From: Actinomycetospora lutea
Lineage (GTDB): Bacteria > Actinomycetota > Actinomycetes > Mycobacteriales > Pseudonocardiaceae
Length of the DNA stretch: 64,000 bases
Direction of reading: 5' to 3'
Assembly (NCBI RefSeq): GCF_028737205.1
Contig: NZ_JAQZAL010000030.1
Location: 1 to 64,000 of the forward strand
Below, one piece after another: positions 1 through 64,000 of the stretch (within the stretch, counting starts at the first letter, position 1; the number at the start of each line of letters is the position of its first letter). Under the pieces are notes generated by a model, which worked only from the letters and a program-made list of their open reading frames with translations, ran no database searches and was not told the DNA's origin. Position numbers and translations under genes: made by a program.

Positions 1-121
1 TGGCAAACAAGGACCAGGCCACCCAAAGAAACCCCAACGACACCACACCCACAAAGGCGCCATGCCGACGAGGACAAACACACCAAACATTCAGCACACT
101 GTTGAGTTCTCAAAGGACAAC
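1..121 (-). promoter_or_regulatory. rRNA operon 5' leader (16S gene off the left edge)
   Basis: Read on the minus strand, this stretch contains the block TCCTTTGAGAACTCAACAG (about 101-119), the conserved leader found just upstream of 16S rRNA in actinobacterial rrn operons, where it acts in antitermination and RNase III processing. It is followed by a T/G-rich leader that runs off the window. Base composition is clearly lower in GC than the flanks. The 16S gene should begin a short way beyond position 1, transcribed leftward. The motif is seen directly; its function is from family knowledge. Confidence 0.85.
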
Positions 122-163
122 TACACGCGTATCGCCGCGACCGATTCGTCCGAGTTCCTCGCG

Positions 164-372
164 GTGACTCCCACTGTACCCGACTCGTTTCGCGGTCCGT
201 TCCAGGGGGTCCCCGGCGGTCCGTCCCGATGTCGGGCGGAGGCGATCTGCTCGGTCCCGCAGGACCCGGCCCGATCGCCGTCTTCGACTGTACCCGAGGC
301 CCCGAGGCCTCGGTCGGCTCCCGGCCGGCCGCCGATCGGCGTCCGTTCCCCGGGTGCGTCTCCACTGTACGC
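164..372 (-). promoter_or_regulatory. tandem rrn promoter boxes (three TACAGT -10 candidates)
   Basis: The minus-strand hexamer TACAGT occurs three times (173-178, 287-292, 364-369), each in the same context, TCGSGTACAGTSGA. Repeated, evenly oriented -10-like boxes upstream of the leader are what multi-promoter actinobacterial rrn operons look like. I could not find convincing TTGAC -35 boxes at 17-18 nt, so the assignment rests on the repeated -10 context and position. The 280-nt stretch between leader and ctaG holds nothing else that I can support. Confidence 0.5.
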
Positions 373-402
373 GACGCCGCGTCGCGGCCCCGACCCCCGG
401 GG

Positions 403-2508
403 TCAGCTCCGGCGTTCTCCCAGCTCGGCCCCGGTGTCCGCCGGGGCCTCCTCGGTGGACCGGCTCTCGGGCGGCGTCGGGCGGCCCGTCGTCGCGAGTG
501 ACCGGAGCATGGCGTTGTAGGCCTCGAGGTCGCGGTCGCCGTCACGGTCGGCGCGGCGGTCCTCCCGTCGCGCGGTCCGCTCGTCGGCACGGGACCACTG
601 CACGAGCAGCGCGATCAGCACGATGAGCATCGGGACCTCGCCCGTCGCCCAGGCCAGCCCGCCGCCGGCGGTCTGGTCGGCGAGGCGGTCGATCCAGGGC
701 ATCTCGAGCTGCTGGTAGAAGCCCGAGCCGATCACGGTCGCGGAGGTCATCACCGCGATCCCGAAGAACGCGTGCAACGGGATGGCGACGAAGAGCAGGC
801 CGAGGCGCCCGATGGGCGGCAGCTGGCGCGGGCTCGGGTCGATGCCGACGATCGGCCAGAAGAAGAGCAGGCCCACGAGCAGGAAGTGGACGTTCATCGC
901 GAGGTGCGCCCAGTGCGACTCGAGCGCGACGTCGAAGAGACCCGAGAAGTACAGGACGTAGAAGCTGCCGACGAACAGCGCGAGGGCGACGAGCGGGTGG
1001 GTCAGCACCCGCGCGACCGGGGAGTGCACCGCCGCCAGCACCCACTCGCGGGGGCCGGGCGGTGCGTCGGCGCCGGCCGGGGGCAGCGCCCGCAGCAGGA
1101 GCGTCACCGGGCCGCCCAGGACCAGCAGGATCGGCACCAGCATGTTGAGCATCATGTGCTGGCCCATGTGCACGCTGAACATCACCGGGGCGTAGCGGCC
1201 GATGCCCGACGAGGTCGCGACGAGGAGCACGAGGCAGCCCGCCACGAAGGACAGGGTGCGCCCGACGGGCCAGGTGTCGCCCCGACGGCGCAGGCGCCGG
1301 ACCCCCGCGAGGTAGAGCCCGGCGAGGACCAGCGCGAGAGTGCCGAAGATCAGGTCGAACCGCGGCTGGGTGATCACGCCGGCGGCGGTGAACGGCTCGT
1401 CGACCGCGTAGCCGACGAGCGCCTCCAGACGGCTCGGCTGTGCCTCCGGCACCACCGGGGGCGGCGTGCGGCCGAGCGCCACGGCGACGCCCATCGTCGC
1501 GGCCATGAGGAGCACCTCGAGGCCGGCGAAGCGCACGATCGCGCCGGAGTCCCCGCGGGCCAGCGCGGGCAGCGTGCGCTGACGGTGCCACCAGCCGAAG
1601 GCGCCGAGGGCCACCAGCGCGAGCGCCTTGACGACGACCAGGACGCCGTAGGTGCTCGTCAGGAGATCGGTCGGTGTGATCCGCACCAGGGCGTTGATCA
1701 CCCCGGACAGCGCCAGCACCACCCAGCAGACGAGCGCGACCGCCGAGAAGCGCCGCGCGGCGAGCGCCGGGTGCCGGCCGCCGGCGACGAGGTGGGTGAC
1801 CAGCGCGACGAGGCCGCCGACCCAGACCGCCGCCGCGAGCACGTGCAGCAGCAGGCTGTTGGTGGCGACGTCGTGGTCACCGCCCGCGGCCGAGTGCCCG
1901 GTGAGCGCGAGCGGGAGCAGACCTGCGAGGGCCACGCCCGCCCCGACCACGGCGGCGCCCCAGCCGAGCACGACGCGGGTCACGCCGAGCGTCACCAGGG
2001 CGATCAGGGCGGTCAGGGCCCACGAGGTAGTGGTCTCGATGCCGGGGACCGCGACCGACAGCACCCGCATGTCGAGCATCTGCGAGACCGGGCGGCCGTA
2101 GGCGTCGGCCGCGCTCAGCGGGATCATCAGCAGGGCCGCGACCGACCACGTCCCGGCGGCCCACGACGCGACGCGGACCGCCCGGTAGCCGTCCGCCGAC
2201 AACCACCCCGACGACGCGGGCGGGGTGAAGAACGCCGCCAGCAGCAGGAAGCCGATCGTCGCGGCCGCGGCCGCCTGGCTCAGCGCGCGCACCACGGGCA
2301 GCGCGTAGACGGTGACGGGCCCGGGGTCGGGCAGGCCGAGACGCGCGAAGGTCGCCGCGCCGGACAGGGTGCTCAGGGCCAGCGCCACCACCGCGGCGAC
2401 GGCGAGCAGCGGACCGACCTGGGCAACGAACAGGCCTCCGGGGGTGCTGGGCCGCACGGTCGAGGCGGGCTCCGGTGCCTCGGCGGGCGGCGGGGTCGTG
2501 GTGGCCAC
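403..2508 (-). CDS. CopD / caa3-type CtaG fusion, copper and cytochrome oxidase assembly membrane protein
   Basis: A 701-residue multi-spanning membrane protein. After a Pro/Ala-rich N-terminal tail, the first half (about 30-340) has the helix pattern of copper-resistance CopD. The second half (about 375-640) matches the caa3_CtaG domain, with the His/Met-rich helix HMGQHMMLNML as likely metal ligands. Such fusions are common in actinobacteria and are thought to import or hand over copper for cytochrome c oxidase assembly. The C-terminal tail is cytoplasmic and charged. The gene is convergent with nothing and reads towards the rrn promoter region. Family assignment is secure; exact metal handling is inferred. 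Confidence 0.85.
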   Translation of the reverse strand: MATTTPPPAEAPEPASTVRPSTPGGLFVAQVGPLLAVAAVVALALSTLSGAATFARLGLPDPGPVTVYALPVVRALSQAAAAATIGFLLLAAFFTPPASSGWLSADGYRAVRVASWAAGTWSVAALLMIPLSAADAYGRPVSQMLDMRVLSVAVPGIETTTSWALTALIALVTLGVTRVVLGWGAAVVGAGVALAGLLPLALTGHSAAGGDHDVATNSLLLHVLAAAVWVGGLVALVTHLVAGGRHPALAARRFSAVALVCWVVLALSGVINALVRITPTDLLTSTYGVLVVVKALALVALGAFGWWHRQRTLPALARGDSGAIVRFAGLEVLLMAATMGVAVALGRTPPPVVPEAQPSRLEALVGYAVDEPFTAAGVITQPRFDLIFGTLALVLAGLYLAGVRRLRRRGDTWPVGRTLSFVAGCLVLLVATSSGIGRYAPVMFSVHMGQHMMLNMLVPILLVLGGPVTLLLRALPPAGADAPPGPREWVLAAVHSPVARVLTHPLVALALFVGSFYVLYFSGLFDVALESHWAHLAMNVHFLLVGLLFFWPIVGIDPSPRQLPPIGRLGLLFVAIPLHAFFGIAVMTSATVIGSGFYQQLEMPWIDRLADQTAGGGLAWATGEVPMLIVLIALLVQWSRADERTARREDRRADRDGDRDLEAYNAMLRSLATTGRPTPPESRSTEEAPADTGAELGERRS

Positions 2509-2567
2509 GGCTCCAGGGTAGGTCGCGGTCGGGAGCGGGGCGTCCGGTCGGGCTACGCTGCCGCCGG

Positions 2568-2640
2568 GCCCCCGTGGCGCAACGGATAGCGCATCGGCCT
2601 TCTAATCCGACGGTTGCAGGTTCGAGTCCTGCCGGGGGCG
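2568..2640 (+). tRNA. tRNA-Arg (anticodon TCT)
   Basis: A 73-nt cloverleaf with acceptor GCCCCCG/CGGGGGC, a T-arm GCAGG-TTCGAGT-CCTGC and anticodon loop CTTCTAA (2599-2605), giving TCT for Arg AGA codons. The anticodon stem TCGGC/TCCGA has a C-T mismatch at the loop-closing pair. CCA is not encoded. It lies between the ctaG start and the HxlR gene, and no integrase is next to it. Confidence 0.95.
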
Positions 2641-2710
2641 CGCCGTGCCGGTGACCGGGTCGTCGGCGGGCTCGTCGCCGCGCGGGCGCCGCGGCCCCGG
2701 ACCTGACCGG

Positions 2711-3157
2711 CTACCAGGCCTCCGGCTCGAACTCCGCGGTCATCTCCCGCCAGCTCACGGGCTCCGCGCAGTGCGCACAGGTCAGCCGGGGCGCGGCCTC
2801 GTGCCCACAGGTGCGGTGCACGAGCCGGACGGGCGGGACGTCGGTCTCGTACGCGTCCCCCCACCGCATCAGCGCGACCAGCACCGGGTAGAGGTCGGCG
2901 CCCTTCGCCGTGAGCCGGTACTCGTGCCGCGCCGGGGCGTCCTGGTAGCGCACGCGGTCGAGCACGCCCTCCGCGGTGAGGACGCGCAGCCGGTCGTTGA
3001 GGACGTTGGCGCCCAGCCCGAGCTTCGACCGGAAGTGTTCGTAGCGCCGCTCCCCGCGGAAGCACTCGCGCAGGATCATCATCGTCCAGCGCTCGCCGAT
3101 CACCGACCAGGTCCGCGCGACGGAGCACCAGACGTCGCCGAGGTCGTCGTGCCGCAC
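2711..3157 (-). CDS. HxlR-family transcriptional regulator
   Basis: 148 residues with the HxlR winged-helix core: an N-terminal helix containing VIGERWTMMILRECF, a recognition region LGLGANVLNDRLRVLTAEG and a wing with RYQDAPARHEYRLTAKG. The C-terminal tail adds a zinc-ribbon-like pair, CGH and CAHC (about 117-131), whose metal binding is not shown. It is divergent from the tautomerase gene with only about 55 bp between starts, so the neighbouring redox or detoxification genes are its likely targets. That link is inferred from arrangement. Confidence 0.85.
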   Translation of the reverse strand: MRHDDLGDVWCSVARTWSVIGERWTMMILRECFRGERRYEHFRSKLGLGANVLNDRLRVLTAEGVLDRVRYQDAPARHEYRLTAKGADLYPVLVALMRWGDAYETDVPPVRLVHRTCGHEAAPRLTCAHCAEPVSWREMTAEFEPEAW

Positions 3158-3212
3158 GCGGCGAGTCTAGGACTCTTTTCGAGTGCGAGCAGCTCAGCTA
3201 CCGTCCTCGGGC

Positions 3213-3602
3213 ATGCCCTTCTACCAGTTCACGGTCCCCGGCGGAGACGCGACGCTGGAGCACCAGCACGAGATCGCGGCGGCGATGACGAAGGTGCACG
3301 CGGAGGTCACCGGCGCCCCGAGCGCCTACGTGCACTGCTCCTTCGTCGAGGTGCCGCCCGGCAGCATCTTCGTGGCCGGCGAGCCCGTCGACGGGCCGCG
3401 CATGGTGGGGATCATCCGCGCGGGACGGTCGGCCGAGGTCCGCGCACGGCTCCTGCACGAGCTCGCCGACGCCTGGTGCGAGATCACGGGGCACGCGAAG
3501 GCGGACCTCGCGATCTTCCTGCAGGAGGTGCCGGGCGCGAACGTGCTCGAGGACGGCGTCGTGCTGCCCGAGGCGAGCGAGGATCCGGGCGCGATCACCT
3601 GA
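3213..3602 (+). CDS. tautomerase-family protein (4-OT / cis-CaaD-like)
   Basis: 129 residues starting MPFYQFTVPGG. The start is placed so that Pro2 becomes the N-terminal catalytic base of the tautomerase superfamily; an upstream in-frame GTG would bury this proline. The length, about twice a 4-oxalocrotonate tautomerase, and motifs such as VHCSFVEVPPG fit the 'putative oxalocrotonate tautomerase' group. The substrate is unknown. It is divergent from the HxlR gene and followed 14 bp later by a cupin gene, suggesting a small operon. Confidence 0.75.
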   Translation: MPFYQFTVPGGDATLEHQHEIAAAMTKVHAEVTGAPSAYVHCSFVEVPPGSIFVAGEPVDGPRMVGIIRAGRSAEVRARLLHELADAWCEITGHAKADLAIFLQEVPGANVLEDGVVLPEASEDPGAIT

Positions 3603-3616
3603 GGGACAGTGGTGCC

Positions 3617-4150
3617 ATGGAGTCCCGCGACGGGTCGAGCAGCGCACGGGTGATCTCGCAGACCCCCGAGGTCCTGCACATGGAGCACCGCACCACGCGC
3701 CGGACCCGGCTCGCGGGCCCGCACTGGCACCCGGAGCTGGCCGAGACCTTCACCGTGCGCACCGGCCGCGTGGCGATCGCCGTCGACGGGACGTGGCACT
3801 CGCTCGGCCCGGGGGACTCGGTGACGATCCCGGCGGGCGCGGTGCACGAGTCACGCGTCGAGGAGGCGGACCTCGTGATGGACCACGAGGTCACGCCGCC
3901 GGGGCGGCACCGCCAGATGTTCGAGGTGATGTTCGCCCTCGACCGGCGCGGGCTGCTCGGCTCGGGCGGCGTTCCCCTCGACCCGCTGGCGCTGGGGCTG
4001 CTGTGGGACTTCCAGGACGGGTACCTCGCCGGCGTCCCGCCCCGGCTGCAGCGCGCCGTGTTCGGCGGGCTCGCGCGGGTCGCCCGGCGGACCGGCCGCC
4101 ACCGGCGCCTCGCCCGCGACGCCGGCGTCGACCCGCGCACCTGGGAGTGA
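3617..4150 (+). CDS. cupin-domain protein
   Basis: 177 residues. A single cupin barrel is seen at about 25-95: the first motif is PHWHPELAETFTVRTGR (His ligands and a Glu), and the second contains the PAGAVHES segment with a further His. The rest (about 110-177) is helical, with an Arg-rich tail. It probably binds a metal and a small acid, but no substrate can be read from the sequence. It follows the tautomerase by 14 bp and is likely co-transcribed with it. Confidence 0.7.
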   Translation: MESRDGSSSARVISQTPEVLHMEHRTTRRTRLAGPHWHPELAETFTVRTGRVAIAVDGTWHSLGPGDSVTIPAGAVHESRVEEADLVMDHEVTPPGRHRQMFEVMFALDRRGLLGSGGVPLDPLALGLLWDFQDGYLAGVPPRLQRAVFGGLARVARRTGRHRRLARDAGVDPRTWE

Positions 4151-4169
4151 TCAGGTCCGGCCGCGGCAC

Positions 4170-4190
4170 GAGCAGGGGCGTTCCCCGCTC
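4170..4190. terminator. hairpin between convergent genes
   Basis: GAGCAGGGG-CGTT-CCCCGCTC forms a strong stem with one bulged A between the cupin gene (+) and the hydrolase gene (-), touching the hydrolase stop codon. There is no T-tract, as is usual in high-GC genomes, so terminator function is inferred from position only. Confidence 0.4.
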
Positions 4191-5022
4191 ACGGGCCGGC
4201 GAGGAAGTCGAGCACCTCGCGCGTCAGGCGGGCGGGGTCGTCCTCCATGAGGAAATGGCCGGCACCGTCGACGACGACGAGGGACGCGCCGGGGATGTCC
4301 TCGGCGAGCCGCTCCGCGTAGGCCACCGGCTGCCACCGGTCGGCGCGACCCCAGACGATCCGCACCGGGATCGCGACCTCGCCGAGCCGGTCGGTGAGCT
4401 CCTCGGTCCAGCGCGAGTCGTAGTGGCGGACCTGGTGCTCGAAGAAGGAGGTCCGGCCGAGCGCCGTGCGGTGCGGGGCGAGGAACGCGCGCAGCTCGTC
4501 ACCGGTCATCACGGACTCGTCGGCCACGGTCATCGTCAGCTGGCGGGTCATCATCGCCTCGAACTCGTCCGCCGACATGCTCGCGTAGCTGTCGAGACGG
4601 GTGCGGATGATCTCCTGCCAGGTCTGTGACGGCCACGAGTCGTAGCTGACGGTGTCGATGAGCATGAGGCGCCGGGCCGTGCCGGGGTGCAGGACGGCGA
4701 CCCGCTGCCCGATCGCCCCGCCGATGTCGTGGGTGATCAGGGTCGGGTGCTCGACACCGAGCTCGTCGAGCAGCGCGAGCAGCAGGTCGGTCTGGGCGCC
4801 GACCGACGTGTCGCGGGCGAGGGGGCGTTCCGAGTCGCCGTAGCCGAGCAGGTCGTAGGTGATGACGCGGTGGCCGGCGGCCTCGACCGCGGGGACGACG
4901 TGGCGCCACTCGTGGGAGTACGAGGGGGTGCCGTGCACGAACACGACGGGCTCGCCCTCCCCGCGGTCGCGGTAGGCGAGGCGGACGCCGTCGACGAGGG
5001 CGTTCCGGTCGAGGAGACTCAT
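4189..5022 (-). CDS. alpha/beta hydrolase, haloalkane dehalogenase-like
   Basis: 277 residues with the full alpha/beta hydrolase pattern: oxyanion motif FVHGTPSYSHEWR, nucleophile elbow THDIGGAIG and terminal His in GAGHFLMEDDP. The elbow carries Asp rather than Ser, as in haloalkane or fluoroacetate dehalogenases and epoxide hydrolases. A hydrolytic dehalogenase or epoxide hydrolase is therefore more likely than an esterase. The substrate is unknown. It is divergent from a TetR gene across a 24-bp gap filled by a perfect palindrome, so it is almost certainly repressed by that regulator. Confidence 0.8.
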   Translation of the reverse strand: MSLLDRNALVDGVRLAYRDRGEGEPVVFVHGTPSYSHEWRHVVPAVEAAGHRVITYDLLGYGDSERPLARDTSVGAQTDLLLALLDELGVEHPTLITHDIGGAIGQRVAVLHPGTARRLMLIDTVSYDSWPSQTWQEIIRTRLDSYASMSADEFEAMMTRQLTMTVADESVMTGDELRAFLAPHRTALGRTSFFEHQVRHYDSRWTEELTDRLGEVAIPVRIVWGRADRWQPVAYAERLAEDIPGASLVVVDGAGHFLMEDDPARLTREVLDFLAGP

Positions 5023-5026
5023 GCTG

Positions 5027-5042
5027 GGTAGACTAGTCTACC
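5027..5042. promoter_or_regulatory. TetR operator and divergent promoter
   Basis: GGTAGACTAGTCTACC is a perfect 16-bp palindrome lying exactly 4 nt from the start codon of each divergent gene. On either strand TAGTCT sits 6 nt before the ATG, a good -10 for leaderless mRNA. One TetR dimer bound here would block both promoters. The palindrome is seen directly; leaderless transcription is inferred. Confidence 0.8.
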
Positions 5043-5046
5043 TATC

Positions 5047-5607
5047 ATGAGCGCACGCGGGACGGCACGAACGAAGCTGGTGGCGGCGGCGTCGGCACGC
5101 TTCTACGCGCAGGGGGTGGCCGCGACGGGCATCGACGTGATCACTGCCGACGCCGGCGTCGCCAAGATGAGCCTGTACAACAACTTCGGTTCGAAGGCCG
5201 AGCTCGTGGCGGCCTACCTCGACGGGCGCCAGCAGGGGTTCCTCGACGTGCACCGCCGGCTGGTCGCGGCGCTGCCCGGGGACGCGGGACCCGGAGCGCG
5301 CGCGCTCACCGTCTTCGACGCGTACGTCGAGCACGCCGAGGAGGCCGACTTCCGCGGGTGCGGGCTGCTCAACGCCGCGGGCGAGCTGCCCGCGGGCGAC
5401 CCGGGGCGCACGCAGGTGGCGGGACACAAGGCCGAGGTCGAGCGGCTGCTGCACGAGGCCCTGGCGCCGCGCGAGGACGCCGGGGCGCTTGCCGAGCACC
5501 TGGCCCTGCTGCTCGAGGGGGCGATGGTCCGCGGGGGTCTCGAGGGCGACCTCGACCGCGTGCGCCGTGCCCGCGCGATCGCCGCGGGGCTCGTCGGGGA
5601 GGGCTGA
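5047..5607 (+). CDS. TetR-family regulator
   Basis: 186 residues. The N-terminal helix-turn-helix is typical: ATGIDVITADAGVAKMSLYN followed by NFGSKAELVAAYL. The C-terminal ligand pocket belongs to the group common next to hydrolases and reductases. It very likely represses itself and the divergent dehalogenase-like hydrolase through the palindrome between them. There is no ribosome binding site in the 24-bp gap, in keeping with a leaderless start at the ATG. Confidence 0.88.
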   Translation: MSARGTARTKLVAAASARFYAQGVAATGIDVITADAGVAKMSLYNNFGSKAELVAAYLDGRQQGFLDVHRRLVAALPGDAGPGARALTVFDAYVEHAEEADFRGCGLLNAAGELPAGDPGRTQVAGHKAEVERLLHEALAPREDAGALAEHLALLLEGAMVRGGLEGDLDRVRRARAIAAGLVGEG

Positions 5608-5615
5608 CACTGGCG

Positions 5616-5759
5616 GTGGTGCGGCTCGACCAGACCTACCGCCGGCTCGACGAGCACCGCTTCGACTACACCTCGGAGGGCGACTTCGCCGCCGTCCTCG
5701 TCTACGACGACGCCGGCCTGGTGGTCGACTACCCGGGGATCGCGCGGCGCTTCGCGTAG
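5616..5759 (+). pseudogene. C-terminal remnant of a DUF1089 (putative glycolipid-binding) gene
   Basis: About 47 codons ending in DDAGLVVDYPGIARRFA. This matches the usual C-terminus of DUF1089 'putative glycolipid-binding' proteins (dGLVvDYPGlfrR), which are normally about 190 residues. Everything N-terminal is missing, and the fragment follows the tetR stop by 8 bp. Either a deletion fused the tail to tetR's 3' side, or a tiny GTG-started peptide survives. I favour a remnant. Confidence 0.65.
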
Positions 5760-5766
5760 GACTCTC

Positions 5767-5784
5767 TATCAGCTTTCGCTGATA
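5767..5784. promoter_or_regulatory. inverted repeat, candidate ArsR operator
   Basis: TATCAGC-TTTC-GCTGATA is a perfect 7-bp inverted repeat 10 nt before the arsR-type start codon. ATCAn6TGAT-type half sites are typical for ArsR repressors of the SdpR class. Autoregulation is therefore likely. Confidence 0.75.
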
Positions 5785-5794
5785 TCGTCGGCTC

Positions 5795-6130
5795 GTGCAC
5801 GCGATGGACGTGCTCGGCGACCCGGTGCGCCGGCGGATCCTCGAGCTCCTGGCCGACGGTGAGCTGGCCTCGGGCGCCGTCGTCGAGCACATCCGCGAGG
5901 AGTTCGGCATCTCGCAGCCCGGGGTGTCGCAGCACCTGCGCGTCCTGCGCGAGAGCGGGCTGGCGTCGGTGCGCGCCGAGGGCACGCGGCGGCTGTACTC
6001 CGTCGACGCGGGCGGGCTGCGCGAGGTGGACGGGTGGCTGGCGCCGTTCCGGCACTTCTGGGAGCAGCGGCTCGACGCCCTCGGCACCGAGATCGCGCGG
6101 GGCAGGCGTGCCCGCCGGGAGGAGCCGTGA
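5795..6130 (+). CDS. ArsR-family regulator
   Basis: 111 residues, GTG start. The winged helix is clear: LGDPVRRRILELLADGE, then ISQPGVSQHLRVLRESGL (recognition helix), then a wing ending RRLYSVDAGGLREVD. This is the class usually paired with an SRPBCC (AHSA1) gene, giving PFRHFWEQRLDAL at the end; here no such partner follows. No metal-binding Cys pair is present, so it is not a classical arsenic sensor. A wax ester synthase gene follows after about 100 bp. Confidence 0.85.
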   Translation: MHAMDVLGDPVRRRILELLADGELASGAVVEHIREEFGISQPGVSQHLRVLRESGLASVRAEGTRRLYSVDAGGLREVDGWLAPFRHFWEQRLDALGTEIARGRRARREEP

Positions 6131-6231
6131 GCGCGGCCCGCAGACGGCTCGCGCGACACTGACTCACGAGTAGGTCACACTGGCCGCGGACACGCCCGGC
6201 AGGGCGTGCCAGGTGTCGGGAGGGTGCGGAA

Positions 6232-7662
6232 GTGGCGACGATGTCGTTCCGGGACGCGATGTTCCTGCTGGCGGAGTCGCGCGAGCGACCGACCCACGTC
6301 GGCTCGCTCATGCTCTTCGACCGGCCCGAGGACGCAGGCCCCGACTACCTCGCCGACCTGCACCGACGGCTCGTGTCCGGTGATGTCGACATCGCGCCGC
6401 TCTTCCGCCGGCGCGCGACGCGCGGGGTCTCCACCCTCGGCCAGTGGGCCTGGACGACCGATGACGACGTCGACATCGAGTACCACGTGCGCCTGTCCGC
6501 GCTGCCCCGGCCGGGGCGTATCCGCGAGCTGCTCGAGCTCGTGTCCCGGCTGCACGGCAGCCTGCTCGACCGGCACCGCCCGCTGTGGGAGTTCCACCTC
6601 ATCGAGGGCGTGGAGGGCGACCGGTTCGCCGTCTACAGCAAGATCCACCACGCGATGATGGACGGGGTGCGCGCGATGCGGCACCTCGAGAAGGCGCTCA
6701 GCACCGACCCCGAGCGTCGCGACATGCCCCCGTTCTGGGCCGTCGACCCACGCCCCGGGCGCACCAGCCGCCCGGTGGGCGAGAAGGCGCCGGCGCCGAC
6801 GGGGGTGCTCGGGACCGCGCGCGAGTACGTCGGCGGCGCGCTGCGCACCGCGGGCACGTTCGCCGAGGGCGTCGGGCAGTCGCTCAACGTCGGGCCGGCG
6901 CTGCTGTCGTCGGCCTACCGCGGGCTGGTCGAGCACGACCTGGCCCTGCCGTTCGAGGCGCCGCCGACGATGCTCAACGTCCCGATCACCGGGGCGCGGC
7001 GCTTCGCGGCGCAGTCGTGGCCGCTCAAGCGCATCCAGCGGGTCCGCGAGCGCACCGGCACCACCCTCAACGACGTGATGCTGGCGATGAGCGCGGGCGC
7101 CCTGCGGCACTACCTCGAGGCCCACGGCGGGCTGCCCGAGAAGCCGCTCGTGGCAGCCCTGCCCGTCGCGCTCGAGGACTCCGGCTCCGGCAACGCGCTC
7201 GGGGCGATCCTCGTCAACCTGGCGACGAACGAGCCCGACCCCGCCGAGCGGCTGCGCAGGATCCGCCAGTCGGGCCTCGCGGCCAAGGAAAACCTGCAGG
7301 GTCGTGACCCGATGACGATCGCCGCGCTCTCCGCCGTCGTCGCCGCCCCGATCGGGATGGGCCTGGTCCCCGGCACGTCGGCGATCAACCAGGGCTTCAA
7401 CCTGATCATCTCGAACGTGCCCGGCCCGAAGGACCCGCTGTACTGGGAGGGCGCGAAGCTCGACGGCATCTACCCGATCTCGGTGCCGCTCGACGGGCAG
7501 GCCCTCAACATCACCGTCATGTCCTACGCGGACAGCATGGAGATCGGCGTGACCGGCGACCGCCGCGCGGTGCCGCACCTGCAGCACCTGCTCGGCTACC
7601 TCGAGGACGCGCTGGTCGAGCTCGAGGCCGTAGCGGACGCGGCGGACGCGGCGGACGACTAG
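6232..7662 (+). CDS. wax ester synthase / diacylglycerol acyltransferase (WS/DGAT)
   Basis: 476 residues. The catalytic HHxxxDG motif is present as HHAMMDG near residue 139, and the C-terminal signature ISNVPGPKDPLYW confirms the WS/DGAT family. It esterifies acyl-CoA with fatty alcohols or diacylglycerol to form storage lipid on the cytoplasmic membrane face. GTG is the longest start; an ATG lies three codons later. The tail is Ala/Asp repetitive (ADAADAADD). Storage-lipid use fits the acyl reductase and acyl-CoA ligase genes at 49.6-53.3 kb. Confidence 0.92.
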   Translation: MATMSFRDAMFLLAESRERPTHVGSLMLFDRPEDAGPDYLADLHRRLVSGDVDIAPLFRRRATRGVSTLGQWAWTTDDDVDIEYHVRLSALPRPGRIRELLELVSRLHGSLLDRHRPLWEFHLIEGVEGDRFAVYSKIHHAMMDGVRAMRHLEKALSTDPERRDMPPFWAVDPRPGRTSRPVGEKAPAPTGVLGTAREYVGGALRTAGTFAEGVGQSLNVGPALLSSAYRGLVEHDLALPFEAPPTMLNVPITGARRFAAQSWPLKRIQRVRERTGTTLNDVMLAMSAGALRHYLEAHGGLPEKPLVAALPVALEDSGSGNALGAILVNLATNEPDPAERLRRIRQSGLAAKENLQGRDPMTIAALSAVVAAPIGMGLVPGTSAINQGFNLIISNVPGPKDPLYWEGAKLDGIYPISVPLDGQALNITVMSYADSMEIGVTGDRRAVPHLQHLLGYLEDALVELEAVADAADAADD

Positions 7663-7696
7663 AGGGCCCCGCGGCGCCTCGTCGGCGCGCCGACCG

Positions 7697-9157
7697 CTAC
7701 AGCGCCCGGGTGAGGTCGTGGGCCTGCTCGAACAGCGGCAGGCGCGCGGCGTAGGCGGGCGCGTCGGGCCCCGGGTGCCGGGTCTCGCCGAGGGGGATCC
7801 GCTCGGCAGCGGCGACCAGCGCGTCGGGACCCGGCGGCAGCAGACCGACGCCCTGCATCCCGAGCAGCGCGGCCCCGAACGCCGAGCCCTGGTCGACGGT
7901 CGGGAAGCCGACCGGCAGGTCGAGGGCGTCGGTCAGCATCTGGCGCCACAGCGTGCTGCGCGCGAAGCCGCCGGTGGCGCGCACCTCGTGCACCGCCAGG
8001 CCGGCCTCGCGCAGGGCGTCGAGCACGAGGCGCAGCTGGAGGCAGACGCCCTCGAGCAGGGCGCGCGTGACGTGCCCGGCGGTGTGCCGCCGGTGCAGAC
8101 CGAGGAGCGCGCCGGCGCCGCCGAGGTCCCAGTGCGGGGCGCGCTCGGGCAGCAGGTGCGGCACGGCGAGGAGCCCGTCGGCACCCGCCGGCACGGCCTG
8201 CGCGGCGGCGAGGAGTTCGTCGACGTCGCGCCCGAGCGTCTCGTGCGCCCAGTCGAGGACGAGGCCGCCGTTGGTGATCGCCCCGCCGACGACCCAGCGC
8301 TCGTCGGCGAGGCCGTAGCAGAACACGCGGCCGCGGGGGTCGACGGCGGGCCGCTCGACGGTGACCCGGAGCGCCCCGCTGGTCCCGATCGAGCACGCGG
8401 CGACCCCGGGGCGCACGGCGCCGACGCCGAGGCTGGCGAGCGGCCCGTCGCCCCCGCCCGCGACGACGGGGACGCCGGCGGGCAGGCCCCAGCCGATCTC
8501 GCGCAGCCGGCCCACGACCGCGGTCGGGGCGACGGGCTCGCCGAGGGCGTCGGCGGTGATGCCGGCGATCTCCAGCGCCTCGGGGTCCCAGGTGCCGGTG
8601 GCGAGGTCGAGCAGCCCGCTGCCCGAGGCGCACGAGGTGTCGGCGACGCGGGCGCCGGTGGCGCGGGCGAGCACGAACTCCTTGATGCCACCCCAGGTGT
8701 GCGCGGCGGCGTGCAGGCTCGGACGGGCGCGGCGCAGCCAGGCGAGCTTGAGCAGCGGGCTCATGGGGTGCACGGGGGTGCCGGTGCGCCGGTGCAGGGC
8801 GAGGGCGTCGACGCGGGTGTGCAGGTCGCGGGCGGTGTCGCTCGCGCGGGGGTCGGCCCAGGTCACGAGCGGGCCGATCGGGTCGCCGGCCGCGTCCAGG
8901 GCGAGCAGCCCGTGCATGGCGGAGCTGAACGACAGCGCCGCGACCCGGCGCGGGTCGAGGTCGGCGACGGCGTCGCGCACGGCGTCGCCGACCGCCTCGT
9001 ACAGGGCCTCGGGGTCCTGGACGGCGGCGCCGGGCTCGGGCTCGTCGAGGTGGTGGGGGGCGGAGCCGTGGCCCTGATCGTCACCGTCCACGGTGAAGGC
9101 GACGGCCTTCGTGGCCGTGGTGCCGATGTCGACGCCGAGGACGAGGTCGGGCGTCAC
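7697..9157 (-). CDS. gntK: gluconokinase, FGGY family
   Basis: 486 residues from a GTG start that overlaps the preceding fragment by 4 nt. The phosphate-binding loop VDIGTTATKAVAF is at the N-terminus. FGGY features include VTWADPRASDTA, GGGDGPLASLG and CSIGTSGALRV. The segment TGTPVHPMSPLLKLAWLR is characteristic of gluconate kinases. It would phosphorylate gluconate to 6-phosphogluconate in the cytoplasm. Its expected partner, a GntP gluconate permease, survives only as a C-terminal fragment directly upstream. Confidence 0.85.
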   Translation of the reverse strand: MTPDLVLGVDIGTTATKAVAFTVDGDDQGHGSAPHHLDEPEPGAAVQDPEALYEAVGDAVRDAVADLDPRRVAALSFSSAMHGLLALDAAGDPIGPLVTWADPRASDTARDLHTRVDALALHRRTGTPVHPMSPLLKLAWLRRARPSLHAAAHTWGGIKEFVLARATGARVADTSCASGSGLLDLATGTWDPEALEIAGITADALGEPVAPTAVVGRLREIGWGLPAGVPVVAGGGDGPLASLGVGAVRPGVAACSIGTSGALRVTVERPAVDPRGRVFCYGLADERWVVGGAITNGGLVLDWAHETLGRDVDELLAAAQAVPAGADGLLAVPHLLPERAPHWDLGGAGALLGLHRRHTAGHVTRALLEGVCLQLRLVLDALREAGLAVHEVRATGGFARSTLWRQMLTDALDLPVGFPTVDQGSAFGAALLGMQGVGLLPPGPDALVAAAERIPLGETRHPGPDAPAYAARLPLFEQAHDLTRAL

Positions 9158-9384
9158 TGGACCAGGCTCGCGAGCAGCACCATGACCAGCCCGACCACCG
9201 AGACGACGGTCGCCGTCACCGACCAGGTGCGGAACGTGTCGCGCACCGACATCCCGACGTACTCGATCACGAGGAGAACGGCGGCGGCCGTCACCACGAG
9301 GCGCGTGTCGGTAGCGGTCCACACGACCGCCGTGGTTCCCCGGTCGGGGCACTCCTCGAACCTCGCGCGCCCCGTTCTGCGCAC
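9154..9384 (-). pseudogene. gntP: C-terminal remnant of a GntP gluconate permease
   Basis: 76 codons, of which the last 55 or so read like the C-terminus of GntP-family gluconate:H+ symporters: EYVGMSVRDTFRTWSV, then a final hydrophobic helix ending LVMVLLASLVQ. Full proteins are about 450 residues, so roughly 85 % of the gene is gone. It keeps its 4-nt overlap with gntK, showing the old operon. The break lies within about 30-100 bp of tRNA-Sec, so arrival of the selenocysteine cassette probably removed the rest. Functional transport is not expected. Confidence 0.7.
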
Positions 9385-9412
9385 CCTCCGGGCCGGACCT
9401 AGGCTCGGCGGC

Positions 9413-9508
9413 GGAGGCGTCAGGGTGCCTGGTGGCCCCCGCGGTCTTCAACACCGTAGTGGTCGAGCATCTCGGCCAGGCGGGTTCGATTCCCGTCCGC
9501 CTCCGCCA
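9413..9508 (+). tRNA. selC: tRNA-Sec (anticodon TCA)
   Basis: A 96-nt gene including encoded CCA. It has anticodon loop CTTCAAC (9446-9452, anticodon TCA), a very long variable arm (GGTCGAG-CAT-CTCGGCC), T-arm GCGGG-TTCGATT-CCCGT and an extended acceptor GGAGGCGT/CCGCCTCC with discriminator G. The eighth acceptor pair is a T-C mismatch. The features are diagnostic of selenocysteine tRNA. It stands 50 bp before the selenoprotein gene it serves. Confidence 0.95.
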
Positions 9509-9558
9509 ACACCACCGCAACACCACCAGATCTCCTCGACCCCAGGGGGAAGCGTCAC

Positions 9559-12500
9559 GTGGGTGCCCGCACCTGGCTCGGCGAGTGGCCGATGTTCCGG
9601 CAGGCGACCGGTCCCGATCCGCTCGGACGCGGTGCCGCCGTCCAGTCCCCGCGCACCAAGGCGCTCGAGGCGCGCACCCGGGACGCCGACGAGGTCGTCA
9701 AGTCCGTGTGCCCGTACTGCGCCGTGGGCTGCGGGCAGAACATCTACGTGCGCGACGGGCGCATCACCCAGGTCGAGGGCGACCCCGACTCGCCCGTCTC
9801 TCGCGGGCGGCTGTGCCCCAAGGGCTCGGCGTCGACGTCGCTGGTGACCTCCCCGACGCGCGTGACGACCGTGCGCTACCGGCGCCCGTACGGCACCGAG
9901 TGGGAGGACCTGGACCTCGACACGGCGGTCGACATGATCGCCGACCGGGTCATCGACGCCCGCCGGCGCGGCTGGCAGGACACCGACGACGAGGGCCGGG
10001 TCCTGCGCCGCACGCTCGGGTTCTCCAGCCTCGGCGGCGCGACGCTGGACAACGAGGAGAACTACCTCATCAAGAAGCTGTTCATGGCGCTCGGCGCGAT
10101 CCAGGTGGAGAACCAGGCGCGCATTTGACACAGCGCCACCGTCCCCGGTCTGGGGACCAGCTTCGGTCGTGGCGGCGCCTCGAACTTCCAGCAGGACCTG
10201 CAGCACTCCGACTGCATCGTCATCGAGGGCTCCAACATGGCGGAGGCCCACCCGGTGGGCTTCCAGTGGGTGATGGAGGCGAAGGCCCGCGGCGCCACGG
10301 TCATCCACGTCGACCCCCGCTTCACGCGCACGAGCGCGGTCGCGGACCTGCACGTGCCGTTCCGGGCGGGCGCGGACATCGCCTTCCTGGGCGGGCTCAT
10401 CCACCACGTGCTGGAGAACGAGCTCGACTTCCGCGAGTACGTCACGACGTTCACCAACGCCGCGTCACTGGTCGGTGAGGACTTCCTCGACACCGAGGAC
10501 CTCGCCGGCGTGTTCTCCGGCTACAACCACGAGACCGGGCGCTACGACCCGATCTCGTGGCAGATGGACGGCGCCTACGCCGCGCCGGCGGCGGGGCAGC
10601 GCGACCACTGGGAGTCCGAGCTCCGCGAGGAGCGCGCGAGGTTCACGTCGGACACCGCCGGCGGCGCGGGCGACCAGGCCTACGCGCCCGCCGACCCCGA
10701 GCGCGACGACACGCTCCAGCACCCCCGCTGCGTGTACCAGGTGCTCAAGCGGCACTACGCGCGCTACACGCCCGAGGCGGTGTCGCAGGTCTGCGGGATG
10801 AGCGTCGAGCAGTTCCTGACGGTGGCCGACGCGATCACGAAGAACTCGGGCCGCGAGCGCACGACGGCCTGGGTCTACTCGGTCGGCTGGACCCACCACA
10901 GCGTCGGCGTGCAGTACATCCGCGCCGCGGCGATCCTGCAGACGCTGCTGGGCAACATGGGCCGTCCCGGCGGCGGCATCCTCGCGCTGCGCGGGCACGC
11001 CAGCATCCAGGGCTCGACCGACGTGCCGACCCTCTACGACCTGCTGCCGGGCTACATCCCCATGCCCAACGCGCACCTGCACTCCGACCTGCAGAGCTTC
11101 CTCGACGCCGACGCGGCGAAGACGGGGTTCTGGGGCCACATGGACGCCTACCTGATCAGCCTGCTCAAGGCGTGGTGGGGCGACGCGGCGACCGCGGACA
11201 ACGACTTCGCGTTCGACTACCTGCCGCGGCTGACCGGCAACCACGGCACGTACGGCATCGTCCGCGACCAGATCGACCGCAAGACGTTCGGCTACTTCGT
11301 CGTCGGCGAGAACCCGGCCATCGGGCACGCGAACGGCAAGATGCAGCGCCTCGGGCTCGCGAACCTCGAGTGGCTCGTCGTCCGCGACATGCAGATGATC
11401 GAGACGGCGACGTTCTGGCGGGACGGTCCCGAGATCGAGACCGGGGAGTTGCGCACCGAGGACATCGGCACCGAGGTCTTCTACCTGCCGTGCGCGAACC
11501 ACACCGAGAAGTCCGGGACGTTCACCAACACCCAGCGGCTGCTGCAGTGGCGCCGCGAGGCGGTGCACCCGCCGGGTGACGCGCGCTCGGAGCTGCACTT
11601 CTACTACCACCTGGGCAGGAAGATCCGGGAGAAGCTCGCGGGCTCCACCGACGAGCGCGACCGCCCGCTGCTCGACCTGACGTGGGACTACCCGACCTTC
11701 GGCGTGCACTCCGAGCCGGACCCGGAGTCGGTGCTGGCCGAGATCAACGGCTTCGACGCCGACGGCAACCACCTGTCGAGCTACACGCAGATGAAGGCCG
11801 ACGGGTCGACCAGCGGCGGGTGCTGGATCTACACAGGGGTCTACAGGGACGGCGTCAACCAGGCCGACCGCCGCAAGCCCGGATCCGAGCAGGACTGGGT
11901 CGCCTCCGAGTGGGGCTGGGCGTGGCCGGCGAACCGTCGCACGCTCTACAACCGCGCGTCGGCCGACGCCGACGGCAGGCCGTGGAGCGAGCGCAAGGCC
12001 TACGTGTGGTGGGACGAGGAGGCTGGCCGCTGGACCGGCCACGACATCCCCGACTTCGAGGCCGGCAAGCCGCCGTCGTACCGGCCGCCGGAGGGCGCGA
12101 CGCACGAGGACGCGCTGTCGGGCACCGACGCGTTCATCATGCAGGCCGACGGGAAGGCGTGGCTGTACGCGCCGACCGGCCTGGCCGACGGGCCGATGCC
12201 GACGCACTACGAGCCGGTCGAGTCGCCGGTGGCGAACATGCTGCACGCCGAGCAGGACAACCCGGCGCGCGAGGACATCGTCCGCGCCTGGAACCGGCTC
12301 AACCCGTCGATGTCGGACACCTATCCCTACGTGTTCCTGACCTACCGGCTCACCGAGCACCACACCGCCGGGGGCATGAGCCGGTTCCTGCCCTACCTCG
12401 CGGAGCTCCAGCCGGAGTTCTTCTGCGAGGTCTCGCCCGCGCTGGCGCAGGAGCGGAACCTCGAGCACCTCGGCTGGGCGACGCTGATCTCGGCGCGCAC

Positions 12501-12792
12501 GGCCATCGAGGCGCGGGTGGTGGTGACCGAGCGCATGAAGCCCCTGCGGATCGGGGACAACGTCGTGCACCAGATCGGGCTGCCCTACCACTGGGGGTCC
12601 AACGGCCTGTCCCGCGGCGACCCGGCGAACGACCTGCTGGGCGTCGTGATGGACCCGAACGTCCACATCCAGGAGTCGAAGGTCGCGACCTGCGACATCC
12701 AGCCCGGCCGGCGTCCCCGTGGCCCGGCGCTGCTGGAGTTCGTCGAGTCGTACCGCCGCAAGGCCGGGGTGGAGCCGGGAGGCATCACGTGA
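9559..12792 (+). CDS. fdhA: formate dehydrogenase alpha subunit, selenoprotein (UGA-encoded Sec190)
   Basis: 1077 residues if the in-frame TGA at 10126 is read as selenocysteine (Sec190); coding continues in the same frame on both sides. The 4Fe-4S site is CPYCAVGC...CPKG (about 50-90). The context QARI-U-HSATVPGLG matches the Mo/W-bis-MGD ligand site of FdnG/FdhF-type enzymes. It oxidises formate to CO2. No twin-arginine signal is present, unlike FdnG, which suggests a cytoplasm-facing active site held by the two following subunits. GTG start with AGGGGGA 8 nt upstream. It is the first gene of the operon behind selC. Confidence 0.95.
10126..10157 (+). promoter_or_regulatory. UGA Sec codon with bacterial SECIS-like hairpin
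   Basis: Starting 12 nt after the UGA, GTCCCC-GGTCT-GGGGAC (10141-10157) forms a perfect 6-bp stem with a GGUCU loop, the loop sequence of the E. coli fdhF SECIS. CGCCACC before it and GGTCGTGGCG after it can add a lower stem. This is the expected binding site for SelB, encoded downstream. Pairing is seen; SelB recognition is inferred. Confidence 0.88.
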
Positions 12793-12841
12793 CGACGGAG
12801 ACGAAGCCGTCAGGGGAGCACGCCGAGAGGGGAGCTCGACC

Positions 12842-13909
12842 ATGACGAACGTGTTCGAGGCGTTCTCGGGAGAGACGCCGTCGCTCTCCGGGCTGCTGCC
12901 CGATCCCACGACGGACGCCGGGTGGTCGGGCGACCACCCGAAGCGGGTCGGCTTCTTCACCGACACCTCGGTCTGCATCGGCTGCAAGGCCTGCGAGGTG
13001 GCGTGCAAGGAGTGGAACCTGGTGCCCGACGACGGCACCGACGCCTCCGACCTCTACCGCCTGACCGGGATGTCGTACGACAACACCGGTGACCTCGGCG
13101 CCTCGACGTGGCGCCACGTCGCGTTCATCGAGGACGTCCGGCCGCACGGGACGGCGACCACCGGGCACATGCCCTCGGGGCTGCCGGCGATCACCGGCGG
13201 GGCGCCCACGCGCGACGCGGCGACCCCTCCCCCGGGCGGCGGCACCGTCGACCTGCTGGCGCTGCTGCCCGACGGGGCGAGCGGAGCGACGGGGGGAGGA
13301 ATCGTCGGCGCGCACGGCCAGCAGACCCCCGACGACGAGCGGGACGTCCGCTGGCTGATGGCCTCGGACGTCTGCAAGCACTGCACGCACGCGGGCTGCC
13401 TGGACAACTGCCCGACGGGCGCGCTGTTCCGCACGGAGTTCGGCACGGTCGTCGTGCAGGACGACATCTGCAACGGGTGCGGGTACTGCGTGCCGTCCTG
13501 CCCGTACGGCGTCATCGACGTGCGCGAGTCCGACGGCGGCGCCCACAAGTGCACGCTGTGCTACGACCGCCTCGGCGAGGGCCTCGAACCGGCCTGCGCC
13601 AAGGCGTGCCCGACCAACTCGATCCAGTTCGGCGATCTCGACGAGCTGCAGGCCGCGGCCGACGCGCGTCTCGCCGAGCTGCACGGGCGCGGCGTGGAGG
13701 AGGCGCGGCTCTACGGGCGCGACCCCGACGACGGTGTGGGCGGCGACGGGGCGTTCTTCCTGCTGCTCGACGAGCCGGAGGTCTACGGCCTGCCGCCGGA
13801 CCCGATCGTCACCACCCGCGACCTGCCCGAGATGTGGCGCAACGCGGCGCTGACCGCGGTGGGCCTCGGCGCGGCGGTCGTCGCGGCGTTCTGGAGGGGG
13901 CGCAAGTGA
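12842..13909 (+). CDS. fdhB: formate dehydrogenase beta subunit, 4Fe-4S ferredoxin-type
   Basis: 355 residues with four cysteine clusters of the FdnH/DmsB type: CIGCKACEVACKEW (about 44), CKHCTHAGCLDNCPTGA (about 178), CNGCGYCVPSCPYG (about 211) and CTLCYDRLGEGLEPACAKACP (about 236). It carries electrons from the selenoprotein to the membrane subunit. The C-terminus has one membrane helix (AALTAVGLGAAVVAAFW) before a basic end, as in FdnH. A 52-residue linker rich in Gly/Pro between the first two clusters is longer than usual. The start is the ATG after GGGGAGCTCGACC. Confidence 0.9.
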   Translation: MTNVFEAFSGETPSLSGLLPDPTTDAGWSGDHPKRVGFFTDTSVCIGCKACEVACKEWNLVPDDGTDASDLYRLTGMSYDNTGDLGASTWRHVAFIEDVRPHGTATTGHMPSGLPAITGGAPTRDAATPPPGGGTVDLLALLPDGASGATGGGIVGAHGQQTPDDERDVRWLMASDVCKHCTHAGCLDNCPTGALFRTEFGTVVVQDDICNGCGYCVPSCPYGVIDVRESDGGAHKCTLCYDRLGEGLEPACAKACPTNSIQFGDLDELQAAADARLAELHGRGVEEARLYGRDPDDGVGGDGAFFLLLDEPEVYGLPPDPIVTTRDLPEMWRNAALTAVGLGAAVVAAFWRGRK

Positions 13910-13942
13910 CGCGGGAGACGAAGCGGAGCGGGAGCTCGACCC

Positions 13943-14995
13943 ATGAGTGACGCGAACCCGGCCGAGATGCCCGAGCGGGCGCGGATCGACCACGACCAGG
14001 TCAAGCCGCGGCGCGACAGCAGGCGGCGCGGCCGCGGCGAGGAGCTCCAGGTCCCCGAGGCCGAGTTCCGTTCCTACTACGGGCGCCCGATCATCAAGGC
14101 GCCGGTGTGGAAGAACCCGGACGTGCCGCTGTACCTGTTCCTCGGCGGGCTGGCCGGCTCGTCGTCGGTGCTCGCGGCGATGGCGCGTGCGACGGACCGG
14201 CCGACGCTGCGGCGGGCCGGGCGTCTCGCCGCGGCCGGCGGCGCCGTCGGCGGGACGGTGTTCCTCGTCCACGACCTGCACCGGCCGGCGCGGTTCCTGC
14301 ACATGCTGCGGGTGCTGAAGCCGACCTCGCCGCTCTCGGTCGGCACGTGGATCCTCTCGCCGTTCGCGACGTTCGCCGCGGCCACCGCCGCGACCGAGCT
14401 GACCGGCTGGTTCCGGCGCACCGGTGACGTCACGGGGGTCGCCGCGGCCGCGATCGGGCCGGCGCTCGCGACGTACACGGCGGTGCTGTTCTCCAACACC
14501 GCGGTGCCGGTATGGCACGAGGCGCACCGCCACATGCCGATCCTGTTCGGCGCCAGCGCCGCGGCCGCCGGGGGCGGTGCCGGGCTGGTGTTCGCGTCGG
14601 TGCGCGACAACGAGCCGGCCGCCCGTCTCGCGATCGCGGGCGCGGCCGTCGAGCTCGCGATCGACGAGAAGATGCAGCACGACCTGGGGATGCTCTCGGA
14701 CGTCTACGACAAGGGTCGGGCGAGGACGCTCATGCGGGCGTCGAAGACCTGCCTCGTCGCGGGCGCGCTGGGGGCGCTGGTCGGGCGGCGCCGCCGCTGG
14801 TCGGCGGCCCTGTCGGGGCTGGCGCTGATGGCCGGGTCGGCGCTGACCCGCTTCGGGGTGTTTGACGCGGGGATCGCGTCGGCCAACGACCCCGCGCACA
14901 TCGTCGTCCCGCAGCGCGAGCGCCTCCGGCAGCGCCAGGAGACGACGAACACGCCCAGCGACCGGACGACCCCCTCGGACCGCGCCTTCGCCTGA
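13943..14995 (+). CDS. NrfD/PsrC-like membrane subunit of formate dehydrogenase
   Basis: 350 residues. A charged N-terminal stretch (about 1-50) precedes several membrane helices of the NrfD/PsrC kind (for example VPLYLFLGGLAGSSSVLAAM, and the HDLHRPARFLHMLRV loop typical of the family). It should pass electrons to menaquinone, replacing the b-type cytochrome FdnI. The upstream spacer repeats the fdhA-fdhB spacer almost word for word, with the same GGGAGCTCGACC before the ATG. Third gene of the fdh operon. Confidence 0.85.
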   Translation: MSDANPAEMPERARIDHDQVKPRRDSRRRGRGEELQVPEAEFRSYYGRPIIKAPVWKNPDVPLYLFLGGLAGSSSVLAAMARATDRPTLRRAGRLAAAGGAVGGTVFLVHDLHRPARFLHMLRVLKPTSPLSVGTWILSPFATFAAATAATELTGWFRRTGDVTGVAAAAIGPALATYTAVLFSNTAVPVWHEAHRHMPILFGASAAAAGGGAGLVFASVRDNEPAARLAIAGAAVELAIDEKMQHDLGMLSDVYDKGRARTLMRASKTCLVAGALGALVGRRRRWSAALSGLALMAGSALTRFGVFDAGIASANDPAHIVVPQRERLRQRQETTNTPSDRTTPSDRAFA

Positions 14996-15007
14996 CGCCC
15001 CGCGGCC

Positions 15008-15022
15008 CCGACCGGGGGTCGG
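15008..15022 (+). terminator. hairpin after the fdh genes
   Basis: CCGACC-GGG-GGTCGG is a 6-bp perfect stem 13 nt after the NrfD-like stop codon and about 60 nt before selA. It lacks a T-run. It may attenuate or end fdh transcription so that selA-selB uses its own promoter. Function is inferred. Confidence 0.4.
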
Positions 15023-15085
15023 TCGTCGGCGTCGCCGGCGCCGGTGGGGGCGCTCGCCGTCGGGCTCGGAGCGCACAATGTCGGG

Positions 15086-16405
15086 GTGAGCGACGATCAC
15101 CGCCGGCGGGTGCCGCGCACGGACACGGTGCTCGCCGACGCGCGCCTGGAACCGGCGCTGGCGACGCTGGGGCGGGCGCGCGTCAAGGAGGTCGTCGTGG
15201 CCGCGCAGGACCGGGCGCGGGCCGGGGAGATCGCGCCCGAGGCGGTGGCCGACGAGGCCGTCGCGTCCCTGCCCCCCACGGCGGCCAGCATGCGTCCGGT
15301 CGTCAACGCGACCGGGGTCCTGCTGCACACGAACCTGGGGCGGGCGCCGCTGTCGGCGGCCGCGCGCGACGCGCTGGACGCGGCGGCGGGGACGACGGAC
15401 GTCGAGCTGGACCTGGCCACCGGCGGGCGGGGCCGCCGCGGCGCGGGTGCCCTGGCTGCGCTCGCGGCCGCGGTGCCGGACGCGGGCGGCGTGCACGTCA
15501 CCAACAACGGGGCGGCCGCGCTGATCCTCGCGGCGACGGCGCTCGCGGGAGGCGACGCGACGCGGAGCTCGACCGGCCGAGGCGGGCGCGAGATCGTCAT
15601 CGCACGCGGCGAGATGGTGGAGATCGGCGACGGGTTCCGGCTGCCCGATCTGCTCGAGTCGACCGGCGCGCGCCTGCGCGAGGTCGGCACGACCAACCGG
15701 GTGCACCCCGCCGACTACGCCGACGCCGTCGGCCCCGACACGGGGATGATCCTCAAGGTCCACCCCTCGAACTTCGTGGTCACGGGGTTCACGTCGTCGG
15801 TGCCGGTGTCGGGCCTGCTCGGGCTGGGCGTGCCGGTCGTGTCCGACATCGGGTCCGGGCTGCTCGCGCCGCACCCGCTGCTGCCCGACGAGCCCGACGC
15901 GACGACCGAGCTGCGCGCGGGCGCGTCGCTGGTCACGGCGTCGGGCGACAAGCTGCTCGGCGGACCGCAGGCGGGGCTGCTGCTCGGCGACGCCGACCTC
16001 GTGCACCGGCTGCGCCGCCATCCCCTCGCGCGGGCGCTGCGCGTGGACAAGCTGACCCTGGCCGCGCTGGAGGCGACCCTGCGGGGGCCGGCGCCGCCGG
16101 TGCGGTCCCTCCTCGAGGCCTCCGTGGCGTCGTTGCGGTCGCGGGCGGCCTCGGTGGCCGCGCGGATCGGGGCGCCGGCGGAGGCGATCGACTGTGTCGC
16201 GGAGGTCGGCGGGGGCGGCGCGCCCGGGGTGGCGCTGCCGAGCGCGGGCGTGGCGCTGCCCTCCGCGCTGGCCGATCGGCTGCGCACGGGCCGCGATCCC
16301 GTCGTGGCGCGCGTCGAGCAGGGCCGCTGCGTGCTCGACCTGCGCTCGGTGCCGCCGGAGGCGGACTCGCGGGTGGTGTCGGCGGTGCGGTCGGTGCTGG
16401 CGTGA
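15086..16405 (+). CDS. selA: L-seryl-tRNA(Sec) selenium transferase
   Basis: 439 residues from GTG. SelA hallmarks are NATGVLLHTNLGRAPLS, VTNNGAAALILA, ISRGEMVEIGDGFR-like IARGEMVEIGDGFRLPD, and the PLP lysine in ASGDKLLGGPQAG (K289). It converts Ser-tRNA(Sec) to Sec-tRNA(Sec) using selenophosphate. There is no Shine-Dalgarno; CACAAT ends 7 nt before the GTG, so the mRNA may be leaderless. An unusual insertion, GDATRSSTGRGG (about 152-163), breaks the usual 'ALARGREV' segment and resembles the GGAGCTCGACC spacer repeat at DNA level. Confidence 0.93.
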   Translation: MSDDHRRRVPRTDTVLADARLEPALATLGRARVKEVVVAAQDRARAGEIAPEAVADEAVASLPPTAASMRPVVNATGVLLHTNLGRAPLSAAARDALDAAAGTTDVELDLATGGRGRRGAGALAALAAAVPDAGGVHVTNNGAAALILAATALAGGDATRSSTGRGGREIVIARGEMVEIGDGFRLPDLLESTGARLREVGTTNRVHPADYADAVGPDTGMILKVHPSNFVVTGFTSSVPVSGLLGLGVPVVSDIGSGLLAPHPLLPDEPDATTELRAGASLVTASGDKLLGGPQAGLLLGDADLVHRLRRHPLARALRVDKLTLAALEATLRGPAPPVRSLLEASVASLRSRAASVAARIGAPAEAIDCVAEVGGGGAPGVALPSAGVALPSALADRLRTGRDPVVARVEQGRCVLDLRSVPPEADSRVVSAVRSVLA

Positions 16406-18204
16406 GGGTGGTCGCGACCGCCGGGCACGTCGACCACGGGAAGTCGACGCTGGTCCGCGCGCTGACGGGGATGGAGCCCGACCGCTGGGCCGAGGAGCGC
16501 CGGCGGGGCATGACGATCGATCTCGGCTTCGCGTGGACGACGCTGCCCGGCACCGACGAGCCGGTCGCGTTCGTCGACGTGCCGGGCCACGAGCGGTTCG
16601 TCACGCAGATGCTCGCCGGCGTGGGCCCGGTGCCGGCGACGATGTTCGTGGTCGCCGCCGACTCGGGCTGGATGCCGCAGTCCACCGAGCACCTCGACGC
16701 CCTCGACGCGCTCGGCGTGCGCGACGGGCTGCTCGTCGTGACCCGCAGCGACCTCGCCGACCCGGAGCTCGCGCGGGACGAGGCCCTGGAGCACCTGGGC
16801 GAGTCGTCGCTGGGGCGCCTGCCGGCGGTGTGCGTGTCGGGGGCGACGGGGGCGGGGCTGTCGGACCTCCGTGCCGCCCTGGTCGACCTGGTGGGCGGGT
16901 TGCCCGCACCGGACCTCGACGCCGACGTGCGGCTGTGGGTCGACCGCGCGTTCACGGTGCGGGGCGCGGGCACGGTGGTCACGGGGACCCTCGGCGCGGG
17001 CACGATCCGGGTGGGCGACGAGCTGGCGCTGGGCTCGCGCTCCGTCACCGTGCGCGGGCTGCAGGCGCTCGGCGAGAGCGTCGACCCGGTGCGCGCGGTG
17101 GCGCGGGTGGCGCTAAACCTGCGGGGGGTCGGGCTCGACGAGATCGGGCGCGGTGACGCGCTGACGACGCCCGGGAAGTGGCTGCGCGGCGACGTGGTCG
17201 ACGTGCGGGTGGGGCCGCCGCGGGGGCACACGGTCGCCGTGGACCTCCCGCAGCAGGTGATGCTGCACGTGGGGTCGGCGGCGGTCGCGGCGCGCGTGCG
17301 TCCGTTGTCGCGGTCGGACGCGCCGGACTCCGAGGTCACGCGGACGGTGCGGCTGACGCTGCACGAACCGCTGCCGCTGCGCCCCGGCGACCACGCGCTG
17401 CTGCGCGACCCGGGTGCGCACCGGGTGCTGGGCGGGGTGACGGTGCTCGACGTGCGGCCGCCGGCGCTGCGCCGGCGGGGCGCGGCCCGGGCCCGCGCCG
17501 GGGAGCTGGCCGCGACCGAGGGGGTGCCCGACGCCCTCGGCGAGCTCGCGCGACGGCGGCTGATCCGCCGCGACGACCTGGTGGCGCTCGGGGCGTCGGT
17601 ACCGGACGGCGTACCGTCGGCGGCGGGGTGGCTGGTGGACCCCGCACACCTGGCGTCGCTGGCGTCGCGGCTGGTGGACGCGGTGGCGGCGCACGCGCAG
17701 GCACAGCCGCTGGACGCCGGCCTGCCGGCGAAGGCCGCGGCGCAGGCCCTGGACCTGCCCGAGCCCCGGCTCCTCGACCTCGTGCTCGCCGAGCCCGGGG
17801 CGTCGTCGATCGTGGCGGCCGGGGGCCGGGTGCGGGCCCGCGACGCGGGGGGCCTGCCCGACGCCGTGCGGGCGGCCGTGGCGGCGGTGCGCGCGGACCT
17901 CGAGGAGGCGCCCTTCGCGGCACCCGAGGCGCATCGGCTCGCCGAGCTGGGCCTGCGCACCCGCGAGCTCGGCGCGGCGGTGAAGGCGGGGGCGCTGCTC
18001 AAGGTCGGCGACGGGATCTACCTCGCGCCCGACGCCGCCGACGTCGCCGTCGCCCGGCTCGCGGACCTGCCCTCACCGTTCACGCTGTCCGAAGCGCGCC
18101 AGGCGCTGGGCACCACCCGCCGCGTCGCGGTCCCGCTGCTCGAATACCTCGCGCGCCAAGGCCGCACGCGCCGTGACGACGAGGGCCGGCACGCGCTGCG
18201 CTGA
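16402..18204 (+). CDS. selB: selenocysteine-specific elongation factor SelB
   Basis: 600 residues, GTG start overlapping selA by 4 nt. G1 is TAGHVDHGKSTL, G3 is VDVPGHE, and a G4-like TRSDLAD is present. Domains 2 and 3 follow (about 175-340), then the winged-helix array (about 360-600) that binds the SECIS. It delivers Sec-tRNA to the ribosome at the fdhA UGA. The length is close to the E. coli protein (614). A 57-bp repeat begins 2 nt after its stop codon. Confidence 0.95.
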   Translation: MRVVATAGHVDHGKSTLVRALTGMEPDRWAEERRRGMTIDLGFAWTTLPGTDEPVAFVDVPGHERFVTQMLAGVGPVPATMFVVAADSGWMPQSTEHLDALDALGVRDGLLVVTRSDLADPELARDEALEHLGESSLGRLPAVCVSGATGAGLSDLRAALVDLVGGLPAPDLDADVRLWVDRAFTVRGAGTVVTGTLGAGTIRVGDELALGSRSVTVRGLQALGESVDPVRAVARVALNLRGVGLDEIGRGDALTTPGKWLRGDVVDVRVGPPRGHTVAVDLPQQVMLHVGSAAVAARVRPLSRSDAPDSEVTRTVRLTLHEPLPLRPGDHALLRDPGAHRVLGGVTVLDVRPPALRRRGAARARAGELAATEGVPDALGELARRRLIRRDDLVALGASVPDGVPSAAGWLVDPAHLASLASRLVDAVAAHAQAQPLDAGLPAKAAAQALDLPEPRLLDLVLAEPGASSIVAAGGRVRARDAGGLPDAVRAAVAAVRADLEEAPFAAPEAHRLAELGLRTRELGAAVKAGALLKVGDGIYLAPDAADVAVARLADLPSPFTLSEARQALGTTRRVAVPLLEYLARQGRTRRDDEGRHALR

Positions 18205-18205
18205 G

Positions 18206-18262
18206 CCGGTGCGAGCGATGCGGCGTCGCTGGCGTGTGACGCCAGGATCGCCACATCCTCGC
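18206..18262 (+). repeat. 57-bp post-stop repeat, copy 1
   Basis: Starts 1 nt after the selB stop codon. It is 55/57 identical, in inverted orientation, to 19750-19806, and weaker similarity continues some 25 bp further. It contains two internal hairpins, AGCGATGCGGCGTCGCT and CTGGCG-TGTGA-CGCCAG. In each copy the element lies in the same orientation directly behind a stop codon, so a terminator or mRNA 3'-end element is plausible. Confidence 0.85.
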
Positions 18263-18400
18263 TCGCGTGACACGCCGGGGCGCTCGGGCAGCGGGGTGTG
18301 CCGGCCACGCTGACAGATCCGATACAGCACGCCGAGGGGGTCAGCGACTCCCCGGCATCACCGGCTTCCTCGCCGACCCGGCGCGCGCCAGGATCGAGCG

Positions 18401-19657
18401 ATGGACCTCCGCCGCGACATCGCGCTCGGCACGCGCCTGGCCGCCGTGCGGGCCGGCGGGCTCGCGATGGCCCTCGCCGGCGACCCGGTGCTGCGCCTGC
18501 TCTACCGACCCTGGATCGACGACCCGACCGGCGTCCAGCGCCAGCTACGCGAGGCCGCGCAGCCGTACGCCAGCCGCGCCGGCGTGCTCGTCGTCGCCAC
18601 CCATGCGCTCTGCCGCGACCTCGTCCGCGACCGCCGCTTCATGGTCCGGACGCGCAGCGGCGGCTCGCTCGGCGGCGCCGTCGACGGTGAGCGCGACCCG
18701 CTGCTCGAGCCCGTCGACCTGTCGTTCCTCGGGATGGACCCGCCCGAGCACACGCGGCTGCGGCGCCTGGTCGGCAGGTGGTTCACCCCGGCGCGGGTCA
18801 ACGCCTACGAGCCGCTGGTCGCGGGGCTCGCCGAGCGGCTGGTCGACGACGCGGCCCGGCGGGAGCGCTTCGACCTGGTCGCCGACGTCGCCACCCCGCT
18901 GCCGGTCGCGGTGATCGCCGAGCTGCTGGGCGTCCCGGACGAGGACGCGGGATCGTTCGCGCGGTGGGGCCGGGCGGTCGGGGCGGGGCTCGGCGGGGTG
19001 CGGTCGCTGCGCGCGCTGCACCGGCTCGAGGGCGCGATCGTCGAACTGCACAGGCTGCTGGGCGACCTGCTCGAGAAGCGGCGCCACGATCCCGCCGACG
19101 ACCTCATCAGCCACCTCGCCGCCGAGGACGCCGACGTCGAGGAGACGATCAGCCTGGCGGCGCTGCTGCTGCTCGCCGGGTTCGAGACAACGAGCACGCT
19201 GCTGTCGAACGCCGTCGCCGCGATGACCGACGCGCGCGGCCCCTGGACCCAGCTCGCCGCCGACCCCGGACGCAGCGCCGACGCCGTCGAGGAGAGCCTG
19301 CGGTTCGACGCACCGATCCAGTTCACGGCGCGCACGCCCCACGAGACCGTGCACCTCGGCGAGCGTGACGTCGCGCCCGACACCGTCGTCATGGCGATGC
19401 TCGGGGCCGCCGGCCGGGACCCGGCGGTGCACACCGACCCGGACGTCTTCGACCTCGATCGCCCGACGCGCGCCGAGCACCTCGCGTTCTCGGGCGGCAT
19501 CCACTTCTGCCTCGGCGCGCCGCTGGCCCGGCTCGAGGCGCGCGTCGCACTGGCGGTGCTGGCCGAACGGATGCCGACGCTGCACCGGGAAGCGGGGGCG
19601 GTGAGGAGGCGCTCGCTGCTGCTGCGGAGCTACCAGCGCCTGCCCGTCGCCGTGTGA
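18401..19657 (+). CDS. cytochrome P450
   Basis: 418 residues. The I-helix oxygen-binding region is LLLAGFETTSTLL; the K-helix ExxR is ESLRF; the heme loop is FSGGIHFCLGAPLARLE with C370 as thiolate ligand. It is a soluble bacterial class I P450 of about normal length. The substrate is unknown, and no ferredoxin or reductase gene is adjacent. It sits between the two copies of the 57-bp repeat, about 200 bp after selB, and converges on the sigma factor operon. Confidence 0.92.
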   Translation: MDLRRDIALGTRLAAVRAGGLAMALAGDPVLRLLYRPWIDDPTGVQRQLREAAQPYASRAGVLVVATHALCRDLVRDRRFMVRTRSGGSLGGAVDGERDPLLEPVDLSFLGMDPPEHTRLRRLVGRWFTPARVNAYEPLVAGLAERLVDDAARRERFDLVADVATPLPVAVIAELLGVPDEDAGSFARWGRAVGAGLGGVRSLRALHRLEGAIVELHRLLGDLLEKRRHDPADDLISHLAAEDADVEETISLAALLLLAGFETTSTLLSNAVAAMTDARGPWTQLAADPGRSADAVEESLRFDAPIQFTARTPHETVHLGERDVAPDTVVMAMLGAAGRDPAVHTDPDVFDLDRPTRAEHLAFSGGIHFCLGAPLARLEARVALAVLAERMPTLHREAGAVRRRSLLLRSYQRLPVAV

Positions 19658-19749
19658 GCCGCGGGATCGTGGGGCCGTCGCGACCCGGCATCGGATCCGC
19701 GGGCGTGGCCACCACGCTGACCCACCCCTGCGCGTCGGCGTGTCGCGCC

Positions 19750-19806
19750 GCGAGGATGTGGCGATCCTGGCGTCACACGCCAGCGATGCCGCATCGCTCG
19801 TACCGG
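19750..19806 (-). repeat. 57-bp post-stop repeat, copy 2
   Basis: Inverted copy of 18206-18262 with two mismatches. Relative to the leftward sigma factor gene it starts 5 nt after the stop codon, exactly as copy 1 does for selB. Both internal hairpins are kept. Confidence 0.85.
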
Positions 19807-19811
19807 GGGCG

Positions 19812-20687
19812 TTACGGCGTCGGCGGGTCGGAGAGGTCGGCGCGCAGGGTCGCGAGGGTGCGGGTGAGCAGGCGCGAGACGTGCATCTGCGACACGCCCA
19901 CACGCTCGGCGATCTGGGTCTGTGTCATGCCGCCGAAGAAGCGGAGCATGACGATCGTGCGCTCGCGCTCGGGGAGCTTGCGCAGGGCGGGCTGCACGGT
20001 CTCGCGGTGCTCGACCTGTTCGAGCTCGGCGTCCGCGGACCCCAGGACGTCGGCGAGGCGCCCGCTCGACGGGTCGTCGACGAGCATGTCGTCCAGCGAG
20101 CTCGAGCGGTACGCGTTGGCGGCCTCGAGGGCCTCGAGCACCTCCTCGCGGCTGCGCTGGAGGTGCTCGGCGAGCTCGCCCGCGGTGGGCGCGCGGTTCA
20201 GCTCCTGCGAGAGCTGGGGCATCGCCGACCCGATGGCCAGGCGCAGGTCCTTGAGCCGGCGGGGCACGCGCGTCGACCACGCCTTGTCGCGGAAGTAGCG
20301 CCGGACCTCGCCGGTGATCGTCGGCACCGCGTAGGAGAGGAAGTCCGAGCCGCGCTCCGGCGAGAACCGGTCGACCGCGTGGATCAGGCCGACGGTCGCG
20401 ACCTGCTCGAGGTCCTCCTGCGGCTCGCCCCGCTGCGAGAAGCGGCGGGCGATGTGCCGGGCCAGGGGCAGGTAGCCCTCGACGAGGCGGTCACGCAGGA
20501 CCTCGCGGCGCGGGTCGTCGGCGGCGAGCCCAGCGTGCTCGGTGAGCATCGGGACGAGGTGGTCGTACGAGTCCTCGTTGCGGGACCCCTTCGACGACCC
20601 GCGCGACGTCCCCTCCGACCTGTCATCCCGTGGCGTGTTCGGCGACTCCTCGGCGGCGTCCGGCAGCGCGCGCGCCGGCTCCGTCAC
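19812..20687 (-). CDS. SigF/SigB-type RNA polymerase sigma factor (module 1)
   Basis: 291 residues from a GTG that overlaps the upstream anti-sigma gene (GTGA). Region 2 includes YLPLARHIARRFSQRG and DFLSYAVPTITGEVRR; region 3 follows; region 4 is RERTIVMLRFFGGMTQTQIA plus VGVSQMHVSRLL. This is the SigF/SigB family of partner-switching sigma factors that run general stress responses. An acidic/Ser-rich tail of about 45 residues precedes region 2. Gene order rsbV-rsbW-sig is complete here. A close paralogue lies at 40386-41357. Confidence 0.9.
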   Translation of the reverse strand: MTEPARALPDAAEESPNTPRDDRSEGTSRGSSKGSRNEDSYDHLVPMLTEHAGLAADDPRREVLRDRLVEGYLPLARHIARRFSQRGEPQEDLEQVATVGLIHAVDRFSPERGSDFLSYAVPTITGEVRRYFRDKAWSTRVPRRLKDLRLAIGSAMPQLSQELNRAPTAGELAEHLQRSREEVLEALEAANAYRSSSLDDMLVDDPSSGRLADVLGSADAELEQVEHRETVQPALRKLPERERTIVMLRFFGGMTQTQIAERVGVSQMHVSRLLTRTLATLRADLSDPPTP

Positions 20688-21139
20688 GGGTTGAGCCGTT
20701 GCTTGCGCAGGTGGATCCCGAGCCAGTCCGGGTCGGCGTCGAGCACCTGCGCGTCGTCGGTGAGCGTGGTCAGCACCCGCCACCCGAAGGTGTCCTGCCG
20801 CAGCGCGGCCTCGCCCGCCACCGGCACCCGGCAGATGACGTCGATCCGGCCGTCCGCCATGGCGAACCCGCAGCGCAGCTGGCCGCCCTCGCGGGCGAGC
20901 GGCACCAGGGCCGAGCAGGCCTCGTCGACCGCCATCCGCAGGTCGGACACGGCGTCGAGGTCGAAGTCGGCACGCGCGGCGAGATCGGCGGCCACCGCCC
21001 GCACCGACGGGATCAGCGCGGGATCGGCGTGCACCCGGACCTCGACAGGGGTCGGGGTCTCGGCGAGGCCGCCCGAGCCGTCACCCGGATCGGTGGCGGT
21101 GGACGAACGATCACGCTGCTGCGGTTCCGGCGTCTGCAC
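20684..21139 (-). CDS. RsbW-type anti-sigma factor / serine kinase (module 1)
   Basis: 151 residues of the HATPase_c_2 fold. The N-box is DLRMAVDEACSAL, with the usual Asn replaced, followed by a C-terminal region DTFGWRVLTTLTDD. It should hold the downstream sigma factor and phosphorylate its antagonist. The GTG start was chosen because GGAGA lies 9 nt before it; an ATG 17 codons upstream has no such site. The ATP lid is poorly conserved, so kinase activity is less certain than sigma binding. Confidence 0.8.
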   Translation of the reverse strand: MQTPEPQQRDRSSTATDPGDGSGGLAETPTPVEVRVHADPALIPSVRAVAADLAARADFDLDAVSDLRMAVDEACSALVPLAREGGQLRCGFAMADGRIDVICRVPVAGEAALRQDTFGWRVLTTLTDDAQVLDADPDWLGIHLRKQRLNP

Positions 21140-21232
21140 GGCTGCTGATCTCCGTTTCGCGGCAGGTGAGAAGGACGGTGGCGGTGCCACCGTATCGGCG
21201 CAGGCGACGCGGACGGCAGGGCCCCGCGCCGG

Positions 21233-21598
21233 TCATCCGGCCAGTGCGGCCTCGACCGACGGGTAGAGCGAGAACAGGTCGGTCAGACCCGTCGCCTGCA
21301 ACGGCCGGCTCACCGGCCGCGAGTTGGCGACGAGGCGCAGCGCCACGTCACGGTTGCGGGACTCGTCGAGCGCCTCGACGAGCAGCGCGAGGCCGCTCGA
21401 TCCCAGGAACTCGACCGAGAGCATGTCGAGCACGAGCACCGTGGGCTTGCCCTGGAGCTCTTCGTTCACCTTCGCGCGCAGCGCCGGCGTCGTCAGCATG
21501 TCGATCTCGCCGGCCAGCCGGATCACCGACGCGCCGTTCGACCGCTGCACATCGACGCCGAGCGGGTCCTCCGCGGTGAGGTCGTCATCGGTGGCCAC
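21233..21598 (-). CDS. RsbV-type STAS anti-sigma factor antagonist (module 1)
   Basis: 121 residues from GTG behind a strong GGAGGGGGA site; longer upstream starts lack one. The STAS core is ASVIRLAGEIDMLTTPALRA, then VLVLDMLSVEFLGSSGLALL with the phosphorylatable Ser in FLGSSG. When dephosphorylated it should release the sigma factor from RsbW. It is followed 93 bp later by the anti-sigma gene. Confidence 0.85.
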   Translation of the reverse strand: MATDDDLTAEDPLGVDVQRSNGASVIRLAGEIDMLTTPALRAKVNEELQGKPTVLVLDMLSVEFLGSSGLALLVEALDESRNRDVALRLVANSRPVSRPLQATGLTDLFSLYPSVEAALAG

Positions 21599-21800
21599 GG
21601 CGTCTGGTCCCCCTCCGGTCATGTCGGGCGAGCCCGGGTGTCCGAGCCCTCCTCGTCGATCCCCCGGCAACGTACTTGCCGTGCCGGTGAGCCTACTCGT
21701 CACCCCCCGTGGGCACCCGTTCACGACGAGGGCGACGCATCACAGTGCACGCCGGAGCCGGACACCCACGATCGAGCGCGCGACTGCGCTGTTCAGGGGT

Positions 21801-21828
21801 GTTTGGGGTCTCGGGCGGCCGGGGATAC
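21801..21828 (+). promoter_or_regulatory. possible SigF-type promoter before whiB3/whiD
   Basis: GTTT (21801) and GGGATA (21822) are separated by 17 nt, near the GTTT-N15-17-GGGTA pattern of actinobacterial SigF promoters, about 70 nt upstream of the wbl start. The -10 is imperfect. The rest of the 298-bp gap between the divergent genes shows nothing else I can name. Confidence 0.3.
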
Positions 21829-21896
21829 CGCCGTCGCCACTCCGATTCCGGGGAAAGCAATCCCCCCGGCCGGATGCACCGACTGGGAGGACCGCC

Positions 21897-22208
21897 ATGG
21901 CTGACATCCGACTCCTGCCCGGCCCCATCATCGACGAGTGGGACTGGCAGCTCCACGGATCGTGCCGCGGGATGGACTCGAGCTTCTTCTTCCACCCGGA
22001 TGGCGAGCGCGGCCCGCGACGGGAGCACCGCGCGGCCGAGGCCAAGAAGGTGTGCGCCGCCTGCCCGGTCATCGAGCCGTGCCGCCGCCACGCCCTGGCC
22101 ACCCGCGAGCCCTACGGCGTCTGGGGCGGTCTGACCGAGGACGAGCGGCGCCTCGCGCTGCGCACCACCGGCCGCGAGACCGGCACCGTCGTCTACGAGG
22201 CCCGCTGA
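21897..22208 (+). CDS. WhiB3/WhiD-type iron-sulfur transcription factor
   Basis: 103 residues. The opening RLLPGPIIDEWDWQLHGSCR with GMDSSFFFHPDGERGPRR is the WhiB3 (Mycobacterium) and WhiD (Streptomyces) signature. Four cysteines (C in HGSC, then CAACPVIEPC) bind a 4Fe-4S cluster. The β-turn is GVWGGLTEDERR. It acts with the primary sigma factor in redox and developmental control. The ATG follows GGGAGGACCGCC. Divergent from the rsbV-rsbW-sig operon, a stress-related setting. Confidence 0.9.
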   Translation: MADIRLLPGPIIDEWDWQLHGSCRGMDSSFFFHPDGERGPRREHRAAEAKKVCAACPVIEPCRRHALATREPYGVWGGLTEDERRLALRTTGRETGTVVYEAR

Positions 22209-22227
22209 GGACCGCGGTAACCACGAC

Positions 22228-22704
22228 CTAGAGGTACTGGCCGCTGCCGTCCCCGCTCGGCGCGGGACGGCCCCGGCCCTGACGCATCTGCTCGAGCTGA
22301 CCCCGCGCCGCCATCTGCTGCGCGAGCACGGCGCTCTGGATGCCGTGGAAGAGCCCCTCGAGCCACCCCAGCAGCTGGGCCTGGGCGATCCGCAGCTCGG
22401 CCTGCGACGGCGTCGCGTCCGACGAGAACGGCAGCGTGATGCGGCGCAGCTCCTCGCGCAGCTCCGGCGCGAGTCCCTGCTCCAGCTCGGTGATCGAGCG
22501 CTCGTGGATGTCCGCGAGGCGTGAGCGTCCGGCCTCGTCCAGCGGCGCCGCCCGGACCTCCTCGACGAGCTTGCCGACCATGCCGGCCACCCGCATCACC
22601 GCACCCGGCGAGGCCACCAGGTCACCGGTGCCCGCACCCTCCCCGGCACCCGACGCCGCCGCCGCGGCCAGTGCGGACGAGGGCCGTTCGTCCTGATCGC
22701 TCAT
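22228..22704 (-). CDS. bpa: bacterial proteasome activator Bpa (PafE)
   Basis: 158 residues of the DUF2587 family. The disordered N-terminus is followed by a four-helix region (about 40-135) with APELREELRRITLPFSSDA and QAQLLGWLEGLFHGIQSAVL, and the protein ends in the required GQYL motif that docks into the 20S proteasome α-ring. It opens the proteasome gate independently of ATP and of Pup. The length is close to the mycobacterial protein (174). A proteasome locus is not in this window. Confidence 0.92.
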   Translation of the reverse strand: MSDQDERPSSALAAAAASGAGEGAGTGDLVASPGAVMRVAGMVGKLVEEVRAAPLDEAGRSRLADIHERSITELEQGLAPELREELRRITLPFSSDATPSQAELRIAQAQLLGWLEGLFHGIQSAVLAQQMAARGQLEQMRQGRGRPAPSGDGSGQYL

Positions 22705-22810
22705 GGGCCCATCATGGCGCCCCGGCGACCGCTCGGCGCGCCCGGCGACGCGACCCCGGATGTGCGCATGGGTGCCCGGGGGCGGGGGTACCAGGGGCCC
22801 GAGGTGAGTC

Positions 22811-23638
22811 GTGGACACAAGGATCGAGCTGCCCCTCGAGACCACGGGGGACGGCGGGACCGGCGCGTGGCCGCAGGACCGGGAGGCCCTCCCGCAGGCC
22901 GCTCGACACGCCTCCCCGCAGGCCCTCGAGCACTCCGCCGGCGCCCCGATGGTGGTCCGGCTCTCCGGCCCGCTGTCCGAGACGACGGCGCATCCCCTCG
23001 TCGACCGCCTCTGCGCACTCCTGCGCCGGCACGGCGCGGTGGTGGCCGACGTCTCGGCGATCGAGCTGCGGCACTCCGGCGCGGTGCACGCGTTCACCGA
23101 GGCCGCGGCGCGCGCCGGTGAGTGGCCCGACGTCCGCCTCGCCGTCGCCGCCCCCGACCTGACGTGTGCCGCCCTGCTCGTGAGCTCGCGGGTCGCCGAG
23201 CGCGTCCCGGTGCATCCCGACGTGGCCACCGCGCTGGCCCACCTCGACGAGCGGCCGGAGCTGGTCCGCGGGTGGTGGCGCTTCGGCATCGACCCGCGCG
23301 CCCCCGGTGACGCCCGTCAGCACGTCCGGCGGGTCTGCGGCAGCTGGTCGGTCGACGACGAGGCCCGCGAGGCCGCCGAGATCGTCGTCACCGAGCTCGT
23401 CACGAACGCCGTCGAGCACGCGGTGAGCGCCTCGGTGGTGGAGGTCGAGCGCACCGCGCACTCGCTGCGCCTGACCGTGCGCGACTTCGACCTCGCACCG
23501 CTGCCCGAGGCGCGCCTGCCCGAGCCGACGTCGCCGCGCGGGCGGGGCCTGGCGATGGTGGCGGCCGTGGCGACCACCTGGGGCGTCGAGGCCCACCGCG
23601 ACGGCAAGACCGTCTGGGTGGAGATGGCGACGGTCTGA
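22811..23638 (+). CDS. STAS-like / HATPase anti-sigma regulatory protein
   Basis: 275 residues, GTG start. The first half (about 45-145) looks like a degenerate STAS domain (MVVRLSGPLSETTAHPLV, VVADVSAIELRHSGAVHAF). The second half (about 160-275) is an RsbW-like ATPase: EIVVTELVTNAVEHAV carries the N-box Asn and GRGLAMVAAVATTWGVE the G2 region. Such fusions modulate partner-switching circuits. Its partner sigma factor is not defined, but two SigF-type modules lie within 20 kb. Confidence 0.8.
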   Translation: MDTRIELPLETTGDGGTGAWPQDREALPQAARHASPQALEHSAGAPMVVRLSGPLSETTAHPLVDRLCALLRRHGAVVADVSAIELRHSGAVHAFTEAAARAGEWPDVRLAVAAPDLTCAALLVSSRVAERVPVHPDVATALAHLDERPELVRGWWRFGIDPRAPGDARQHVRRVCGSWSVDDEAREAAEIVVTELVTNAVEHAVSASVVEVERTAHSLRLTVRDFDLAPLPEARLPEPTSPRGRGLAMVAAVATTWGVEAHRDGKTVWVEMATV

Positions 23639-23660
23639 CGCAGGTTCCGGGGATCGGCGC

Positions 23661-24746
23661 CTACGCGGCGTCGGGCAGGACCACGGGCTCGCGCTGGTCG
23701 AGCAGCGCCAGGACGGCGTTCTCGATGTGGCGGCGCATCGCGTGGTCCTCGATCCCGGCACCCTCGCGCACGGCGTCGGCGATGGTGCGCCCGCTCTCGA
23801 AGTGCGTGATGAGCACCGGGTCGACGTAGGACCGCTTGCACACCGCCGGGGTGTTGCCGAGCTGCTCGGACACGGCCTTCATCGTGCGGGTGATGGCGCC
23901 GCGCTGCTTGCGCTGCGCGCGCGGCGGCAGCCCGGTGTCGTCGCACTCGCCGGCCAGCGCCACCGCCGCCTGCACGCCGGCGTTCCACGTCCGCAGGTCC
24001 TTCGCGGTGAACTCGTCGCCGATCAGCTCGCGCACGGCGTCGTTGACGTCCTGCGCGGTGACGTCGTGCCACGGCCCGCGGTCGCCGCCGCGCCCGCCGC
24101 GGCGGAACGCCAGCAGGTCCTCGCCCCCGCCGCGGCGGCGCTTGAGCGAGCTCACCAGGCCGTGGACGTGCTCGTCGTGGAGCGTGACGCGGCGCGGGAC
24201 GCCGGACTTCGCGGTGTAGCGGAACTCGACGCCCCCGTCGCGGCGGGCGATGGCGTGCTCGCGGCGCAGCGTGGCCAGGCCGAAGGACGCGTCGCCGGGC
24301 GAGTCGTCGCTGGCGTACTCCTCGCCGCCGACGCGGAACACCCCGAGGTCGAGCATCCAGACCGCGCCGGCGAGCACCCGGTCGCGTCCCAGCCCCCGGC
24401 CGCGCCCGAGCCGGTCCGCGATCTCGGTGCGGGCGTCGCCGATGACGTGCCCGAGCCGCGTGACCCGGACGAACTTCTCCTGGTCGCGCCGGCGGGTCCA
24501 CGCCTCGTGGTAGCGGTACTGGCGGCGTCCGGCGGCGTCGGTGCCGACCGCCTGGATGTGCCCGGCCGGATCCGCGCAGATCCACACGTCCTGCCACGCG
24601 GGCGGGACGACGATCTTGCGGATGCGGTCGATGTGCGCCGGGTCGTCGATCGTCACACCGGTCTCGCGGTCGAAGTAGCTCCACCCCTTGCCGCGACGGC
24701 GTCGGCCGATCCCGGGTCCGTAGGGCTCCACGTGCACCAGTTCCAC
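23661..24746 (-). CDS. DNA topoisomerase IB
   Basis: 361 residues, poxvirus-like bacterial type IB enzyme. Seen are the N-terminal GKGWSYFDRETG, KIVVPPAWQDVWIC, the Arg of YRYHEAW, TAKDLRTWNAG and the active-site tyrosine in VCKRSYVDP (Y307). It relaxes supercoils through a 3'-phosphotyrosyl intermediate. On its own strand GTTC and GGGTAA, 16 nt apart (24781 to 24756), resemble a SigF promoter, so stress induction is possible. It is divergent from the helicase gene. Confidence 0.92.
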   Translation of the reverse strand: MELVHVEPYGPGIGRRRRGKGWSYFDRETGVTIDDPAHIDRIRKIVVPPAWQDVWICADPAGHIQAVGTDAAGRRQYRYHEAWTRRRDQEKFVRVTRLGHVIGDARTEIADRLGRGRGLGRDRVLAGAVWMLDLGVFRVGGEEYASDDSPGDASFGLATLRREHAIARRDGGVEFRYTAKSGVPRRVTLHDEHVHGLVSSLKRRRGGGEDLLAFRRGGRGGDRGPWHDVTAQDVNDAVRELIGDEFTAKDLRTWNAGVQAAVALAGECDDTGLPPRAQRKQRGAITRTMKAVSEQLGNTPAVCKRSYVDPVLITHFESGRTIADAVREGAGIEDHAMRRHIENAVLALLDQREPVVLPDAA

Positions 24747-24819
24747 CGGCCGGGCTTACCCCCCTGTCCGTCCCTGCGAACGCCGTTTCTGGTGGAGGAG
24801 TTCTGGCTACCACCGGCCG

Positions 24820-26502
24820 GTGCCCGACACCTCTGCGGATCTCCTCGGCCCCTGCGGCCCGGTCGACCGACCCACCCTCGACGCCGTCGACGCGGCCGTC
24901 GCCCGCGTCCTCGGCGAGGGCGCCGAGCTGGGCGGCGGGCAGCGCGAGGCGGTGCTCGGCGCGCTCGTCGACGACTGCTTCGCCGTCCTCCCGCCGGCCG
25001 CCGGCAAGACCGCGGTCTACGCCGTCACCGGCCTCGTGCTGGGCGGCCCGACCGTGGTGGTGTCGCCGACGCTGTCGCTGCACCGCGACCAGGTCGCCCA
25101 CCTCGTCGACGCCGGCGTCCGCGCCGAGGTGCTGAACTCGACGGTGTCCGCGCGCGGGGCCGTCCTCGAGCGGTTCGCGGCCGGCGAGATCGAGGTGCTG
25201 GTGACCTCGCCCGAGCAGCTGGCCCGCGAGGACGTGCTCGACGCCCTCGCGGCCGGGTCCCCGACCCTGCTCGCGGTGGACGAGGCGCACTGCGTCTGCG
25301 ACTGGGGCCCGGACTTCCGCCCCGACTACCTGGGCCTCGCCCTCGCCCGCCGGCGCCTGGGCCGCCCGCGCGTGCTGGCGCTCACCGCCACCGCATCGAT
25401 CCCGGCCCGCGGGGAGATCCTGGAGCTGCTCGGCGTGCCCGACGCGTGCGTGGTGGTGCGTGACCCGGACCGCCCGCACATCCACCTCTCCGCGCACCTC
25501 GTGCACGAGGAGGAGGCCAAGTGGGAGCGGGTGGTCGACGAAGTCGTCGGGCTCGAGGGCGCCGGCATCGTCTATGTGGGCACCCGCGGGCACACGACTC
25601 TCGTGCGCGACCGGTTGCGCGAGGCCGGCGTGACCGCCGAGGCCTACGACGGCGGCATGAGGGCGCGGGAGCGCGCCCGCGTGCAGGACGCGTTCATGGG
25701 CGGCGAGGTGCCGGTCGTCGTCGCGACCAGCGCGTTCGGGATGGGGATCGACAAGCCCGACGTTCGCTGGGTACTGCACGGCGACACACCGACCTCCATC
25801 GACGCCTACCACCAGGAGATCGGCCGGGCCGGACGGGACGGGGGCCCGGCGCGGGCGGTGCTGTTCCACCGGCCGCAGGACCTCGCCCGACCCAAGCTGT
25901 TCGCCTCCGGGCGCGACCCGCGCCGGGAGGCGCTGACGACGGTGCTCGCCGCGGTGTGCCGCCACCCCGACGGTGTCGGGCAGGACGAGCTCGCCGGGCC
26001 CGCCGGGGTGTCGAAGGCCGGGCTCGCCCGCGCGATGCCGGCGCTGGTCGCGCTGGGGGCGGTCACCAGGCTGCCGGGACGACGCGTGGCCCCCGGGGAC
26101 GTCATCGCGTGCGACGACTTCTCCGGCCTCGCCGACCAGGCGGCCGCGCTCATCGCCCGCCGCCGAGAGCGCGAGCAGAGCAAGGTCGAGCTGGTGCGCC
26201 GCTACGCCGAGGCCCCCGGCTGCCGGCGCCGGACCCTGCTCGAGGCGCTCGGGGAGTCGCGCGACGAGCCGTGCGGCCTCTGCGACCAGTGCGACGCCGG
26301 GCACCCGGGCGACCCCGGGAAGCGGACGGGCGCGCAGGACGGCGACCCGGTGCCCGGCGAGGCCGTCCGGCACGACGAGTGGGGCCCGGGGACGGTGACG
26401 ACGGTCGCCGACGAGTCGGTCGTGGTCCTGTTCGACGAGGGCGGCTACCGCACGTTGTCGCTGCCGGTGGTGCGCGAGAAGCACCTGCTCGCCCCGGCGT
26501 GA
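24820..26502 (+). CDS. RecQ-like ATP-dependent DNA helicase
   Basis: 560 residues, GTG start. Helicase motifs appear in order: AGKTAVYAVTG (I), VVVSPTLSLHRDQV (Ia), LLAVDEAHCVCDWGPDFRP (II plus the RecQ aromatic loop), LALTATAS (III), VPVVVATSAFGMGIDKPDVR (V) and YHQEIGRAGRDG (VI). The zinc-binding Cys cluster appears late (CGLCDQCDAG), and no HRDC is evident. The C-terminal 50 residues are a small β domain (VVVLFDEGGYRTLSL). It works in recombination and repair. Confidence 0.9.
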   Translation: MPDTSADLLGPCGPVDRPTLDAVDAAVARVLGEGAELGGGQREAVLGALVDDCFAVLPPAAGKTAVYAVTGLVLGGPTVVVSPTLSLHRDQVAHLVDAGVRAEVLNSTVSARGAVLERFAAGEIEVLVTSPEQLAREDVLDALAAGSPTLLAVDEAHCVCDWGPDFRPDYLGLALARRRLGRPRVLALTATASIPARGEILELLGVPDACVVVRDPDRPHIHLSAHLVHEEEAKWERVVDEVVGLEGAGIVYVGTRGHTTLVRDRLREAGVTAEAYDGGMRARERARVQDAFMGGEVPVVVATSAFGMGIDKPDVRWVLHGDTPTSIDAYHQEIGRAGRDGGPARAVLFHRPQDLARPKLFASGRDPRREALTTVLAAVCRHPDGVGQDELAGPAGVSKAGLARAMPALVALGAVTRLPGRRVAPGDVIACDDFSGLADQAAALIARRREREQSKVELVRRYAEAPGCRRRTLLEALGESRDEPCGLCDQCDAGHPGDPGKRTGAQDGDPVPGEAVRHDEWGPGTVTTVADESVVVLFDEGGYRTLSLPVVREKHLLAPA

Positions 26503-26563
26503 GGTCACGTTTCGCGCCGCCCCGCCGGGCCGATCCCGTCGGCGACCCCTACGGAAGGTGACC

Positions 26564-26914
26564 GTGCTCCGCGAACCCAGCTCCTCTCCCCTGGCCCCGC
26601 CGGCCGGCGCGCCCGACACACTCCCCGCGTCCTTCGGCCCGCCCTCCGATCTCCGCGGGCTCGCGCGCCGCGCCCACCGCGACCCCGGCGCCGCCCGGGA
26701 GCTCGCCGCGGCCCTGCTCGCGCGCGGGTGGAGCACGCGCCCGGTCGCGGCGCTCGCCGGCCTCGCGGAGAGCGCGGTCGCCGCCCTGGCGAGGGTGCGC
26801 CGTCCGGGGACCGCGGCGGGCGCCGTCGCCGACGACCTCGCCGCGCGGGCCCGTCGCCGCTCGGCGGGGACCGAGGAGCTGCCGCCCGCCCCGCGCCGCC
26901 CCGCCTCGGCCTGA
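26564..26914 (+). CDS. small HTH-like protein of unknown function
   Basis: 116 residues. The N-terminal 25 residues are Pro/Ala-rich. The middle has a helix-turn-helix-like segment, LLARGWSTRPVAALAGLAES. The tail is Arg/Pro-rich. I do not recognise a family. The second GTG was chosen because GGAAGG lies 5 nt before it; the first GTG overlaps that site. It stands between helicase and malQ in the same direction, 49 bp before malQ. Confidence 0.5.
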   Translation: MLREPSSSPLAPPAGAPDTLPASFGPPSDLRGLARRAHRDPGAARELAAALLARGWSTRPVAALAGLAESAVAALARVRRPGTAAGAVADDLAARARRRSAGTEELPPAPRRPASA

Positions 26915-26962
26915 CATCCTGCGCGTCCCGTACCCGCCCGTCCGAACCGTTGGGAGACGCCG

Positions 26963-28915
26963 GTGCCCGAGCGCGTCGAGCCCGAGCTCGCCGAGCTCGC
27001 CACCGCCCACGGCGTGGCGGTGCGCTACCGCGACGCCGCCGAGCGCGAGGTCGAGCTCGACCGCGGCGTCGTGCTGGACGTGCTGACCGCGCTCGACGTC
27101 GACGCGACCACGCCCGAGGCCCTGGCGTCCGCGCTGGACGCCGTGCGGTCCGCGGACCCCGACGCGCTGCCGGCGACGCTGGTGGTGGACGAGGGGTCGT
27201 CGCGGCCGCTGCCCGGCCCCGGGACGATCACCCTGGAGGACGGCACCGCGCGGTCGGTGTCGTCGGTGCCGGACGACCTGCCCGTCGGCTACCACCGGCT
27301 GGCGTGCGGCGAGCAGGACGTCGCGCTGATCGTCGCGCCGGCGCGGCTGACGCCGCCGCCGCCGACGTGGGGATGGATGGTGCAGCTCTACGCGGTGCGC
27401 TCGGAGCACTCGTGGGGCTGCGGTGACTACGGCGACCTGGCGTCGCTGCTGTCGCGCACCGCGTCGGACCAGGGTGCGGGCGCGCTGCTGGTCAACCCGC
27501 TGCACGCGCTCGCGCTGGCGCCGCAGGTCGAGCCGTCGCCCTACTCGCCGTCGAGCCGACGGTTCCTGCACCCCCTGTACGTGCGGGTGGCGGACACGCA
27601 CGCCTACGACTCGGCCCCGTCGTCAGTGCGCGCGTCCGTGGACGCGCTGCGCCCGCCGTCGGGGGACCTCGTCGACCACGAAGCGGTGTGGGCGGCGAAG
27701 CGGGCGGCGCTGGAGCTGCTGCGGCCCCACGACGACGCCGCGCCGACCGACGTCGAGGCGCTCGATCCCGAGCTGCGCGACGTCGCGACCTGGTACGCGC
27801 TGGCGGAACGCCACGGCAGCGACCTGCACACGTGGCCGGCCGGGTTGCGGCACGTGGGGGACGACGGCGTGGCGGCGGCGCGTCACGAGCTGGCGGACCG
27901 GGTGCTGTTCCACGCGTGGTGCCTGCAGCTGGCCGACGCGCAGCTGGCGGCGGCGCACGCGGCGACCGAGGGCATGGCGGTCGGGCTGATCGCCGACCTC
28001 GCCGTCGGGTGCTCGGCGGGCGGGGCGGACGCGTGGACGCTGGCGGACGCGCTGGCGCCGGGGGTGTCGGTCGGCGCGCCGCCCGACGACTTCAACCAGC
28101 AGGGCCAGGACTGGGCGCTGCCGCCGTGGCGCCCGGACGCGCTCGCCCGGTCGGGGTACGCGCCGCTGCGCTCGATGATCCGCGGGGTGCTGCGCCACGC
28201 CGACGGGCTGCGCGTCGACCACGTCGCGGGTCTCTGGCGGCTGTGGTGGATCCCGCCGGGCCGGGGCGCGCGCGAGGGCGCGTACGTGCACTACGACGCG
28301 CGGGCGATGCTCGCGGTGGTGGCGATCGAGGCCTCGCGGGCCGGCGCGGTCGTGGTGGGCGAGGACCTGGGCACCGTCGAGCCGGAGGTGACCGAGGGAC
28401 TCGCCGAGCACGGGATGCTGGGGTGCGCGGTGCTGTGGTTCCAGCGCTCCGACGACGGCGCGCTGCTCCCGCCGCGGCGGTGGCACCCCGACACGCTGGC
28501 GAGCGTCTCGACCCACGACCTGCCGACGGCGGCGGGGTTCCTGGCCGACGAGCACGTGCGGGCGCGGGCCGAGGCGGGCGTGCTCGACGACGTCGCCGAG
28601 GCGCGCGCGGCGGCGGCGCGGGACCGCTCGGAGCTGCTCGAGCTGCTGGCGTCCGAGGGGTTCGCGGTGGACGGTGACGATCCGGACGCGGTGGTCCTGG
28701 CGATGCACCGGCTGCTCGCGACGGCCCGCTCGCGCATCGTGCTGGCGGCGTTCACCGACGTCCTGGGCGACGTGCGGCAGCCCAACCTTCCCGGGACGGT
28801 CGACGCCTACCCGAACTGGCGCATCCCGCTCTCCCACTCCCTCGACGCCCTCCTGACCGACCCCCGCACCCTCGCGGTGGCCCGATCCCTACGTGAGCGA
28901 GATTCCCGGCTATAG
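26963..28915 (+). CDS. malQ: 4-alpha-glucanotransferase
   Basis: 650 residues. GH77 features: GLIADLAVGCSAGGADAW, GAPPDDFNQQGQDWALPPW, LRVDHVAGLWRLWWIP with the nucleophile Asp, VVGEDLGTV with the acid/base Glu, and VSTHDLPTAAGF. It disproportionates maltodextrins from glycogen. GTG start behind GGGAG. The last eight residues (LRERDSRL) and the TAG stop are contributed by a 46-bp palindromic repeat; the natural C-terminus probably ended near VARSL. Confidence 0.93.
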   Translation: MPERVEPELAELATAHGVAVRYRDAAEREVELDRGVVLDVLTALDVDATTPEALASALDAVRSADPDALPATLVVDEGSSRPLPGPGTITLEDGTARSVSSVPDDLPVGYHRLACGEQDVALIVAPARLTPPPPTWGWMVQLYAVRSEHSWGCGDYGDLASLLSRTASDQGAGALLVNPLHALALAPQVEPSPYSPSSRRFLHPLYVRVADTHAYDSAPSSVRASVDALRPPSGDLVDHEAVWAAKRAALELLRPHDDAAPTDVEALDPELRDVATWYALAERHGSDLHTWPAGLRHVGDDGVAAARHELADRVLFHAWCLQLADAQLAAAHAATEGMAVGLIADLAVGCSAGGADAWTLADALAPGVSVGAPPDDFNQQGQDWALPPWRPDALARSGYAPLRSMIRGVLRHADGLRVDHVAGLWRLWWIPPGRGAREGAYVHYDARAMLAVVAIEASRAGAVVVGEDLGTVEPEVTEGLAEHGMLGCAVLWFQRSDDGALLPPRRWHPDTLASVSTHDLPTAAGFLADEHVRARAEAGVLDDVAEARAAAARDRSELLELLASEGFAVDGDDPDAVVLAMHRLLATARSRIVLAAFTDVLGDVRQPNLPGTVDAYPNWRIPLSHSLDALLTDPRTLAVARSLRERDSRL

Positions 28916-28935
28916 CCGGGAATTTCGCTCACATA
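28890..28935. repeat. 46-bp palindromic repeat, copy A
   Basis: Nearly perfect palindrome centred on CTATAG (28910-28915), outer arms TACGTGAGCG/CGCTCACATA, inner arms TTCCCGG/CCGGGAA. Two non-Watson-Crick positions. It overlaps the malQ 3' end, whose stop codon is the central TAG. Flanking CCCC follows on the right, as in copy D. Confidence 0.95.
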
Positions 28936-28981
28936 CCCCGGCCGATGGAGCCGGGGACGGGGCGGGTGCGTCGAACGCCGT

Positions 28982-29947
28982 GTGGACGACCTCGACGAAT
29001 GGCAACGCCTCCTCCGTGACCAGCACGGGGTGGTGACGCGGGCGCAGCTGCGAGCTCGTGGATATACCGACCACGGGATCCAGGCCCAGATCGACGCCGG
29101 CCGCTGGCAGCGGCTGCACGACGGCGTCTACCTGACCTACTCCGGTCCGCCGACCCCGGACGCGCTGCGGAGCGGAGCCCTGCTCGCGTGCCCCAGCGGC
29201 GGCATGCTGAGCCACGAGACGGCCGCTGAGCTGCACGGCTTCGTCGAACCGAATCCGCGGCGACCCGTCCACGTGACGGTGCGGTACGGCTGCTCGGCGG
29301 TGCGGCTCGACGGTGTCAAGGTCCACCGTTCCCGAGCGTTCGCGCACATCGGCGTGGTCGGGAGCGACCCGCCACGGACGAGTCGTGCGCACACGGTCCT
29401 GGACCTCGCCGTTGCCGCACCCGACGCGCAGGAGGCGCTGCACAGGGCCCACCACCACGCCCTGGAGGCCGGAGTCCACCCGCTCGCGCTGGAGAGTGCC
29501 GTGGAGCTGCGCCGCCCGGCGCGACACCGTCGCGCCATCGCGGCCGCCGTGGCACTCCTGCGCGACGGCGTGCTGTCCGAGCTGGAGTACCGGTACCTGG
29601 TCGACGTCGAACAGGGCCACGGTCTCCCTGTCGGGCACCGCCAGGCTCCCGTGCTCGTCGACGGCGTCCGTCGATACGAGGACATCCTCTACGACATGCC
29701 CGACGGGCGGGTGATCGTGCGCCTCGACGGCTTCGGCACCCACCGTGATGCACGCACGGCCCTCGTCGACCGCCGGCGCAGCGTCACGGCTGCCGTGGCA
29801 GGCGAGCCGTCGGTGCCCTTCGGATGGGAGGAGGTCACCGCCTTTCCGTGCCGGACGGCCCGAGAGGTGGCGGCTCTCCTCCGAACTGCCGGATGGGACG
29901 GAGCGGTGGGTCCATGTGGTCTATGTGAGCGGAATTCCCGGCTATAG
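28982..29947 (+). CDS. AbiEi-type N-terminal domain protein (type IV antitoxin-like)
   Basis: 321 residues. The N-terminal 60 residues form the winged-helix AbiEi_4 antitoxin domain (QHGVVTRAQLRARGYTDHGI, RWQRLHDGVYLT). The rest is the long C-terminal part found in the many actinobacterial orphans of this family, ending in a restriction-endonuclease-like segment with degenerate catalytic residues (YEDILYDMPDGRVIVRLDGF). No AbiEii toxin gene is adjacent. Repeat copies A and B stand on either side; copy B supplies the last residues CERNSRL and the stop codon. GTG start. Confidence 0.65.
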   Translation: MDDLDEWQRLLRDQHGVVTRAQLRARGYTDHGIQAQIDAGRWQRLHDGVYLTYSGPPTPDALRSGALLACPSGGMLSHETAAELHGFVEPNPRRPVHVTVRYGCSAVRLDGVKVHRSRAFAHIGVVGSDPPRTSRAHTVLDLAVAAPDAQEALHRAHHHALEAGVHPLALESAVELRRPARHRRAIAAAVALLRDGVLSELEYRYLVDVEQGHGLPVGHRQAPVLVDGVRRYEDILYDMPDGRVIVRLDGFGTHRDARTALVDRRRSVTAAVAGEPSVPFGWEEVTAFPCRTAREVAALLRTAGWDGAVGPCGLCERNSRL

Positions 29948-29967
29948 CCGGGAATTCCGCTCACATG
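29922..29967. repeat. 46-bp palindromic repeat, copy B
   Basis: 44 of 46 bp form a perfect palindrome (29923-29966); only the outermost pair differs. Central CTATAG gives the TAG stop of the AbiEi-like gene on the plus strand; the arm sequence GTGAGC gives the TGA stop of the glycosyltransferase gene on the minus strand. Probably a bidirectional terminator hairpin. Confidence 0.95.
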
Positions 29968-30791
29968 GGGAGGGCGTCCACGGCGGAGACGCCGCGGTCG
30001 GGGAGGGCGGTCGGGGATTCCTGGTGATATGCGCCGCCGGGCAGGATGCCCGCCGCGCCGGACCGCGCCATCACCTGCTGCTGCGAGTACACGTCCTCGC
30101 CGTGCGCGTCGGGGGGCAGGTCGCGCCAGAACTCGAACCCGCCGGCCTCGACCAGCGCGGCGCGGTCGAACAGCACGCACCCCGCCACCCAGGCCACCTT
30201 GTACGCCACGTAGCGCTCCGCCGGGGGGAGGGCACGCCCCGGCCCGTCGAGATCCAACGACTCCGCCAGGTGCAGCCCGTTCGCCGCGTTGTGCAGGCGC
30301 CAGCGCTCCCAGCCCGGGCCGTCCTTGACCAGCGTCTCCGGCTGCACGTGCCCGGACCACCGCTCGAACGACGTCACCTCGTGCGGGCGCCGGTCCTCGG
30401 CGTGCCCGAGCGCCTGCATCGCCGCGCCGACCATCCCGCAGCGCAGCTCCCCCAGCGCCCGGTGCAGCCGCGCGAGCGCGCCGGGCTCGAGCCACACGTC
30501 GTCGTCGAGGTAGAGCACCGCGGGCGCCGACGCGCACGACAGCAGGAACGCGCGCTGCTCGGCCATCCCGCGCGGCGGCAGGTGGCGGTGCAGCGCGACC
30601 TCGACGCCGCGCCGCTGCAGCCACCGGATCACCGTCCGCGCCGAGGGCGTCGCCCACGAGGGGTCGCCGTCGGACTGGTCGGAGATCGTCAGCGAGAAGT
30701 CCACCCCGCTCTGCGCGGCGAGCCCGGCCAGCGTGGTCGCCAGCTCCACGGGGCGCCCCCGGGTCGGGACGAGCACATCGACGTCAGCCAC
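29961..30791 (-). CDS. family 2 glycosyltransferase
   Basis: 276 residues with GT-A fold signs: DVDVLVPTRGRPVELATTL at the N-terminus, the metal-binding APAVLYLDDDVWLEPGAL (DDD) near residue 95, and a later GEDVYSQQQV (ED). The acceptor is unknown. It overlaps the hldE gene by 8 bp and ends inside palindrome copy B. Its position at the tail of a heptose cluster suggests a role in assembling a heptose-containing surface glycan. Confidence 0.82.
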   Translation of the reverse strand: MADVDVLVPTRGRPVELATTLAGLAAQSGVDFSLTISDQSDGDPSWATPSARTVIRWLQRRGVEVALHRHLPPRGMAEQRAFLLSCASAPAVLYLDDDVWLEPGALARLHRALGELRCGMVGAAMQALGHAEDRRPHEVTSFERWSGHVQPETLVKDGPGWERWRLHNAANGLHLAESLDLDGPGRALPPAERYVAYKVAWVAGCVLFDRAALVEAGGFEFWRDLPPDAHGEDVYSQQQVMARSGAAGILPGGAYHQESPTALPDRGVSAVDALPM

Positions 30792-32337
30792 CCCGGATCC
30801 GCTCCACGATCGCGCTCGTCGAGCGGTCGGGCAGGTAGTCCAGGATGACGACGCGCCCGCCGTACGCGCCGACGGTCGCGGACTCGCGCAGCATCTCGGG
30901 CGTGTAGTCCCCGCCCTTGGCGTACACGTCGGGCCGCAGCAGCTCGAGCAGCTCGGCGGGGGTGTCGTCGTCGAACACGGTGACGTGGTCGACGCAGCTC
31001 AGTGCCCCGATCACCGCCGCCCGGTCGGCGAGGGAGTTGACCGGGCGCGACGGGCCCTTGAGCCGGGCCACCGAGTCGTCGGAGTTCAGCGCCACGATCA
31101 GGACGTCGCCGAGGCGCTTGGCCTGGTTGAGCGACGCGACGTGCCCGCGGTGCACGACGTCGAAGCAGCCGTTGGTGAACACCACCCGCCGGCCCGCGAC
31201 ACGCTGCTCGTCGACGATCGCGGCGAGCGACGTGGCGTCGAGCAGCGGGCCCTCCGCGGCGGCGACGCGCTCGGCGAGCTCGCCGGTGCCGCACACCGAG
31301 GTCCCGGGCCGTCCCACCACCACGTCGGCGGCCGCCTGGGCCAGCTCGACCGCGGTCGCGGCCGGGGTGCCCGCGGCCAGCGCGAGCACCAGCGCGGCGG
31401 TGAACGTGTCGCCCGCACCGCAGGTGTTGGCCTCCGGCGCCGGGCGGGCGAACGTCCGGTGCGCGGGCGCGTCGCGGTCGGCGGGCAGCAGCAGCGCGCC
31501 GTCCCGGTCGAGGGTGACGACGACCGCGCCCGCCGCGGAGCGTTCGCGCAGCTCGGGGCCGGCGGCCTCGGCGGCGGCGACCCGGTCGGGCCCGCCGAGC
31601 TCGCGGCCCAGCAGCCGCGCGACCTCGCCCGCGTTCGGGGTGACGACGTCGGGGCGCGCCGGTGCCCAGCGCGCCGGGTCGTGGGCGTCGACGACGAGCC
31701 GGCAGGCCCGCTGGCCCGGCGCGCCGAGCAGCTCGCCGAGCAGGTCGGCGGCACCGTCGAGCGCGCCGCCGTCGTAGTCGCACACGACGACCGCGTCCGC
31801 GCCGACGACCACGCGGCGCAGCGCGGCGTGCAGGGCCTCGCGCGCCGCCGCGTCCAGCGGGGCGCGCGACGAGGTGTCGAAGCGGGCGACCAGCGCGTCG
31901 TCGGCGAGCACGCGGCGCTTGGCCGCGGTCGGGCGCGTCGGGTCGGTGACCACGCCGTCGATGCCGACGCCGTGGGACGTGAGCAGCTCGCGCACGGTCG
32001 CCGCGTCGGCGTCGTCGCCGAGCACCGAGACCAGCTCGGTGCGCGCGCCGAGGGCGGCGAGGTTGGCCGCGGTGTTGGCCGCGGCGCCGGGCGAGCCGCG
32101 CGTGTGGTCGACCTCGACGACCGGCACCGGGGCCTCGCGCGAGAGCCGTCGCGACGGGCCGGTCAGCCACTGGTCGAGCACGGCGTCGCCGAGCACGACC
32201 ACGCGCGGGGCGGTCGCCGCGAGGCGCGCGGGCAGGTCGGCGGCGAGCGGGGCGGCGGTGAGCGGGGGCGTCGCCGACGCGAGTGTCGTCGACGGGGGTG
32301 TCGCGGTCCCGCAGCGCGCGATCTCGGGCGCAGCCAT
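30784..32337 (-). CDS. hldE: bifunctional heptose-7-phosphate kinase / heptose-1-phosphate adenylyltransferase (copy 1)
   Basis: 517 residues. The N-terminal ribokinase-fold domain (about 45-345) has GSPGAAANTAANLAALG and the catalytic NTCGAGDTFTAAL. The C-terminal nucleotidyltransferase (about 375-510) has TNGCFDVVHRGHVASLNQAK and AKGGDYTPE. It makes ADP-heptose from heptose 7-phosphate together with GmhA and GmhB. The ATG was preferred to a TTG one codon earlier. A second, diverged copy is encoded at 33553-34965. Confidence 0.88.
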   Translation of the reverse strand: MAAPEIARCGTATPPSTTLASATPPLTAAPLAADLPARLAATAPRVVVLGDAVLDQWLTGPSRRLSREAPVPVVEVDHTRGSPGAAANTAANLAALGARTELVSVLGDDADAATVRELLTSHGVGIDGVVTDPTRPTAAKRRVLADDALVARFDTSSRAPLDAAAREALHAALRRVVVGADAVVVCDYDGGALDGAADLLGELLGAPGQRACRLVVDAHDPARWAPARPDVVTPNAGEVARLLGRELGGPDRVAAAEAAGPELRERSAAGAVVVTLDRDGALLLPADRDAPAHRTFARPAPEANTCGAGDTFTAALVLALAAGTPAATAVELAQAAADVVVGRPGTSVCGTGELAERVAAAEGPLLDATSLAAIVDEQRVAGRRVVFTNGCFDVVHRGHVASLNQAKRLGDVLIVALNSDDSVARLKGPSRPVNSLADRAAVIGALSCVDHVTVFDDDTPAELLELLRPDVYAKGGDYTPEMLRESATVGAYGGRVVILDYLPDRSTSAIVERIRGG

Positions 32338-32480
32338 CAACGATCCGTCCTTCCGGGGGAACCCGCACGGGTGCTGTCGGCGGAACGCGTTCCCGCCGCT
32401 CGGCGCTCGGAGGGCGGCCTCGGTACTGTCGCCCTTCGTTCTGTCACCGACGGGGTGACCCGCCCGTCCCGGGAGCGCCG

Positions 32481-32849
32481 ATGGCCGACGACCAGCCCAC
32501 GCCCGACACCCGCGGCGTCTCCGCCAGTCTCGTGAGCCCGGAGGTGGCGGTCGTGCGCCCGGTCGGCGACGTCGACACGGCCACCGCGTCGCCGCTGCGC
32601 TCCGCGATCCACGAGCAGGTGCAGGCCGGCGCCCGGCACGTGGTGCTGGACCTCTCCGGCGTCGAGTTCATGGGCTCGGCGGGGCTGGCGCTGCTCATCG
32701 CCGAGCGCGAGGCCGCGATCAGCCGGGAGGGCGAGCTGCGTCTGGCCGGGGTGCCGCGCACCGCGGGACGGGCGCTGAGCCTCACCGGTCTCACCGAGCT
32801 GTTCGACACCTACCCCGACGCCGACGCGGCGGCCGCCGACCTGCGCTGA
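32481..32849 (+). CDS. STAS anti-sigma factor antagonist (orphan)
   Basis: 122 residues. STAS core: VAVVRPVGDVDTATASPLRS, VVLDLSGVEFMGSAGLALLI (Ser in GSAG) and LSLTGLTELFDTYPDADAA. It is RsbV-like but lacks its own RsbW neighbour; it is divergent from hldE and converges on the SDR gene. ATG preceded by GGGAGCGCCG. It probably feeds one of the two nearby SigF modules; which one is not visible. Confidence 0.83.
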   Translation: MADDQPTPDTRGVSASLVSPEVAVVRPVGDVDTATASPLRSAIHEQVQAGARHVVLDLSGVEFMGSAGLALLIAEREAAISREGELRLAGVPRTAGRALSLTGLTELFDTYPDADAAAADLR

Positions 32850-32869
32850 CCCCTGTGTAGAGGAGCAGC

Positions 32870-33556
32870 TCACGGGTACGAGCCCTCCTCCGACGAGGTG
32901 GCCACCAGCTCGCGGATCTCGCTGCCCGCGGGCCGGGTGAGCGCGTAGAGCACCGCGTCGGCGGTCTGCGCCGGGTCGTTGAGCTTGGCGTCGGCGCCGG
33001 GCTTGTACTGGTCGGGGCGGTCGTCGAAGAAGTGCGTCCACATGCCGCCGGGGATCAGCAACGTCACCCCGACCCGCCCGGCGGTCTCGGCGGCCAGCGC
33101 GCGGGTGAAGCCGACGACGCCGAACTTCGACGCGCAGTAGGCGGTCGCGTCGGACACCGCCTTGACCCCGAGCGTCGAGGACACGGTGACGACCTTGCCG
33201 CGGCGCGCATCGAGCTCGGGCAGGGCCGCGCGGACCACCGCGGCGGTGCCGAGCAGGTTCACCGCGATCACGCGGTCCCACTCGCCGGGGTCGACGTCGA
33301 CGAGCGTGCCGCAGCGGTCGATGCCGGCGGCGGTGACGACGGCGTCGAGCCCGCCGACCTGCTCGCTCGCGCGGGCCACGGCCGACTCGGCGGCGCGGGG
33401 GTCGGCGAGGTCGACCTCGACGAAGGCGTGCCCGGCGTCGGGCGCCTTGAGGTCGAGCACCACGGGGGTGCCGCCCGCGGCGACGACGGCGTCGGCCACG
33501 GCGGCGCCCAGGCCGGACGAGCCGCCGGTGACGAGGACGGTACCGGGGTCGGTCAT
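32870..33556 (-). CDS. short-chain dehydrogenase/reductase
   Basis: 228 residues. Cofactor motif TGGSSGLGAAVADA, active-site Ser in VTVSSTLG and YxxxK as YCASKFG. DLKAPDAGHAF after β2 (acidic Asp) favours NAD+. The start overlaps the stop of hldE2 (ATGA), so it belongs to the heptose operon and may modify a nucleotide-sugar or aglycone; the substrate is unknown. Confidence 0.85.
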   Translation of the reverse strand: MTDPGTVLVTGGSSGLGAAVADAVVAAGGTPVVLDLKAPDAGHAFVEVDLADPRAAESAVARASEQVGGLDAVVTAAGIDRCGTLVDVDPGEWDRVIAVNLLGTAAVVRAALPELDARRGKVVTVSSTLGVKAVSDATAYCASKFGVVGFTRALAAETAGRVGVTLLIPGGMWTHFFDDRPDQYKPGADAKLNDPAQTADAVLYALTRPAGSEIRELVATSSEEGSYP

Positions 33557-34965
33557 GACGGATCTCCCTCGAGAACGGGGTCGGTGGTCGGGTCGAGACG
33601 GGCCAGCAGGCGGGTCGACGAGCGGCCCGCGTGGTACGGGACCGCGACGACCTCGCCGCCCCAGCTGCGCACCAGGGGGGTCTCGAGCAGTTCGTCGGTG
33701 GCGTAGTCGCCGCCCTTGACCCACACGTCGGGGCGCAGGCGGTCGAGCACGGCGCGCGGGTCGTCCTCGTCGAACACCTCGACGGCGTCGACCGACGCGA
33801 GCGCGGCGAGCATCTCGGCACGGTCGGCCTCGGCGACCACGGGCCGGTCGGGGCCCTTGAGCCGGCGGACCGAGGCATCGGAGTTCAGGCAGACGACCAG
33901 CACGCCGTCGTCGCCAGCGAGCTGTCGGGCGGCGGCCAGGGTCCGGGCGTGCCCGGCGTGCAGGAGGTCGAAACAGCCGCCGGTGGCGACGACGGTGGCG
34001 CCGCGGGCGCGGGCGGCCGCGACGACGTCGGTCCCCGGTTCCGGGGCGTCGGGCTCGTCGTCCAGCCCGGCGGCCCCGCCGGCGGCGACGAACGCGGCGG
34101 CGTCGGCGACGGCCCGGCGCACGGCGTCGTCGACGGCCGAACCCTCGGCGAGGGCGACCGCGACGCTCGCGGCGAACCGGTCGCCGGCGCCGCAGGGGTC
34201 GCCGCCGGTCGCGGGCGCGGCGGGCGTCACCGAGGTGCCGGTGGCGCTGCGCAGGACCGCGCCGTCGCGGCCGGCGGTCACGGCGACGGCGTCGACGCCC
34301 CAGTGCTCGCGCAGCGCGTCGCCGAGCGCGGCGGGTTCGGCCGGGAACCCATGTGAGCGAAATTCCCGGCTATGGCCGGGAATTTCGCTCACATAGCCAC
34401 GCGCCTCGGCCATGTTCGGGGTGACGAGGGTGGCGCCGGGGACGGGCGCGGCGCCGTGCGGGTGCGGGTCCCAGACGACGGGGACCCGGGTCGCCGCCGA
34501 CGTCAGGGCCGCGCGCACCACGGGGTCGGCGGTCATCCCGCGCCCGTAGTCCGACACGAGCACCACGCCGGCGCCGGCGATCGCGTCGGCGATCTGCGCG
34601 CCGGCCGCGAACGGAGCCAGCCCGCCGTCGTCCACCCGCAGCAGCACGCGGTCGTCGGCGAGCATCCGGGTCTTGGTCGGGGTGCTGCCCTCGGCGTCGA
34701 CCGCCACGACGTCCACGCCGGCCAGCAGGGCGCGCATCTCGTCGGCGTCCGCCCCGAGCGCGGTCACCAGCCGCACCGGGCGGCGCGTGCTCCGCGCGGC
34801 GAGCAGGGCGGTCAGGCCCGCGCCGCCGGGGCGCTCGCGACGCCCGGCAGCCGCGAGCACCGGCGCGGGCGCGTCCGGGCACAGCCGCTCCACGGCGCCG
34901 ACCACGTCGACGTCGCGCAGGCAGTCACCGACCACCACGATCGAGGCGCGCGTGCGGGGGCTCAC
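33553..34965 (-). CDS. second HldE-like kinase/nucleotidyltransferase, carrying an in-frame palindrome insertion
   Basis: 470 residues. Kinase half: RERPGGAGLTALLAA, VSDYGRGMTAD, GDPCGAGDRFAASVA. Nucleotidyltransferase half: ATGGCFDLLHAGHARTLAAA and VKGGDYATDE. A 46-bp palindrome lies inside the gene and is read through as VSEIPGHSREFRS between TPNMAEARGY and HGFPAEPAALGD (about residues 191-206), a surface-loop position right after the conserved TPN..EA. GTG start overlaps the gmhA stop (GTGA). Being a paralogue, it may use another sugar phosphate than copy 1. Confidence 0.85.
   Translation of the reverse strand: MSPRTRASIVVVGDCLRDVDVVGAVERLCPDAPAPVLAAAGRRERPGGAGLTALLAARSTRRPVRLVTALGADADEMRALLAGVDVVAVDAEGSTPTKTRMLADDRVLLRVDDGGLAPFAAGAQIADAIAGAGVVLVSDYGRGMTADPVVRAALTSAATRVPVVWDPHPHGAAPVPGATLVTPNMAEARGYVSEIPGHSREFRSHGFPAEPAALGDALREHWGVDAVAVTAGRDGAVLRSATGTSVTPAAPATGGDPCGAGDRFAASVAVALAEGSAVDDAVRRAVADAAAFVAAGGAAGLDDEPDAPEPGTDVVAAARARGATVVATGGCFDLLHAGHARTLAAARQLAGDDGVLVVCLNSDASVRRLKGPDRPVVAEADRAEMLAALASVDAVEVFDEDDPRAVLDRLRPDVWVKGGDYATDELLETPLVRSWGGEVVAVPYHAGRSSTRLLARLDPTTDPVLEGDPS
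34350..34395. repeat. 46-bp palindromic repeat, copy C (inside hldE2)
   Basis: Same element as copies A, B, D and E, centre CTATGG, one T-G wobble near the centre and one outer mismatch. The loss of the central TAG (CTATGG, CCATAG on the coding strand) does not matter here because the gene uses the reading phase GTG-AGC-GAA, open across the entire element. Confidence 0.95.
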
Positions 34966-35573
34966 GGCACGAGCTCCTCGGCGACGTCCCCGGCGACACC
35001 GCGCGGCGCCGGCGCCAGGACCCGGTCGACGACCTCGCACAGCAGGTGCACGGTCACCAGGTGCGCCTCCTGCACCGACGGCGTCTCGCCGCGCAGGCAC
35101 AGCGCCTCGCTCGCCGCGGTGGCGAGCGGGTTGGGGCCCGGCCCGGTCAGTGCCCAGACCGTGAGCCCGAGCGCGCGCCCGGCCTCGGCCGCGGCGACGA
35201 GGTTCGGGCTGCGCCCGCTGGTCGAGAGCAGCACGAGGACGTCGCCGGGGCGCCCGTGGGCGCGCACCTGGCGGGCGAACACCTCGTCGTAGCCGTAGTC
35301 GTTGCCCAGCGCGGTGATCGCCGACGTGTCGGCGTGCAGCGCGATCGCCGACAGCGGCTCGCGCTCGCCGCGGTAGCGCCCGACGAGCTCGGCGGTGAGG
35401 TGCTGCGCCTCCGCGGCGCTACCCCCGTTGCCCGCGGCGAGCAGCCGCGAGCCGTGGCGCAGCCGGGTGGCGAGCTCGACGCCCCAGCGCTCGATGCGCT
35501 CGGACTCGCCGGCGAGGCCCTCGAGCGTGCCCCGCAGCCCGCCGAGGTGGCGGTGGACGATCTCGTGGCTCAT
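34962..35573 (-). CDS. gmhA: sedoheptulose-7-phosphate isomerase (phosphoheptose isomerase)
   Basis: 203 residues of the SIS fold: LLAAGNGGSAAEAQHLTAEL, SALTA-like SAIALHADTSAITALGNDYG, VLLSTSGRSPNLVAAAEAG and the late EAHLVTVHLLCEVVD with the catalytic Glu/His pair typical of GmhA. It converts sedoheptulose 7-phosphate to D-glycero-manno-heptose 7-phosphate, the first step of ADP-heptose synthesis. It overlaps both neighbours by 4 bp, so it is in a tight operon with the GT4 gene and hldE2. Confidence 0.9.
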   Translation of the reverse strand: MSHEIVHRHLGGLRGTLEGLAGESERIERWGVELATRLRHGSRLLAAGNGGSAAEAQHLTAELVGRYRGEREPLSAIALHADTSAITALGNDYGYDEVFARQVRAHGRPGDVLVLLSTSGRSPNLVAAAEAGRALGLTVWALTGPGPNPLATAASEALCLRGETPSVQEAHLVTVHLLCEVVDRVLAPAPRGVAGDVAEELVP

Positions 35574-36829
35574 GCGGGGCTCCCCGTCGTCAGGGCGGTG
35601 GACAGGGCCGGGACGGCGGCGGAGGCGACCTCGCCGTAGACGCGCTCGTGCGCGGCCGCCACGCGGTCCCAGCCGTACTCGGTCTCGGCGCGGCGCCGCC
35701 CGGCACGGCCGAAGCGCCGCGCGCGGCGCGGGTCGGCGCGCAGTCGCTCGAGGGCGGCGGCCACCGCGCCCGGGTCGCCCGCGGGCACGTGGTGGCCGGT
35801 GACGCCGTCGACGACGGTGTCGGCGAGCCCGCCGACCGCGGCCGCCACGACGGGGCGTCCGCAGGCCATCGCCTCGAGCGGCACAAGACCGAACGGCTCG
35901 TAGGTGGGCACGCAGGCCACGGCGTCGGCGGAGCGGTAGAGCGCGGGCAGGGCGTCGTGGCCGACGGCGCCGAGGAAGTGCACGCGGTCGGCGACCCCGA
36001 CCGCGCGGGCCAGGGCCCGCAGCCGCGCCACCTCCGGGTCGTCGTCGAGCCCCTCGGGCCGCGGACCGCCCGCGACGACGAGCTCCGCGTCACCGGGCAG
36101 ACGCGCCAGCGCGGAGATGACGGTGTCGACGCCCTTGCGCGGCACGAGCCGGCTCACCGAGGCGATGCGGAAGACGCCGTCGGCCTTCCGGCGACCGGTC
36201 GCCGCGAACGCGGCGTCTCCCGGCGTGAAGTGCGCGACGTCCACGCCGCACGGCACGACGGTGGTGCGCTCGGCCGGGACACCGAGGGCGACGAGCTCGT
36301 CGACCTCGTCGTGGCAGGTCGCGAGCACCCGGTCGACCGACGCGCCGAGGTCGCTCTCCACCGCGACGCGGCGGGCCGGGCTCGTGTCGTCGGCGCCCTG
36401 GTGGCGGCGCTTGACCGACCCGAGCGCGTGGAAGGTCTGCACGATCGGCACGCCGAGTGCGCGGGCCGCGGGCAGGGCGGCGAGGCCGGACATCCAGAAG
36501 TGCGCGTGCACGACGTCGGGCGTCTCGTCGCGCCAGCAGGCGGCGAGGTCGGCCGAGAACGCGTCCATGTGGTCGACGAGGTCGTCCTTGGGCAGCTCGC
36601 GCGCCGGGCCGGCGTCGACGTGGTCGACGGTCACCCCGGGGGCCATGGCGACCCGGCGGGGCACGGCCGGGTCGGCGCGCCGGGTGTGGACGACGATCTC
36701 GTGGCCGGCGTCGGCCAGCGCCAGGGCCAGCGCGCGCACGGCGACGTTCTGACCGCCGGCGTCGGCGCCGCCCAGCCCGCTCGACGCGGCGAGCGGGCTC
36801 GCGTGCTCGGACACCATCGCGATCCGCAT
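35570..36829 (-). CDS. family 4 glycosyltransferase (copy 1)
   Basis: 419 residues with the GT-B fold of GT4: N-terminal MVSEHASPLAASSGLGGADAGGQNV, hinge region VVPCGVDVAHFTPG, IASVSRLVPRKGVDTVI, and the donor site EPFGLVPLEAMACGRPVVA. The Gln/Asn loop DAGGQNV is typical of enzymes near sucrose- or MshA-type transferases. GAGGAG stands 6 nt before the ATG. Head of the operon GT4-gmhA-hldE2-SDR. Confidence 0.87.
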   Translation of the reverse strand: MRIAMVSEHASPLAASSGLGGADAGGQNVAVRALALALADAGHEIVVHTRRADPAVPRRVAMAPGVTVDHVDAGPARELPKDDLVDHMDAFSADLAACWRDETPDVVHAHFWMSGLAALPAARALGVPIVQTFHALGSVKRRHQGADDTSPARRVAVESDLGASVDRVLATCHDEVDELVALGVPAERTTVVPCGVDVAHFTPGDAAFAATGRRKADGVFRIASVSRLVPRKGVDTVISALARLPGDAELVVAGGPRPEGLDDDPEVARLRALARAVGVADRVHFLGAVGHDALPALYRSADAVACVPTYEPFGLVPLEAMACGRPVVAAAVGGLADTVVDGVTGHHVPAGDPGAVAAALERLRADPRRARRFGRAGRRRAETEYGWDRVAAAHERVYGEVASAAVPALSTALTTGSPA

Positions 36830-36963
36830 GCGCACTCCTCCCTCGGCGCGGGTGAGCGCGCCGGGTCCATCGATCGAGGGGGCGGGCCGTGGGGCCGCCA
36901 CAGGGACGTGCGGGGTCCGGGTCCGGCCCCTGGTCTGGACCGGTCCCGTTTCAGCCCGCGGGG

Positions 36964-38001
36964 TCAGACCGCGGGTGCCAACCCCTGGGGATCTCGGGCG
37001 GCGGTGCCGTCGATCAGGTCGCCGAGCAACCGCGCCCAGTCGTCGGTGAAGCGGTCCACGCCGTGCCGGGCCAGCGCCGCGGCCCGGGCAGCGGCGCCCG
37101 CCTCGCGGGCGAGCCCGGGGTCGTCGCAGTAGGTGCGCAGGCCCTCGTGGAGGACCCGCAGATCGGTGGCGACGACACCGGCCGCGGCCGGGACGTCGAC
37201 CGCGGCCTCGGTGGTCGCCAGCGCCACCACCGGCATCCCGAGCATCATCGCCTCGATCAGCGACAGGCCCAGCGACGTCCAGCGCACCGGGTGCAGGTAG
37301 ACGCGGTGGCGCGCCATCTCGGTGTGCAGGCGGTCCTGGGGCAGGTCGCCGCCGATGGCGACGCCGGGGTGGGTGACGGCCTCGCCGAGGCGCTCGCTGC
37401 CGATCCCGTAGACGTCGAGACCGACGGTGTCGGCGAAGCCGGGCAGCAGGTCGGTGCCGGTGACGCGGCCGCGGCGCACCGGCTCGTTGACGACGACCGC
37501 CGCGCGGGCGAGCTCCCCGGTGTAGCGGTCACCGGGGTCGATCACGCCGTGCTCGATGACGTGGACCGGCGCGCGGCCGGTGTCCCACATCAGCGCGTTG
37601 AAGTGCGTGACGTGCACGACGGGGATGTCGTCGCGGTCGGCCAGCGGGTGCCGGGACCGCGGCACGTCGCCCTGGGGCGTGTTGTGCTCCACGAACACGG
37701 CGGGCAGGTCGACCCCCGGGCGCCGTCCGGTCCAGCGCTCGGTCAGCTCGATCTCCTCCGGACGCTGGAGCACGACCGCGTCGATCTCGTCGGTGCGCTC
37801 GCGCAGCTGGTCCGGGGTGGCCTCCTCGGCGCGGGCGGGCCAGTCCCACGCCGCCGGCCGACCGCCGCCCCACGGTCCGCCCTCGGGCAGGACCGGCAGC
37901 AGGCACGTGTGCCGACCCTGGACGAACGCGGTGGTCCAGGAGCCGTGCACGTGCCAGTGCAGCACGGTCCGCGCCGGGGCGGACGGGGACGGGAAGGTCA
38001 C
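36964..38001 (-). CDS. family 4-like glycosyltransferase (copy 2)
   Basis: 345 residues. The C-terminal GT-B half is plain: VYLHPVRWTSLGLSLIEAMMLGMPVVALATTEAAVDVP. The N-terminal half (HWHVHGSWTTAFVQGRHTCLLPV, VFVEHNTPQGDVPRSRHP) is less conserved. Actinobacterial clusters with GmhA/HldE often carry this gene. GTG start. It is separated from the GT4 copy 1 promoter by about 130 bp and follows the GT9 gene by 51 bp. Confidence 0.8.
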   Translation of the reverse strand: MTFPSPSAPARTVLHWHVHGSWTTAFVQGRHTCLLPVLPEGGPWGGGRPAAWDWPARAEEATPDQLRERTDEIDAVVLQRPEEIELTERWTGRRPGVDLPAVFVEHNTPQGDVPRSRHPLADRDDIPVVHVTHFNALMWDTGRAPVHVIEHGVIDPGDRYTGELARAAVVVNEPVRRGRVTGTDLLPGFADTVGLDVYGIGSERLGEAVTHPGVAIGGDLPQDRLHTEMARHRVYLHPVRWTSLGLSLIEAMMLGMPVVALATTEAAVDVPAAAGVVATDLRVLHEGLRTYCDDPGLAREAGAAARAAALARHGVDRFTDDWARLLGDLIDGTAARDPQGLAPAV

Positions 38002-38052
38002 CGGCGAGGTATTGGTACCGCGTCGAACCGGTAAACGCCGCCGACCGAACTA

Positions 38053-39153
38053 CTACTCTCCGTCGATCAGGCTGGAGACCGCGGCGACGACGTCGGCACC
38101 CCGGATGTCGTCGAGGCACGGATGACCAGGCACGGGGCAGTTCCGGGCGCGTGTTCCCCGGCAGAGAGCGCCCTGGTCACCGAGCAGAATTCGTCGCACT
38201 CCGTAAGGAGCCCACCGGTGTGGGGGAACGACGGGGGCGAACAGGGAGACCACCGGCACACCCACCGCGGCGGCCAGGTGGGCCGGACCCGTGTTGCCCA
38301 CCACGACCGCCCGCGCACCGGCGAGCACGGCGGCCAGCGCGCCGAACCCGGTGCGCCCGCCGAGATCCACCCCGTCGTGTCCGGCGACCGCGGCGGTGAG
38401 CTCCGCCTCCCCCGGGGCGCCGGTCACGACCACCCGGTGCCCGGCGGCCGCGAGCGCCGCGACGCCCTCCGCGGCCCGGTGCGGCGACCACGCCCGCGCC
38501 GGCACCGACGCGCCGGGGTGCAGCACGACGTAGTCGCCGGTGACGTCGTGCGCGGCGAGGGCCTCCGCCGCCTCGCCGCGCGCGGCGGCGTCGACGGTGA
38601 CGGCGAGGCGCCCGTCGTCCCCGGGCGGCAGCGCGTAGCCGGCGCGCTGCGCGATCGCCAGCGCGCGCTCGGGCTCGGGGAGGTCGTCGGGCAGGTCGAC
38701 GGTGCCGTCGAGGGCGGGGTCGCCGGGGCGCAGCCGGACGTCGAGCAGGCTGCCGGGGTAGTCGACCGACGCCGCGGTGATCCGCCGCACGCCGGCGAGG
38801 CGCAGCACGAGGGCGGTCGGCAGCGGGGACTGGTGGAACGACGTCAGGACCACGGCCTCGTCGGCGCCGTGGGCCGCCAGCATCCCGACCGTCGCCGCGG
38901 TGTCCTCCCGCGTCACCGGCGGCGGCTCGGCGTCCACCCACGGGCAACGCCACACCGACACGGCGCCGACGCCCGGCAGCAGCCCGGCCGCCTGGCGCCC
39001 GCGGGGCCCGACGACCGCGATCACCTCGTCCGCGCCGGCGGCGACCGCGCGCACCGCGGGCCCGGCGAGCAGGACGTCGCCGTCGCTGTCGAGGCGGACC
39101 ACGAGGACCCGGCGGCCGGGAGACGGAGCCTGCGGAGCTCGACCCGTGATCAT
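38053..39153 (-). CDS. ADP-heptose:acceptor glycosyltransferase, family 9 (copy 1)
   Basis: 366 residues. GT9 signs: VLVVRLDSDGDVLLAGPAVR at the start, VVLHPGASVPARAWSP, VVTGAPGEAELT, and VVVGNTGPAHLAAAVGVPVVSLFAPVVPPHRWAPYG. C-terminal cysteines (LCRGTRARNCPVPGHPCL) are typical for this family. It should transfer heptose from ADP-heptose to an unknown acceptor. It overlaps gmhB by 4 bp. Confidence 0.87.
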   Translation of the reverse strand: MITGRAPQAPSPGRRVLVVRLDSDGDVLLAGPAVRAVAAGADEVIAVVGPRGRQAAGLLPGVGAVSVWRCPWVDAEPPPVTREDTAATVGMLAAHGADEAVVLTSFHQSPLPTALVLRLAGVRRITAASVDYPGSLLDVRLRPGDPALDGTVDLPDDLPEPERALAIAQRAGYALPPGDDGRLAVTVDAAARGEAAEALAAHDVTGDYVVLHPGASVPARAWSPHRAAEGVAALAAAGHRVVVTGAPGEAELTAAVAGHDGVDLGGRTGFGALAAVLAGARAVVVGNTGPAHLAAAVGVPVVSLFAPVVPPHRWAPYGVRRILLGDQGALCRGTRARNCPVPGHPCLDDIRGADVVAAVSSLIDGE

Positions 39154-39683
39154 GCGCTGAACCCGAGCAGTTCGACCGCGCCGAGCAGGTCGTCGGCGAG
39201 GCGCCCGCGGGTCCGGGCGTCCTCGACCTCCTCGCGGCGGGTCGCCGCGGTCGGGACGAGCACCGCGCGCGCCCCCGCCGCGTCGGCGGCCCCGACGTCG
39301 GCGGCGATGTCACCGATCAGCGCGACCTCGCCCGGCGGGACGCCGAGCGCGGCGGCCGCGTCCAGCACCATGCCGGGCGCGGGCTTGCGGCACGCGCAGC
39401 CGTCCCCGGCACCGTGCGGGCACCACCGCCACACCGCGAACGGGCCGAGCAGCTCCTCGACCCGGGTGTTGACCGCGCTCACCTGACCGGCGTCGAGCAG
39501 TCCGCGGGCGATCCCGGACTGGTTGGAGACCACGCCGACGGGCACGCCCGCCGCGCGCACGCATGCGAGGGCCGCGGCCGCGGCGGGCATCGGGCGGACG
39601 GCGTCGGGGTCGCCGTTGTAGGGGACGTCGACGACGAGGGTGCCGTCGCGGTCGAACAGCACCGCGCGGGGCCGGGCGCTCAC
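39150..39683 (-). CDS. gmhB: D-glycero-manno-heptose 1,7-bisphosphate phosphatase (HAD-IIIA)
   Basis: 177 residues from GTG. HAD motifs: AVLFDRDGTLVVDVPYN (I), GVVSNQSGIARG (II), the zinc loop CPHGAGDGCACRKPAPGM with Cys ligands and the motif III Lys, and ALIGDIAADVGAADAAG (IV). This matches GmhB. It removes the 7-phosphate before adenylylation. First gene of the leftward gmhB-GT9-GT4 operon. Confidence 0.88.
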   Translation of the reverse strand: MSARPRAVLFDRDGTLVVDVPYNGDPDAVRPMPAAAAALACVRAAGVPVGVVSNQSGIARGLLDAGQVSAVNTRVEELLGPFAVWRWCPHGAGDGCACRKPAPGMVLDAAAALGVPPGEVALIGDIAADVGAADAAGARAVLVPTAATRREEVEDARTRGRLADDLLGAVELLGFSA

Positions 39684-39755
39684 GGCCGGCCAGCACACCA
39701 CGCCGACGGGCCGCCCGCGACCCGCGACACGGGGCACCCGCCCGACCTGGGCGTC

Positions 39756-39780
39756 GGTTTGTGGTCAGGGGCCCCGGGTA
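39756..39780 (+). promoter_or_regulatory. SigF-type promoter of the rsbW2-sigF2 operon
   Basis: GGTTT (39756-39760) and GGGTA (39776-39780) with a 15-nt spacer fit the actinobacterial SigF consensus exactly. The transcript would start near 39788, about 65 nt before the TTG start. This predicts that the sigma factor encoded downstream activates its own operon. Confidence 0.8.
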
Positions 39781-39852
39781 CACGCCGGGAGACCGGAACC
39801 TCGCCGGTCCGTCCGACGCCCCCGTGGGCGAGACCGACCAGGAGGAACCCCG

Positions 39853-40389
39853 TTGATCCGCCCCCAGCCGCCCGAGGACCGGGCCCCGGGTGCGCCGCGT
39901 GACGTCGAAGTGCGTGTCCTGCCGGTGCCGGAGGCGCTCGTCACCGTGCGCACCGTCGCCGGCGACCTCGCGGCACGCGCCGAGTTCCCCCTGGACTCGG
40001 TCGACGACCTCCGACTCGCGGTGGACGAAGCGTGCACGTGCCTCGCCGCGCTCGCCCGTCCCGGGACCCGACTGACCGTCACCTTCGCCGTCGACGACGA
40101 GCGGATCACCATGACCGCGTCGGTGCTCACGACCGGGCCGACGACGCTGCCGACCGACACCTTCGCGTGGCGCGTGCTCTCCGTGCTCGCCGACGACGTC
40201 CGCGTGCTCGCCGCGGCGCCGTCGAGCCGCGGCGAGGCGCACCGCCTGGCGCTGCGGGTGATCGTCGAGCGCGCCACCGACGTCCCTCTCGAGGACGTGC
40301 TGCCCGACACGGGCGCCGCCGAGCCCGCCGGCGAGACGGCGGCGGTGGCCCTGCTGTCCGACCGCAGGCCGCGGTCCGCGGGGCCGTGA
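39853..40389 (+). CDS. RsbW-type anti-sigma factor (module 2)
   Basis: 178 residues. The ATPase-like core contains DDLRLAVDEACTCLAALA and LPTDTFAWRVLSVLADD, paralogous to module 1. TTG is chosen as the start because AGGAGG lies 7 nt before it and no ATG or GTG fits. A C-terminal extension of about 45 residues is not in module 1. The stop overlaps the sigma factor start (GTGA), so the pair is translationally coupled. Confidence 0.82.
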   Translation: MIRPQPPEDRAPGAPRDVEVRVLPVPEALVTVRTVAGDLAARAEFPLDSVDDLRLAVDEACTCLAALARPGTRLTVTFAVDDERITMTASVLTTGPTTLPTDTFAWRVLSVLADDVRVLAAAPSSRGEAHRLALRVIVERATDVPLEDVLPDTGAAEPAGETAAVALLSDRRPRSAGP

Positions 40390-41357
40390 CGCCGCCCGCG
40401 ACCGGCACGCAGGCCGGCACCCGCGTCTTCTCGTCCTCCTCCCCCGACTCCACGGATGTGAGCTCGATCCACGCCATGACCGACACCGCCGGCGCGACCG
40501 GTGACCAGGCCGCGCAGGGTGACGTCACGGCGCGGATCGACGGCGAGCAGACCGACCAGCAGGAGCGCGGCCGCCGCAACGGCAACCGCTCGGGCTCGCG
40601 TGGCGAGTACGACCACCTCATGCCCAAGCTCGCCGAGCACGCCGCGCTCGAGAAGGGCTCGCCCGAGCGGCTGCGGCTGCGCGACGAGCTCGTGCGCGGG
40701 CACCTGCCGGTCGCCCAGCACATCGCACGGCGGTTCTCGCGGCGCGGGGAGCCCGAGGAGGACCTCGAGCAGGTCGCGACGCTCGGGCTGATCAACGCCG
40801 TCGACCGCTACGACCCGGACCGCGGCACCGACTTCCTGTCCTACGCGGTGCCGACGATCACCGGCGAGGTGCGCCGGCACTTCCGCGACCAGGCCTGGTC
40901 GATGCGCGTGCCGCGCCGGCTCAAGGACCTCAACGTCACGCTGTCGGCGGCGATGTCGCAGATGTCGCAGACGCTGGGCCGCGCGCCGAACGCCGCCGAG
41001 CTGGCCGAGCACCTCGACATCGGCAAGGAGGAGGTGCTCGAGGCCCTCGAGGCGTCGAACGCCTACCGCAGCGGCTCGCTCGACGAGATGCTCGTCGACG
41101 ACCCGGACTCGGGCACCGTGTCCGACCTGCTCGGCGAGGCCGACGCGGCGCTCGAGCAGGTCGAGTACCAGCAGTCGCTGGCCCCGCTGCTCGAGAAGCT
41201 CCCGCAGCGCGAGCGCACGATCATCAAGCTGCGCTTCTTCGGGAACATGACCCAGTCGCAGATCGCCGAGCAGGTCGGCATCTCGCAGATGCACGTCTCG
41301 CGCCTGCTCGCGAAGACCCTCGTCCAGCTCCGCGAGGGGCTCGGCGACGCCCGGTGA
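40386..41357 (+). CDS. SigF/SigB-type RNA polymerase sigma factor (module 2)
   Basis: 323 residues; regions 2-4 are close to module 1: HLPVAQHIARRFSRRG, DFLSYAVPTITGEVRRHF, RERTIIKLRFFGNMTQSQIA and VGISQMHVSRLL. The N-terminal extension of about 75 residues is acidic and low-complexity; a later ATG (at 40476) could be used instead. The operon is preceded by a near-perfect SigF promoter, so autoregulation is likely. No rsbV gene is in this module; the orphan STAS gene at 32481 could serve. Confidence 0.9.
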   Translation: MTPPATGTQAGTRVFSSSSPDSTDVSSIHAMTDTAGATGDQAAQGDVTARIDGEQTDQQERGRRNGNRSGSRGEYDHLMPKLAEHAALEKGSPERLRLRDELVRGHLPVAQHIARRFSRRGEPEEDLEQVATLGLINAVDRYDPDRGTDFLSYAVPTITGEVRRHFRDQAWSMRVPRRLKDLNVTLSAAMSQMSQTLGRAPNAAELAEHLDIGKEEVLEALEASNAYRSGSLDEMLVDDPDSGTVSDLLGEADAALEQVEYQQSLAPLLEKLPQRERTIIKLRFFGNMTQSQIAEQVGISQMHVSRLLAKTLVQLREGLGDAR

Positions 41358-41361
41358 GGCC

Positions 41362-42315
41362 GTGAGCTCGCCGACGGCCGTGGTCCTGCGCGACCTCGGC
41401 CTCGGCGACCTGCTCGTCGCGGTGCCCGCGCTGCGCCTGCTGCGCCGCGCGCTCCCGGACCACGAGATCGTCCTCGTCGCCCCGCAGGCCCTCGCCCCGG
41501 TGGTCTCCCTGGTCGAGGCGGTGGACACCCATGTGAGCGAACTTCGGGGCTATAGCCCCGAAGTTCGCTCACGTACCCCGGACCTCGCCGTCAACCTCCA
41601 CGGCGCGGGGCCGCAGAGCCACGCGCGGTTGGCGGCGCTGGGCGCCCGGCGACAGATCGGGCACGCCGCGCCCGGGTGGGACGGGCCGGCGTGGTCCGAC
41701 GACCCCGCCCGCCCCGAGCGCCGCCGCTGGTGCGACCTGCTCGCCGACGCCGGACTCGTCAGCCCCGAGACGGCCGCCGGCGCCGCCGACGACCTGCACC
41801 TCCCCGGCCGGCGCGCCGTCCCCGGCGGGTCCGTCGTCGTGCACCCCGGCGCCGCGTACGGGTCGAAGCGCTGGCCCGCGGCCCGGTTCGCGGTGTGCGC
41901 GGCCGCGCTGCAGGCCCGGGGCCACCCCGTGGTCGTCACCGGCGGCGACGACGAGCGGCGCCTGACCGCCGAGGTCGTCGCCCGCGCGGGCCTGCGGCCC
42001 GACGCCGACCTCGGCGGGCGCACCGACCTCGCCGGCCTGCTCGACCTCGTCGCCGCCGCGTCGCTCGTGATCGCCGGCGACACGGGGATCAGCCACGTCG
42101 CCACGGCGTTCGGGACCCCCTCGGTGACGCTGTTCGGGCCCGTCCCGCCGACCCGGTGGGGGCCGCCGCCCGGCGCCGCGCACGTCGTCCTGGGCGACGA
42201 CCGCGCCCGCCGCGGCGACCGCTTCGCCGACGTCCCGGACCCCGCGCTGCTGGCCGTGGGCCCCGAGGACGTGCTGGCCGCGCTCCCGTCCCTGCCCGGC
42301 GGCGTCCCGGCCTAG
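41362..42315 (+). CDS. family 9 glycosyltransferase (copy 2), carrying an in-frame palindrome insertion
   Basis: 317 residues, GTG start 4 bp after sigF2. GT9 signs: VVLRDLGLGDLLVAVPALRLLRR, DLAVNLHGAGPQSH, VVVHPGAAYGSKRWPA, IAGDTGISHVATAFGTPSVTLFGPVPPTRW. Palindrome copy D adds HVSELRGYSPEVRSR (about residues 57-71) directly before the conserved PDLAVNLHG, yet the frame remains open. Probably a heptosyltransferase of the cluster. Confidence 0.87.
   Translation: MSSPTAVVLRDLGLGDLLVAVPALRLLRRALPDHEIVLVAPQALAPVVSLVEAVDTHVSELRGYSPEVRSRTPDLAVNLHGAGPQSHARLAALGARRQIGHAAPGWDGPAWSDDPARPERRRWCDLLADAGLVSPETAAGAADDLHLPGRRAVPGGSVVVHPGAAYGSKRWPAARFAVCAAALQARGHPVVVTGGDDERRLTAEVVARAGLRPDADLGGRTDLAGLLDLVAAASLVIAGDTGISHVATAFGTPSVTLFGPVPPTRWGPPPGAAHVVLGDDRARRGDRFADVPDPALLAVGPEDVLAALPSLPGGVPA
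41530..41575. repeat. 46-bp palindromic repeat, copy D (inside a GT9 gene)
   Basis: Centre CTATAG; inner arms are CTTCGGGG/CCCCGAAG instead of ATTCCCGG/CCGGGAAT, a set of paired changes that keep the stem. Two outer mismatches. Read in the same phase as copy C (GTG-AGC-GAA), so the central TAG is out of frame. Confidence 0.95.
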
Positions 42316-42326
42316 CATCGGCGCCC

Positions 42327-43136
42327 GTGAGGCTGCGCTACGAGCTCCTGGGCTGCGCGCTGCACGGGCACGCGCTCGTGGGCACCGACGCGGCCACGGT
42401 GCGGGCGCAGGACGCGCTGCTGGTGCGCCAGGACGCCGACGGACTGCGCTGGTACCGGTGCCTGCGCTGCGACGCCTGGGAGCCCGGCGCGCCGCCCGCC
42501 GCGCCCGCCCGCGACACCGTCCCGGGCCCCGACGGGATCGAGGTGCCCCTGCGCGGGCGCCCGCTGCGCGACCGCTTCGTCCTGCGCCTCATCGCCCTCG
42601 ACCGCGCCCTGCACGTCGTGGGCCTCACGCTGCTCGCCACCGCCGTGCTGCTCTTCGCCGCCTACCGCGAGGCGTGGGGCCCGACGGCCGGGCGGATCGT
42701 CGGGGTGCTCCAGGGCGCCCTCGGCGGACCGGTCGGGCACGGCGGGCCGACGCTGCTCGTCGAGGTCGAGCGCGCCTTCGCCGTCCCCGACCGCACGCTG
42801 CACTGGCTCGCGGCCGCCCTGCTCGCCTACGCGGTGCTCGAGACCGTCGAGGCCGTCGGCCTCTGGTACGCCCGCCGCTGGGCGGAGTACCTGACCTTCG
42901 TCGCCACCATGGTGCTGCTCGTGCCCGAGGTCTGGGAGCTCAGCCACGGGCCGACCCCGACGAAGATCGTCGCGCTGGTCGTCAACCTCGCCGTCGTCGC
43001 CTACCTGCTCGTCGCCAAGCGCCTGTTCGGGCTGCGCGGCGGCGGGCGCGCGGAGGAGGCCGAGCGGGCGCACGACACCGGGTGGGCGGCGGTCGAGCGC
43101 ACCGGGCCGGGCGCCGATCGGCTGACCGCGGGCTGA
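42327..43136 (+). CDS. DUF2127 membrane protein
   Basis: 269 residues. A short N-terminal part with CxxC (YRCLRCDAW) precedes four hydrophobic segments in a DUF2127 arrangement: LHVVGLTLLATAVLLFAAY, LHWLAAALLAYAVLETVEAVGLW, AEYLTFVATMVLLVPEVWEL and KIVALVVNLAVVAYLLVAKRLF. Function unknown. GTG start 11 bp after the GT9 gene. Confidence 0.75.
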   Translation: MRLRYELLGCALHGHALVGTDAATVRAQDALLVRQDADGLRWYRCLRCDAWEPGAPPAAPARDTVPGPDGIEVPLRGRPLRDRFVLRLIALDRALHVVGLTLLATAVLLFAAYREAWGPTAGRIVGVLQGALGGPVGHGGPTLLVEVERAFAVPDRTLHWLAAALLAYAVLETVEAVGLWYARRWAEYLTFVATMVLLVPEVWELSHGPTPTKIVALVVNLAVVAYLLVAKRLFGLRGGGRAEEAERAHDTGWAAVERTGPGADRLTAG

Positions 43137-43321
43137 CGACCCGTCCCGTGCCCGTGGCGACCGGCGATCAGGGCGCGTCCCGGGACCGTGAGCACCGCAG
43201 GGGGGAACCTCCCGAGCCATTCGGTAGCACGACAGGACCCGTCGGCCCTGTCGGAGGATCCTCGCCACGAGAGACCGGCCGGATTCGGTTGTGGGCGAGC
43301 GGGGCGGGGTACGTCCGCCGG

Positions 43322-44242
43322 GTGCGCCTTCTCTTGTCCACCCGCGTCCCGGCCGCCGTCCGGGGCGTGGTCTCGAGCGTCGTGGAGACCTTGCGCGGGC
43401 GCGACCTCGCCGCCGTCGCGGCCGGCCTGACCTACTTCGCCGCGCTCGGGGTCGTCCCCTGGCTGCTGCTGGCCGTGTGGGGCGCGGCGCTGATCAGCTC
43501 GCCGGCGACGGTCGCCGCCTATCTCGCCGACCTGCGCCTGCTCGTGCCGCCGGAGATGGGCGCGCGCCCGGTGTGGGACGCCCTCGTGCGCGCCGGGCTC
43601 GACCTCGGCCCCTGGGGCGCGCTGATCACGATCTTCCCCGCGACGTTCTACGGCGAGGGCCTGCGCCGCGCCTGCCTGCGCCTCGCGCCGCGCCACGACC
43701 GCTTCACCGGCTGGCGCGCCCGGCTCGCGCTGCTGCCGCTCGTGCTCGCCGTCCCCGTGCTCGCGCTCGGGGTGTTCGCGAGCGCGCCGCTGCTCGGTGA
43801 CCTCGCCCGCACCGGAGGGGTCGCCGGCACGCTGGGGTGGGTCGTCGTCGCCTTCCACGTCTCGTTCGTCGCGCTCGGCGTCGTCATCGCCTGGGGCTTC
43901 CGCGTCGTCGCGCCCGGCCGCCTCGGGTGGCCGGCCTCGCTGATCGGGGCGTTCGGCACGGCCGCGGTGGTCGGGGGCTTCCTGCAGGGCTTCCTGCTGT
44001 TCCTCGCGCTGCCGATCGACCTCGGCATCCCGTTCGGCGGGCTCGACGTCATCGGGGCCACGGTGGCGGTCGCCCTGTGGCTGTTCGTGCTGCACGTCCT
44101 GCTGCTGGTCGGGTGGACGGCGACCGACGCGCTCGACCGGCGGTGGCGCACTCCCGGGCCGCCCGCGGACGCGGGGACGGAGAACGGGACGGAGGCCGGG
44201 ACGGGGATGCCCGCGCCGGCCCTCGCGGGAGCCGGCCGGTGA
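43322..44242 (+). CDS. YihY/BrkB-family membrane protein
   Basis: 306 residues with six or so membrane helices. The family opening is seen in GRDLAAVAAGLTYFAALGVVPWLLLA, then ITIFPATFYGEGLRRACLRL, and a C-terminal hydrophilic tail rich in Gly/Thr/Glu. YihY proteins are of unsettled function; they are not RNase BN. It is the first gene of a GTGA-coupled operon with cruF, cruG and crtD. Confidence 0.8.
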   Translation: MRLLLSTRVPAAVRGVVSSVVETLRGRDLAAVAAGLTYFAALGVVPWLLLAVWGAALISSPATVAAYLADLRLLVPPEMGARPVWDALVRAGLDLGPWGALITIFPATFYGEGLRRACLRLAPRHDRFTGWRARLALLPLVLAVPVLALGVFASAPLLGDLARTGGVAGTLGWVVVAFHVSFVALGVVIAWGFRVVAPGRLGWPASLIGAFGTAAVVGGFLQGFLLFLALPIDLGIPFGGLDVIGATVAVALWLFVLHVLLLVGWTATDALDRRWRTPGPPADAGTENGTEAGTGMPAPALAGAGR

Positions 44243-45078
44243 ACGTCCTCGCCCCCGTCCGCACCTACTTCGCCCACCTCCCCCGCCGCCACCTCGTGCC
44301 CTGGCTGCTCGGCGCGGGCGCGGTGGCCGTGCAGATCGCGTTCCCGCTGACCGGCGGCGGGACCCCGACGCTGACCGTCGTCTCGGTCGCGCTCTTCGCG
44401 CTGGCCTCGGTGAGCCACGCCCTGCTCGCGCGGGGGCCCGGCGCGGCGGTCGGGCTGGTCGTCGTCGCCGCCGGCGGCGGGCTCGTGATCGAGGCCGTCG
44501 GGCTCGCCACCGGCCTGCCGTTCGGCGAGTACCGCTACACCGACGCGCTCGGCCCGTCCCTGCTCGGCGTCCCGCTCGTGGTGCCGGCGGCCTGGACGAT
44601 GATGTCCTACCCCGCGCTGGTGGTCGGCCGACGCCTCGCGACCGCGCTCGGCCGGGGCCGGGGCGCCACGACCGTCCTCGGCGCCTGGGCGCTCGCGAGC
44701 TGGGACGTGTTCCTCGACCCGCAGATGGTCGACGCCGGCAACTGGTACTGGCTCGATCCCACGCCCGCGCTGCCCGGCGTGCCCGGCATCCCGGTCTCGA
44801 ACTTCGCCGGGTGGCTGCTCGTCTCGCTGGTCATGATCGCCGCGCTCGACCGCGTCATGCCGGCGGGCCCGGCCACCGACGACCGCCTGCCCCTGGCGCT
44901 GTGGCTGTGGACGTTCCTGTCCTCGACGATGGCCGCCGCGGTCTTCTTCGGGCGCCCGACCGTGGCGCTGGTCGGCGGCCTGCTCATGGGTCTCGTCGGC
45001 GTCCCGCTCATCGTCGTCCTGCGCCTCCACGGCAGCGCTGCCGCGCCCGCGCCGACCCGGCAACGGATCGCGGCGTGA
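44239..45078 (+). CDS. cruF: CruF-like carotenoid 1',2'-hydratase (DUF422)
   Basis: 279 residues, strongly hydrophobic, of the carotenoid biosynthesis DUF422 family: GLPFGEYRYTDALGP, ASWDVFLDPQMVDAGNWYW and GIPVSNFAGWLLVS are diagnostic. CruF adds water to the acyclic end of lycopene- or γ-carotene-type carotenoids. GTG start overlaps the YihY stop; its own stop overlaps the next GTG. Confidence 0.85.
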   Translation: MNVLAPVRTYFAHLPRRHLVPWLLGAGAVAVQIAFPLTGGGTPTLTVVSVALFALASVSHALLARGPGAAVGLVVVAAGGGLVIEAVGLATGLPFGEYRYTDALGPSLLGVPLVVPAAWTMMSYPALVVGRRLATALGRGRGATTVLGAWALASWDVFLDPQMVDAGNWYWLDPTPALPGVPGIPVSNFAGWLLVSLVMIAALDRVMPAGPATDDRLPLALWLWTFLSSTMAAAVFFGRPTVALVGGLLMGLVGVPLIVVLRLHGSAAAPAPTRQRIAA

Positions 45079-46166
45079 GGGCCGCGGTCACCGTCGGCTC
45101 GATCCTCGCCGGGGCCTCGCTGGCCCTCACCGTCGACAACCTGCGCCGCGTGCGCGTCCCCGACCCGGCCGCCGCGCCGCCCCGTGAGCGCGTCGCCGTG
45201 CTCGTCCCGGCGCGCGACGAGCAGGAGCAGATCGGCGGCTGCGTGCGCGCGCTGCGCGCCGCGGTGGAGCGCTGGCCCGTCCCCGCCGAGATCCTGGTGC
45301 TCGACGACGGCTCCACCGACGCGACGGCCGCGCACGCCCGCGAGGCCGGGGCGCGGGTGCTCGACGGCGCCCCGCCCCCGCCGGGGTGGCTCGCCAAGCC
45401 CTGGGCCTGCCGCCGGCTGGCCGACGCCACCCGCGCCGACGTGCTCGTCTTCGTCGACGCCGACGTCCGCGTCGCCCGGCACGGCCTCGCCGCCACGGTC
45501 GACCTGCTGCGCCGCAGCGGCCTCGACCTGGTCTGCCCGCACCCGCACCAGCTCGCCGTCACCCCCGCGGAGCGCCTCGTGCAGCCGCTGCTCGCGTGGT
45601 CCTGGCTCGCGACGCTGCCGCTGGGGATCGCCGAGCGCTCGCCCCGGCCCATGCTCACCGCGGCGAACGGGCAGCTGCTCGCCGTCGACGCCCGCGCCTA
45701 CCGCGCCGCCGGCGGGCACCCGCGCGCCGCGGTCCTCGACGACATCGCCCTGCTGCGCACGCTGAAGCGCCACGGGTTCCGGGGTGTCGTCGCCGACGGC
45801 ACCGGCGTCGCGAGCTGCCGCATGTACCGGGACGGGCAGGAGCTGCGCGCGGGCTACACGAAGTCGCTGTGGGCGGCGTTCGGCACCCGGCCGCGGGCCG
45901 GCGCGGTGATCGCGCTGCTCGGGCTCGTGCACGTCGTCCCGGCGGTCGCGGCCCTGGGCGGGTCGCGGGTCGGGCTCGCGGGCTACCTCGCGGGCGTGGC
46001 GAGCCGCGCGCTGGCGGCGCGGCGCACCGGCGCGCGGGTCGCCGACGCGGTGGCGCACCCGGTCTCGGTGCTCGTGCTCGCGGCGCTCACCGCGGACTCG
46101 TGGCGGGCGCGCCGCGCGGGGACCCTGCGCTGGCGCGGGCGCCCCGTGACCCCCGCGGCGGCATGA
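45075..46166 (+). CDS. CruG-like membrane-bound family 2 glycosyltransferase
   Basis: 363 residues. GT2 core: RVAVLVPARDEQEQIGGCVR, ILVLDDGSTDATAA, DVLVFVDADVRVARHG (DAD), AVLDDIALLRTLKRHG (acid/base Asp) and membrane helices at the C-terminus. In carotenoid clusters this protein lies next to cruF and glycosylates the hydroxyl made by it. Coupled by 4-bp overlaps on both sides. Confidence 0.82.
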   Translation: MRAAVTVGSILAGASLALTVDNLRRVRVPDPAAAPPRERVAVLVPARDEQEQIGGCVRALRAAVERWPVPAEILVLDDGSTDATAAHAREAGARVLDGAPPPPGWLAKPWACRRLADATRADVLVFVDADVRVARHGLAATVDLLRRSGLDLVCPHPHQLAVTPAERLVQPLLAWSWLATLPLGIAERSPRPMLTAANGQLLAVDARAYRAAGGHPRAAVLDDIALLRTLKRHGFRGVVADGTGVASCRMYRDGQELRAGYTKSLWAAFGTRPRAGAVIALLGLVHVVPAVAALGGSRVGLAGYLAGVASRALAARRTGARVADAVAHPVSVLVLAALTADSWRARRAGTLRWRGRPVTPAAA

Positions 46167-47662
46167 GCACCGCCGTCGTCGTCGGCGCGGGGCTCGGCGG
46201 GCTGGCGGTCGCGGCCCGGCTCGCGGCCGAGGGCCACGCGGTGACGGTGCTGGAGCAGGCCGAGCGGGTCGGCGGCAAGCTCGGGACGGTCGAGGTCGGC
46301 GGGTACCGCTTCGACACCGGGCCCTCGCTGGTGACGATGCCGCCGGTGCTCGAGCGGCTGTTCGCCGACACCGGCGCACCGCTGCGCGACGTGCTCGACC
46401 TGGAGCCGCTCGACGTCGCCGCCCGCTACCGCTTCGGGGACGGCACCGTGCTCGACCTGCCCGGACGGCGCGCCGCGGTCCCCGACGCCCTCGACGCGGC
46501 CCTCGGCGGCGGGGCCGGTGACCAGTGGGCGGGCTTCCTGGACCACGCCGAGCGCGTCTGGCACGCGACGCACGAGCACTTCCTGGAGTCGCCGGTCTCC
46601 CCCGCCGGGCTCGCGCGGCTCTCGCTGCGCGGGCGCGACCTGCTCGCCGTGGCGCCCTGGCGCAGCCTGCGCGGGGTCGGCGCGCGGTACCTGCGCGACG
46701 AGCGCCTCGGCATGCTGCTCGACCGGTACGCGACCTACTCGGGCTCCGACCCGCGCCGCGCGCCCGCCGCGCTGGCGGTCGTGCCGTACGTGGAGCAGGA
46801 GTTCGGGTCCTGGTACGTGCGCGGCGGGTTGCGGCGGCTCGCGGAGGCGGTGGCGCAGCGGTGCCGCACGCTGGGCGTCACGGTGCGGACCGGCGCCCGC
46901 GTCGAGGCGATCGAGGTGCACGGCGGGCGCGCGGGCGGGGTGCGGCTGGCCGCCGGGGAGCGCCTGCGCGCCGACGTCGTGGTGGCCAACGCCGACGCCG
47001 CGACGGTCTACGGGCCCGGCGGGCTGCTCCCGCACCGCGCGCAGTCTCGCCGGCTGCACCGGGCGACGCCCTCGTCGTCGGGGTTCGTGCTGCTGCTCGG
47101 GCTGGCCGGGCGCGACCCCGCGACCCCGCACCACCGCGTGCTCTTCCCGCGGACGCGCGCGGCCTACGACGCCGAGTTCGACGCCTACCGGCGCGGGGCA
47201 CCGGCCGCGTCGCCCGCGGTGTACGTGCACGCGCCCGACGACCCGGCGCTGCGACCCGGCGAGGACGCCGAGACGTGGTTCGTGCTCGTCACGGCGCCGC
47301 GTCACGACCCCGGGGGCGGTGTGGACTGGGACGCGCCCGGGCGGGCGGCGCGCTACGCCGACCGCGTCCTCGCGCTCATGGCGCAGCGCGGCGTCGACGT
47401 GCGCGACCGCGTCCGCCACCGCGTCGTCCGCACACCCGCCGACCTCGAGCGCGAGACCCGCTCGCCCGGCGGCAGCATCTACGGGACGTCGTCGGACGGC
47501 GCGCTCGCGGCGTTCCTGCGCCCGGCGAATCGCTCGCCGGTCGACGGGCTCTACCTCGTCGGCGGCTCCGCCCACCCCGGCGGCGGCCTGCCCCTCGTCA
47601 CCCTGTCCGCCGAGATCACGGCCCGGCTGATCGGCGTACGTGAGCGAAATTCACGGCTATAG
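46163..47662 (+). CDS. CrtI/CrtD-type carotenoid desaturase
   Basis: 499 residues. FAD motif VVVGAGLGGLAVAARLAAEG, substrate segment GGYRFDTGPSLVTMPPV and C-terminal VDGLYLVGGSAHPGGGLPLV mark the phytoene desaturase family. With cruF and cruG next to it, a 3',4'-desaturase (CrtD) is the best guess. The last residues RERNSRL and the TAG stop come from palindrome copy E; the native end was probably near ARLIG. Confidence 0.85.
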   Translation: MSTAVVVGAGLGGLAVAARLAAEGHAVTVLEQAERVGGKLGTVEVGGYRFDTGPSLVTMPPVLERLFADTGAPLRDVLDLEPLDVAARYRFGDGTVLDLPGRRAAVPDALDAALGGGAGDQWAGFLDHAERVWHATHEHFLESPVSPAGLARLSLRGRDLLAVAPWRSLRGVGARYLRDERLGMLLDRYATYSGSDPRRAPAALAVVPYVEQEFGSWYVRGGLRRLAEAVAQRCRTLGVTVRTGARVEAIEVHGGRAGGVRLAAGERLRADVVVANADAATVYGPGGLLPHRAQSRRLHRATPSSSGFVLLLGLAGRDPATPHHRVLFPRTRAAYDAEFDAYRRGAPAASPAVYVHAPDDPALRPGEDAETWFVLVTAPRHDPGGGVDWDAPGRAARYADRVLALMAQRGVDVRDRVRHRVVRTPADLERETRSPGGSIYGTSSDGALAAFLRPANRSPVDGLYLVGGSAHPGGGLPLVTLSAEITARLIGVRERNSRL

Positions 47663-47682
47663 CCGTGAATTCCGCTCACGTA
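47637..47682. repeat. 46-bp palindromic repeat, copy E
   Basis: Centre CTATAG, one mismatch only (A opposite C, G expected). Inner arms TCACGG/CCGTGA: again a paired change relative to TCCCGG/CCGGGA. It supplies the TAG stop of the desaturase (+) and the TGA stop of the phosphatidyltransferase (-), like copy B. Confidence 0.95.
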
Positions 47683-48305
47683 CGGAGGCGGCGCCGCACC
47701 GTCACGAGCACCTGGGTGAAGCCGACGACCGCGAGCACGGCCGCGATGGTCACCGCGATCGTCGCCACCGGCAGCCACGGGGTCACCGCGGTCCCGAGCA
47801 GACCCAGCGCCGCGACGATCACGCGCGAGGGCCGCTCCCAGACGCTGACCACGCCCACGTCGGGCAGCCGCGCCGAGGCGCGCACCGACTCCTGGAGCAG
47901 GGTCAGCGTCCCCACCCCGACCGCGAGCCACCCCGGCGCGCCCGCCAGCACCAGCGCCACGAGGAAGGCCACGTCGCCGATGCGGTCGACGAGCGGGTCG
48001 AGCACCCGGCCCCACGCGGTGGCCGTGTCGGTGAGCACCGCGACCGCCCCGTCGAGCCCGTCCAGCAGGGCGCACAGGACCACGAAGAGCGCCCCGACGA
48101 CCGGGAACCCGGCGAGCACCCAGAGCGGCACCCCCACCCCGCACAGACACGACAGCGCCGTCAGCACCCACGGCGGCACACCTCGGCGCGCCAGCGGCCG
48201 CACGGCGACGAACACCACCCGCAGCCACGCCAGGACGAGGCCCCGCGGCTCGATCCCCCCGTGGGCCGCCGACCAGCGTGCCAGGAACCTGGGGAGGGAG
48301 GTCAC
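47676..48305 (-). CDS. CDP-alcohol phosphatidyltransferase
   Basis: 209 residues, several membrane helices. The CDP-OH-P motif reads DGLDGAVAV-x8-G-RVL-D-PLV-D: all Asp and Gly are in place, but the Arg of the classic DGxxAR is Val. It transfers a phosphatidyl group to an unknown alcohol (glycerol-phosphate, inositol-phosphate or other). GTG start overlaps the ligase stop; the last codons lie in palindrome copy E. Confidence 0.8.
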   Translation of the reverse strand: MTSLPRFLARWSAAHGGIEPRGLVLAWLRVVFVAVRPLARRGVPPWVLTALSCLCGVGVPLWVLAGFPVVGALFVVLCALLDGLDGAVAVLTDTATAWGRVLDPLVDRIGDVAFLVALVLAGAPGWLAVGVGTLTLLQESVRASARLPDVGVVSVWERPSRVIVAALGLLGTAVTPWLPVATIAVTIAAVLAVVGFTQVLVTVRRRLRT

Positions 48306-49294
48306 TGCTCCCGCACGACGTCGGCGGGGTCCTTGTCCTCCCGCAGCCCCTGGTAGCGCGGGTGGCGCAGCCGGCCGTCGGTGGTCCACTCGCCGAACCC
48401 GACCGCGCACACGAGCTCCGGGCGCACCCAGTGCTGCCCCTTCTCGCGCACGGCGTCGGCGAAGGGGCTCTCCGACACCGCCAACGGGTCGAGCCGGTCC
48501 CGCAGCATCGTCAGCGCCGCCGCGTCGTAGCCGGTCCCGACCTTCCCGGCGTAGCGGAGCTCCCCCGCCGACCAGTAGCCGACCAGCAGCGCCCCGAGCC
48601 CCCGCCGCGACCCGCTCGGGTCGGTCCAGCCGCCGATGACGAACTCCTGGTCGCGGACGCACTTGAGCTTGAGCCAGTCGCGGCTGCGCCCGCCGGCGAC
48701 GTAGGGCGCGTCGCCGCGCTTGGCGATCAGCCCCTCCCAGCCGTCCCCGCACGCCTCGGCGAGCAGGTCGGACGGGTCCCCCTCCAGCGCGGGCGAGCGG
48801 AACAGCGGCGCCTCGAACGTCACGACCGCGTCGAGGATCCGGTGCCGCGTCGACTGCGGCAGCCGCGTCACGTCGATCTCGTCGAGGACGAGCAGGTCGA
48901 ACAGGTGCGCCTCGACCGCGACCCCGGTGCGGCGCGCCCGGTTCGGGTCCTGCAGGTGCATGCGCGCCTGCAGGCTGGAGAACGTGCCGTCGGCGGCGGT
49001 GATCTCCCCGTCGAGCACGAACTGCGCCGGGCCGTGCGCGTCGAGCGCCTCCACGATCTCCGGGTAGCTCGCGTCCATCGACTTCTGGTTGCGCGACCAC
49101 AGCCGCGGCGCCCCGCCCGCCGCGCGGGTGGCGATGACGCGGACCCCGTCGAGCTTGCGCTCGAACACCCACCCCGCGCCCGGCGGATGCTCCTTGGACA
49201 GCGTCGCGAGCATCGGCGCACGGAACCCGACGCCGTCGGCCTTGCGCAGCGCACGCTGCTGGTCGGTGGGGAGGTCCCACACGTCGTCCGGCAC
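48302..49294 (-). CDS. ATP-dependent DNA ligase (LigD ligase-domain type)
   Basis: 330 residues. Adenylation motif FERKLDGVR (K47), then QFVLDGEITAADGTF (III), EGLIAKRGDAPY (IV) and SRDWLKLKC (V). The OB domain follows with GVGFGEWTTDGRLRHP. It matches the ligase part of LigD/LigC proteins that act in nonhomologous end joining; Ku and polymerase domains are not adjacent. Four-nt overlap with the phosphatidyltransferase. Confidence 0.9.
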   Translation of the reverse strand: MPDDVWDLPTDQQRALRKADGVGFRAPMLATLSKEHPPGAGWVFERKLDGVRVIATRAAGGAPRLWSRNQKSMDASYPEIVEALDAHGPAQFVLDGEITAADGTFSSLQARMHLQDPNRARRTGVAVEAHLFDLLVLDEIDVTRLPQSTRHRILDAVVTFEAPLFRSPALEGDPSDLLAEACGDGWEGLIAKRGDAPYVAGGRSRDWLKLKCVRDQEFVIGGWTDPSGSRRGLGALLVGYWSAGELRYAGKVGTGYDAAALTMLRDRLDPLAVSESPFADAVREKGQHWVRPELVCAVGFGEWTTDGRLRHPRYQGLREDKDPADVVREQ

Positions 49295-49325
49295 CCCGCC
49301 TTCCTACCCCCTACCGTCGGTCGGC

Positions 49326-49514
49326 ATGAGCGAGCAGCGCCACGAGGCGGCGAACATCGAACAGCGCTACGTCGCCGAGTACAACGACGAGGAGGCGCTG
49401 GTCGAGGGCCTCGACCCCGCCAAGTCCGGTGACGAGAAGACCACCGAGCAGGTGAAGGCCGCCGGCGACGACGTCGAGGACCAGGTCGACGAGATGGCCG
49501 ACCCCGAACGGTGA
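49326..49514 (+). CDS. small acidic protein of unknown function
   Basis: 62 residues, about one third Asp/Glu, no Cys and no membrane segment (YVAEYNDEEALVEGLDPAKS). I do not recognise a family. It is divergent from the ligase with 31 bp between starts and precedes the reductase gene by 57 bp. Small acidic stress-induced proteins are common in actinobacteria, but there is no direct evidence here. Confidence 0.55.
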   Translation: MSEQRHEAANIEQRYVAEYNDEEALVEGLDPAKSGDEKTTEQVKAAGDDVEDQVDEMADPER

Positions 49515-49571
49515 GCACGAAGTGACCCGCCGGTAGGCGGGCCCCGGTGGGCTGTGCCACGATCCTGCGCC

Positions 49572-51650
49572 ATGCGGTATCTGGTGACCGGCGGTACCGG
49601 GTTCCTGGGGCGGATGGTGCTGACGCGCCTGCTCGCCCGCGACGACTGCGAGGCGGTCTACGCCCTGGTGCGCGAGGGCTCGCGCGACCGGCTGCTGCGC
49701 CGCCTCGCCGACGTCGACGGCCACGAGAAGGTCGTGCCGGTCGTCGGCGACCTCACGCGGCCGCGGCTGGGCCTGCACGACGCGGAGGTCGACGGGCTCG
49801 CCGGGCGGGTCGACCACGTCCTGCACCTCGGCGCGGTCTACGACATCACCGCCGACGAGGCCACCAACCACGGCGCCAACGTCGACGGCACGCGCGGGAT
49901 CACCGAGCTCGCCGCGCGCCTCGGCGCGACCTGCCTGCACCACGTGTCCAGCGTCGCGGTCGCCGGCGAGCACGAGGGCACGTTCACCGAGGACGACCTC
50001 GACGTCGGCCAGCGCTTCGGCAACCCGTACCACCGCACCAAGTACGAGGCCGAGCGCATCGTCCGCGAGGAGTCGACCGTCCCGTGGCGCGTCTACCGCC
50101 CCGCGGTGGTCGTCGGCGACTCCCGGACCGGCGAGATCGACAAGGTCGACGGCCCGTACTACCTGCTCACCGCCATCTCGCTTCTCGGACGGCTCGGGTG
50201 GGCGGGGTCGATGTCAGCACTGCGCTTCGCGATCCCCGAGCTCGGCGCCACCAACGTCGTCCCGGTCGACTTCGTCGCCGACGCGATGGTCCACCTCGTC
50301 CACGCCCCGGGCCTCGACGGCCGCGCGTTCCACCTGGTGCACCCGCGCCCGCAGCCGCTCTCCGAGGTCTTCAACGCGCTGGCCGGGCCCCTGGGCGCCC
50401 CGAAGGTCCAGGCGACGATGCCCGACGCGGTCGGCGGGCTGCTGCAGCGCGTCGCCGGCGCCGCCTCGACGGTGCCCGCCCTGGCCGCCGCCCGCGACAT
50501 CGGGCTGGCCGAGCTCGACATCCCGCCCGAGGTCCTCCCGCACCTCACGTTCCCGACGCGGTTCACCGCCGAGCGGACCGCGCAGGCGCTCGCCGGCTCC
50601 GGCCTGCAGAGCCCGGAGGTCGGGGACTACGCGCCCGCCCTCGTGGCGTGGTGGCGCGAGCACCTCGACCCCAACCGCCACCGCCGTCCCCGCGAGGGCG
50701 GCGCGCTGCAGGGCCGGCGCGTGGTGATCACCGGCGCCTCCTCGGGGATCGGGCGCGAGACCGCGTACAAGGTCGCCCGGGCCGGCGGGGTGCCGCTGCT
50801 CGTGGCGCGCCGCACCGAGGAGCTCGAGGAGGTCAAGGCCCAGATCGAGCGCGAATCAGGGGAGCACGCCGATAGGGGACAGGCCTGGGTGTACTCGTGC
50901 GACATCACCGACGGCGAGTCGGTCGAGGCGCTGGTCAAGGCCATGATCAACGACCACTCGGGGCCGGACACCGGCATCGACATGCTGGTCAACAACGCCG
51001 GCCGCTCGATCCGCCGCGGCGTGCGCCTCGAGCTGGAGCGATTCCACGACTTCGAGCGCACCATGGCCATCAACTACTTCGGCGCCGTGCGCCTGACGCT
51101 CGCGCTGCTGCCGCACATGCTCGAGCGGCGCTTCGGGCACGTCGTCGACATCTCGTCGATCGGCGTGCAGACCGGCCCGCCGCGGTTCTCCGCGTACGTC
51201 GCGAGCAAGGCCGCGCTCGACGCGTGGGCGGGCATCGTCGCCACCGAGGTGCTCGGCGAGGGCGTCACGTTCACCACCGTCCACATGCCGCTGGTGCGCA
51301 CGCCGATGATCGCTCCGACGCGCATCTACGACGCCTTCCCCACCGACTCGCCCGAGGAGGCGGCGGACAAGGTGATGCGCGCGCTGGTCGAACGCCCCAA
51401 GCACGTCGGCACCCTGCTCGGCACGTTCGGCGCGGTCGCCGGGGCGCTGACCCCGCAGCTCAAGGACGCCGTCATGCACGTCGCCTACCGCGTGTTCCCG
51501 GAGTCGGCCGCTGCGGAGCGGCATGTGGACTCGGCGGCGCGTGAGGGTAGTGACCATCCGAACCACGACGATGCGCGCACGCTCGAGACCGGCCCGCTCT
51601 CGCGTGGTGCCCAGGCCATGGCCCGACTTCTCCCTGGAGTGCACTGGTGA
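49572..51650 (+). CDS. two-domain SDR protein, fatty acyl-CoA reductase-like
   Basis: 692 residues. Domain 1 (1-375) is an extended SDR of the NAD-binding-4 type (YLVTGGTGFLGRMVLTRLL, YHRTKYEAERIV). Domain 2 (about 380-640) is a classical SDR (VVITGASSGIGRETAYKVAR, VDISSIGVQTG, YVASKAALDAW). This double build occurs in mycobacterial-type acyl reductases, which give fatty aldehydes or alcohols, substrates for the wax ester synthase at 6.2 kb. The 24-nt repeat lies in frame at SGEHADRG, before QAWVYSCD. The stop overlaps the acyl-CoA ligase start. Confidence 0.82.
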   Translation: MRYLVTGGTGFLGRMVLTRLLARDDCEAVYALVREGSRDRLLRRLADVDGHEKVVPVVGDLTRPRLGLHDAEVDGLAGRVDHVLHLGAVYDITADEATNHGANVDGTRGITELAARLGATCLHHVSSVAVAGEHEGTFTEDDLDVGQRFGNPYHRTKYEAERIVREESTVPWRVYRPAVVVGDSRTGEIDKVDGPYYLLTAISLLGRLGWAGSMSALRFAIPELGATNVVPVDFVADAMVHLVHAPGLDGRAFHLVHPRPQPLSEVFNALAGPLGAPKVQATMPDAVGGLLQRVAGAASTVPALAAARDIGLAELDIPPEVLPHLTFPTRFTAERTAQALAGSGLQSPEVGDYAPALVAWWREHLDPNRHRRPREGGALQGRRVVITGASSGIGRETAYKVARAGGVPLLVARRTEELEEVKAQIERESGEHADRGQAWVYSCDITDGESVEALVKAMINDHSGPDTGIDMLVNNAGRSIRRGVRLELERFHDFERTMAINYFGAVRLTLALLPHMLERRFGHVVDISSIGVQTGPPRFSAYVASKAALDAWAGIVATEVLGEGVTFTTVHMPLVRTPMIAPTRIYDAFPTDSPEEAADKVMRALVERPKHVGTLLGTFGAVAGALTPQLKDAVMHVAYRVFPESAAAERHVDSAAREGSDHPNHDDARTLETGPLSRGAQAMARLLPGVHW

Positions 51651-53272
51651 AGACCCCGTTCGGCACCCCGACCGAGCTCGCGACCGGGCTGCGGCTGCTG
51701 ACCGGAGCGGGCGTCATCGCCCCGGTGGCGCCGCACCGGGCCGCGCTGTTCCCGACGGCGCTCTACCGCTACGGGTTCACGCCGACGACGGCCTTCCTCG
51801 TCGGGCGCTGGCGCCACCCCGACCGCGTCGCGATCATCGACGATCGCGGCACCGTCACCTTCCGCGAGGTCAACGAGCGCACCGACCGGCTCGCCCGCGC
51901 GCTCGCCGACCGCCGCGTCGGGCCGGGCAGCCGCGTCGCGGTGCTGTGCCGCAACCACCGCGGGCCCATCGAGACGATCCTCGCGGTGAGCAAGGTCGGG
52001 GCGGACGTCGTCCTGCTCAACACCGGGCTCTCGCCCGCGCAGACGAAGGCCGTCGCGCAGGAGCAGGAGATCACGACGATCGTCGTCGACTCCGACCTCG
52101 CCGACCGGCTCGACGAGGTGCCCGCCGAGGTCAAGCGCGTGTACGCCTGGACCGAGGGCGTCGGATGCTGGGGCGACGACACGCTCGAGGGTCTCATCGG
52201 TGCCGACGGGTCGCAGGCGCTGCCGACGAAGCCGCCGGTGGGCAAGACGATCGTGCTGACCTCGGGCACCACCGGCACCCCGAAGGGCGCCGAGCGCCCC
52301 TCCCCCCACGGCATCGGCGTGGTCAACGCGATCCTCTCGCGCATCCCGCTGACCGCGCGCGAGCCCGCCCTGGTCTCCGCGCCGCTGTTCCACACCTGGG
52401 GCTTCGCGGCGTTCCAGATCGGCTCGCTGATGGGCTCGACGCTGGTGCTGCGCCGCAATTTCGACCCCGAGGACGCGCTGGCCCAGCTCGCGCAGCACCG
52501 GTGCACGTCGATGTTCGCGGTGCCGGTGATGCTGCAGCGCATCCTCGAGCTCGACGACGAGGTCAAGGCGCGCTACGACACCTCGGCGCTGGCCACCGTC
52601 ACCGCCACCGGCTCGGCGATGCCCCCGGCGAAGGTCACCGAGTTCCTCGAGACCTTCGGAGACAAGCTCTACATGCTCTACGGCTCCACCGAGGTCTCGT
52701 GGGCATCGATCGCGAAGCCCGAGGAGCTGCGCGCCGAGCCCGGCACCGCGGGCCGCCCGCCGGTCGGCACCACCGTGAAGATTCTCGGCGACGACGACCG
52801 CGAGCTCCCGGCCGGCGAGACCGGCCGCATCTTCGTCGGCAACGACATGCTCTTCACCGGCTACACCGGCGGACGCGGCGAGACCGAGGTCGTCGACGAC
52901 ATGCTCGGCACCGGCGACCTCGGGCACTTCGACCGCCACGGCCTGCTGTTCATCTCCGGCCGCGCCGACGACATGATCGTCTCCGGCGGCGAGAACATCC
53001 ACGCCGGCGAGGTCGAGGGCCTGCTCGCCGACATGGACGGCGTCAAGGAGGTGGCGGTCGTCGGCGTCGACGACGAGGAGTACGGCCAGCGCCTCGCGGC
53101 CTACCTCGTGCTCGAGCCGGGCGCGTCGGTCGACGCCGACCAGGTGCGCGACCACGTCAAGAACCACCTCGCGCGCTTCGCCTCCCCGCGCGACGTCGAG
53201 TTCCTCGACGAGCTGCCGCGCAACAACACCGGAAAGATCCTCAAGAAGGAGCTCGGCTCCCCGGCCTCCTGA
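51647..53272 (+). CDS. long-chain acyl-CoA synthetase, FadD12-like
   Basis: 541 residues, GTG start. AMP-binding motifs: TIVLTSGTTGTPKGAERP, MLYGSTEVSWASIA, DMLGTGDLGHFDRHGLLFI, SGRADDMIVSGGENIHAGEVE and the catalytic Lys near the end in NNTGKILKKEL. It activates fatty acids to acyl-CoA. Translationally coupled to the acyl reductase-like gene, which suggests a fatty acid to aldehyde/alcohol route. Confidence 0.9.
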   Translation: MKTPFGTPTELATGLRLLTGAGVIAPVAPHRAALFPTALYRYGFTPTTAFLVGRWRHPDRVAIIDDRGTVTFREVNERTDRLARALADRRVGPGSRVAVLCRNHRGPIETILAVSKVGADVVLLNTGLSPAQTKAVAQEQEITTIVVDSDLADRLDEVPAEVKRVYAWTEGVGCWGDDTLEGLIGADGSQALPTKPPVGKTIVLTSGTTGTPKGAERPSPHGIGVVNAILSRIPLTAREPALVSAPLFHTWGFAAFQIGSLMGSTLVLRRNFDPEDALAQLAQHRCTSMFAVPVMLQRILELDDEVKARYDTSALATVTATGSAMPPAKVTEFLETFGDKLYMLYGSTEVSWASIAKPEELRAEPGTAGRPPVGTTVKILGDDDRELPAGETGRIFVGNDMLFTGYTGGRGETEVVDDMLGTGDLGHFDRHGLLFISGRADDMIVSGGENIHAGEVEGLLADMDGVKEVAVVGVDDEEYGQRLAAYLVLEPGASVDADQVRDHVKNHLARFASPRDVEFLDELPRNNTGKILKKELGSPAS

Positions 53273-53291
53273 TGTTCGGCAGACTGGTCGG

Positions 53292-53798
53292 GTGACGACG
53301 CCGGAGACGGGCGAGCCCCGCCTGCGCACGCCGGCTCAGCGTCTGAGCCCGCGCGCGAAGCTCTGGTGGGCGCTGCGCTCGGCGCTCGGCACGCTCGTGG
53401 CGCTCGTCCCCCAGGTCGGCGTGGCGTGGTTCCTCCCCGACTACGCCCGGCTGATGGTGCTCACCGGCGTCCTGACGGTCGTGATCGGCGTGGTGCACCT
53501 GCTCGTCGTGCCCCGCTGGCGCTACGCCCTGCACCGGTGGGAGATCACCGACGACGCGGTGCACACGCTCTCGGGGTGGCTGCGCCTCGAGTGGCGCATC
53601 GCCCCGATCTCGCGCGTCCAGACCGTCGACACCGACCGCGGCCCGCTGCAGCGTCTGCTGGGCCTGTCGTCGGTGACGGTGACGACGGCGTCGTCGTCCG
53701 GCGCGCTGACGATTGACGGGCTGCGCGCCGACGACGCCGTCGCCCTGGCCGACCGCCTCACGCGCGCGACCGAGCACCTCGGTGAGGACGCCACGTGA
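53292..53798 (+). CDS. bacterial PH-domain membrane protein (YdbS-like)
   Basis: 168 residues. Two membrane helices (about 30-75) are followed by a bPH2 domain: LHRWEITDDAVHTLSGWL, EWRIAPISRVQTVDTDRGPL and LLGLSSVTVTTASSSGALTI. It overlaps the larger YdbT-like gene by 4 bp. YdbS/YdbT pairs are found in many Gram-positives; their function is not settled. Confidence 0.8.
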   Translation: MTTPETGEPRLRTPAQRLSPRAKLWWALRSALGTLVALVPQVGVAWFLPDYARLMVLTGVLTVVIGVVHLLVVPRWRYALHRWEITDDAVHTLSGWLRLEWRIAPISRVQTVDTDRGPLQRLLGLSSVTVTTASSSGALTIDGLRADDAVALADRLTRATEHLGEDAT

Positions 53799-55267
53799 GC
53801 GCGCCCACCAGCACCGACTGGCAGCGCCTCGACCGCCGCATGCTCGTCGTCCACCCCGTGGTCGACCTGGCGAAGCTGGTGCCGGTGCTGCTCGTCATCG
53901 CGATCACCGGCGGGTCGGCCGACGACCGGTGGCGGCTCTGGGGCGGGCTCGCCCTCGCCGCGGCGGTCCTGGGGTTCGGGATCTCGCGCTGGTTCACGAC
54001 GACGTACCGCATCGGTGCCGACCGCGTGGAGCTGCGCACCGGCCTGCTGCGCCGCCACCACCACGCCGTGCACCGCGACCGCATCCGCACCGCCGACCTC
54101 ACCGCCAACCCGGCGCACCGCCTGTTCGGGCTCGCCGTGGTGCGAGTCGGCACGGGCCGCCGCGAGGGCGGTGACGACGCCGAGCTGACCCTCGACGCCG
54201 TCGGGCGCGGGGAGGCCGAGCGCCTGCGGGCGCTGCTGCTGGGCGAGGCCCGGCCGGGCGCCCCCGCCTCGCCGCTGCTCGCCCGTCTGCGCTGGTCGTG
54301 GGTGCGGTTCGCCCCGCTGACCTTCTCGGCGCTCGCCGTCGTGGGCGCCGTCTGGTTCGGCCTGCTGCGCCTGGCCGAGGAGGTCTCGTTCCGCCCCGGC
54401 CGGCAGGTCCTCGAGGAGACCGCCGGGCGCGCGCCGATCTGGCTCGGCGCGGCGGCGCTGATCGTCACCGCCGTGCTCGGCGCGGCCGTCGTGTTCGTCG
54501 AGGGCTGGTGGGGCTACCGCCTCACGCGCGCCGACGACGGCGGGCTCCTCGTGCGCCGCGGCCTGCTCACGCGCCGGACGCTCTCGCTGGAGGGCCGCCG
54601 CGTCCGGGGCGTCGAGGTCGACGAGCCGCTGCTGCTGCGCCTCGGGCGCGGCGCCCGCCCGCTCGCTCTGACCACGGGACTGCACTCCGACGGCTCCGGG
54701 GAGCACGTCGGCGCGGTCGGGCCCGCCATGCCGCGCCGCGAGGCCCACCGGCTGGCGGCGGGCGTGCTGGGCGTCGGCGAGGACGAGGCCACCCGCACAC
54801 CGCTGCAGCGCCACCCGCGCGCCGCGATCGTGCGCCGCGTGACCCGCGCGCTGGTCCCGGCGCTCGTCGTCGCGGTCGTGCTGGTCGCGCTGCCCCAGGC
54901 GCCCGCCGACGGTGTCCTCGTGCCCGTCCTGCTCGTCGGGGCCGCACTGCTCGCCGTCGACCGCATCCGGTCGCTGGGCCACGCGCTCACCGGCGACCAC
55001 CTCGTCGCCCGGCAGGGCGCCTGGGTGCGCCGGACCGTCGTGCTGCGCCGCGGCGGGGTGATCGGCTGGCGGCTCGAGCAGAGTCTCACGCAGCGCCGCG
55101 CGGGCCTGGTCACGCTGCACGCGGTCACCGCCGCCGGCCGGGGTCGCTACGAGGTGCTCGACGTCGGCGTCGCCCGCGCGCTCGAGCTCGTCGACGACGT
55201 CACGCCCGGTCTGCTGGCCCCCTTCGTGATCGACGGTGGACCGGCCGGGCGGCTCGTGCGCCGTTAG
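53795..55267 (+). CDS. bacterial PH-domain membrane protein (YdbT-like)
   Basis: 490 residues with three bPH2 repeats separated by membrane helices ([60 protein letters not shown]). It forms the expected pair with the YdbS-like protein just upstream. GTG start. Confidence 0.8.
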
Positions 55268-55277
55268 GGTCAGGGCC

Positions 55278-55958
55278 GTGAACGCCCGTCTGGTGTGGAT
55301 CGACTGCGAGATGACCGGGCTCGACCTGCGGAACGACGCGCTGATCGAGATCGCGGCCCTGGTGACCGACGCGGACCTCGTCCCGTTCGGCGAGGGCGTC
55401 GACGTCGTCATTCACGCACCCGACCCCGCGCTCGACGCGATGCCGGACGTGGTGCGCGAGATGCACGCGAAGTCGGGGCTCACCGACGAGGTGCGCCGCT
55501 CGACGGTGACGATGGAGGAGGCCGAGAAGCTCGTCCTCGACTACGTCCGCGAGCACGTGCCCGAGGGCCGCTCCGCGCCGCTGTGCGGCAACTCGATCGC
55601 CACCGATCGCGGCTTCATCGCCCGCGACATGCCCGAGCTCGACGGCTACCTGCACTACCGCATGGTCGACGTCAGCTCGATCAAGGAACTGTGCCGGCGC
55701 TGGTACCCGCGCATCTACTACGCGCAGCCGGAGAAGGGCCTCGCGCACCGCGCGCTGGCCGACGTCCGCGAGTCGATCCGCGAGCTCGAGTACTACCGGC
55801 GCACGGCGTTCGTGCCGATGCCGGGGCCGAGCTCCGAGGAGGCCCAGGCCGCGGCGTCGTCGGTCGTCGCCGACGACCGCGCCGGCGTCAACGCCGAGGA
55901 GGCCACCGAGCGGGGCCCGGCCGGCGGCCAGGCACCCCCGCCCGGCGCGCAGACGTGA
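55278..55958 (+). CDS. orn: oligoribonuclease
   Basis: 226 residues. DEDDh exonuclease motifs: [15 protein letters not shown] (I), [21 protein letters not shown] (II), [14 protein letters not shown] (III). It degrades 2-5 nt RNA and pGpG. The first 180 residues are the whole enzyme; the last 45 are an unusual Ala/Glu/Pro-rich tail. GTG chosen to give the normal N-terminus. Confidence 0.95.
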
Positions 55959-55965
55959 GCTGACC

Positions 55966-56211
55966 TCAGTGCCGGCGGCGCCGCAGCAGGAACCCGATGA
56001 TCAGCCCGATGATCAGCGTGATCGTCAGCGCCGCCCACTGCGGCATGACGACGACGGGCACGAGCAGGCGGATCGTCACCAGGTCGCGGTTCTCGAGGAT
56101 GAACACGACGACCAGGACGGCCAGGAGCACCGGGACCACCCACCGGGCGCGGTACCAGGGCGTCCTGGCCGCAGCGGGTCGTGGGGCGTTGCGGGGCGGG
56201 GTGTCGGTCAT
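55966..56211 (-). CDS. LapA-domain (DUF1049) membrane protein
   Basis: 81 residues: two helices (VVPVLLAVLVVVFILENRDL and AALTITLIIGLIIGFLLR) joined by the typical LVTIRLLVPVVVMPQW loop, ending in RRRRH. GGAGG lies 7 nt before the ATG. LapA-like proteins affect envelope assembly in Gram-negatives; the role here is not known. Convergent with orn. Confidence 0.78.
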   Translation of the reverse strand: MTDTPPRNAPRPAAARTPWYRARWVVPVLLAVLVVVFILENRDLVTIRLLVPVVVMPQWAALTITLIIGLIIGFLLRRRRH

Positions 56212-56383
56212 GGTCGGACCTCCGGGTGCGCTCACCGCGAGCCTCGCCGTGCTGCGGGCCCCGGGCCTCATGCGCCGCGGGTGAACGGGGCCCCGCCGTG
56301 GGGGCGGAGCCGGTCGCAAGCCGCTCGATCCCGGCTTGTAGGCTTGTCGACGGCTCGCCGGGGAGACCCGGAGAGTTGCCATG

Positions 56384-56456
56384 GTGGGTGTAGCTCAGTT
56401 GGCAGAGCACTGGGTTGTGATCCCAGGTGTCGCGGGTTCAAGTCCCGTCACTCACC
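56384..56456 (+). tRNA. tRNA-His (anticodon GTG)
   Basis: Acceptor GTGGGTG/CACTCAC with one G-T pair, anticodon loop TTGTGAT (56415-56421), T-arm CGGG-TTCAAGT-CCCG. A G at 56383 opposite C at 56456 provides the G-1 identity pair of tRNA-His. Followed 63 bp later by tRNA-Lys. Confidence 0.95.
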
Positions 56457-56519
56457 CGGACGGCAGCGGGGGCACCCGCTGTCGGATCGGTCCCCAAGCT
56501 TTGCTAGGGTTCCGATCAC

Positions 56520-56592
56520 GCGCCGTTAGCTCAATGGGCAGAGCAAGTGACTCTTAATCACTGGGTTCGGGGTTCGAGTCCCTGACGGCGCA
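56520..56592 (+). tRNA. tRNA-Lys (anticodon CTT), island attachment site
   Basis: Acceptor GCGCCGT/ACGGCGC, anticodon loop CTCTTAA (56551-56557), T-arm CGGGG-TTCGAGT-CCCTG (one G-T pair). An integrase reading frame starts 91 bp after its 3' end in the same direction, the usual layout of attL of an integrated element. The other attachment copy is not within the window. Confidence 0.95.
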
Positions 56593-56683
56593 CCCATCGT
56601 TGCAGGTGTCGGGCCTGCAGTGCTTCCCTCCAGGAGATCGACGGTCCGTTTACGGGCCGGAAACTCCTCGGGAGGCGCTCCAC

Positions 56684-57908
56684 ATGGCCCGTCCACCCCT
56701 TCCGCTCGGCACCCCCGGGACCATCTCCCTCGTCGAGGAAGAGCCCGGCTCCTGGGTCGCTCGCTGCCGCTTCCGCGACCGCGACGGCGTCACCCGCCGG
56801 CTCCGCAAGCACGGTCCGTCGAAGACCGCTGCGAAGGCCGCTCTGCACGAGCTCATCCAGCAGCGGCAGCGAGGCAAGACCGGGCACGGTGCCGCACTGA
56901 CGCCGGCGTCTCGCTTCCTCGAGGCCGCGGTGCTGTACCTCGCCAAGGTGGACCGCAAGCGGGAGGACTCGACCCACGCGCTATACGCCTATCACCTCGA
57001 CCGCACGATCCTCCCCGCCCTGGGCGCGCTCCAGCTGCGCGAGTGCACCGTCGCGCGCCTCGATGCCTTCCTCGAGGCCCTCGAGCCGCGCCGCGGCTTC
57101 CACCCGCCGCACACTGCGCTCGATCGTCAGCGGCGTCCTTCAGATCGCCGTGCTCCACGAGGCCCTGCCGGCAAATCCGGTCCGCGAGCTCGACCGCATC
57201 GAGCAGCCGAGAGGCCAGGCCAAGAAGCCTCGGGGGCTCACGGTGGACGAGCGCCAGGCCCTGCTCGACTGGTTCGACCAGGACTCCGACGACGATCGAG
57301 TCCGGCGTCTGCAGCGGGTTGCTCGGGCGGCTGAGCTGCCGGACCTCGTGCGCTTCTCCCTCGGCACAGGCCTCCGCATCGGCGAGGCACTGGCGGTCCG
57401 CCGGCTCGATGTGAACCTAGACGGCGTGCCGGTTCGCGGACAGGACGGCCCGCTGCGCGTCCCGGTCGTTACCATCGCCGGCAATGTGACGTGGGTGAAG
57501 GGCAAGGGCCTCGTTCGCCATGACGGCAAGAGCGAAGCCGCCCTCCGCGTCATCCCGCTCCCCCGGTTCGCCGCCGACCTTCTCCGCGAACGTCTGGCGC
57601 AGCCGGGCGAGGACGGGTGGCCGCTGTTCCCAGCGGCCGGCCGCGACGGCCGCATCACTTACCGCTGGCCGTCGAACGTGCGGCGGACTCTTCGCTCTGT
57701 ACGCGAGGAGGTGGGTTTGGGCTGGATGACGCCGCACACCTGGCGCCGCACCTACGCGACCATCCTCGACGACGAGATCACCTTCACCGACCGCATGAAG
57801 GCTGACCTCATGGGCCAGGCTCAGTTTCTCAAAGACAGCTACGTGAGCCGTGGGGAGCTCCACACCAGCGCCGCGGTGCTACTAGACGCGGCCCTCGGGC
57901 GGTCCTGA
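56684..57908 (+). pseudogene. int: tyrosine recombinase (integrase), frameshifted
   Basis: N-terminal SAM-like DNA-binding part MARPPLPLGTPG... to RLDAFLEALEPR in one frame, then SIVSGVLQIAVLHEALPANP to the end in the next frame. The shift lies between about 57080 and 57107 in a CGCGCCGCGG run; one extra base is enough. Catalytic residues are all present: Arg in GLRIGEALAVRR, HTWRRT, and Tyr in DSYVSRG. Joined length would be about 408 residues, normal for actinobacterial ICE/prophage integrases. Either a real mutation or a sequencing error in a GC-rich run. GGGAGG lies before the ATG. Confidence 0.85.
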
Positions 57909-58009
57909 CCCAGTCCGAAGCTACCCCCTCCGTCGGTCCCGAGAGCGCGATCTGTCGACCGGAGCAACGGCCAAGTAGAACTGTCCTGTACGCGAGGGCC
58001 GTTAACGAG

Positions 58010-58486
58010 CTAGGCGACGTCGTCTTCCGTTGTGTCGACGACCACGGGACCCCGAGGTTCTGCCTGCGCGGTGGGCTCGCGCAGCAACTTCACAAAGGGC
58101 TCGAAGCAGTGAGCCTCGTCGGCCTCACCCCAATATCCACTGTGGACGCGAAAGCCTTTGGCCTTCAATACCTGCAGTGGGGTGAGAGACTCGTTCAAGT
58201 ACCGGATGGAGGCTGCGCTGAGTTTAGCTGCCACCTCGTCAGCGTTCGTCTTCCCTACCGCTGCTGGCTCTGTCCGCTGTTGGGACGGCCCGGACGCGGG
58301 CCCCTGCTCAGAGTCAGTCTTGCTTTTGAGATTGGACTCGAAGACATCGGCCGCGTTGAAGATGTTGATCCACTCAATGTTCACAGAGTTGATCCGAGTG
58401 TCCCGGTCTTCCATGTACTTCGGGTAGAACATCCGGACAATGTCGAGGGGACATCCGATGGTTGTCATGGAAGTGATTCGACTCAT
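58010..58486 (-). CDS. island protein of unknown function
   Basis: 158 residues starting MSRITSMTTIGCPLDIVRMF. GC is clearly below the chromosomal level and codons are mixed, unlike the neighbours. It has a hydrophilic middle (SKTDSEQGPASGPSQQ) and an acidic C-terminus (VDTTEDDVA); no family recognised. The gene begins 20 bp from the left end of the IS; the unknown gene at 59991-60812 lies just beyond the other IS end in the same direction, so the IS may have split a two-gene operon. Confidence 0.55.
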   Translation of the reverse strand: MSRITSMTTIGCPLDIVRMFYPKYMEDRDTRINSVNIEWINIFNAADVFESNLKSKTDSEQGPASGPSQQRTEPAAVGKTNADEVAAKLSAASIRYLNESLTPLQVLKAKGFRVHSGYWGEADEAHCFEPFVKLLREPTAQAEPRGPVVVDTTEDDVA

Positions 58487-58505
58487 CGGAGCACCAGCCT
58501 TAAGC

Positions 58506-59969
58506 GGCTCTTCCGGAAATGGAGTGCAGCTGAGGGTGTGACCGGGCCTGAAGCTGGGGTCGTGTCGCTGTGATGAGGCGGGCCCCGAGAAGTTGATGAT
58601 GGCGGTTCCTACGCCAGCCAGCTCCAACATCCCGGGGACCCGATGTCGCAGCCTACGACCCTGCCTGCCCAGATCGTGGCCGACACGATCATCCGCACCG
58701 TGGAGCTCGGGGTGCGGATCGTCGACGCCGCGGTGGCCGGCGAGATCACGGTGCTGTGGTGCGAGCTGCTCGTCGAAGGCCCCGGCCGCTGTCCGGGCTG
58801 TGGGATCGCCGGGACCTACCGCGACACCTCCGAACGCCGCGTCAGCGACGTCCCGGTGGTCGGGCACCCGCTGGAGCTGCGGGTCCAGGTCCCGCGCTAC
58901 GAGTGCCGCCACGACGGCTGCGCTCGGGCGATCTTCGCCCACGACACCAGCCGGCTCGCTCGGCCCGGGGCGTCGACCACCCGGCGGTGCGCGAGGTTCA
59001 TCCTGCGCCGGTTGATGCTGGACAAGTCCACCGTCGCCGCGGCGGCCCGCGAGCTCGGCCGCTCCTGGGACACCGTCAACGACATCGCCGTCGCCGCCAC
59101 CAGCGAGCTGCTGCTCACCGCTGGCCCGGCGCGGTTGGACGGGGTCGAGGTGATCGGGGTCGACGAGCACAAGTGGGCCCACGTGCGCACCGCCGAGGCC
59201 GACGGGTTCGTCACCGTGATCACCGATCTGACCGCCGTCGTGGCCGGTTAGGGGCCTGCGCGGCTGCTCGATCTGGTCCCCGGCCGCTCCGCCGCGGCGG
59301 TGCGTGACTGGCTGGCCGCCCGCACGCCGGCGTTCCGCGACCAGGTCCGCATCGTGGCCATGGACGGGTTCGGCGGCTACAAGACCGCCGCCACCGAAGT
59401 CGTGCCGGACGCGGTCACGGTGATGGACCCGTTCCACGTCGTCGCCCTGGCCGGGCACAAGCTCGACCTGTGCCGCCAACGGGTCCAGCAGGACACCCTC
59501 GGGCACCGCGGACGTTCCGGCGATCCGCTCTACCGCGTCCGCCGGAGCCTGCGCACCCGCCTCGGGCTGCTCACCGACCGCCAACGCGCCCGCCTGGAGA
59601 CGGTGTTCGGCTACGACGAGCACGTCGCGGTCGAGGTCACCTGGTGGACCTACCAGCAGATCATCACCGCCTACGAACAGCCTGACCGCACCCGCGGGAA
59701 GACTCTGCTCACCGGCGTGATCGACCGACTCCGATCCGGACTACCCGACGGACTCGAGGAGCTGGCGACCCTGGGGCGCACGCTGCACCGGCGACGCGAC
59801 GACGTCCTGGCCTACTTCGACCACCGGGCCTCCAACGGGCCCACCGAGGCCATCAACGGCCGCCTCGAAGCGTTGCGCCGCAACGCACTGGGCTTCCGCA
59901 ACCTGATCAACTACCGCATCCGGTCACTGCTGCACTGTGGATCTCTTGCACTGTGAATCCGGAAGAGCC
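58506..59969 (+). mobile_element. ISL3-family insertion sequence
   Basis: Terminal inverted repeats: left GGCTCTTCCGGAAATGG (58506) and, on the minus strand, right GGCTCTTCCGGATTCAC (59969 inward), 18 of 24 matching. The size, 1464 bp, and the single ISL3 transposase fit the family. GGCTCTTCCGG ends are usual for actinobacterial ISL3. No clean 8-bp target duplication was found, so the ends may have been rearranged. Confidence 0.85.
58643..59956 (+). pseudogene. ISL3 transposase interrupted by an in-frame amber codon
   Basis: Reads as one frame of 437 codons with a single TAG at 59249-59251 (…TAVVAG-stop-GPARLLDLVPGR…). N-terminal zinc finger CPGCG...C..DGC, HTH around STVAAAARELGRSWDTVND, DDE residues in GVDEHKWAH, AMDGFGGYKTA and GPTEAINGRLEALRRNALGF. 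Without readthrough the product lacks the second and third catalytic acids and is inactive. Confidence 0.88.
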
Positions 59970-59990
59970 CACATAGCCCACCGAAAGCGG

Positions 59991-60812
59991 TCACTCGGTA
60001 GTTCGGCCCCACCCCGCCGAAGCCTTCCCATGACTCGACAGACCTTGACCATCGAGGGTCGCCATGATCGAGTCGAGCATCGGCGCAAGGGCTGGGAACT
60101 CCTCATCGAGCACTCGGGTGTCCTCGCCGTAGCCGGGCTGATGGGAAAGCGCTCGATGCCAGGACGCAACCTCTGGACGTTCCGCCATGAGCACAAGAGC
60201 CCGCAGATCAGCGATCGCGAGGTGGGCGACGGTGTGGAACACACGAGTCTGCGCGTCCACCCTGGCGTCGTCGGCCTCCAGGACGCCAGCGGCGGCAATT
60301 CGACCGTAGAAGCGGTCCCGCTCCTCATCGACATCATGAGCGGCTCGCCGGAACGCTCGCAGGAGTAGGTCGAGCCGTCGCTCGTCGTCCTGGTTGAGGG
60401 CATGTTCGATGAGCCCGTCGACCGTCATCCCGGAAGCCTCTCGCTGGGCGGCCTCAGCCGCGGCGGCGAGCTTCATGCGACGCTGTCTCCACAGCCGCTC
60501 ACCCCCGACGATGAAACCCTTAGTGGCTCCACCAGCCCCACCACCCATGGTGGCGGCCAGCTCTGGGTTGCCGGTGTGCATGAGGATCACGGCCTCGGTC
60601 GCCTTGCTCACCAGCCCGTTGAAGGAGTCCGCGAACACGTCGAGCGCGAAGGGCGTCTTGTCGTCGTCTGTGCTCACCAGCCACAGGTTCGCACCCTCGC
60701 TCAACCGTCGATTGTCGAGGTGCAGTCCAGCGGCAACTGGACCGTCACTCCTCGGTAGCCGTTCCCAGACGGGCAGCGCCTCCATCAGCAGTAGTGAGCA
60801 AGCCATCACCAT
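59991..60812 (-). CDS. island protein of unknown function
   Basis: 273 residues. Soluble and largely helical, with a Gly-rich segment ([21 protein letters not shown], about 90-110) and a coiled region [21 protein letters not shown] do not recognise it. It ends 21 bp from the right end of the IS. GC is lower than the core genome. It could be an operon partner of the protein at 58010-58486. Confidence 0.6.
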
Positions 60813-60863
60813 GAGCTAACGGTCCACCGATTCGGCTTCAGCGCCTCGCGAGCAGCGCGAAGG

Positions 60864-61132
60864 ATGGCACGCGTGGACTCGGAGCACGTCGAGGAGTGGC
60901 TCGAGATCCGCATCCGGGCAGAGCCCATCCGTCCGCGGCGGCGAGAGCCGAGCTTCGACGTAACCTTTCGCGCGGGACCCGAAGCTTGGGCGGCTCTACG
61001 GGAGATGCGGAAGCCCTGCTCTGGGTTCCTCCGGACCCACCGCGACATCCGCATTGAGCGCCGCACCGTGCGGACTACGGCGTCGAGTCGCCCTGGGAGC
61101 TCATCCCGGAGGTTGAGCTACCGAACGCGTGA
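60864..61132 (+). pseudogene. small unknown gene with a frameshift
   Basis: Starts [20 protein letters not shown] and runs in one frame to about RRTVR (61071), after which the coherent sequence [19 protein letters not shown] and a stop continue in another frame (61073-61132). The second frame is closed upstream by a TGA at 61054, so a one-base frameshift near 61071 is needed. About 90 residues when joined. The family is not known. Confidence 0.5.
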
Positions 61133-61307
61133 GGCCGTCGTCGCTACACCGGCCGCCAGAGCGGTCGGCTCGATGACACGTCGGACGCGGGCTCGTCCCG
61201 CTACGCTGGCCGCGCCGCCTTTTCCAGCAGGTGCTCGGCACCCCTGCCCGCGTGGCGGGAGTCGGCGCCCCGCTGAGGTCAATGGGCGCGGTCGTAGGCC
61301 TCGGTGC

Positions 61308-61628
61308 TCCGACTCTGACACCCAGCAGGAGGTTCAGGCCGTCTACGAGCAGGACACGAGCGACCCGAACGGCCTCGACCGCGACGACGACGGCGTCGCC
61401 TGCGAGAACAGCGCCTCCGGGTCGGGCAGCGGGTCTGGCGACTCGGGCGACGACTCCGACTCGGGCCAGGTCTAGGCCGGGCCGTCCGGTGGGGCGGACA
61501 CCGGCGGCGGCTCGACCGCGGCCGGTGGCGGCGACACGGCCCTGCTTGCCGGCGGCGGGGCGGTGCTCGCCGCGATGGGCCTGGGAGGGTGGTCGGTGGC
61601 GCGCGGACGCGCCCGTCAGGAGGTCTGA
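61308..61628 (+). pseudogene. excalibur calcium-binding domain protein, fragment with amber codon
   Basis: [20 protein letters not shown] plus [15 protein letters not shown] is a clear excalibur domain (DxDxDGxxCE). A Gly/Ser/Asp-rich spacer follows, then TAG at 61473-61475, and after it the same frame continues as AGPSGGADTGGG..., a membrane helix (TALLAGGGAVLAAMGLGGW) and ARGRARQEV, a normal surface-anchor tail. The change looks like CAG to TAG. No signal peptide or convincing N-terminus is found upstream, so the gene is also 5'-truncated. Confidence 0.65.
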
Positions 61629-62110
61629 GACACCGTGCCGCCGGTGCCACCGGTGCCGCCCGCTCTTCTGCCGTGCCCTGTACGCGGCGGGCGGGCGGCA
61701 CCGTGTCTCCAGACGGATCGGGGGGTCCGGCCGGGGGCGAAGAGGGCCTGTCGTCCGTCCTGCACGGCGCCCGTCGGTCGGGCTGGTCCGCGAACGGTCG
61801 GTGTCTCGGCGATGTGGCTGGGAGCCCTCGGCCTGACACTCGTGGCGAACGGCCTCGCTCGACACCGCGGCTCCTCCCGTGGCGCCGATCATCGCGGTCG
61901 GCGCTCCGACCGCCGCGGAGGCGTTTCCGCATCGCCGGGGACGGGCGCCACGAGGTGCTCCGCGCGCCTCGACATTGGCGGAGGGTGCGCTGGCGCCACG
62001 CCGTCGCCGGCGGAGGGCGCTACCTCGGGGTCGTAAGGGGGCCTTCCTGGCCGGCCGGGCCCCTTTTCCTGTTGACCCGGCTGGGCCTTCGTCGACCGTA
62101 GGGGATCGCA
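61629..62110. other. island stretch without a supportable gene
   Basis: High-GC sequence with several overlapping open frames on both strands, none with family features or a good start. A short hydrophobic stretch (AMWLGALGLTLVANGLARH, near 61810) may be a gene remnant. It contains the hairpin listed separately. I see nothing else. Confidence 0.4.
62035..62067 (+). terminator. intrinsic terminator-like hairpin
   Basis: AAGGGG (62035-62040) pairs with CCCCTT (62060-62065), with an inner GGCC/GGCC arm and TTTT at the 3' side, an unusually good rho-independent shape for this genome. It could end transcription from the plus strand and also shield the leftward small gene at 62111. Confidence 0.55.
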
Positions 62111-62320
62111 TCAGCCGACACGCCGGGCGAACGCCTCGGCGAGCTCCTCGAGCCTGCCGGGCATGTCGAGCATCAAGGTGCTCCACTGCGTCGAGCACGT
62201 CCGCCTGTCGCAAGTCGCCGTGATGACCCACTGCCCGAGATACCCAGGCCGCGTCACCGAGACATCCCATTCCGGCCCCAGGGCCTTGCCGAACGCATCC
62301 CGGACGGTTCCTGCGTCCAT
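62111..62320 (-). CDS. small island protein of unknown function
   Basis: 69 residues: MDAGTVRDAFGKALGPEWDV, a middle ITATCDRRTCSTQWSTLM with a Cys pair, and a helical end RLEELAEAFARRVG. No family recognised. It lies about 120 bp downstream of lsr2 in the same direction. GAGGG is close to the ATG. Its upstream palindrome (62348-62365) may regulate it. Confidence 0.5.
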   Translation of the reverse strand: MDAGTVRDAFGKALGPEWDVSVTRPGYLGQWVITATCDRRTCSTQWSTLMLDMPGRLEELAEAFARRVG

Positions 62321-62347
62321 ACCCTCAGGACGCCGTCTCGGCTGGCC

Positions 62348-62365
62348 CAGGAGAATACTCTCCTG
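62348..62365. promoter_or_regulatory. imperfect palindrome upstream of the small gene
   Basis: CAGGAGAATACTCTCCTG matches its own reverse complement at 16 of 18 positions and lies 27 nt before the 69-residue gene's start. Candidate operator or processing hairpin between lsr2 and that gene. Confidence 0.35.
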
Positions 62366-62442
62366 CGCAGGATGCGCCCGGGGGTCCTTAGGAATCGCCG
62401 AGCGGCTCCGTGCCTGCGCGCGAAGCCGCTGTACCGGTGAGG

Positions 62443-62823
62443 TCAGTGGGCCTGGTGATAGGCGTCTGTGACTTCGCGGGGGATGCGGCCCCGATCGCTG
62501 ACGGTCATGCCCTGCTTGCGGGCCCACTCCCGGATCGCTTGGTTCTGTTCTCGGTCCACCGGCGCCCGCCCGCCTGCGCCGTTGCCACGGTCGCCACCCG
62601 TCGCCGGCCGGCGTCCCGGTGAGCCGCCGGTGCCGGCGCGGCGGCGCCCGCCGGTGCGGCGGGCGTGCTCGACGTAGTCACGCAGGGCGTCACGTAGGGC
62701 CACCGCATGCTCCTTGGACAGGTCGATTTCGTAGGTCACGCCGTCGAGCCCGAACTCGACGGTCTCCTCGGCGGGGCCCTGGTCGAGGTCGTCGAGGAGG
62801 GTCACCGCAGTCCGTTGTGCCAC
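62443..62823 (-). CDS. lsr2: Lsr2-family nucleoid-associated protein
   Basis: 126 residues from GTG with GAAAGG 8 nt upstream. N-terminal dimerisation domain: [43 protein letters not shown]. Basic Gly/Arg linker. C-terminal AT-rich DNA-binding domain: [20 protein letters not shown] with the RGR hook and the end [13 protein letters not shown]. Lsr2 silences foreign AT-richer DNA. A copy carried on an island may protect or silence the island itself. Confidence 0.93.
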
Positions 62824-63341
62824 GGGTTCGCGCCTTTCGCTACGGGTCCTGCCGGGAAAGCCCCTCGTTGCGTAGCTGGTGACGCCACTCCCGAACAAGG
62901 CAATGATACCCATGGCTTGACGATCTCGCTTGGCATTCCGCCCGACCGTGGCGCCGAGCACCTTCCGCCGATGTCGTTTGAGGCCCAGGCCCCGCCGTCG
63001 GAGGTGTAGCCGGGACAGCCTCGACTGGGTGAGCGAAGCCGAAGTTCACTCCTCCCCTCTTCAAAGGCGACTGCGTCACCGTGTGGTTTCACGGGGCGCA
63101 GGCTCCGCTATCGGTCGTCGAGTGCTACAAGTACGAGGGGCGATCATCGCTGCCCGACCAGTCCAGGACTTCGTAATCGACTTCGGAGTCGTCGTCCTGC
63201 AGGCCGTGCTGAGCGTGACAGTGAGTGTTCGACAGGTCGCTACGCGTGCTTTCACCGATCGGAGTCTCCCATCCTGGGGGAGCACCCGAGACAATTCACT
63301 CGAAACTGGGGGCGACTCTGTGGAGCTCGGGGTGATCGGGG
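62824..63341. other. intergenic stretch with lsr2 promoter region
   Basis: 518 bp between divergent lsr2 and the right-edge gene. GC is lower than in the core genome. It must hold the promoters of both genes, but no box is convincing. Open frames here lack family features. Confidence 0.4.
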
Positions 63342-64000
63342 ATGGTGACTACCTTTGCGATCTTCGTTGGCAGCGCCGGTGTAATTGCGATCTTGGTCGG
63401 CCTGGTCGGCGGTGGCTTTGAGTTTTCCGGCACCGTGATGCCAACAGTCGGAAAGACTGCCAGAGTGGCCTGCTTCGTTGTTGGTGGCCTACTTCTCTTC
63501 CTGGGTGTAATTCTAATCTTCACAGAGCAAGTAAAGCCCGCGAGCGCGGACACGTCTTCCAATCCCTCAGCTAGCCCAACTGCGACCGCAGTCCCGACCC
63601 CAACGGCTACAATGGCCCAACCGCCTTACTCTCCGATCCCTACTTACTCACCACCACGATCGGGATCGTCCTACGGGGGAGATGCTCAGGAGGCTGCGTC
63701 CGGAGCAGTAGCGCTGGGTGTCACTGCGTCCTGCGCCCCGACAGTCATGAACGCGTTGTACTCCAGCATCGCAGTCGCTGGCGAAACCTGCGATCTAACG
63801 ATCGAGGGCGACGGAATCGCCGTTAGCACTTACGCGTCGAGGACGGAAAGCCTGGAGTCTGCGGCCCAAGCACTACGCATGACCATAGGTACTGCCGAGA
63901 CAACCGTCACTAACGGAGGCAACCCCGTAGGAATCCATACCTGCGGCTCCTATTCTAACGGTGTGCCAGCCTGTCTCTACTTGTGGGACACCACCTATAA
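63342..64000 (+). CDS. membrane-anchored extracellular protein, cut by the window edge
   Basis: At least 219 codons, still open at the end. Two N-terminal membrane helices (FAIFVGSAGVIAILVGLVGG; ACFVVGGLLLFLGVILIF) are followed by a Ser/Pro/Thr-rich stalk (about 75-125) and a globular domain with four or more cysteines (VTASCAPTVMNALYSS, GETCDLTIEGDG, HTCGSYSNGVPACLYLW). No family recognised. GC and codon use (ACA, GTA, CTA, AGT) differ sharply from the chromosome, a sign of recent transfer. Confidence 0.7.
   Translation, partial: MVTTFAIFVGSAGVIAILVGLVGGGFEFSGTVMPTVGKTARVACFVVGGLLLFLGVILIFTEQVKPASADTSSNPSASPTATAVPTPTATMAQPPYSPIPTYSPPRSGSSYGGDAQEAASGAVALGVTASCAPTVMNALYSSIAVAGETCDLTIEGDGIAVSTYASRTESLESAAQALRMTIGTAETTVTNGGNPVGIHTCGSYSNGVPACLYLWDTTY

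Follow-up and report, generated by a model that had tools for sequence, protein, structure and literature searches.

A 64-kb stretch of Actinomycetospora lutea DNA (hereafter the window) holds five copies of a palindrome whose inner stems differ between copies, with each change matched on the other arm, which raises the question of whether such compensated changes reflect selection on a hairpin or the spread of a sequence. The original prediction had placed five 46-bp copies in the window, and all five were recovered where it had put them (Table 1), with inner stems TTCCCGG in copies A, B and C, TTCGGGG in D and TTCACGG in E, each with the matching arm. One stem pair in A and one in E are not Watson-Crick. 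The palindrome pattern matched the window 10 times, i.e., at five places on both strands, against a mean of 0.02 and a maximum of 2 in shuffles. Over the Rfam gathering score, the window yielded four tRNA matches only and no match to the palindromes.

The loops of copies A, B and E contain the TAG stops of the malQ-like gene, the candidate partner gene (discussed below) and the flavin amine oxidoreductase gene, respectively, and the right arms of B and E hold the TGA stops of the opposing minus-strand genes. Copies C and D are in frame within genes, C on the minus strand (translated as YVSEIPGHSREFRSHG) and D on the plus strand (HVSELRGYSPEVRSRT). The hldE product gave a weak model (mean pLDDT 68.5), which places the copy C stretch, at about residues 191-206, between two helices in blocks with pLDDT of 64 and 49, as would fit a loop.

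Table 1. Palindrome copies and associated genes in the A. lutea window.
Feature	Position	Core	Strand	Context
Copy A	28890..28935	28893-28932		upstream of candidate partner gene; end of malQ-like gene
Copy B	29922..29967	29925-29964		separates convergent candidate partner gene (+) and 29961-30776 (-)
Copy C	34350..34395	34353-34392		within hldE-like gene
Copy D	41530..41575	41533-41572		within glycosyltransferase family 9 gene
Copy E	47637..47682	47640-47679		separates convergent 46100-47662 (+) and 47676-48305 (-)
4-alpha-glucanotransferase (malQ-like) gene	26963..28915		+	3' end is copy A
Candidate partner gene, 321 aa	28982..29947		+	between copies A and B; AbiEi-like head, PD-(D/E)XK nuclease-like tail
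hldE-like gene, PfkB kinase and cytidylyltransferase domains	33553..34965		-	copy C in variable loop
Glycosyltransferase family 9 gene	41380..42315		+	copy D in variable loop
Flavin amine oxidoreductase gene	46100..47662		+	3' end is copy E

A dispersed repeat family of fixed length

The predicted palindrome is real, but its conserved unit is 40 bp rather than 46 bp: an 18-bp stem and a 4-nt loop with ends GTGAG/CTCAC, outside of which the outer three bases of the 46-bp version pair only slightly above expectation. The length of 40 bp is fixed across the family. When lengths of 24 to 100 with GTGAG/CTCAC-type ends were scanned in DNA not selected by palindrome (the window plus 20 syntenic stretches, 442,636 bases), all 29 palindromes had length 40 and no other length was found. 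A second survey, whose loci were largely retrieved with a fixed-length pattern, gave 204 of 212 at length 40. A GTG.G start and a C.CAC end are common to all of 32 diverse cores, in which outer and central bases are conserved.

The five hairpins are members of a repeat family scattered through the genomes of A. lutea and many relatives. The A. lutea genome has 85 forward matches at three or fewer mismatches (0 and 1 in the reversed control), and a model of the palindrome has matches in 91 of 249 Pseudonocardiaceae genomes. Thus, the claim that no copy lies in the other 45 kb holds for the window at the pattern originally used but not genome-wide, and confinement of the element to a glycan/carotenoid region is contradicted. 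From the genome count, 0.83 copies would be expected per 64 kb, so that the window with its five is locally enriched (Poisson about 0.002 for a single window); the candidate partner gene has one of the five on each side.

Most copies are located at gene 3' ends: 64 of 125 sites lie between convergent genes, 47 between tandem genes and 5 between divergent genes, with 4 in a gene and 5 at an edge. Two of the five window copies are in genes, vs 4 of the 125 sites overall, and all 16 in-gene copies scored, many of which are orthologs, are in the one open frame. The window copies form GC-rich hairpins (z -7.3 to -8.3), and strong hairpins stand directly at stop codons. No U-run followed the hairpins at the copies examined, and we therefore reject classical U-run intrinsic terminators; copies at 3' ends may nonetheless act also as RNA hairpins or terminators.

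Dyad symmetry, fixed length and conserved outer and central bases would also suit sites bound by a dimeric chromosome protein, with all sites following as its specificity drifts. We find this hardly credible, given that several unlike stem types coexist within one genome, that divergent-gene sites are few (5/125), and that no clear regional bias is apparent among the 51 positions listed for G003, a complete genome (KS p 0.084).

Copied units and swapped cores

Among 56 copies listed in the A. lutea genome, 32 have perfect stems, of which AACTTCGGGGC occurs in 11 and AAATTCCCGGC in 8, at unrelated loci. A mismatched stem, GGGG against GGTG, takes the same form at 7 of the 56 listed places. Because stem types, and even a mismatched stem, recur at unrelated loci, the units are copied as wholes. 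The stem types of copies A to E are likewise subfamilies repeated at unrelated loci, so their differences are compatible with sequence spread, and the original inference that paired changes mean selection on the hairpin and not spread does not stand. More generally, compensated changes between repeat copies need not imply selection on structure.

Fold-back correction, or terminators that merely look alike, might be proposed to explain the paired changes, in keeping with the strong hairpins at stop codons. This is scarcely plausible, since asymmetry is found in 35 of the 50 copies listed for G003, one imperfect core occurs there four times, and the palindromes combine a fixed length with identical copies at many loci and no U-run. 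Repeat identity excludes it as a whole account, although fold-back correction may act in addition.

Stronger evidence on pairing comes from comparisons between species, in which orthologous sites carry different cores that are still paired. We compared 73 ortholog pairs, retained only where both members are near-palindromes; they fall into no more than 22 linked groups, of which three stem from a single assembly or a single gene. The two members of a pair, which stand at the same base position, have flanks that are 84.7% identical and cores that are 69.1% identical, with pairing intact, and 50 of the 73 pairs differ at 10 or more of the 40 core bases. Fixed sites hold different cores with pairing kept. 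Copies C and D occupy the same codon of their host genes in 8 and 7 genomes, respectively, the flanks being preserved down to the base, and at the hldE site pairing is kept in 92.9% of cells. The compensated stem changes of the original prediction are confirmed, and relatives hold a repeat that keeps its pairing rather than ordinary non-repeated DNA.

Could these sites have evolved purely vertically, from old insertions under RNA-hairpin selection, with compensatory point mutations and no overwriting? Pairing kept in the hldE orthologs would agree with this, as would pairs that differ by few, paired changes (L007 vs L037). We nevertheless consider it quite improbable: the identical 40-mer GTGCGTGATCTTCTGAGCTATAGCTCAGAAGATCACGCAC recurs at several unrelated loci in G005 and in G006 and, at the GT9 site, is common to G005 and G011 with a flank identity of 83.5%, and recurrent identical mismatches require copying.

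Independent insertion into hot spots, chiefly convergent gaps, anew in each species is very unlikely as well. The preference for convergent gaps is strong, site E in G009 has two elements in tandem, and G006 has a copy at a place where six congeners have none. However, C and D recur at the same base and in the same frame, so loss followed by new insertion each time would need targeting. Precise empty sites, moreover, were not seen in the genomes examined: 25 orthologous places without a palindrome show net differences of 23-27 bp (G010 at C and D), 39, 47 or 59-74 bp, or negative values, and include no clean case of a precise empty site or a target-site duplication. Resident palindromes seem to be overwritten in place; that both arms change together while flanks stay unchanged would follow from copying of an own-type palindrome over a resident one. 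Fixed sites with whole-core swaps are thus a natural record of replacement.

A candidate partner gene

The gene between copies A and B, whose neighbours in the window are the malQ-like and glycosyltransferase genes, looks like a partner of the repeat family, a link that the original prediction did not make. Its family is the largest cluster among 326 proteins adjoining palindromes. Of 19 close homologs (at least 112 bits) from 12 genomes, 16 have a palindrome on each side, no more than 216 bp from the aligned part, and three on one side, while 9 of 11 weak homologs (<70 bits) have none; general hairpins occur beside 1 of the 11 weak homologs (L253) and in 2 of 60 random stretches. Of 365 genes in the unselected DNA, 37 have a palindrome on either side and three on both sides, all three being the partner gene or its orthologs (0/362 for other genes).

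The gene and its palindromes also match in type. Between the left and right palindromes of one partner gene, the median difference is 3 of 40 positions (20 genes), vs 17 of 40 for palindromes of different partner genes (760 comparisons). Paralogs in G003, G006, G014 and G015 carry unlike types (11-24 differences), and the two palindrome types of G006 each flank one of its two partner genes. In a hand-picked set of 21 genomes, close homologs are found in 12 of 15 carriers of the palindrome and 0 of 6 non-carriers. No close homolog (at least 112 bits) was found in carriers G104, G112 and G212, and the palindrome types most frequent in G003 fit neither of the two close homologs of that genome.

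The predicted partner protein (pLDDT 89.5) has two recognizable parts. By fold search, the head resembles AbiEi (6y8q, E 9e-6), only two AbiEi chains reaching 0.001, and PADLOC AbiEi models match partner proteins with E down to 5.6e-20; the head probably binds DNA. The tail resembles a PD-(D/E)XK nuclease-like fold, both 3hrl (prob 0.99, TMt 0.72) and the I-Bth0305I catalytic domain 3r3p (prob 0.91-0.93, TMt 0.67-0.70), with Foldseek E of 0.12-0.26 for the nuclease-like matches, and may cleave DNA. Tail residues E202, E210, H213, E233, D234, D249, H254 and D263 are invariant in the family. DUF559 scores above the cut-off only in a distant homolog (L252), and the sole close homolog showing it does so at E 0.15. 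PDB sequences searched with a profile of the partner family gave no match, and by Pfam the protein is unrelated to Y1 transposase.

AbiEi is a known antitoxin family, and the gene might be a passenger, i.e., an AbiEi-type regulator or defence gene in a hairpin-insulated cassette, with the hairpins spreading by other means. The PADLOC matches and the three carriers without a close homolog agree with such a role. It seems unlikely: a passenger would not readily account for the left-right type matching, for paralogs of one genome having types of their own, or for the absence of two-sided flanks at the 362 other genes.

Proposed mechanism and known systems

Altogether, we think it probable that the palindromes are a REP-like family whose core is fixed at 40 bp and which has a partner protein of its own, with an AbiEi-like head and a PD-(D/E)XK-like tail, encoded between copies A and B. 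The protein would recognise palindromes of its own type and make or guide a DNA break there, assuming the nuclease activity suggested by its fold. Repair would copy the own-type palindrome either to fresh sites or onto a resident palindrome, and copies would persist mainly at gene 3' ends and occasionally inside genes, there in the only open frame. Copying of the 40-bp core between sites with unrelated flanks is not explained by a trans-acting break alone. A wider proposal, which we would put a little short of an even chance, is that AbiEi-headed, homing-endonuclease-like proteins each spread a palindrome type of their own and overwrite rivals at fixed sites, with subfamilies competing across Pseudonocardiaceae.

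We found no description of the repeat family in the open-licence PMC literature. Rickettsia palindromic elements (RPE), according to excerpts of PMC10969869, are palindromic repeats of about 150 bp that lie in frame within genes; the palindromes here can also be in frame within genes, but are 40 bp long and in genes at only 4 of 125 sites. A term look-up for AbiE or DUF559 in two papers, including PMC6006769, returned no mention. The partner head matches AbiEi by sequence and fold, and a distant homolog has DUF559; the difference is that close partner homologs are flanked by their own palindromes. I-Bth0305I is a Vsr-like homing endonuclease, and the predicted tail resembles its catalytic domain; homing would give in-place overwriting. 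In the partner protein, however, the head is AbiEi-like, and what would be copied is not the allele of the gene itself but a 40-bp palindrome present at many sites.

The textbook case of a short palindrome paired with a dedicated enzyme is that of REP sequences and RAYT transposases. Excerpts of two sources describe REPs as short, many-copy palindromes in convergent and tandem gaps, some of which supply a stop codon and some of which lie in genes (PMC3733652, PMC1525189), and excerpts of a third describe REPINs with compensatory hairpin changes, each group adjoining its own RAYT gene (PMC3116915). The Actinomycetospora palindromes are similarly short, many-copy and mainly extragenic, between convergent and tandem genes, and a dedicated gene has repeats of its own on both sides, but the protein is unrelated to RAYT. 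Their cores also lack a GTAG or CGTC tag, which bears out the original view that this is no known REP; their ends are symmetric (GTGAG/CTCAC), and stem types swap at fixed sites. Y1 transposase (PF01797) is absent from all 18 genus genomes (G000-G017) and from carriers G021 and G030, and RAYT is therefore rejected as the partner. Where PF01797 is present (6 of 61 genomes), no palindrome pattern match occurs, and two of the six have 3 and 5 model matches. Gene-palindrome linkage, type matching and the predicted head and tail thus point to a REP/RAYT-like pair with an unrelated protein, for which cleavage, overwriting and a terminator role are putative. If so, a single small protein with its cognate DNA would suffice to test how short palindromes spread, and a second palindrome-enzyme pair, with an unrelated nuclease-like protein, would mean that this arrangement arose more than once.

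Anatomy and distribution of the palindrome

The positions and stems originally predicted for five palindromes in the window (copies A–E) are correct as checked directly in the sequence (see table). A pattern search of the window returned 5 places, compared to a mean of 0.02 matches in shuffles, and a sequence-free scan for near-perfect 40-base palindromes yielded copies A–E and no other in the window (1 in shuffled sequence for all scanned regions together). The window's genome (6.53 Mb) has 85 forward matches with up to 3 mismatches; the reversed control gave 0 and 1. The core is 40 bp long, a length found in 29/29 palindromes from unselected DNA, and forms 18 pairs closed by a loop of 4 bases, usually TATA or something close to it. 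Across 32 diverse cores, which were selected as near-palindromes, 97.2% of cells are paired and 13 of the 18 pairs have two-sided changes. In these cores, G1, T2, G3, G5, C18, and their mates are invariant, and at pairs 8 to 16, three or four of the possible Watson-Crick combinations occur.

Features and their coordinates.
Feature	Sequence	Position	Strand
Copy A	window	28890
Copy B	window	29922
Copy C	window	34350
Copy D	window	41530
Copy E	window	47637
Candidate partner gene, between copies A and B	window	28982-29947	+
hldE-like gene, host of copy C	window	33553-34965	-
Glycosyltransferase family 9 gene, host of copy D	window	41380-42315	+
Selenocysteine locus	window	9413-18204
tRNA-Sec	window	9413-9508
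TGA splitting the oxidoreductase frames	window	10126-10128
Phage-integrase-like gene	window	57150-57908
Peptide synthetase gene with two palindrome types	A. lemnae L094	1479-7913
Second palindrome type	G006 contig C9	around 160707, 166374, 172663, 199343
Hairpin beside distant partner homolog	L251	1416
Hairpins beside distant partner homolog	L253	1406, 2418

Among relatives, a covariance model built on the 32 cores matched 91 of 249 family genomes, spread over 22 of 46 genera, at E up to 1e-4. In an order-wide draw, 11 of 200 genomes matched, three of them outside Pseudonocardiaceae (E up to 1e-6). All 17 congeners searched have pattern matches, and a scan of named genomes gave at least 105 loci among the matches listed (at least 55 Actinomycetospora, at least 35 in three Pseudonocardia genomes, at least 14 Saccharopolyspora, and at least one other Pseudonocardiaceae).

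The window also contains a selenocysteine locus, in which a molybdopterin oxidoreductase, formate-dehydrogenase-like by context, occupies two reading frames split by TGA; iron-sulphur and NrfD subunits follow, then SelA and SelB. A phage-integrase-like gene has tRNA-His and tRNA-Lys genes upstream.

Position relative to genes

Gene calls were available around 179 of the 200 unique copies; 95 of these are convergent, 65 tandem, 7 divergent, 6 inside a gene, and 6 at an edge. Of 7440 random positions, 6140 fell inside a gene, 199 were convergent, 729 tandem, 348 divergent, and 24 at an edge. Counting one copy per orthologous site (n=125) gives 64 convergent, 47 tandem, 5 divergent, 4 in a gene, and 5 edge. 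The GTGAGCG/CTATRG pattern was the source of most copies, so the counts are most representative of this type. At the 125 sites, the stop of 58 of 175 gene ends is inside the element, 76 are within 16 nt, 17 within 40 nt, and 24 farther; in tandem copies, the upstream stop is the nearer one in 55 of 65. Convergent gaps minus the 40 bp have a median of 10.5, similar to the 17 of element-free pairs, so closeness to stops partly reflects short gaps. Position and stability make an RNA role possible; no U-run follows the hairpins at the copies. In-gene copies exist, so many copies may simply be tolerated.

In all 16 in-gene copies scored, many of them orthologs at the C and D sites, the core uses its single open frame. 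Among 12 genus genomes (G000–G011; G004 was uninformative), copy C occurs in seven and copy D in the same seven. Both are missing from G001, G003, G007, and G010, whose host proteins are also less similar. An eighth genome with copy C, represented by stretch L109, came from the pattern search, outside this survey. In A. lemnae, one gene for a two-module non-ribosomal peptide synthetase contains two in-frame palindromes of unlike type.

Different cores at fixed sites and copying of whole units

At the hldE site, the copies carry GTGAGCGAAATTCCCGG in G000, GTGAGTGGAATTCCCGG in G011, GTGCGTGATCTTCTGAG in G005 and G006, and GTGAGCGAACTTCGGTG in G002, each with its mate arm and with flanks that align to the base; the G009 copy is decayed. 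In an alignment of seven distinct rows, five obtained by flanks alone and the window and L109 otherwise, 92.9% of cells are paired (slid versions, at most 47.6%) and two-sided changes occur in 8 of 18 pairs. The picture is the same at sites A, B, D, and E, with different cores across congeners. Over 73 orthologous pairs (83 minus nine duplicates and one within-gene pair), identity is 84.7% in flanks and 69.1% in cores; cores are identical in 2 pairs and differ at 10 or more bases in 50. Their 1314 pair positions include 834 unchanged, 320 with two-sided changes paired in both members, 116 with one-sided changes, and 44 with two-sided changes unpaired in one or both members.

Stems also recur as units. 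Of 56 copies listed for the window's genome, 32 have perfect stems, with two types prevailing (11 and 8 copies); a single mismatched stem recurs at 7 places. In the complete genome G003, 35 of 50 listed copies are asymmetric, and one imperfect core occurs four times; both arms of the asymmetric copies are known elsewhere in 17, one arm in 14, and none in 4. Six congeners contain 51, 30, 21, 12, 7, and 1 matches to type GTGCGTGATCTTCTGAG; the window's genome has none. Genome G110 supplied ten copies, chosen because their model scores were equal; all have a common stem within unrelated flanks. At G110 stretches L218–L227, which have one identical stem, flanking bases also pair (by eye, 12 further bases in L222).

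A second type in congener G006, with GTG(A/C)GTG ends and CCCA-like loops, lies at places that are mostly palindrome-free in congeners. Its gene is likely on G006 contig C16.

A linked gene and its predicted product

The candidate partner gene, encoding 321 aa, has orthologs in A. callitridis, G005, G006, and G011 that lie between palindromes of other types; the G009 ortholog, interrupted by a stretch border, has one palindrome on each side. In 21 hand-picked genomes, a homolog (E up to 1e-8) occurs in 14 of 15 carriers of the palindrome and in none of 6 non-carriers. Counting only close homologs (at least 112 bits) leaves 19 genes in 12 carriers; carriers G104 and G112 have weak homologs only, and G212 has none. 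Palindromes flank 16 of the 19 on both sides and three on one side, and 9 of 11 weak homologs have no palindrome, the other two being those in L251 and L253. Among 365 genes in unselected DNA, two-sided palindromes occur only at the partner gene and two orthologs. For the 20 genes with both flanks, the median difference between left and right palindromes of one gene is 3 of 40 positions, compared to 17 between genes. Paralogs inside G003, G006, G014, and G015 have unlike types, and in G006, each of the two types seen at the window's sites has its own gene. In G003, neither of two close homologs is flanked by the genome's commonest types, and one is broken by stops; one way to read its numerous asymmetric copies is that the partner was lost. 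Beside distant homologs in L251 and L253 are imperfect hairpins with GTGCGGC ends, so additional cognate repeats may exist across the broader protein family.

The window protein scores 24.5 against Pfam AbiEi_4 (cut-off 25) and the G006 ortholog 27.4; PADLOC AbiEi models match the partner at E down to 5.6e-20, and NCBIfam gave no match. For a structure model from 16 sequences (mean pLDDT 89.5), Foldseek matches AbiEi 6y8q (E 9e-6). Below significance are 3hrl (E 0.12, TMt 0.72), I-Bth0305I 3r3p (E 0.21-0.26, TMt 0.67-0.70), and TnsA. DUF559 scores above cut-off in a distant homolog (L252), in the same direction as these nuclease-fold matches.

A predicted DNA-binding head, a nuclease-like tail, and a palindrome of its own would suit a homing process that places palindromes at sites already occupied; such homing does not by itself account for how a core passes between sites whose flanks are unrelated. 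A literature search of open-licence PMC papers on the repeat itself found no description. Compared to REP with RAYT, the family tested negative for the GTAG/CGTC tag and, in 18 of 18 genus genomes and carriers G021 and G030, for the Y1 transposase, and the linked protein is unrelated; however, the palindrome and linked gene would function like that system as described in PMC1525189, PMC3733652, and PMC3116915.
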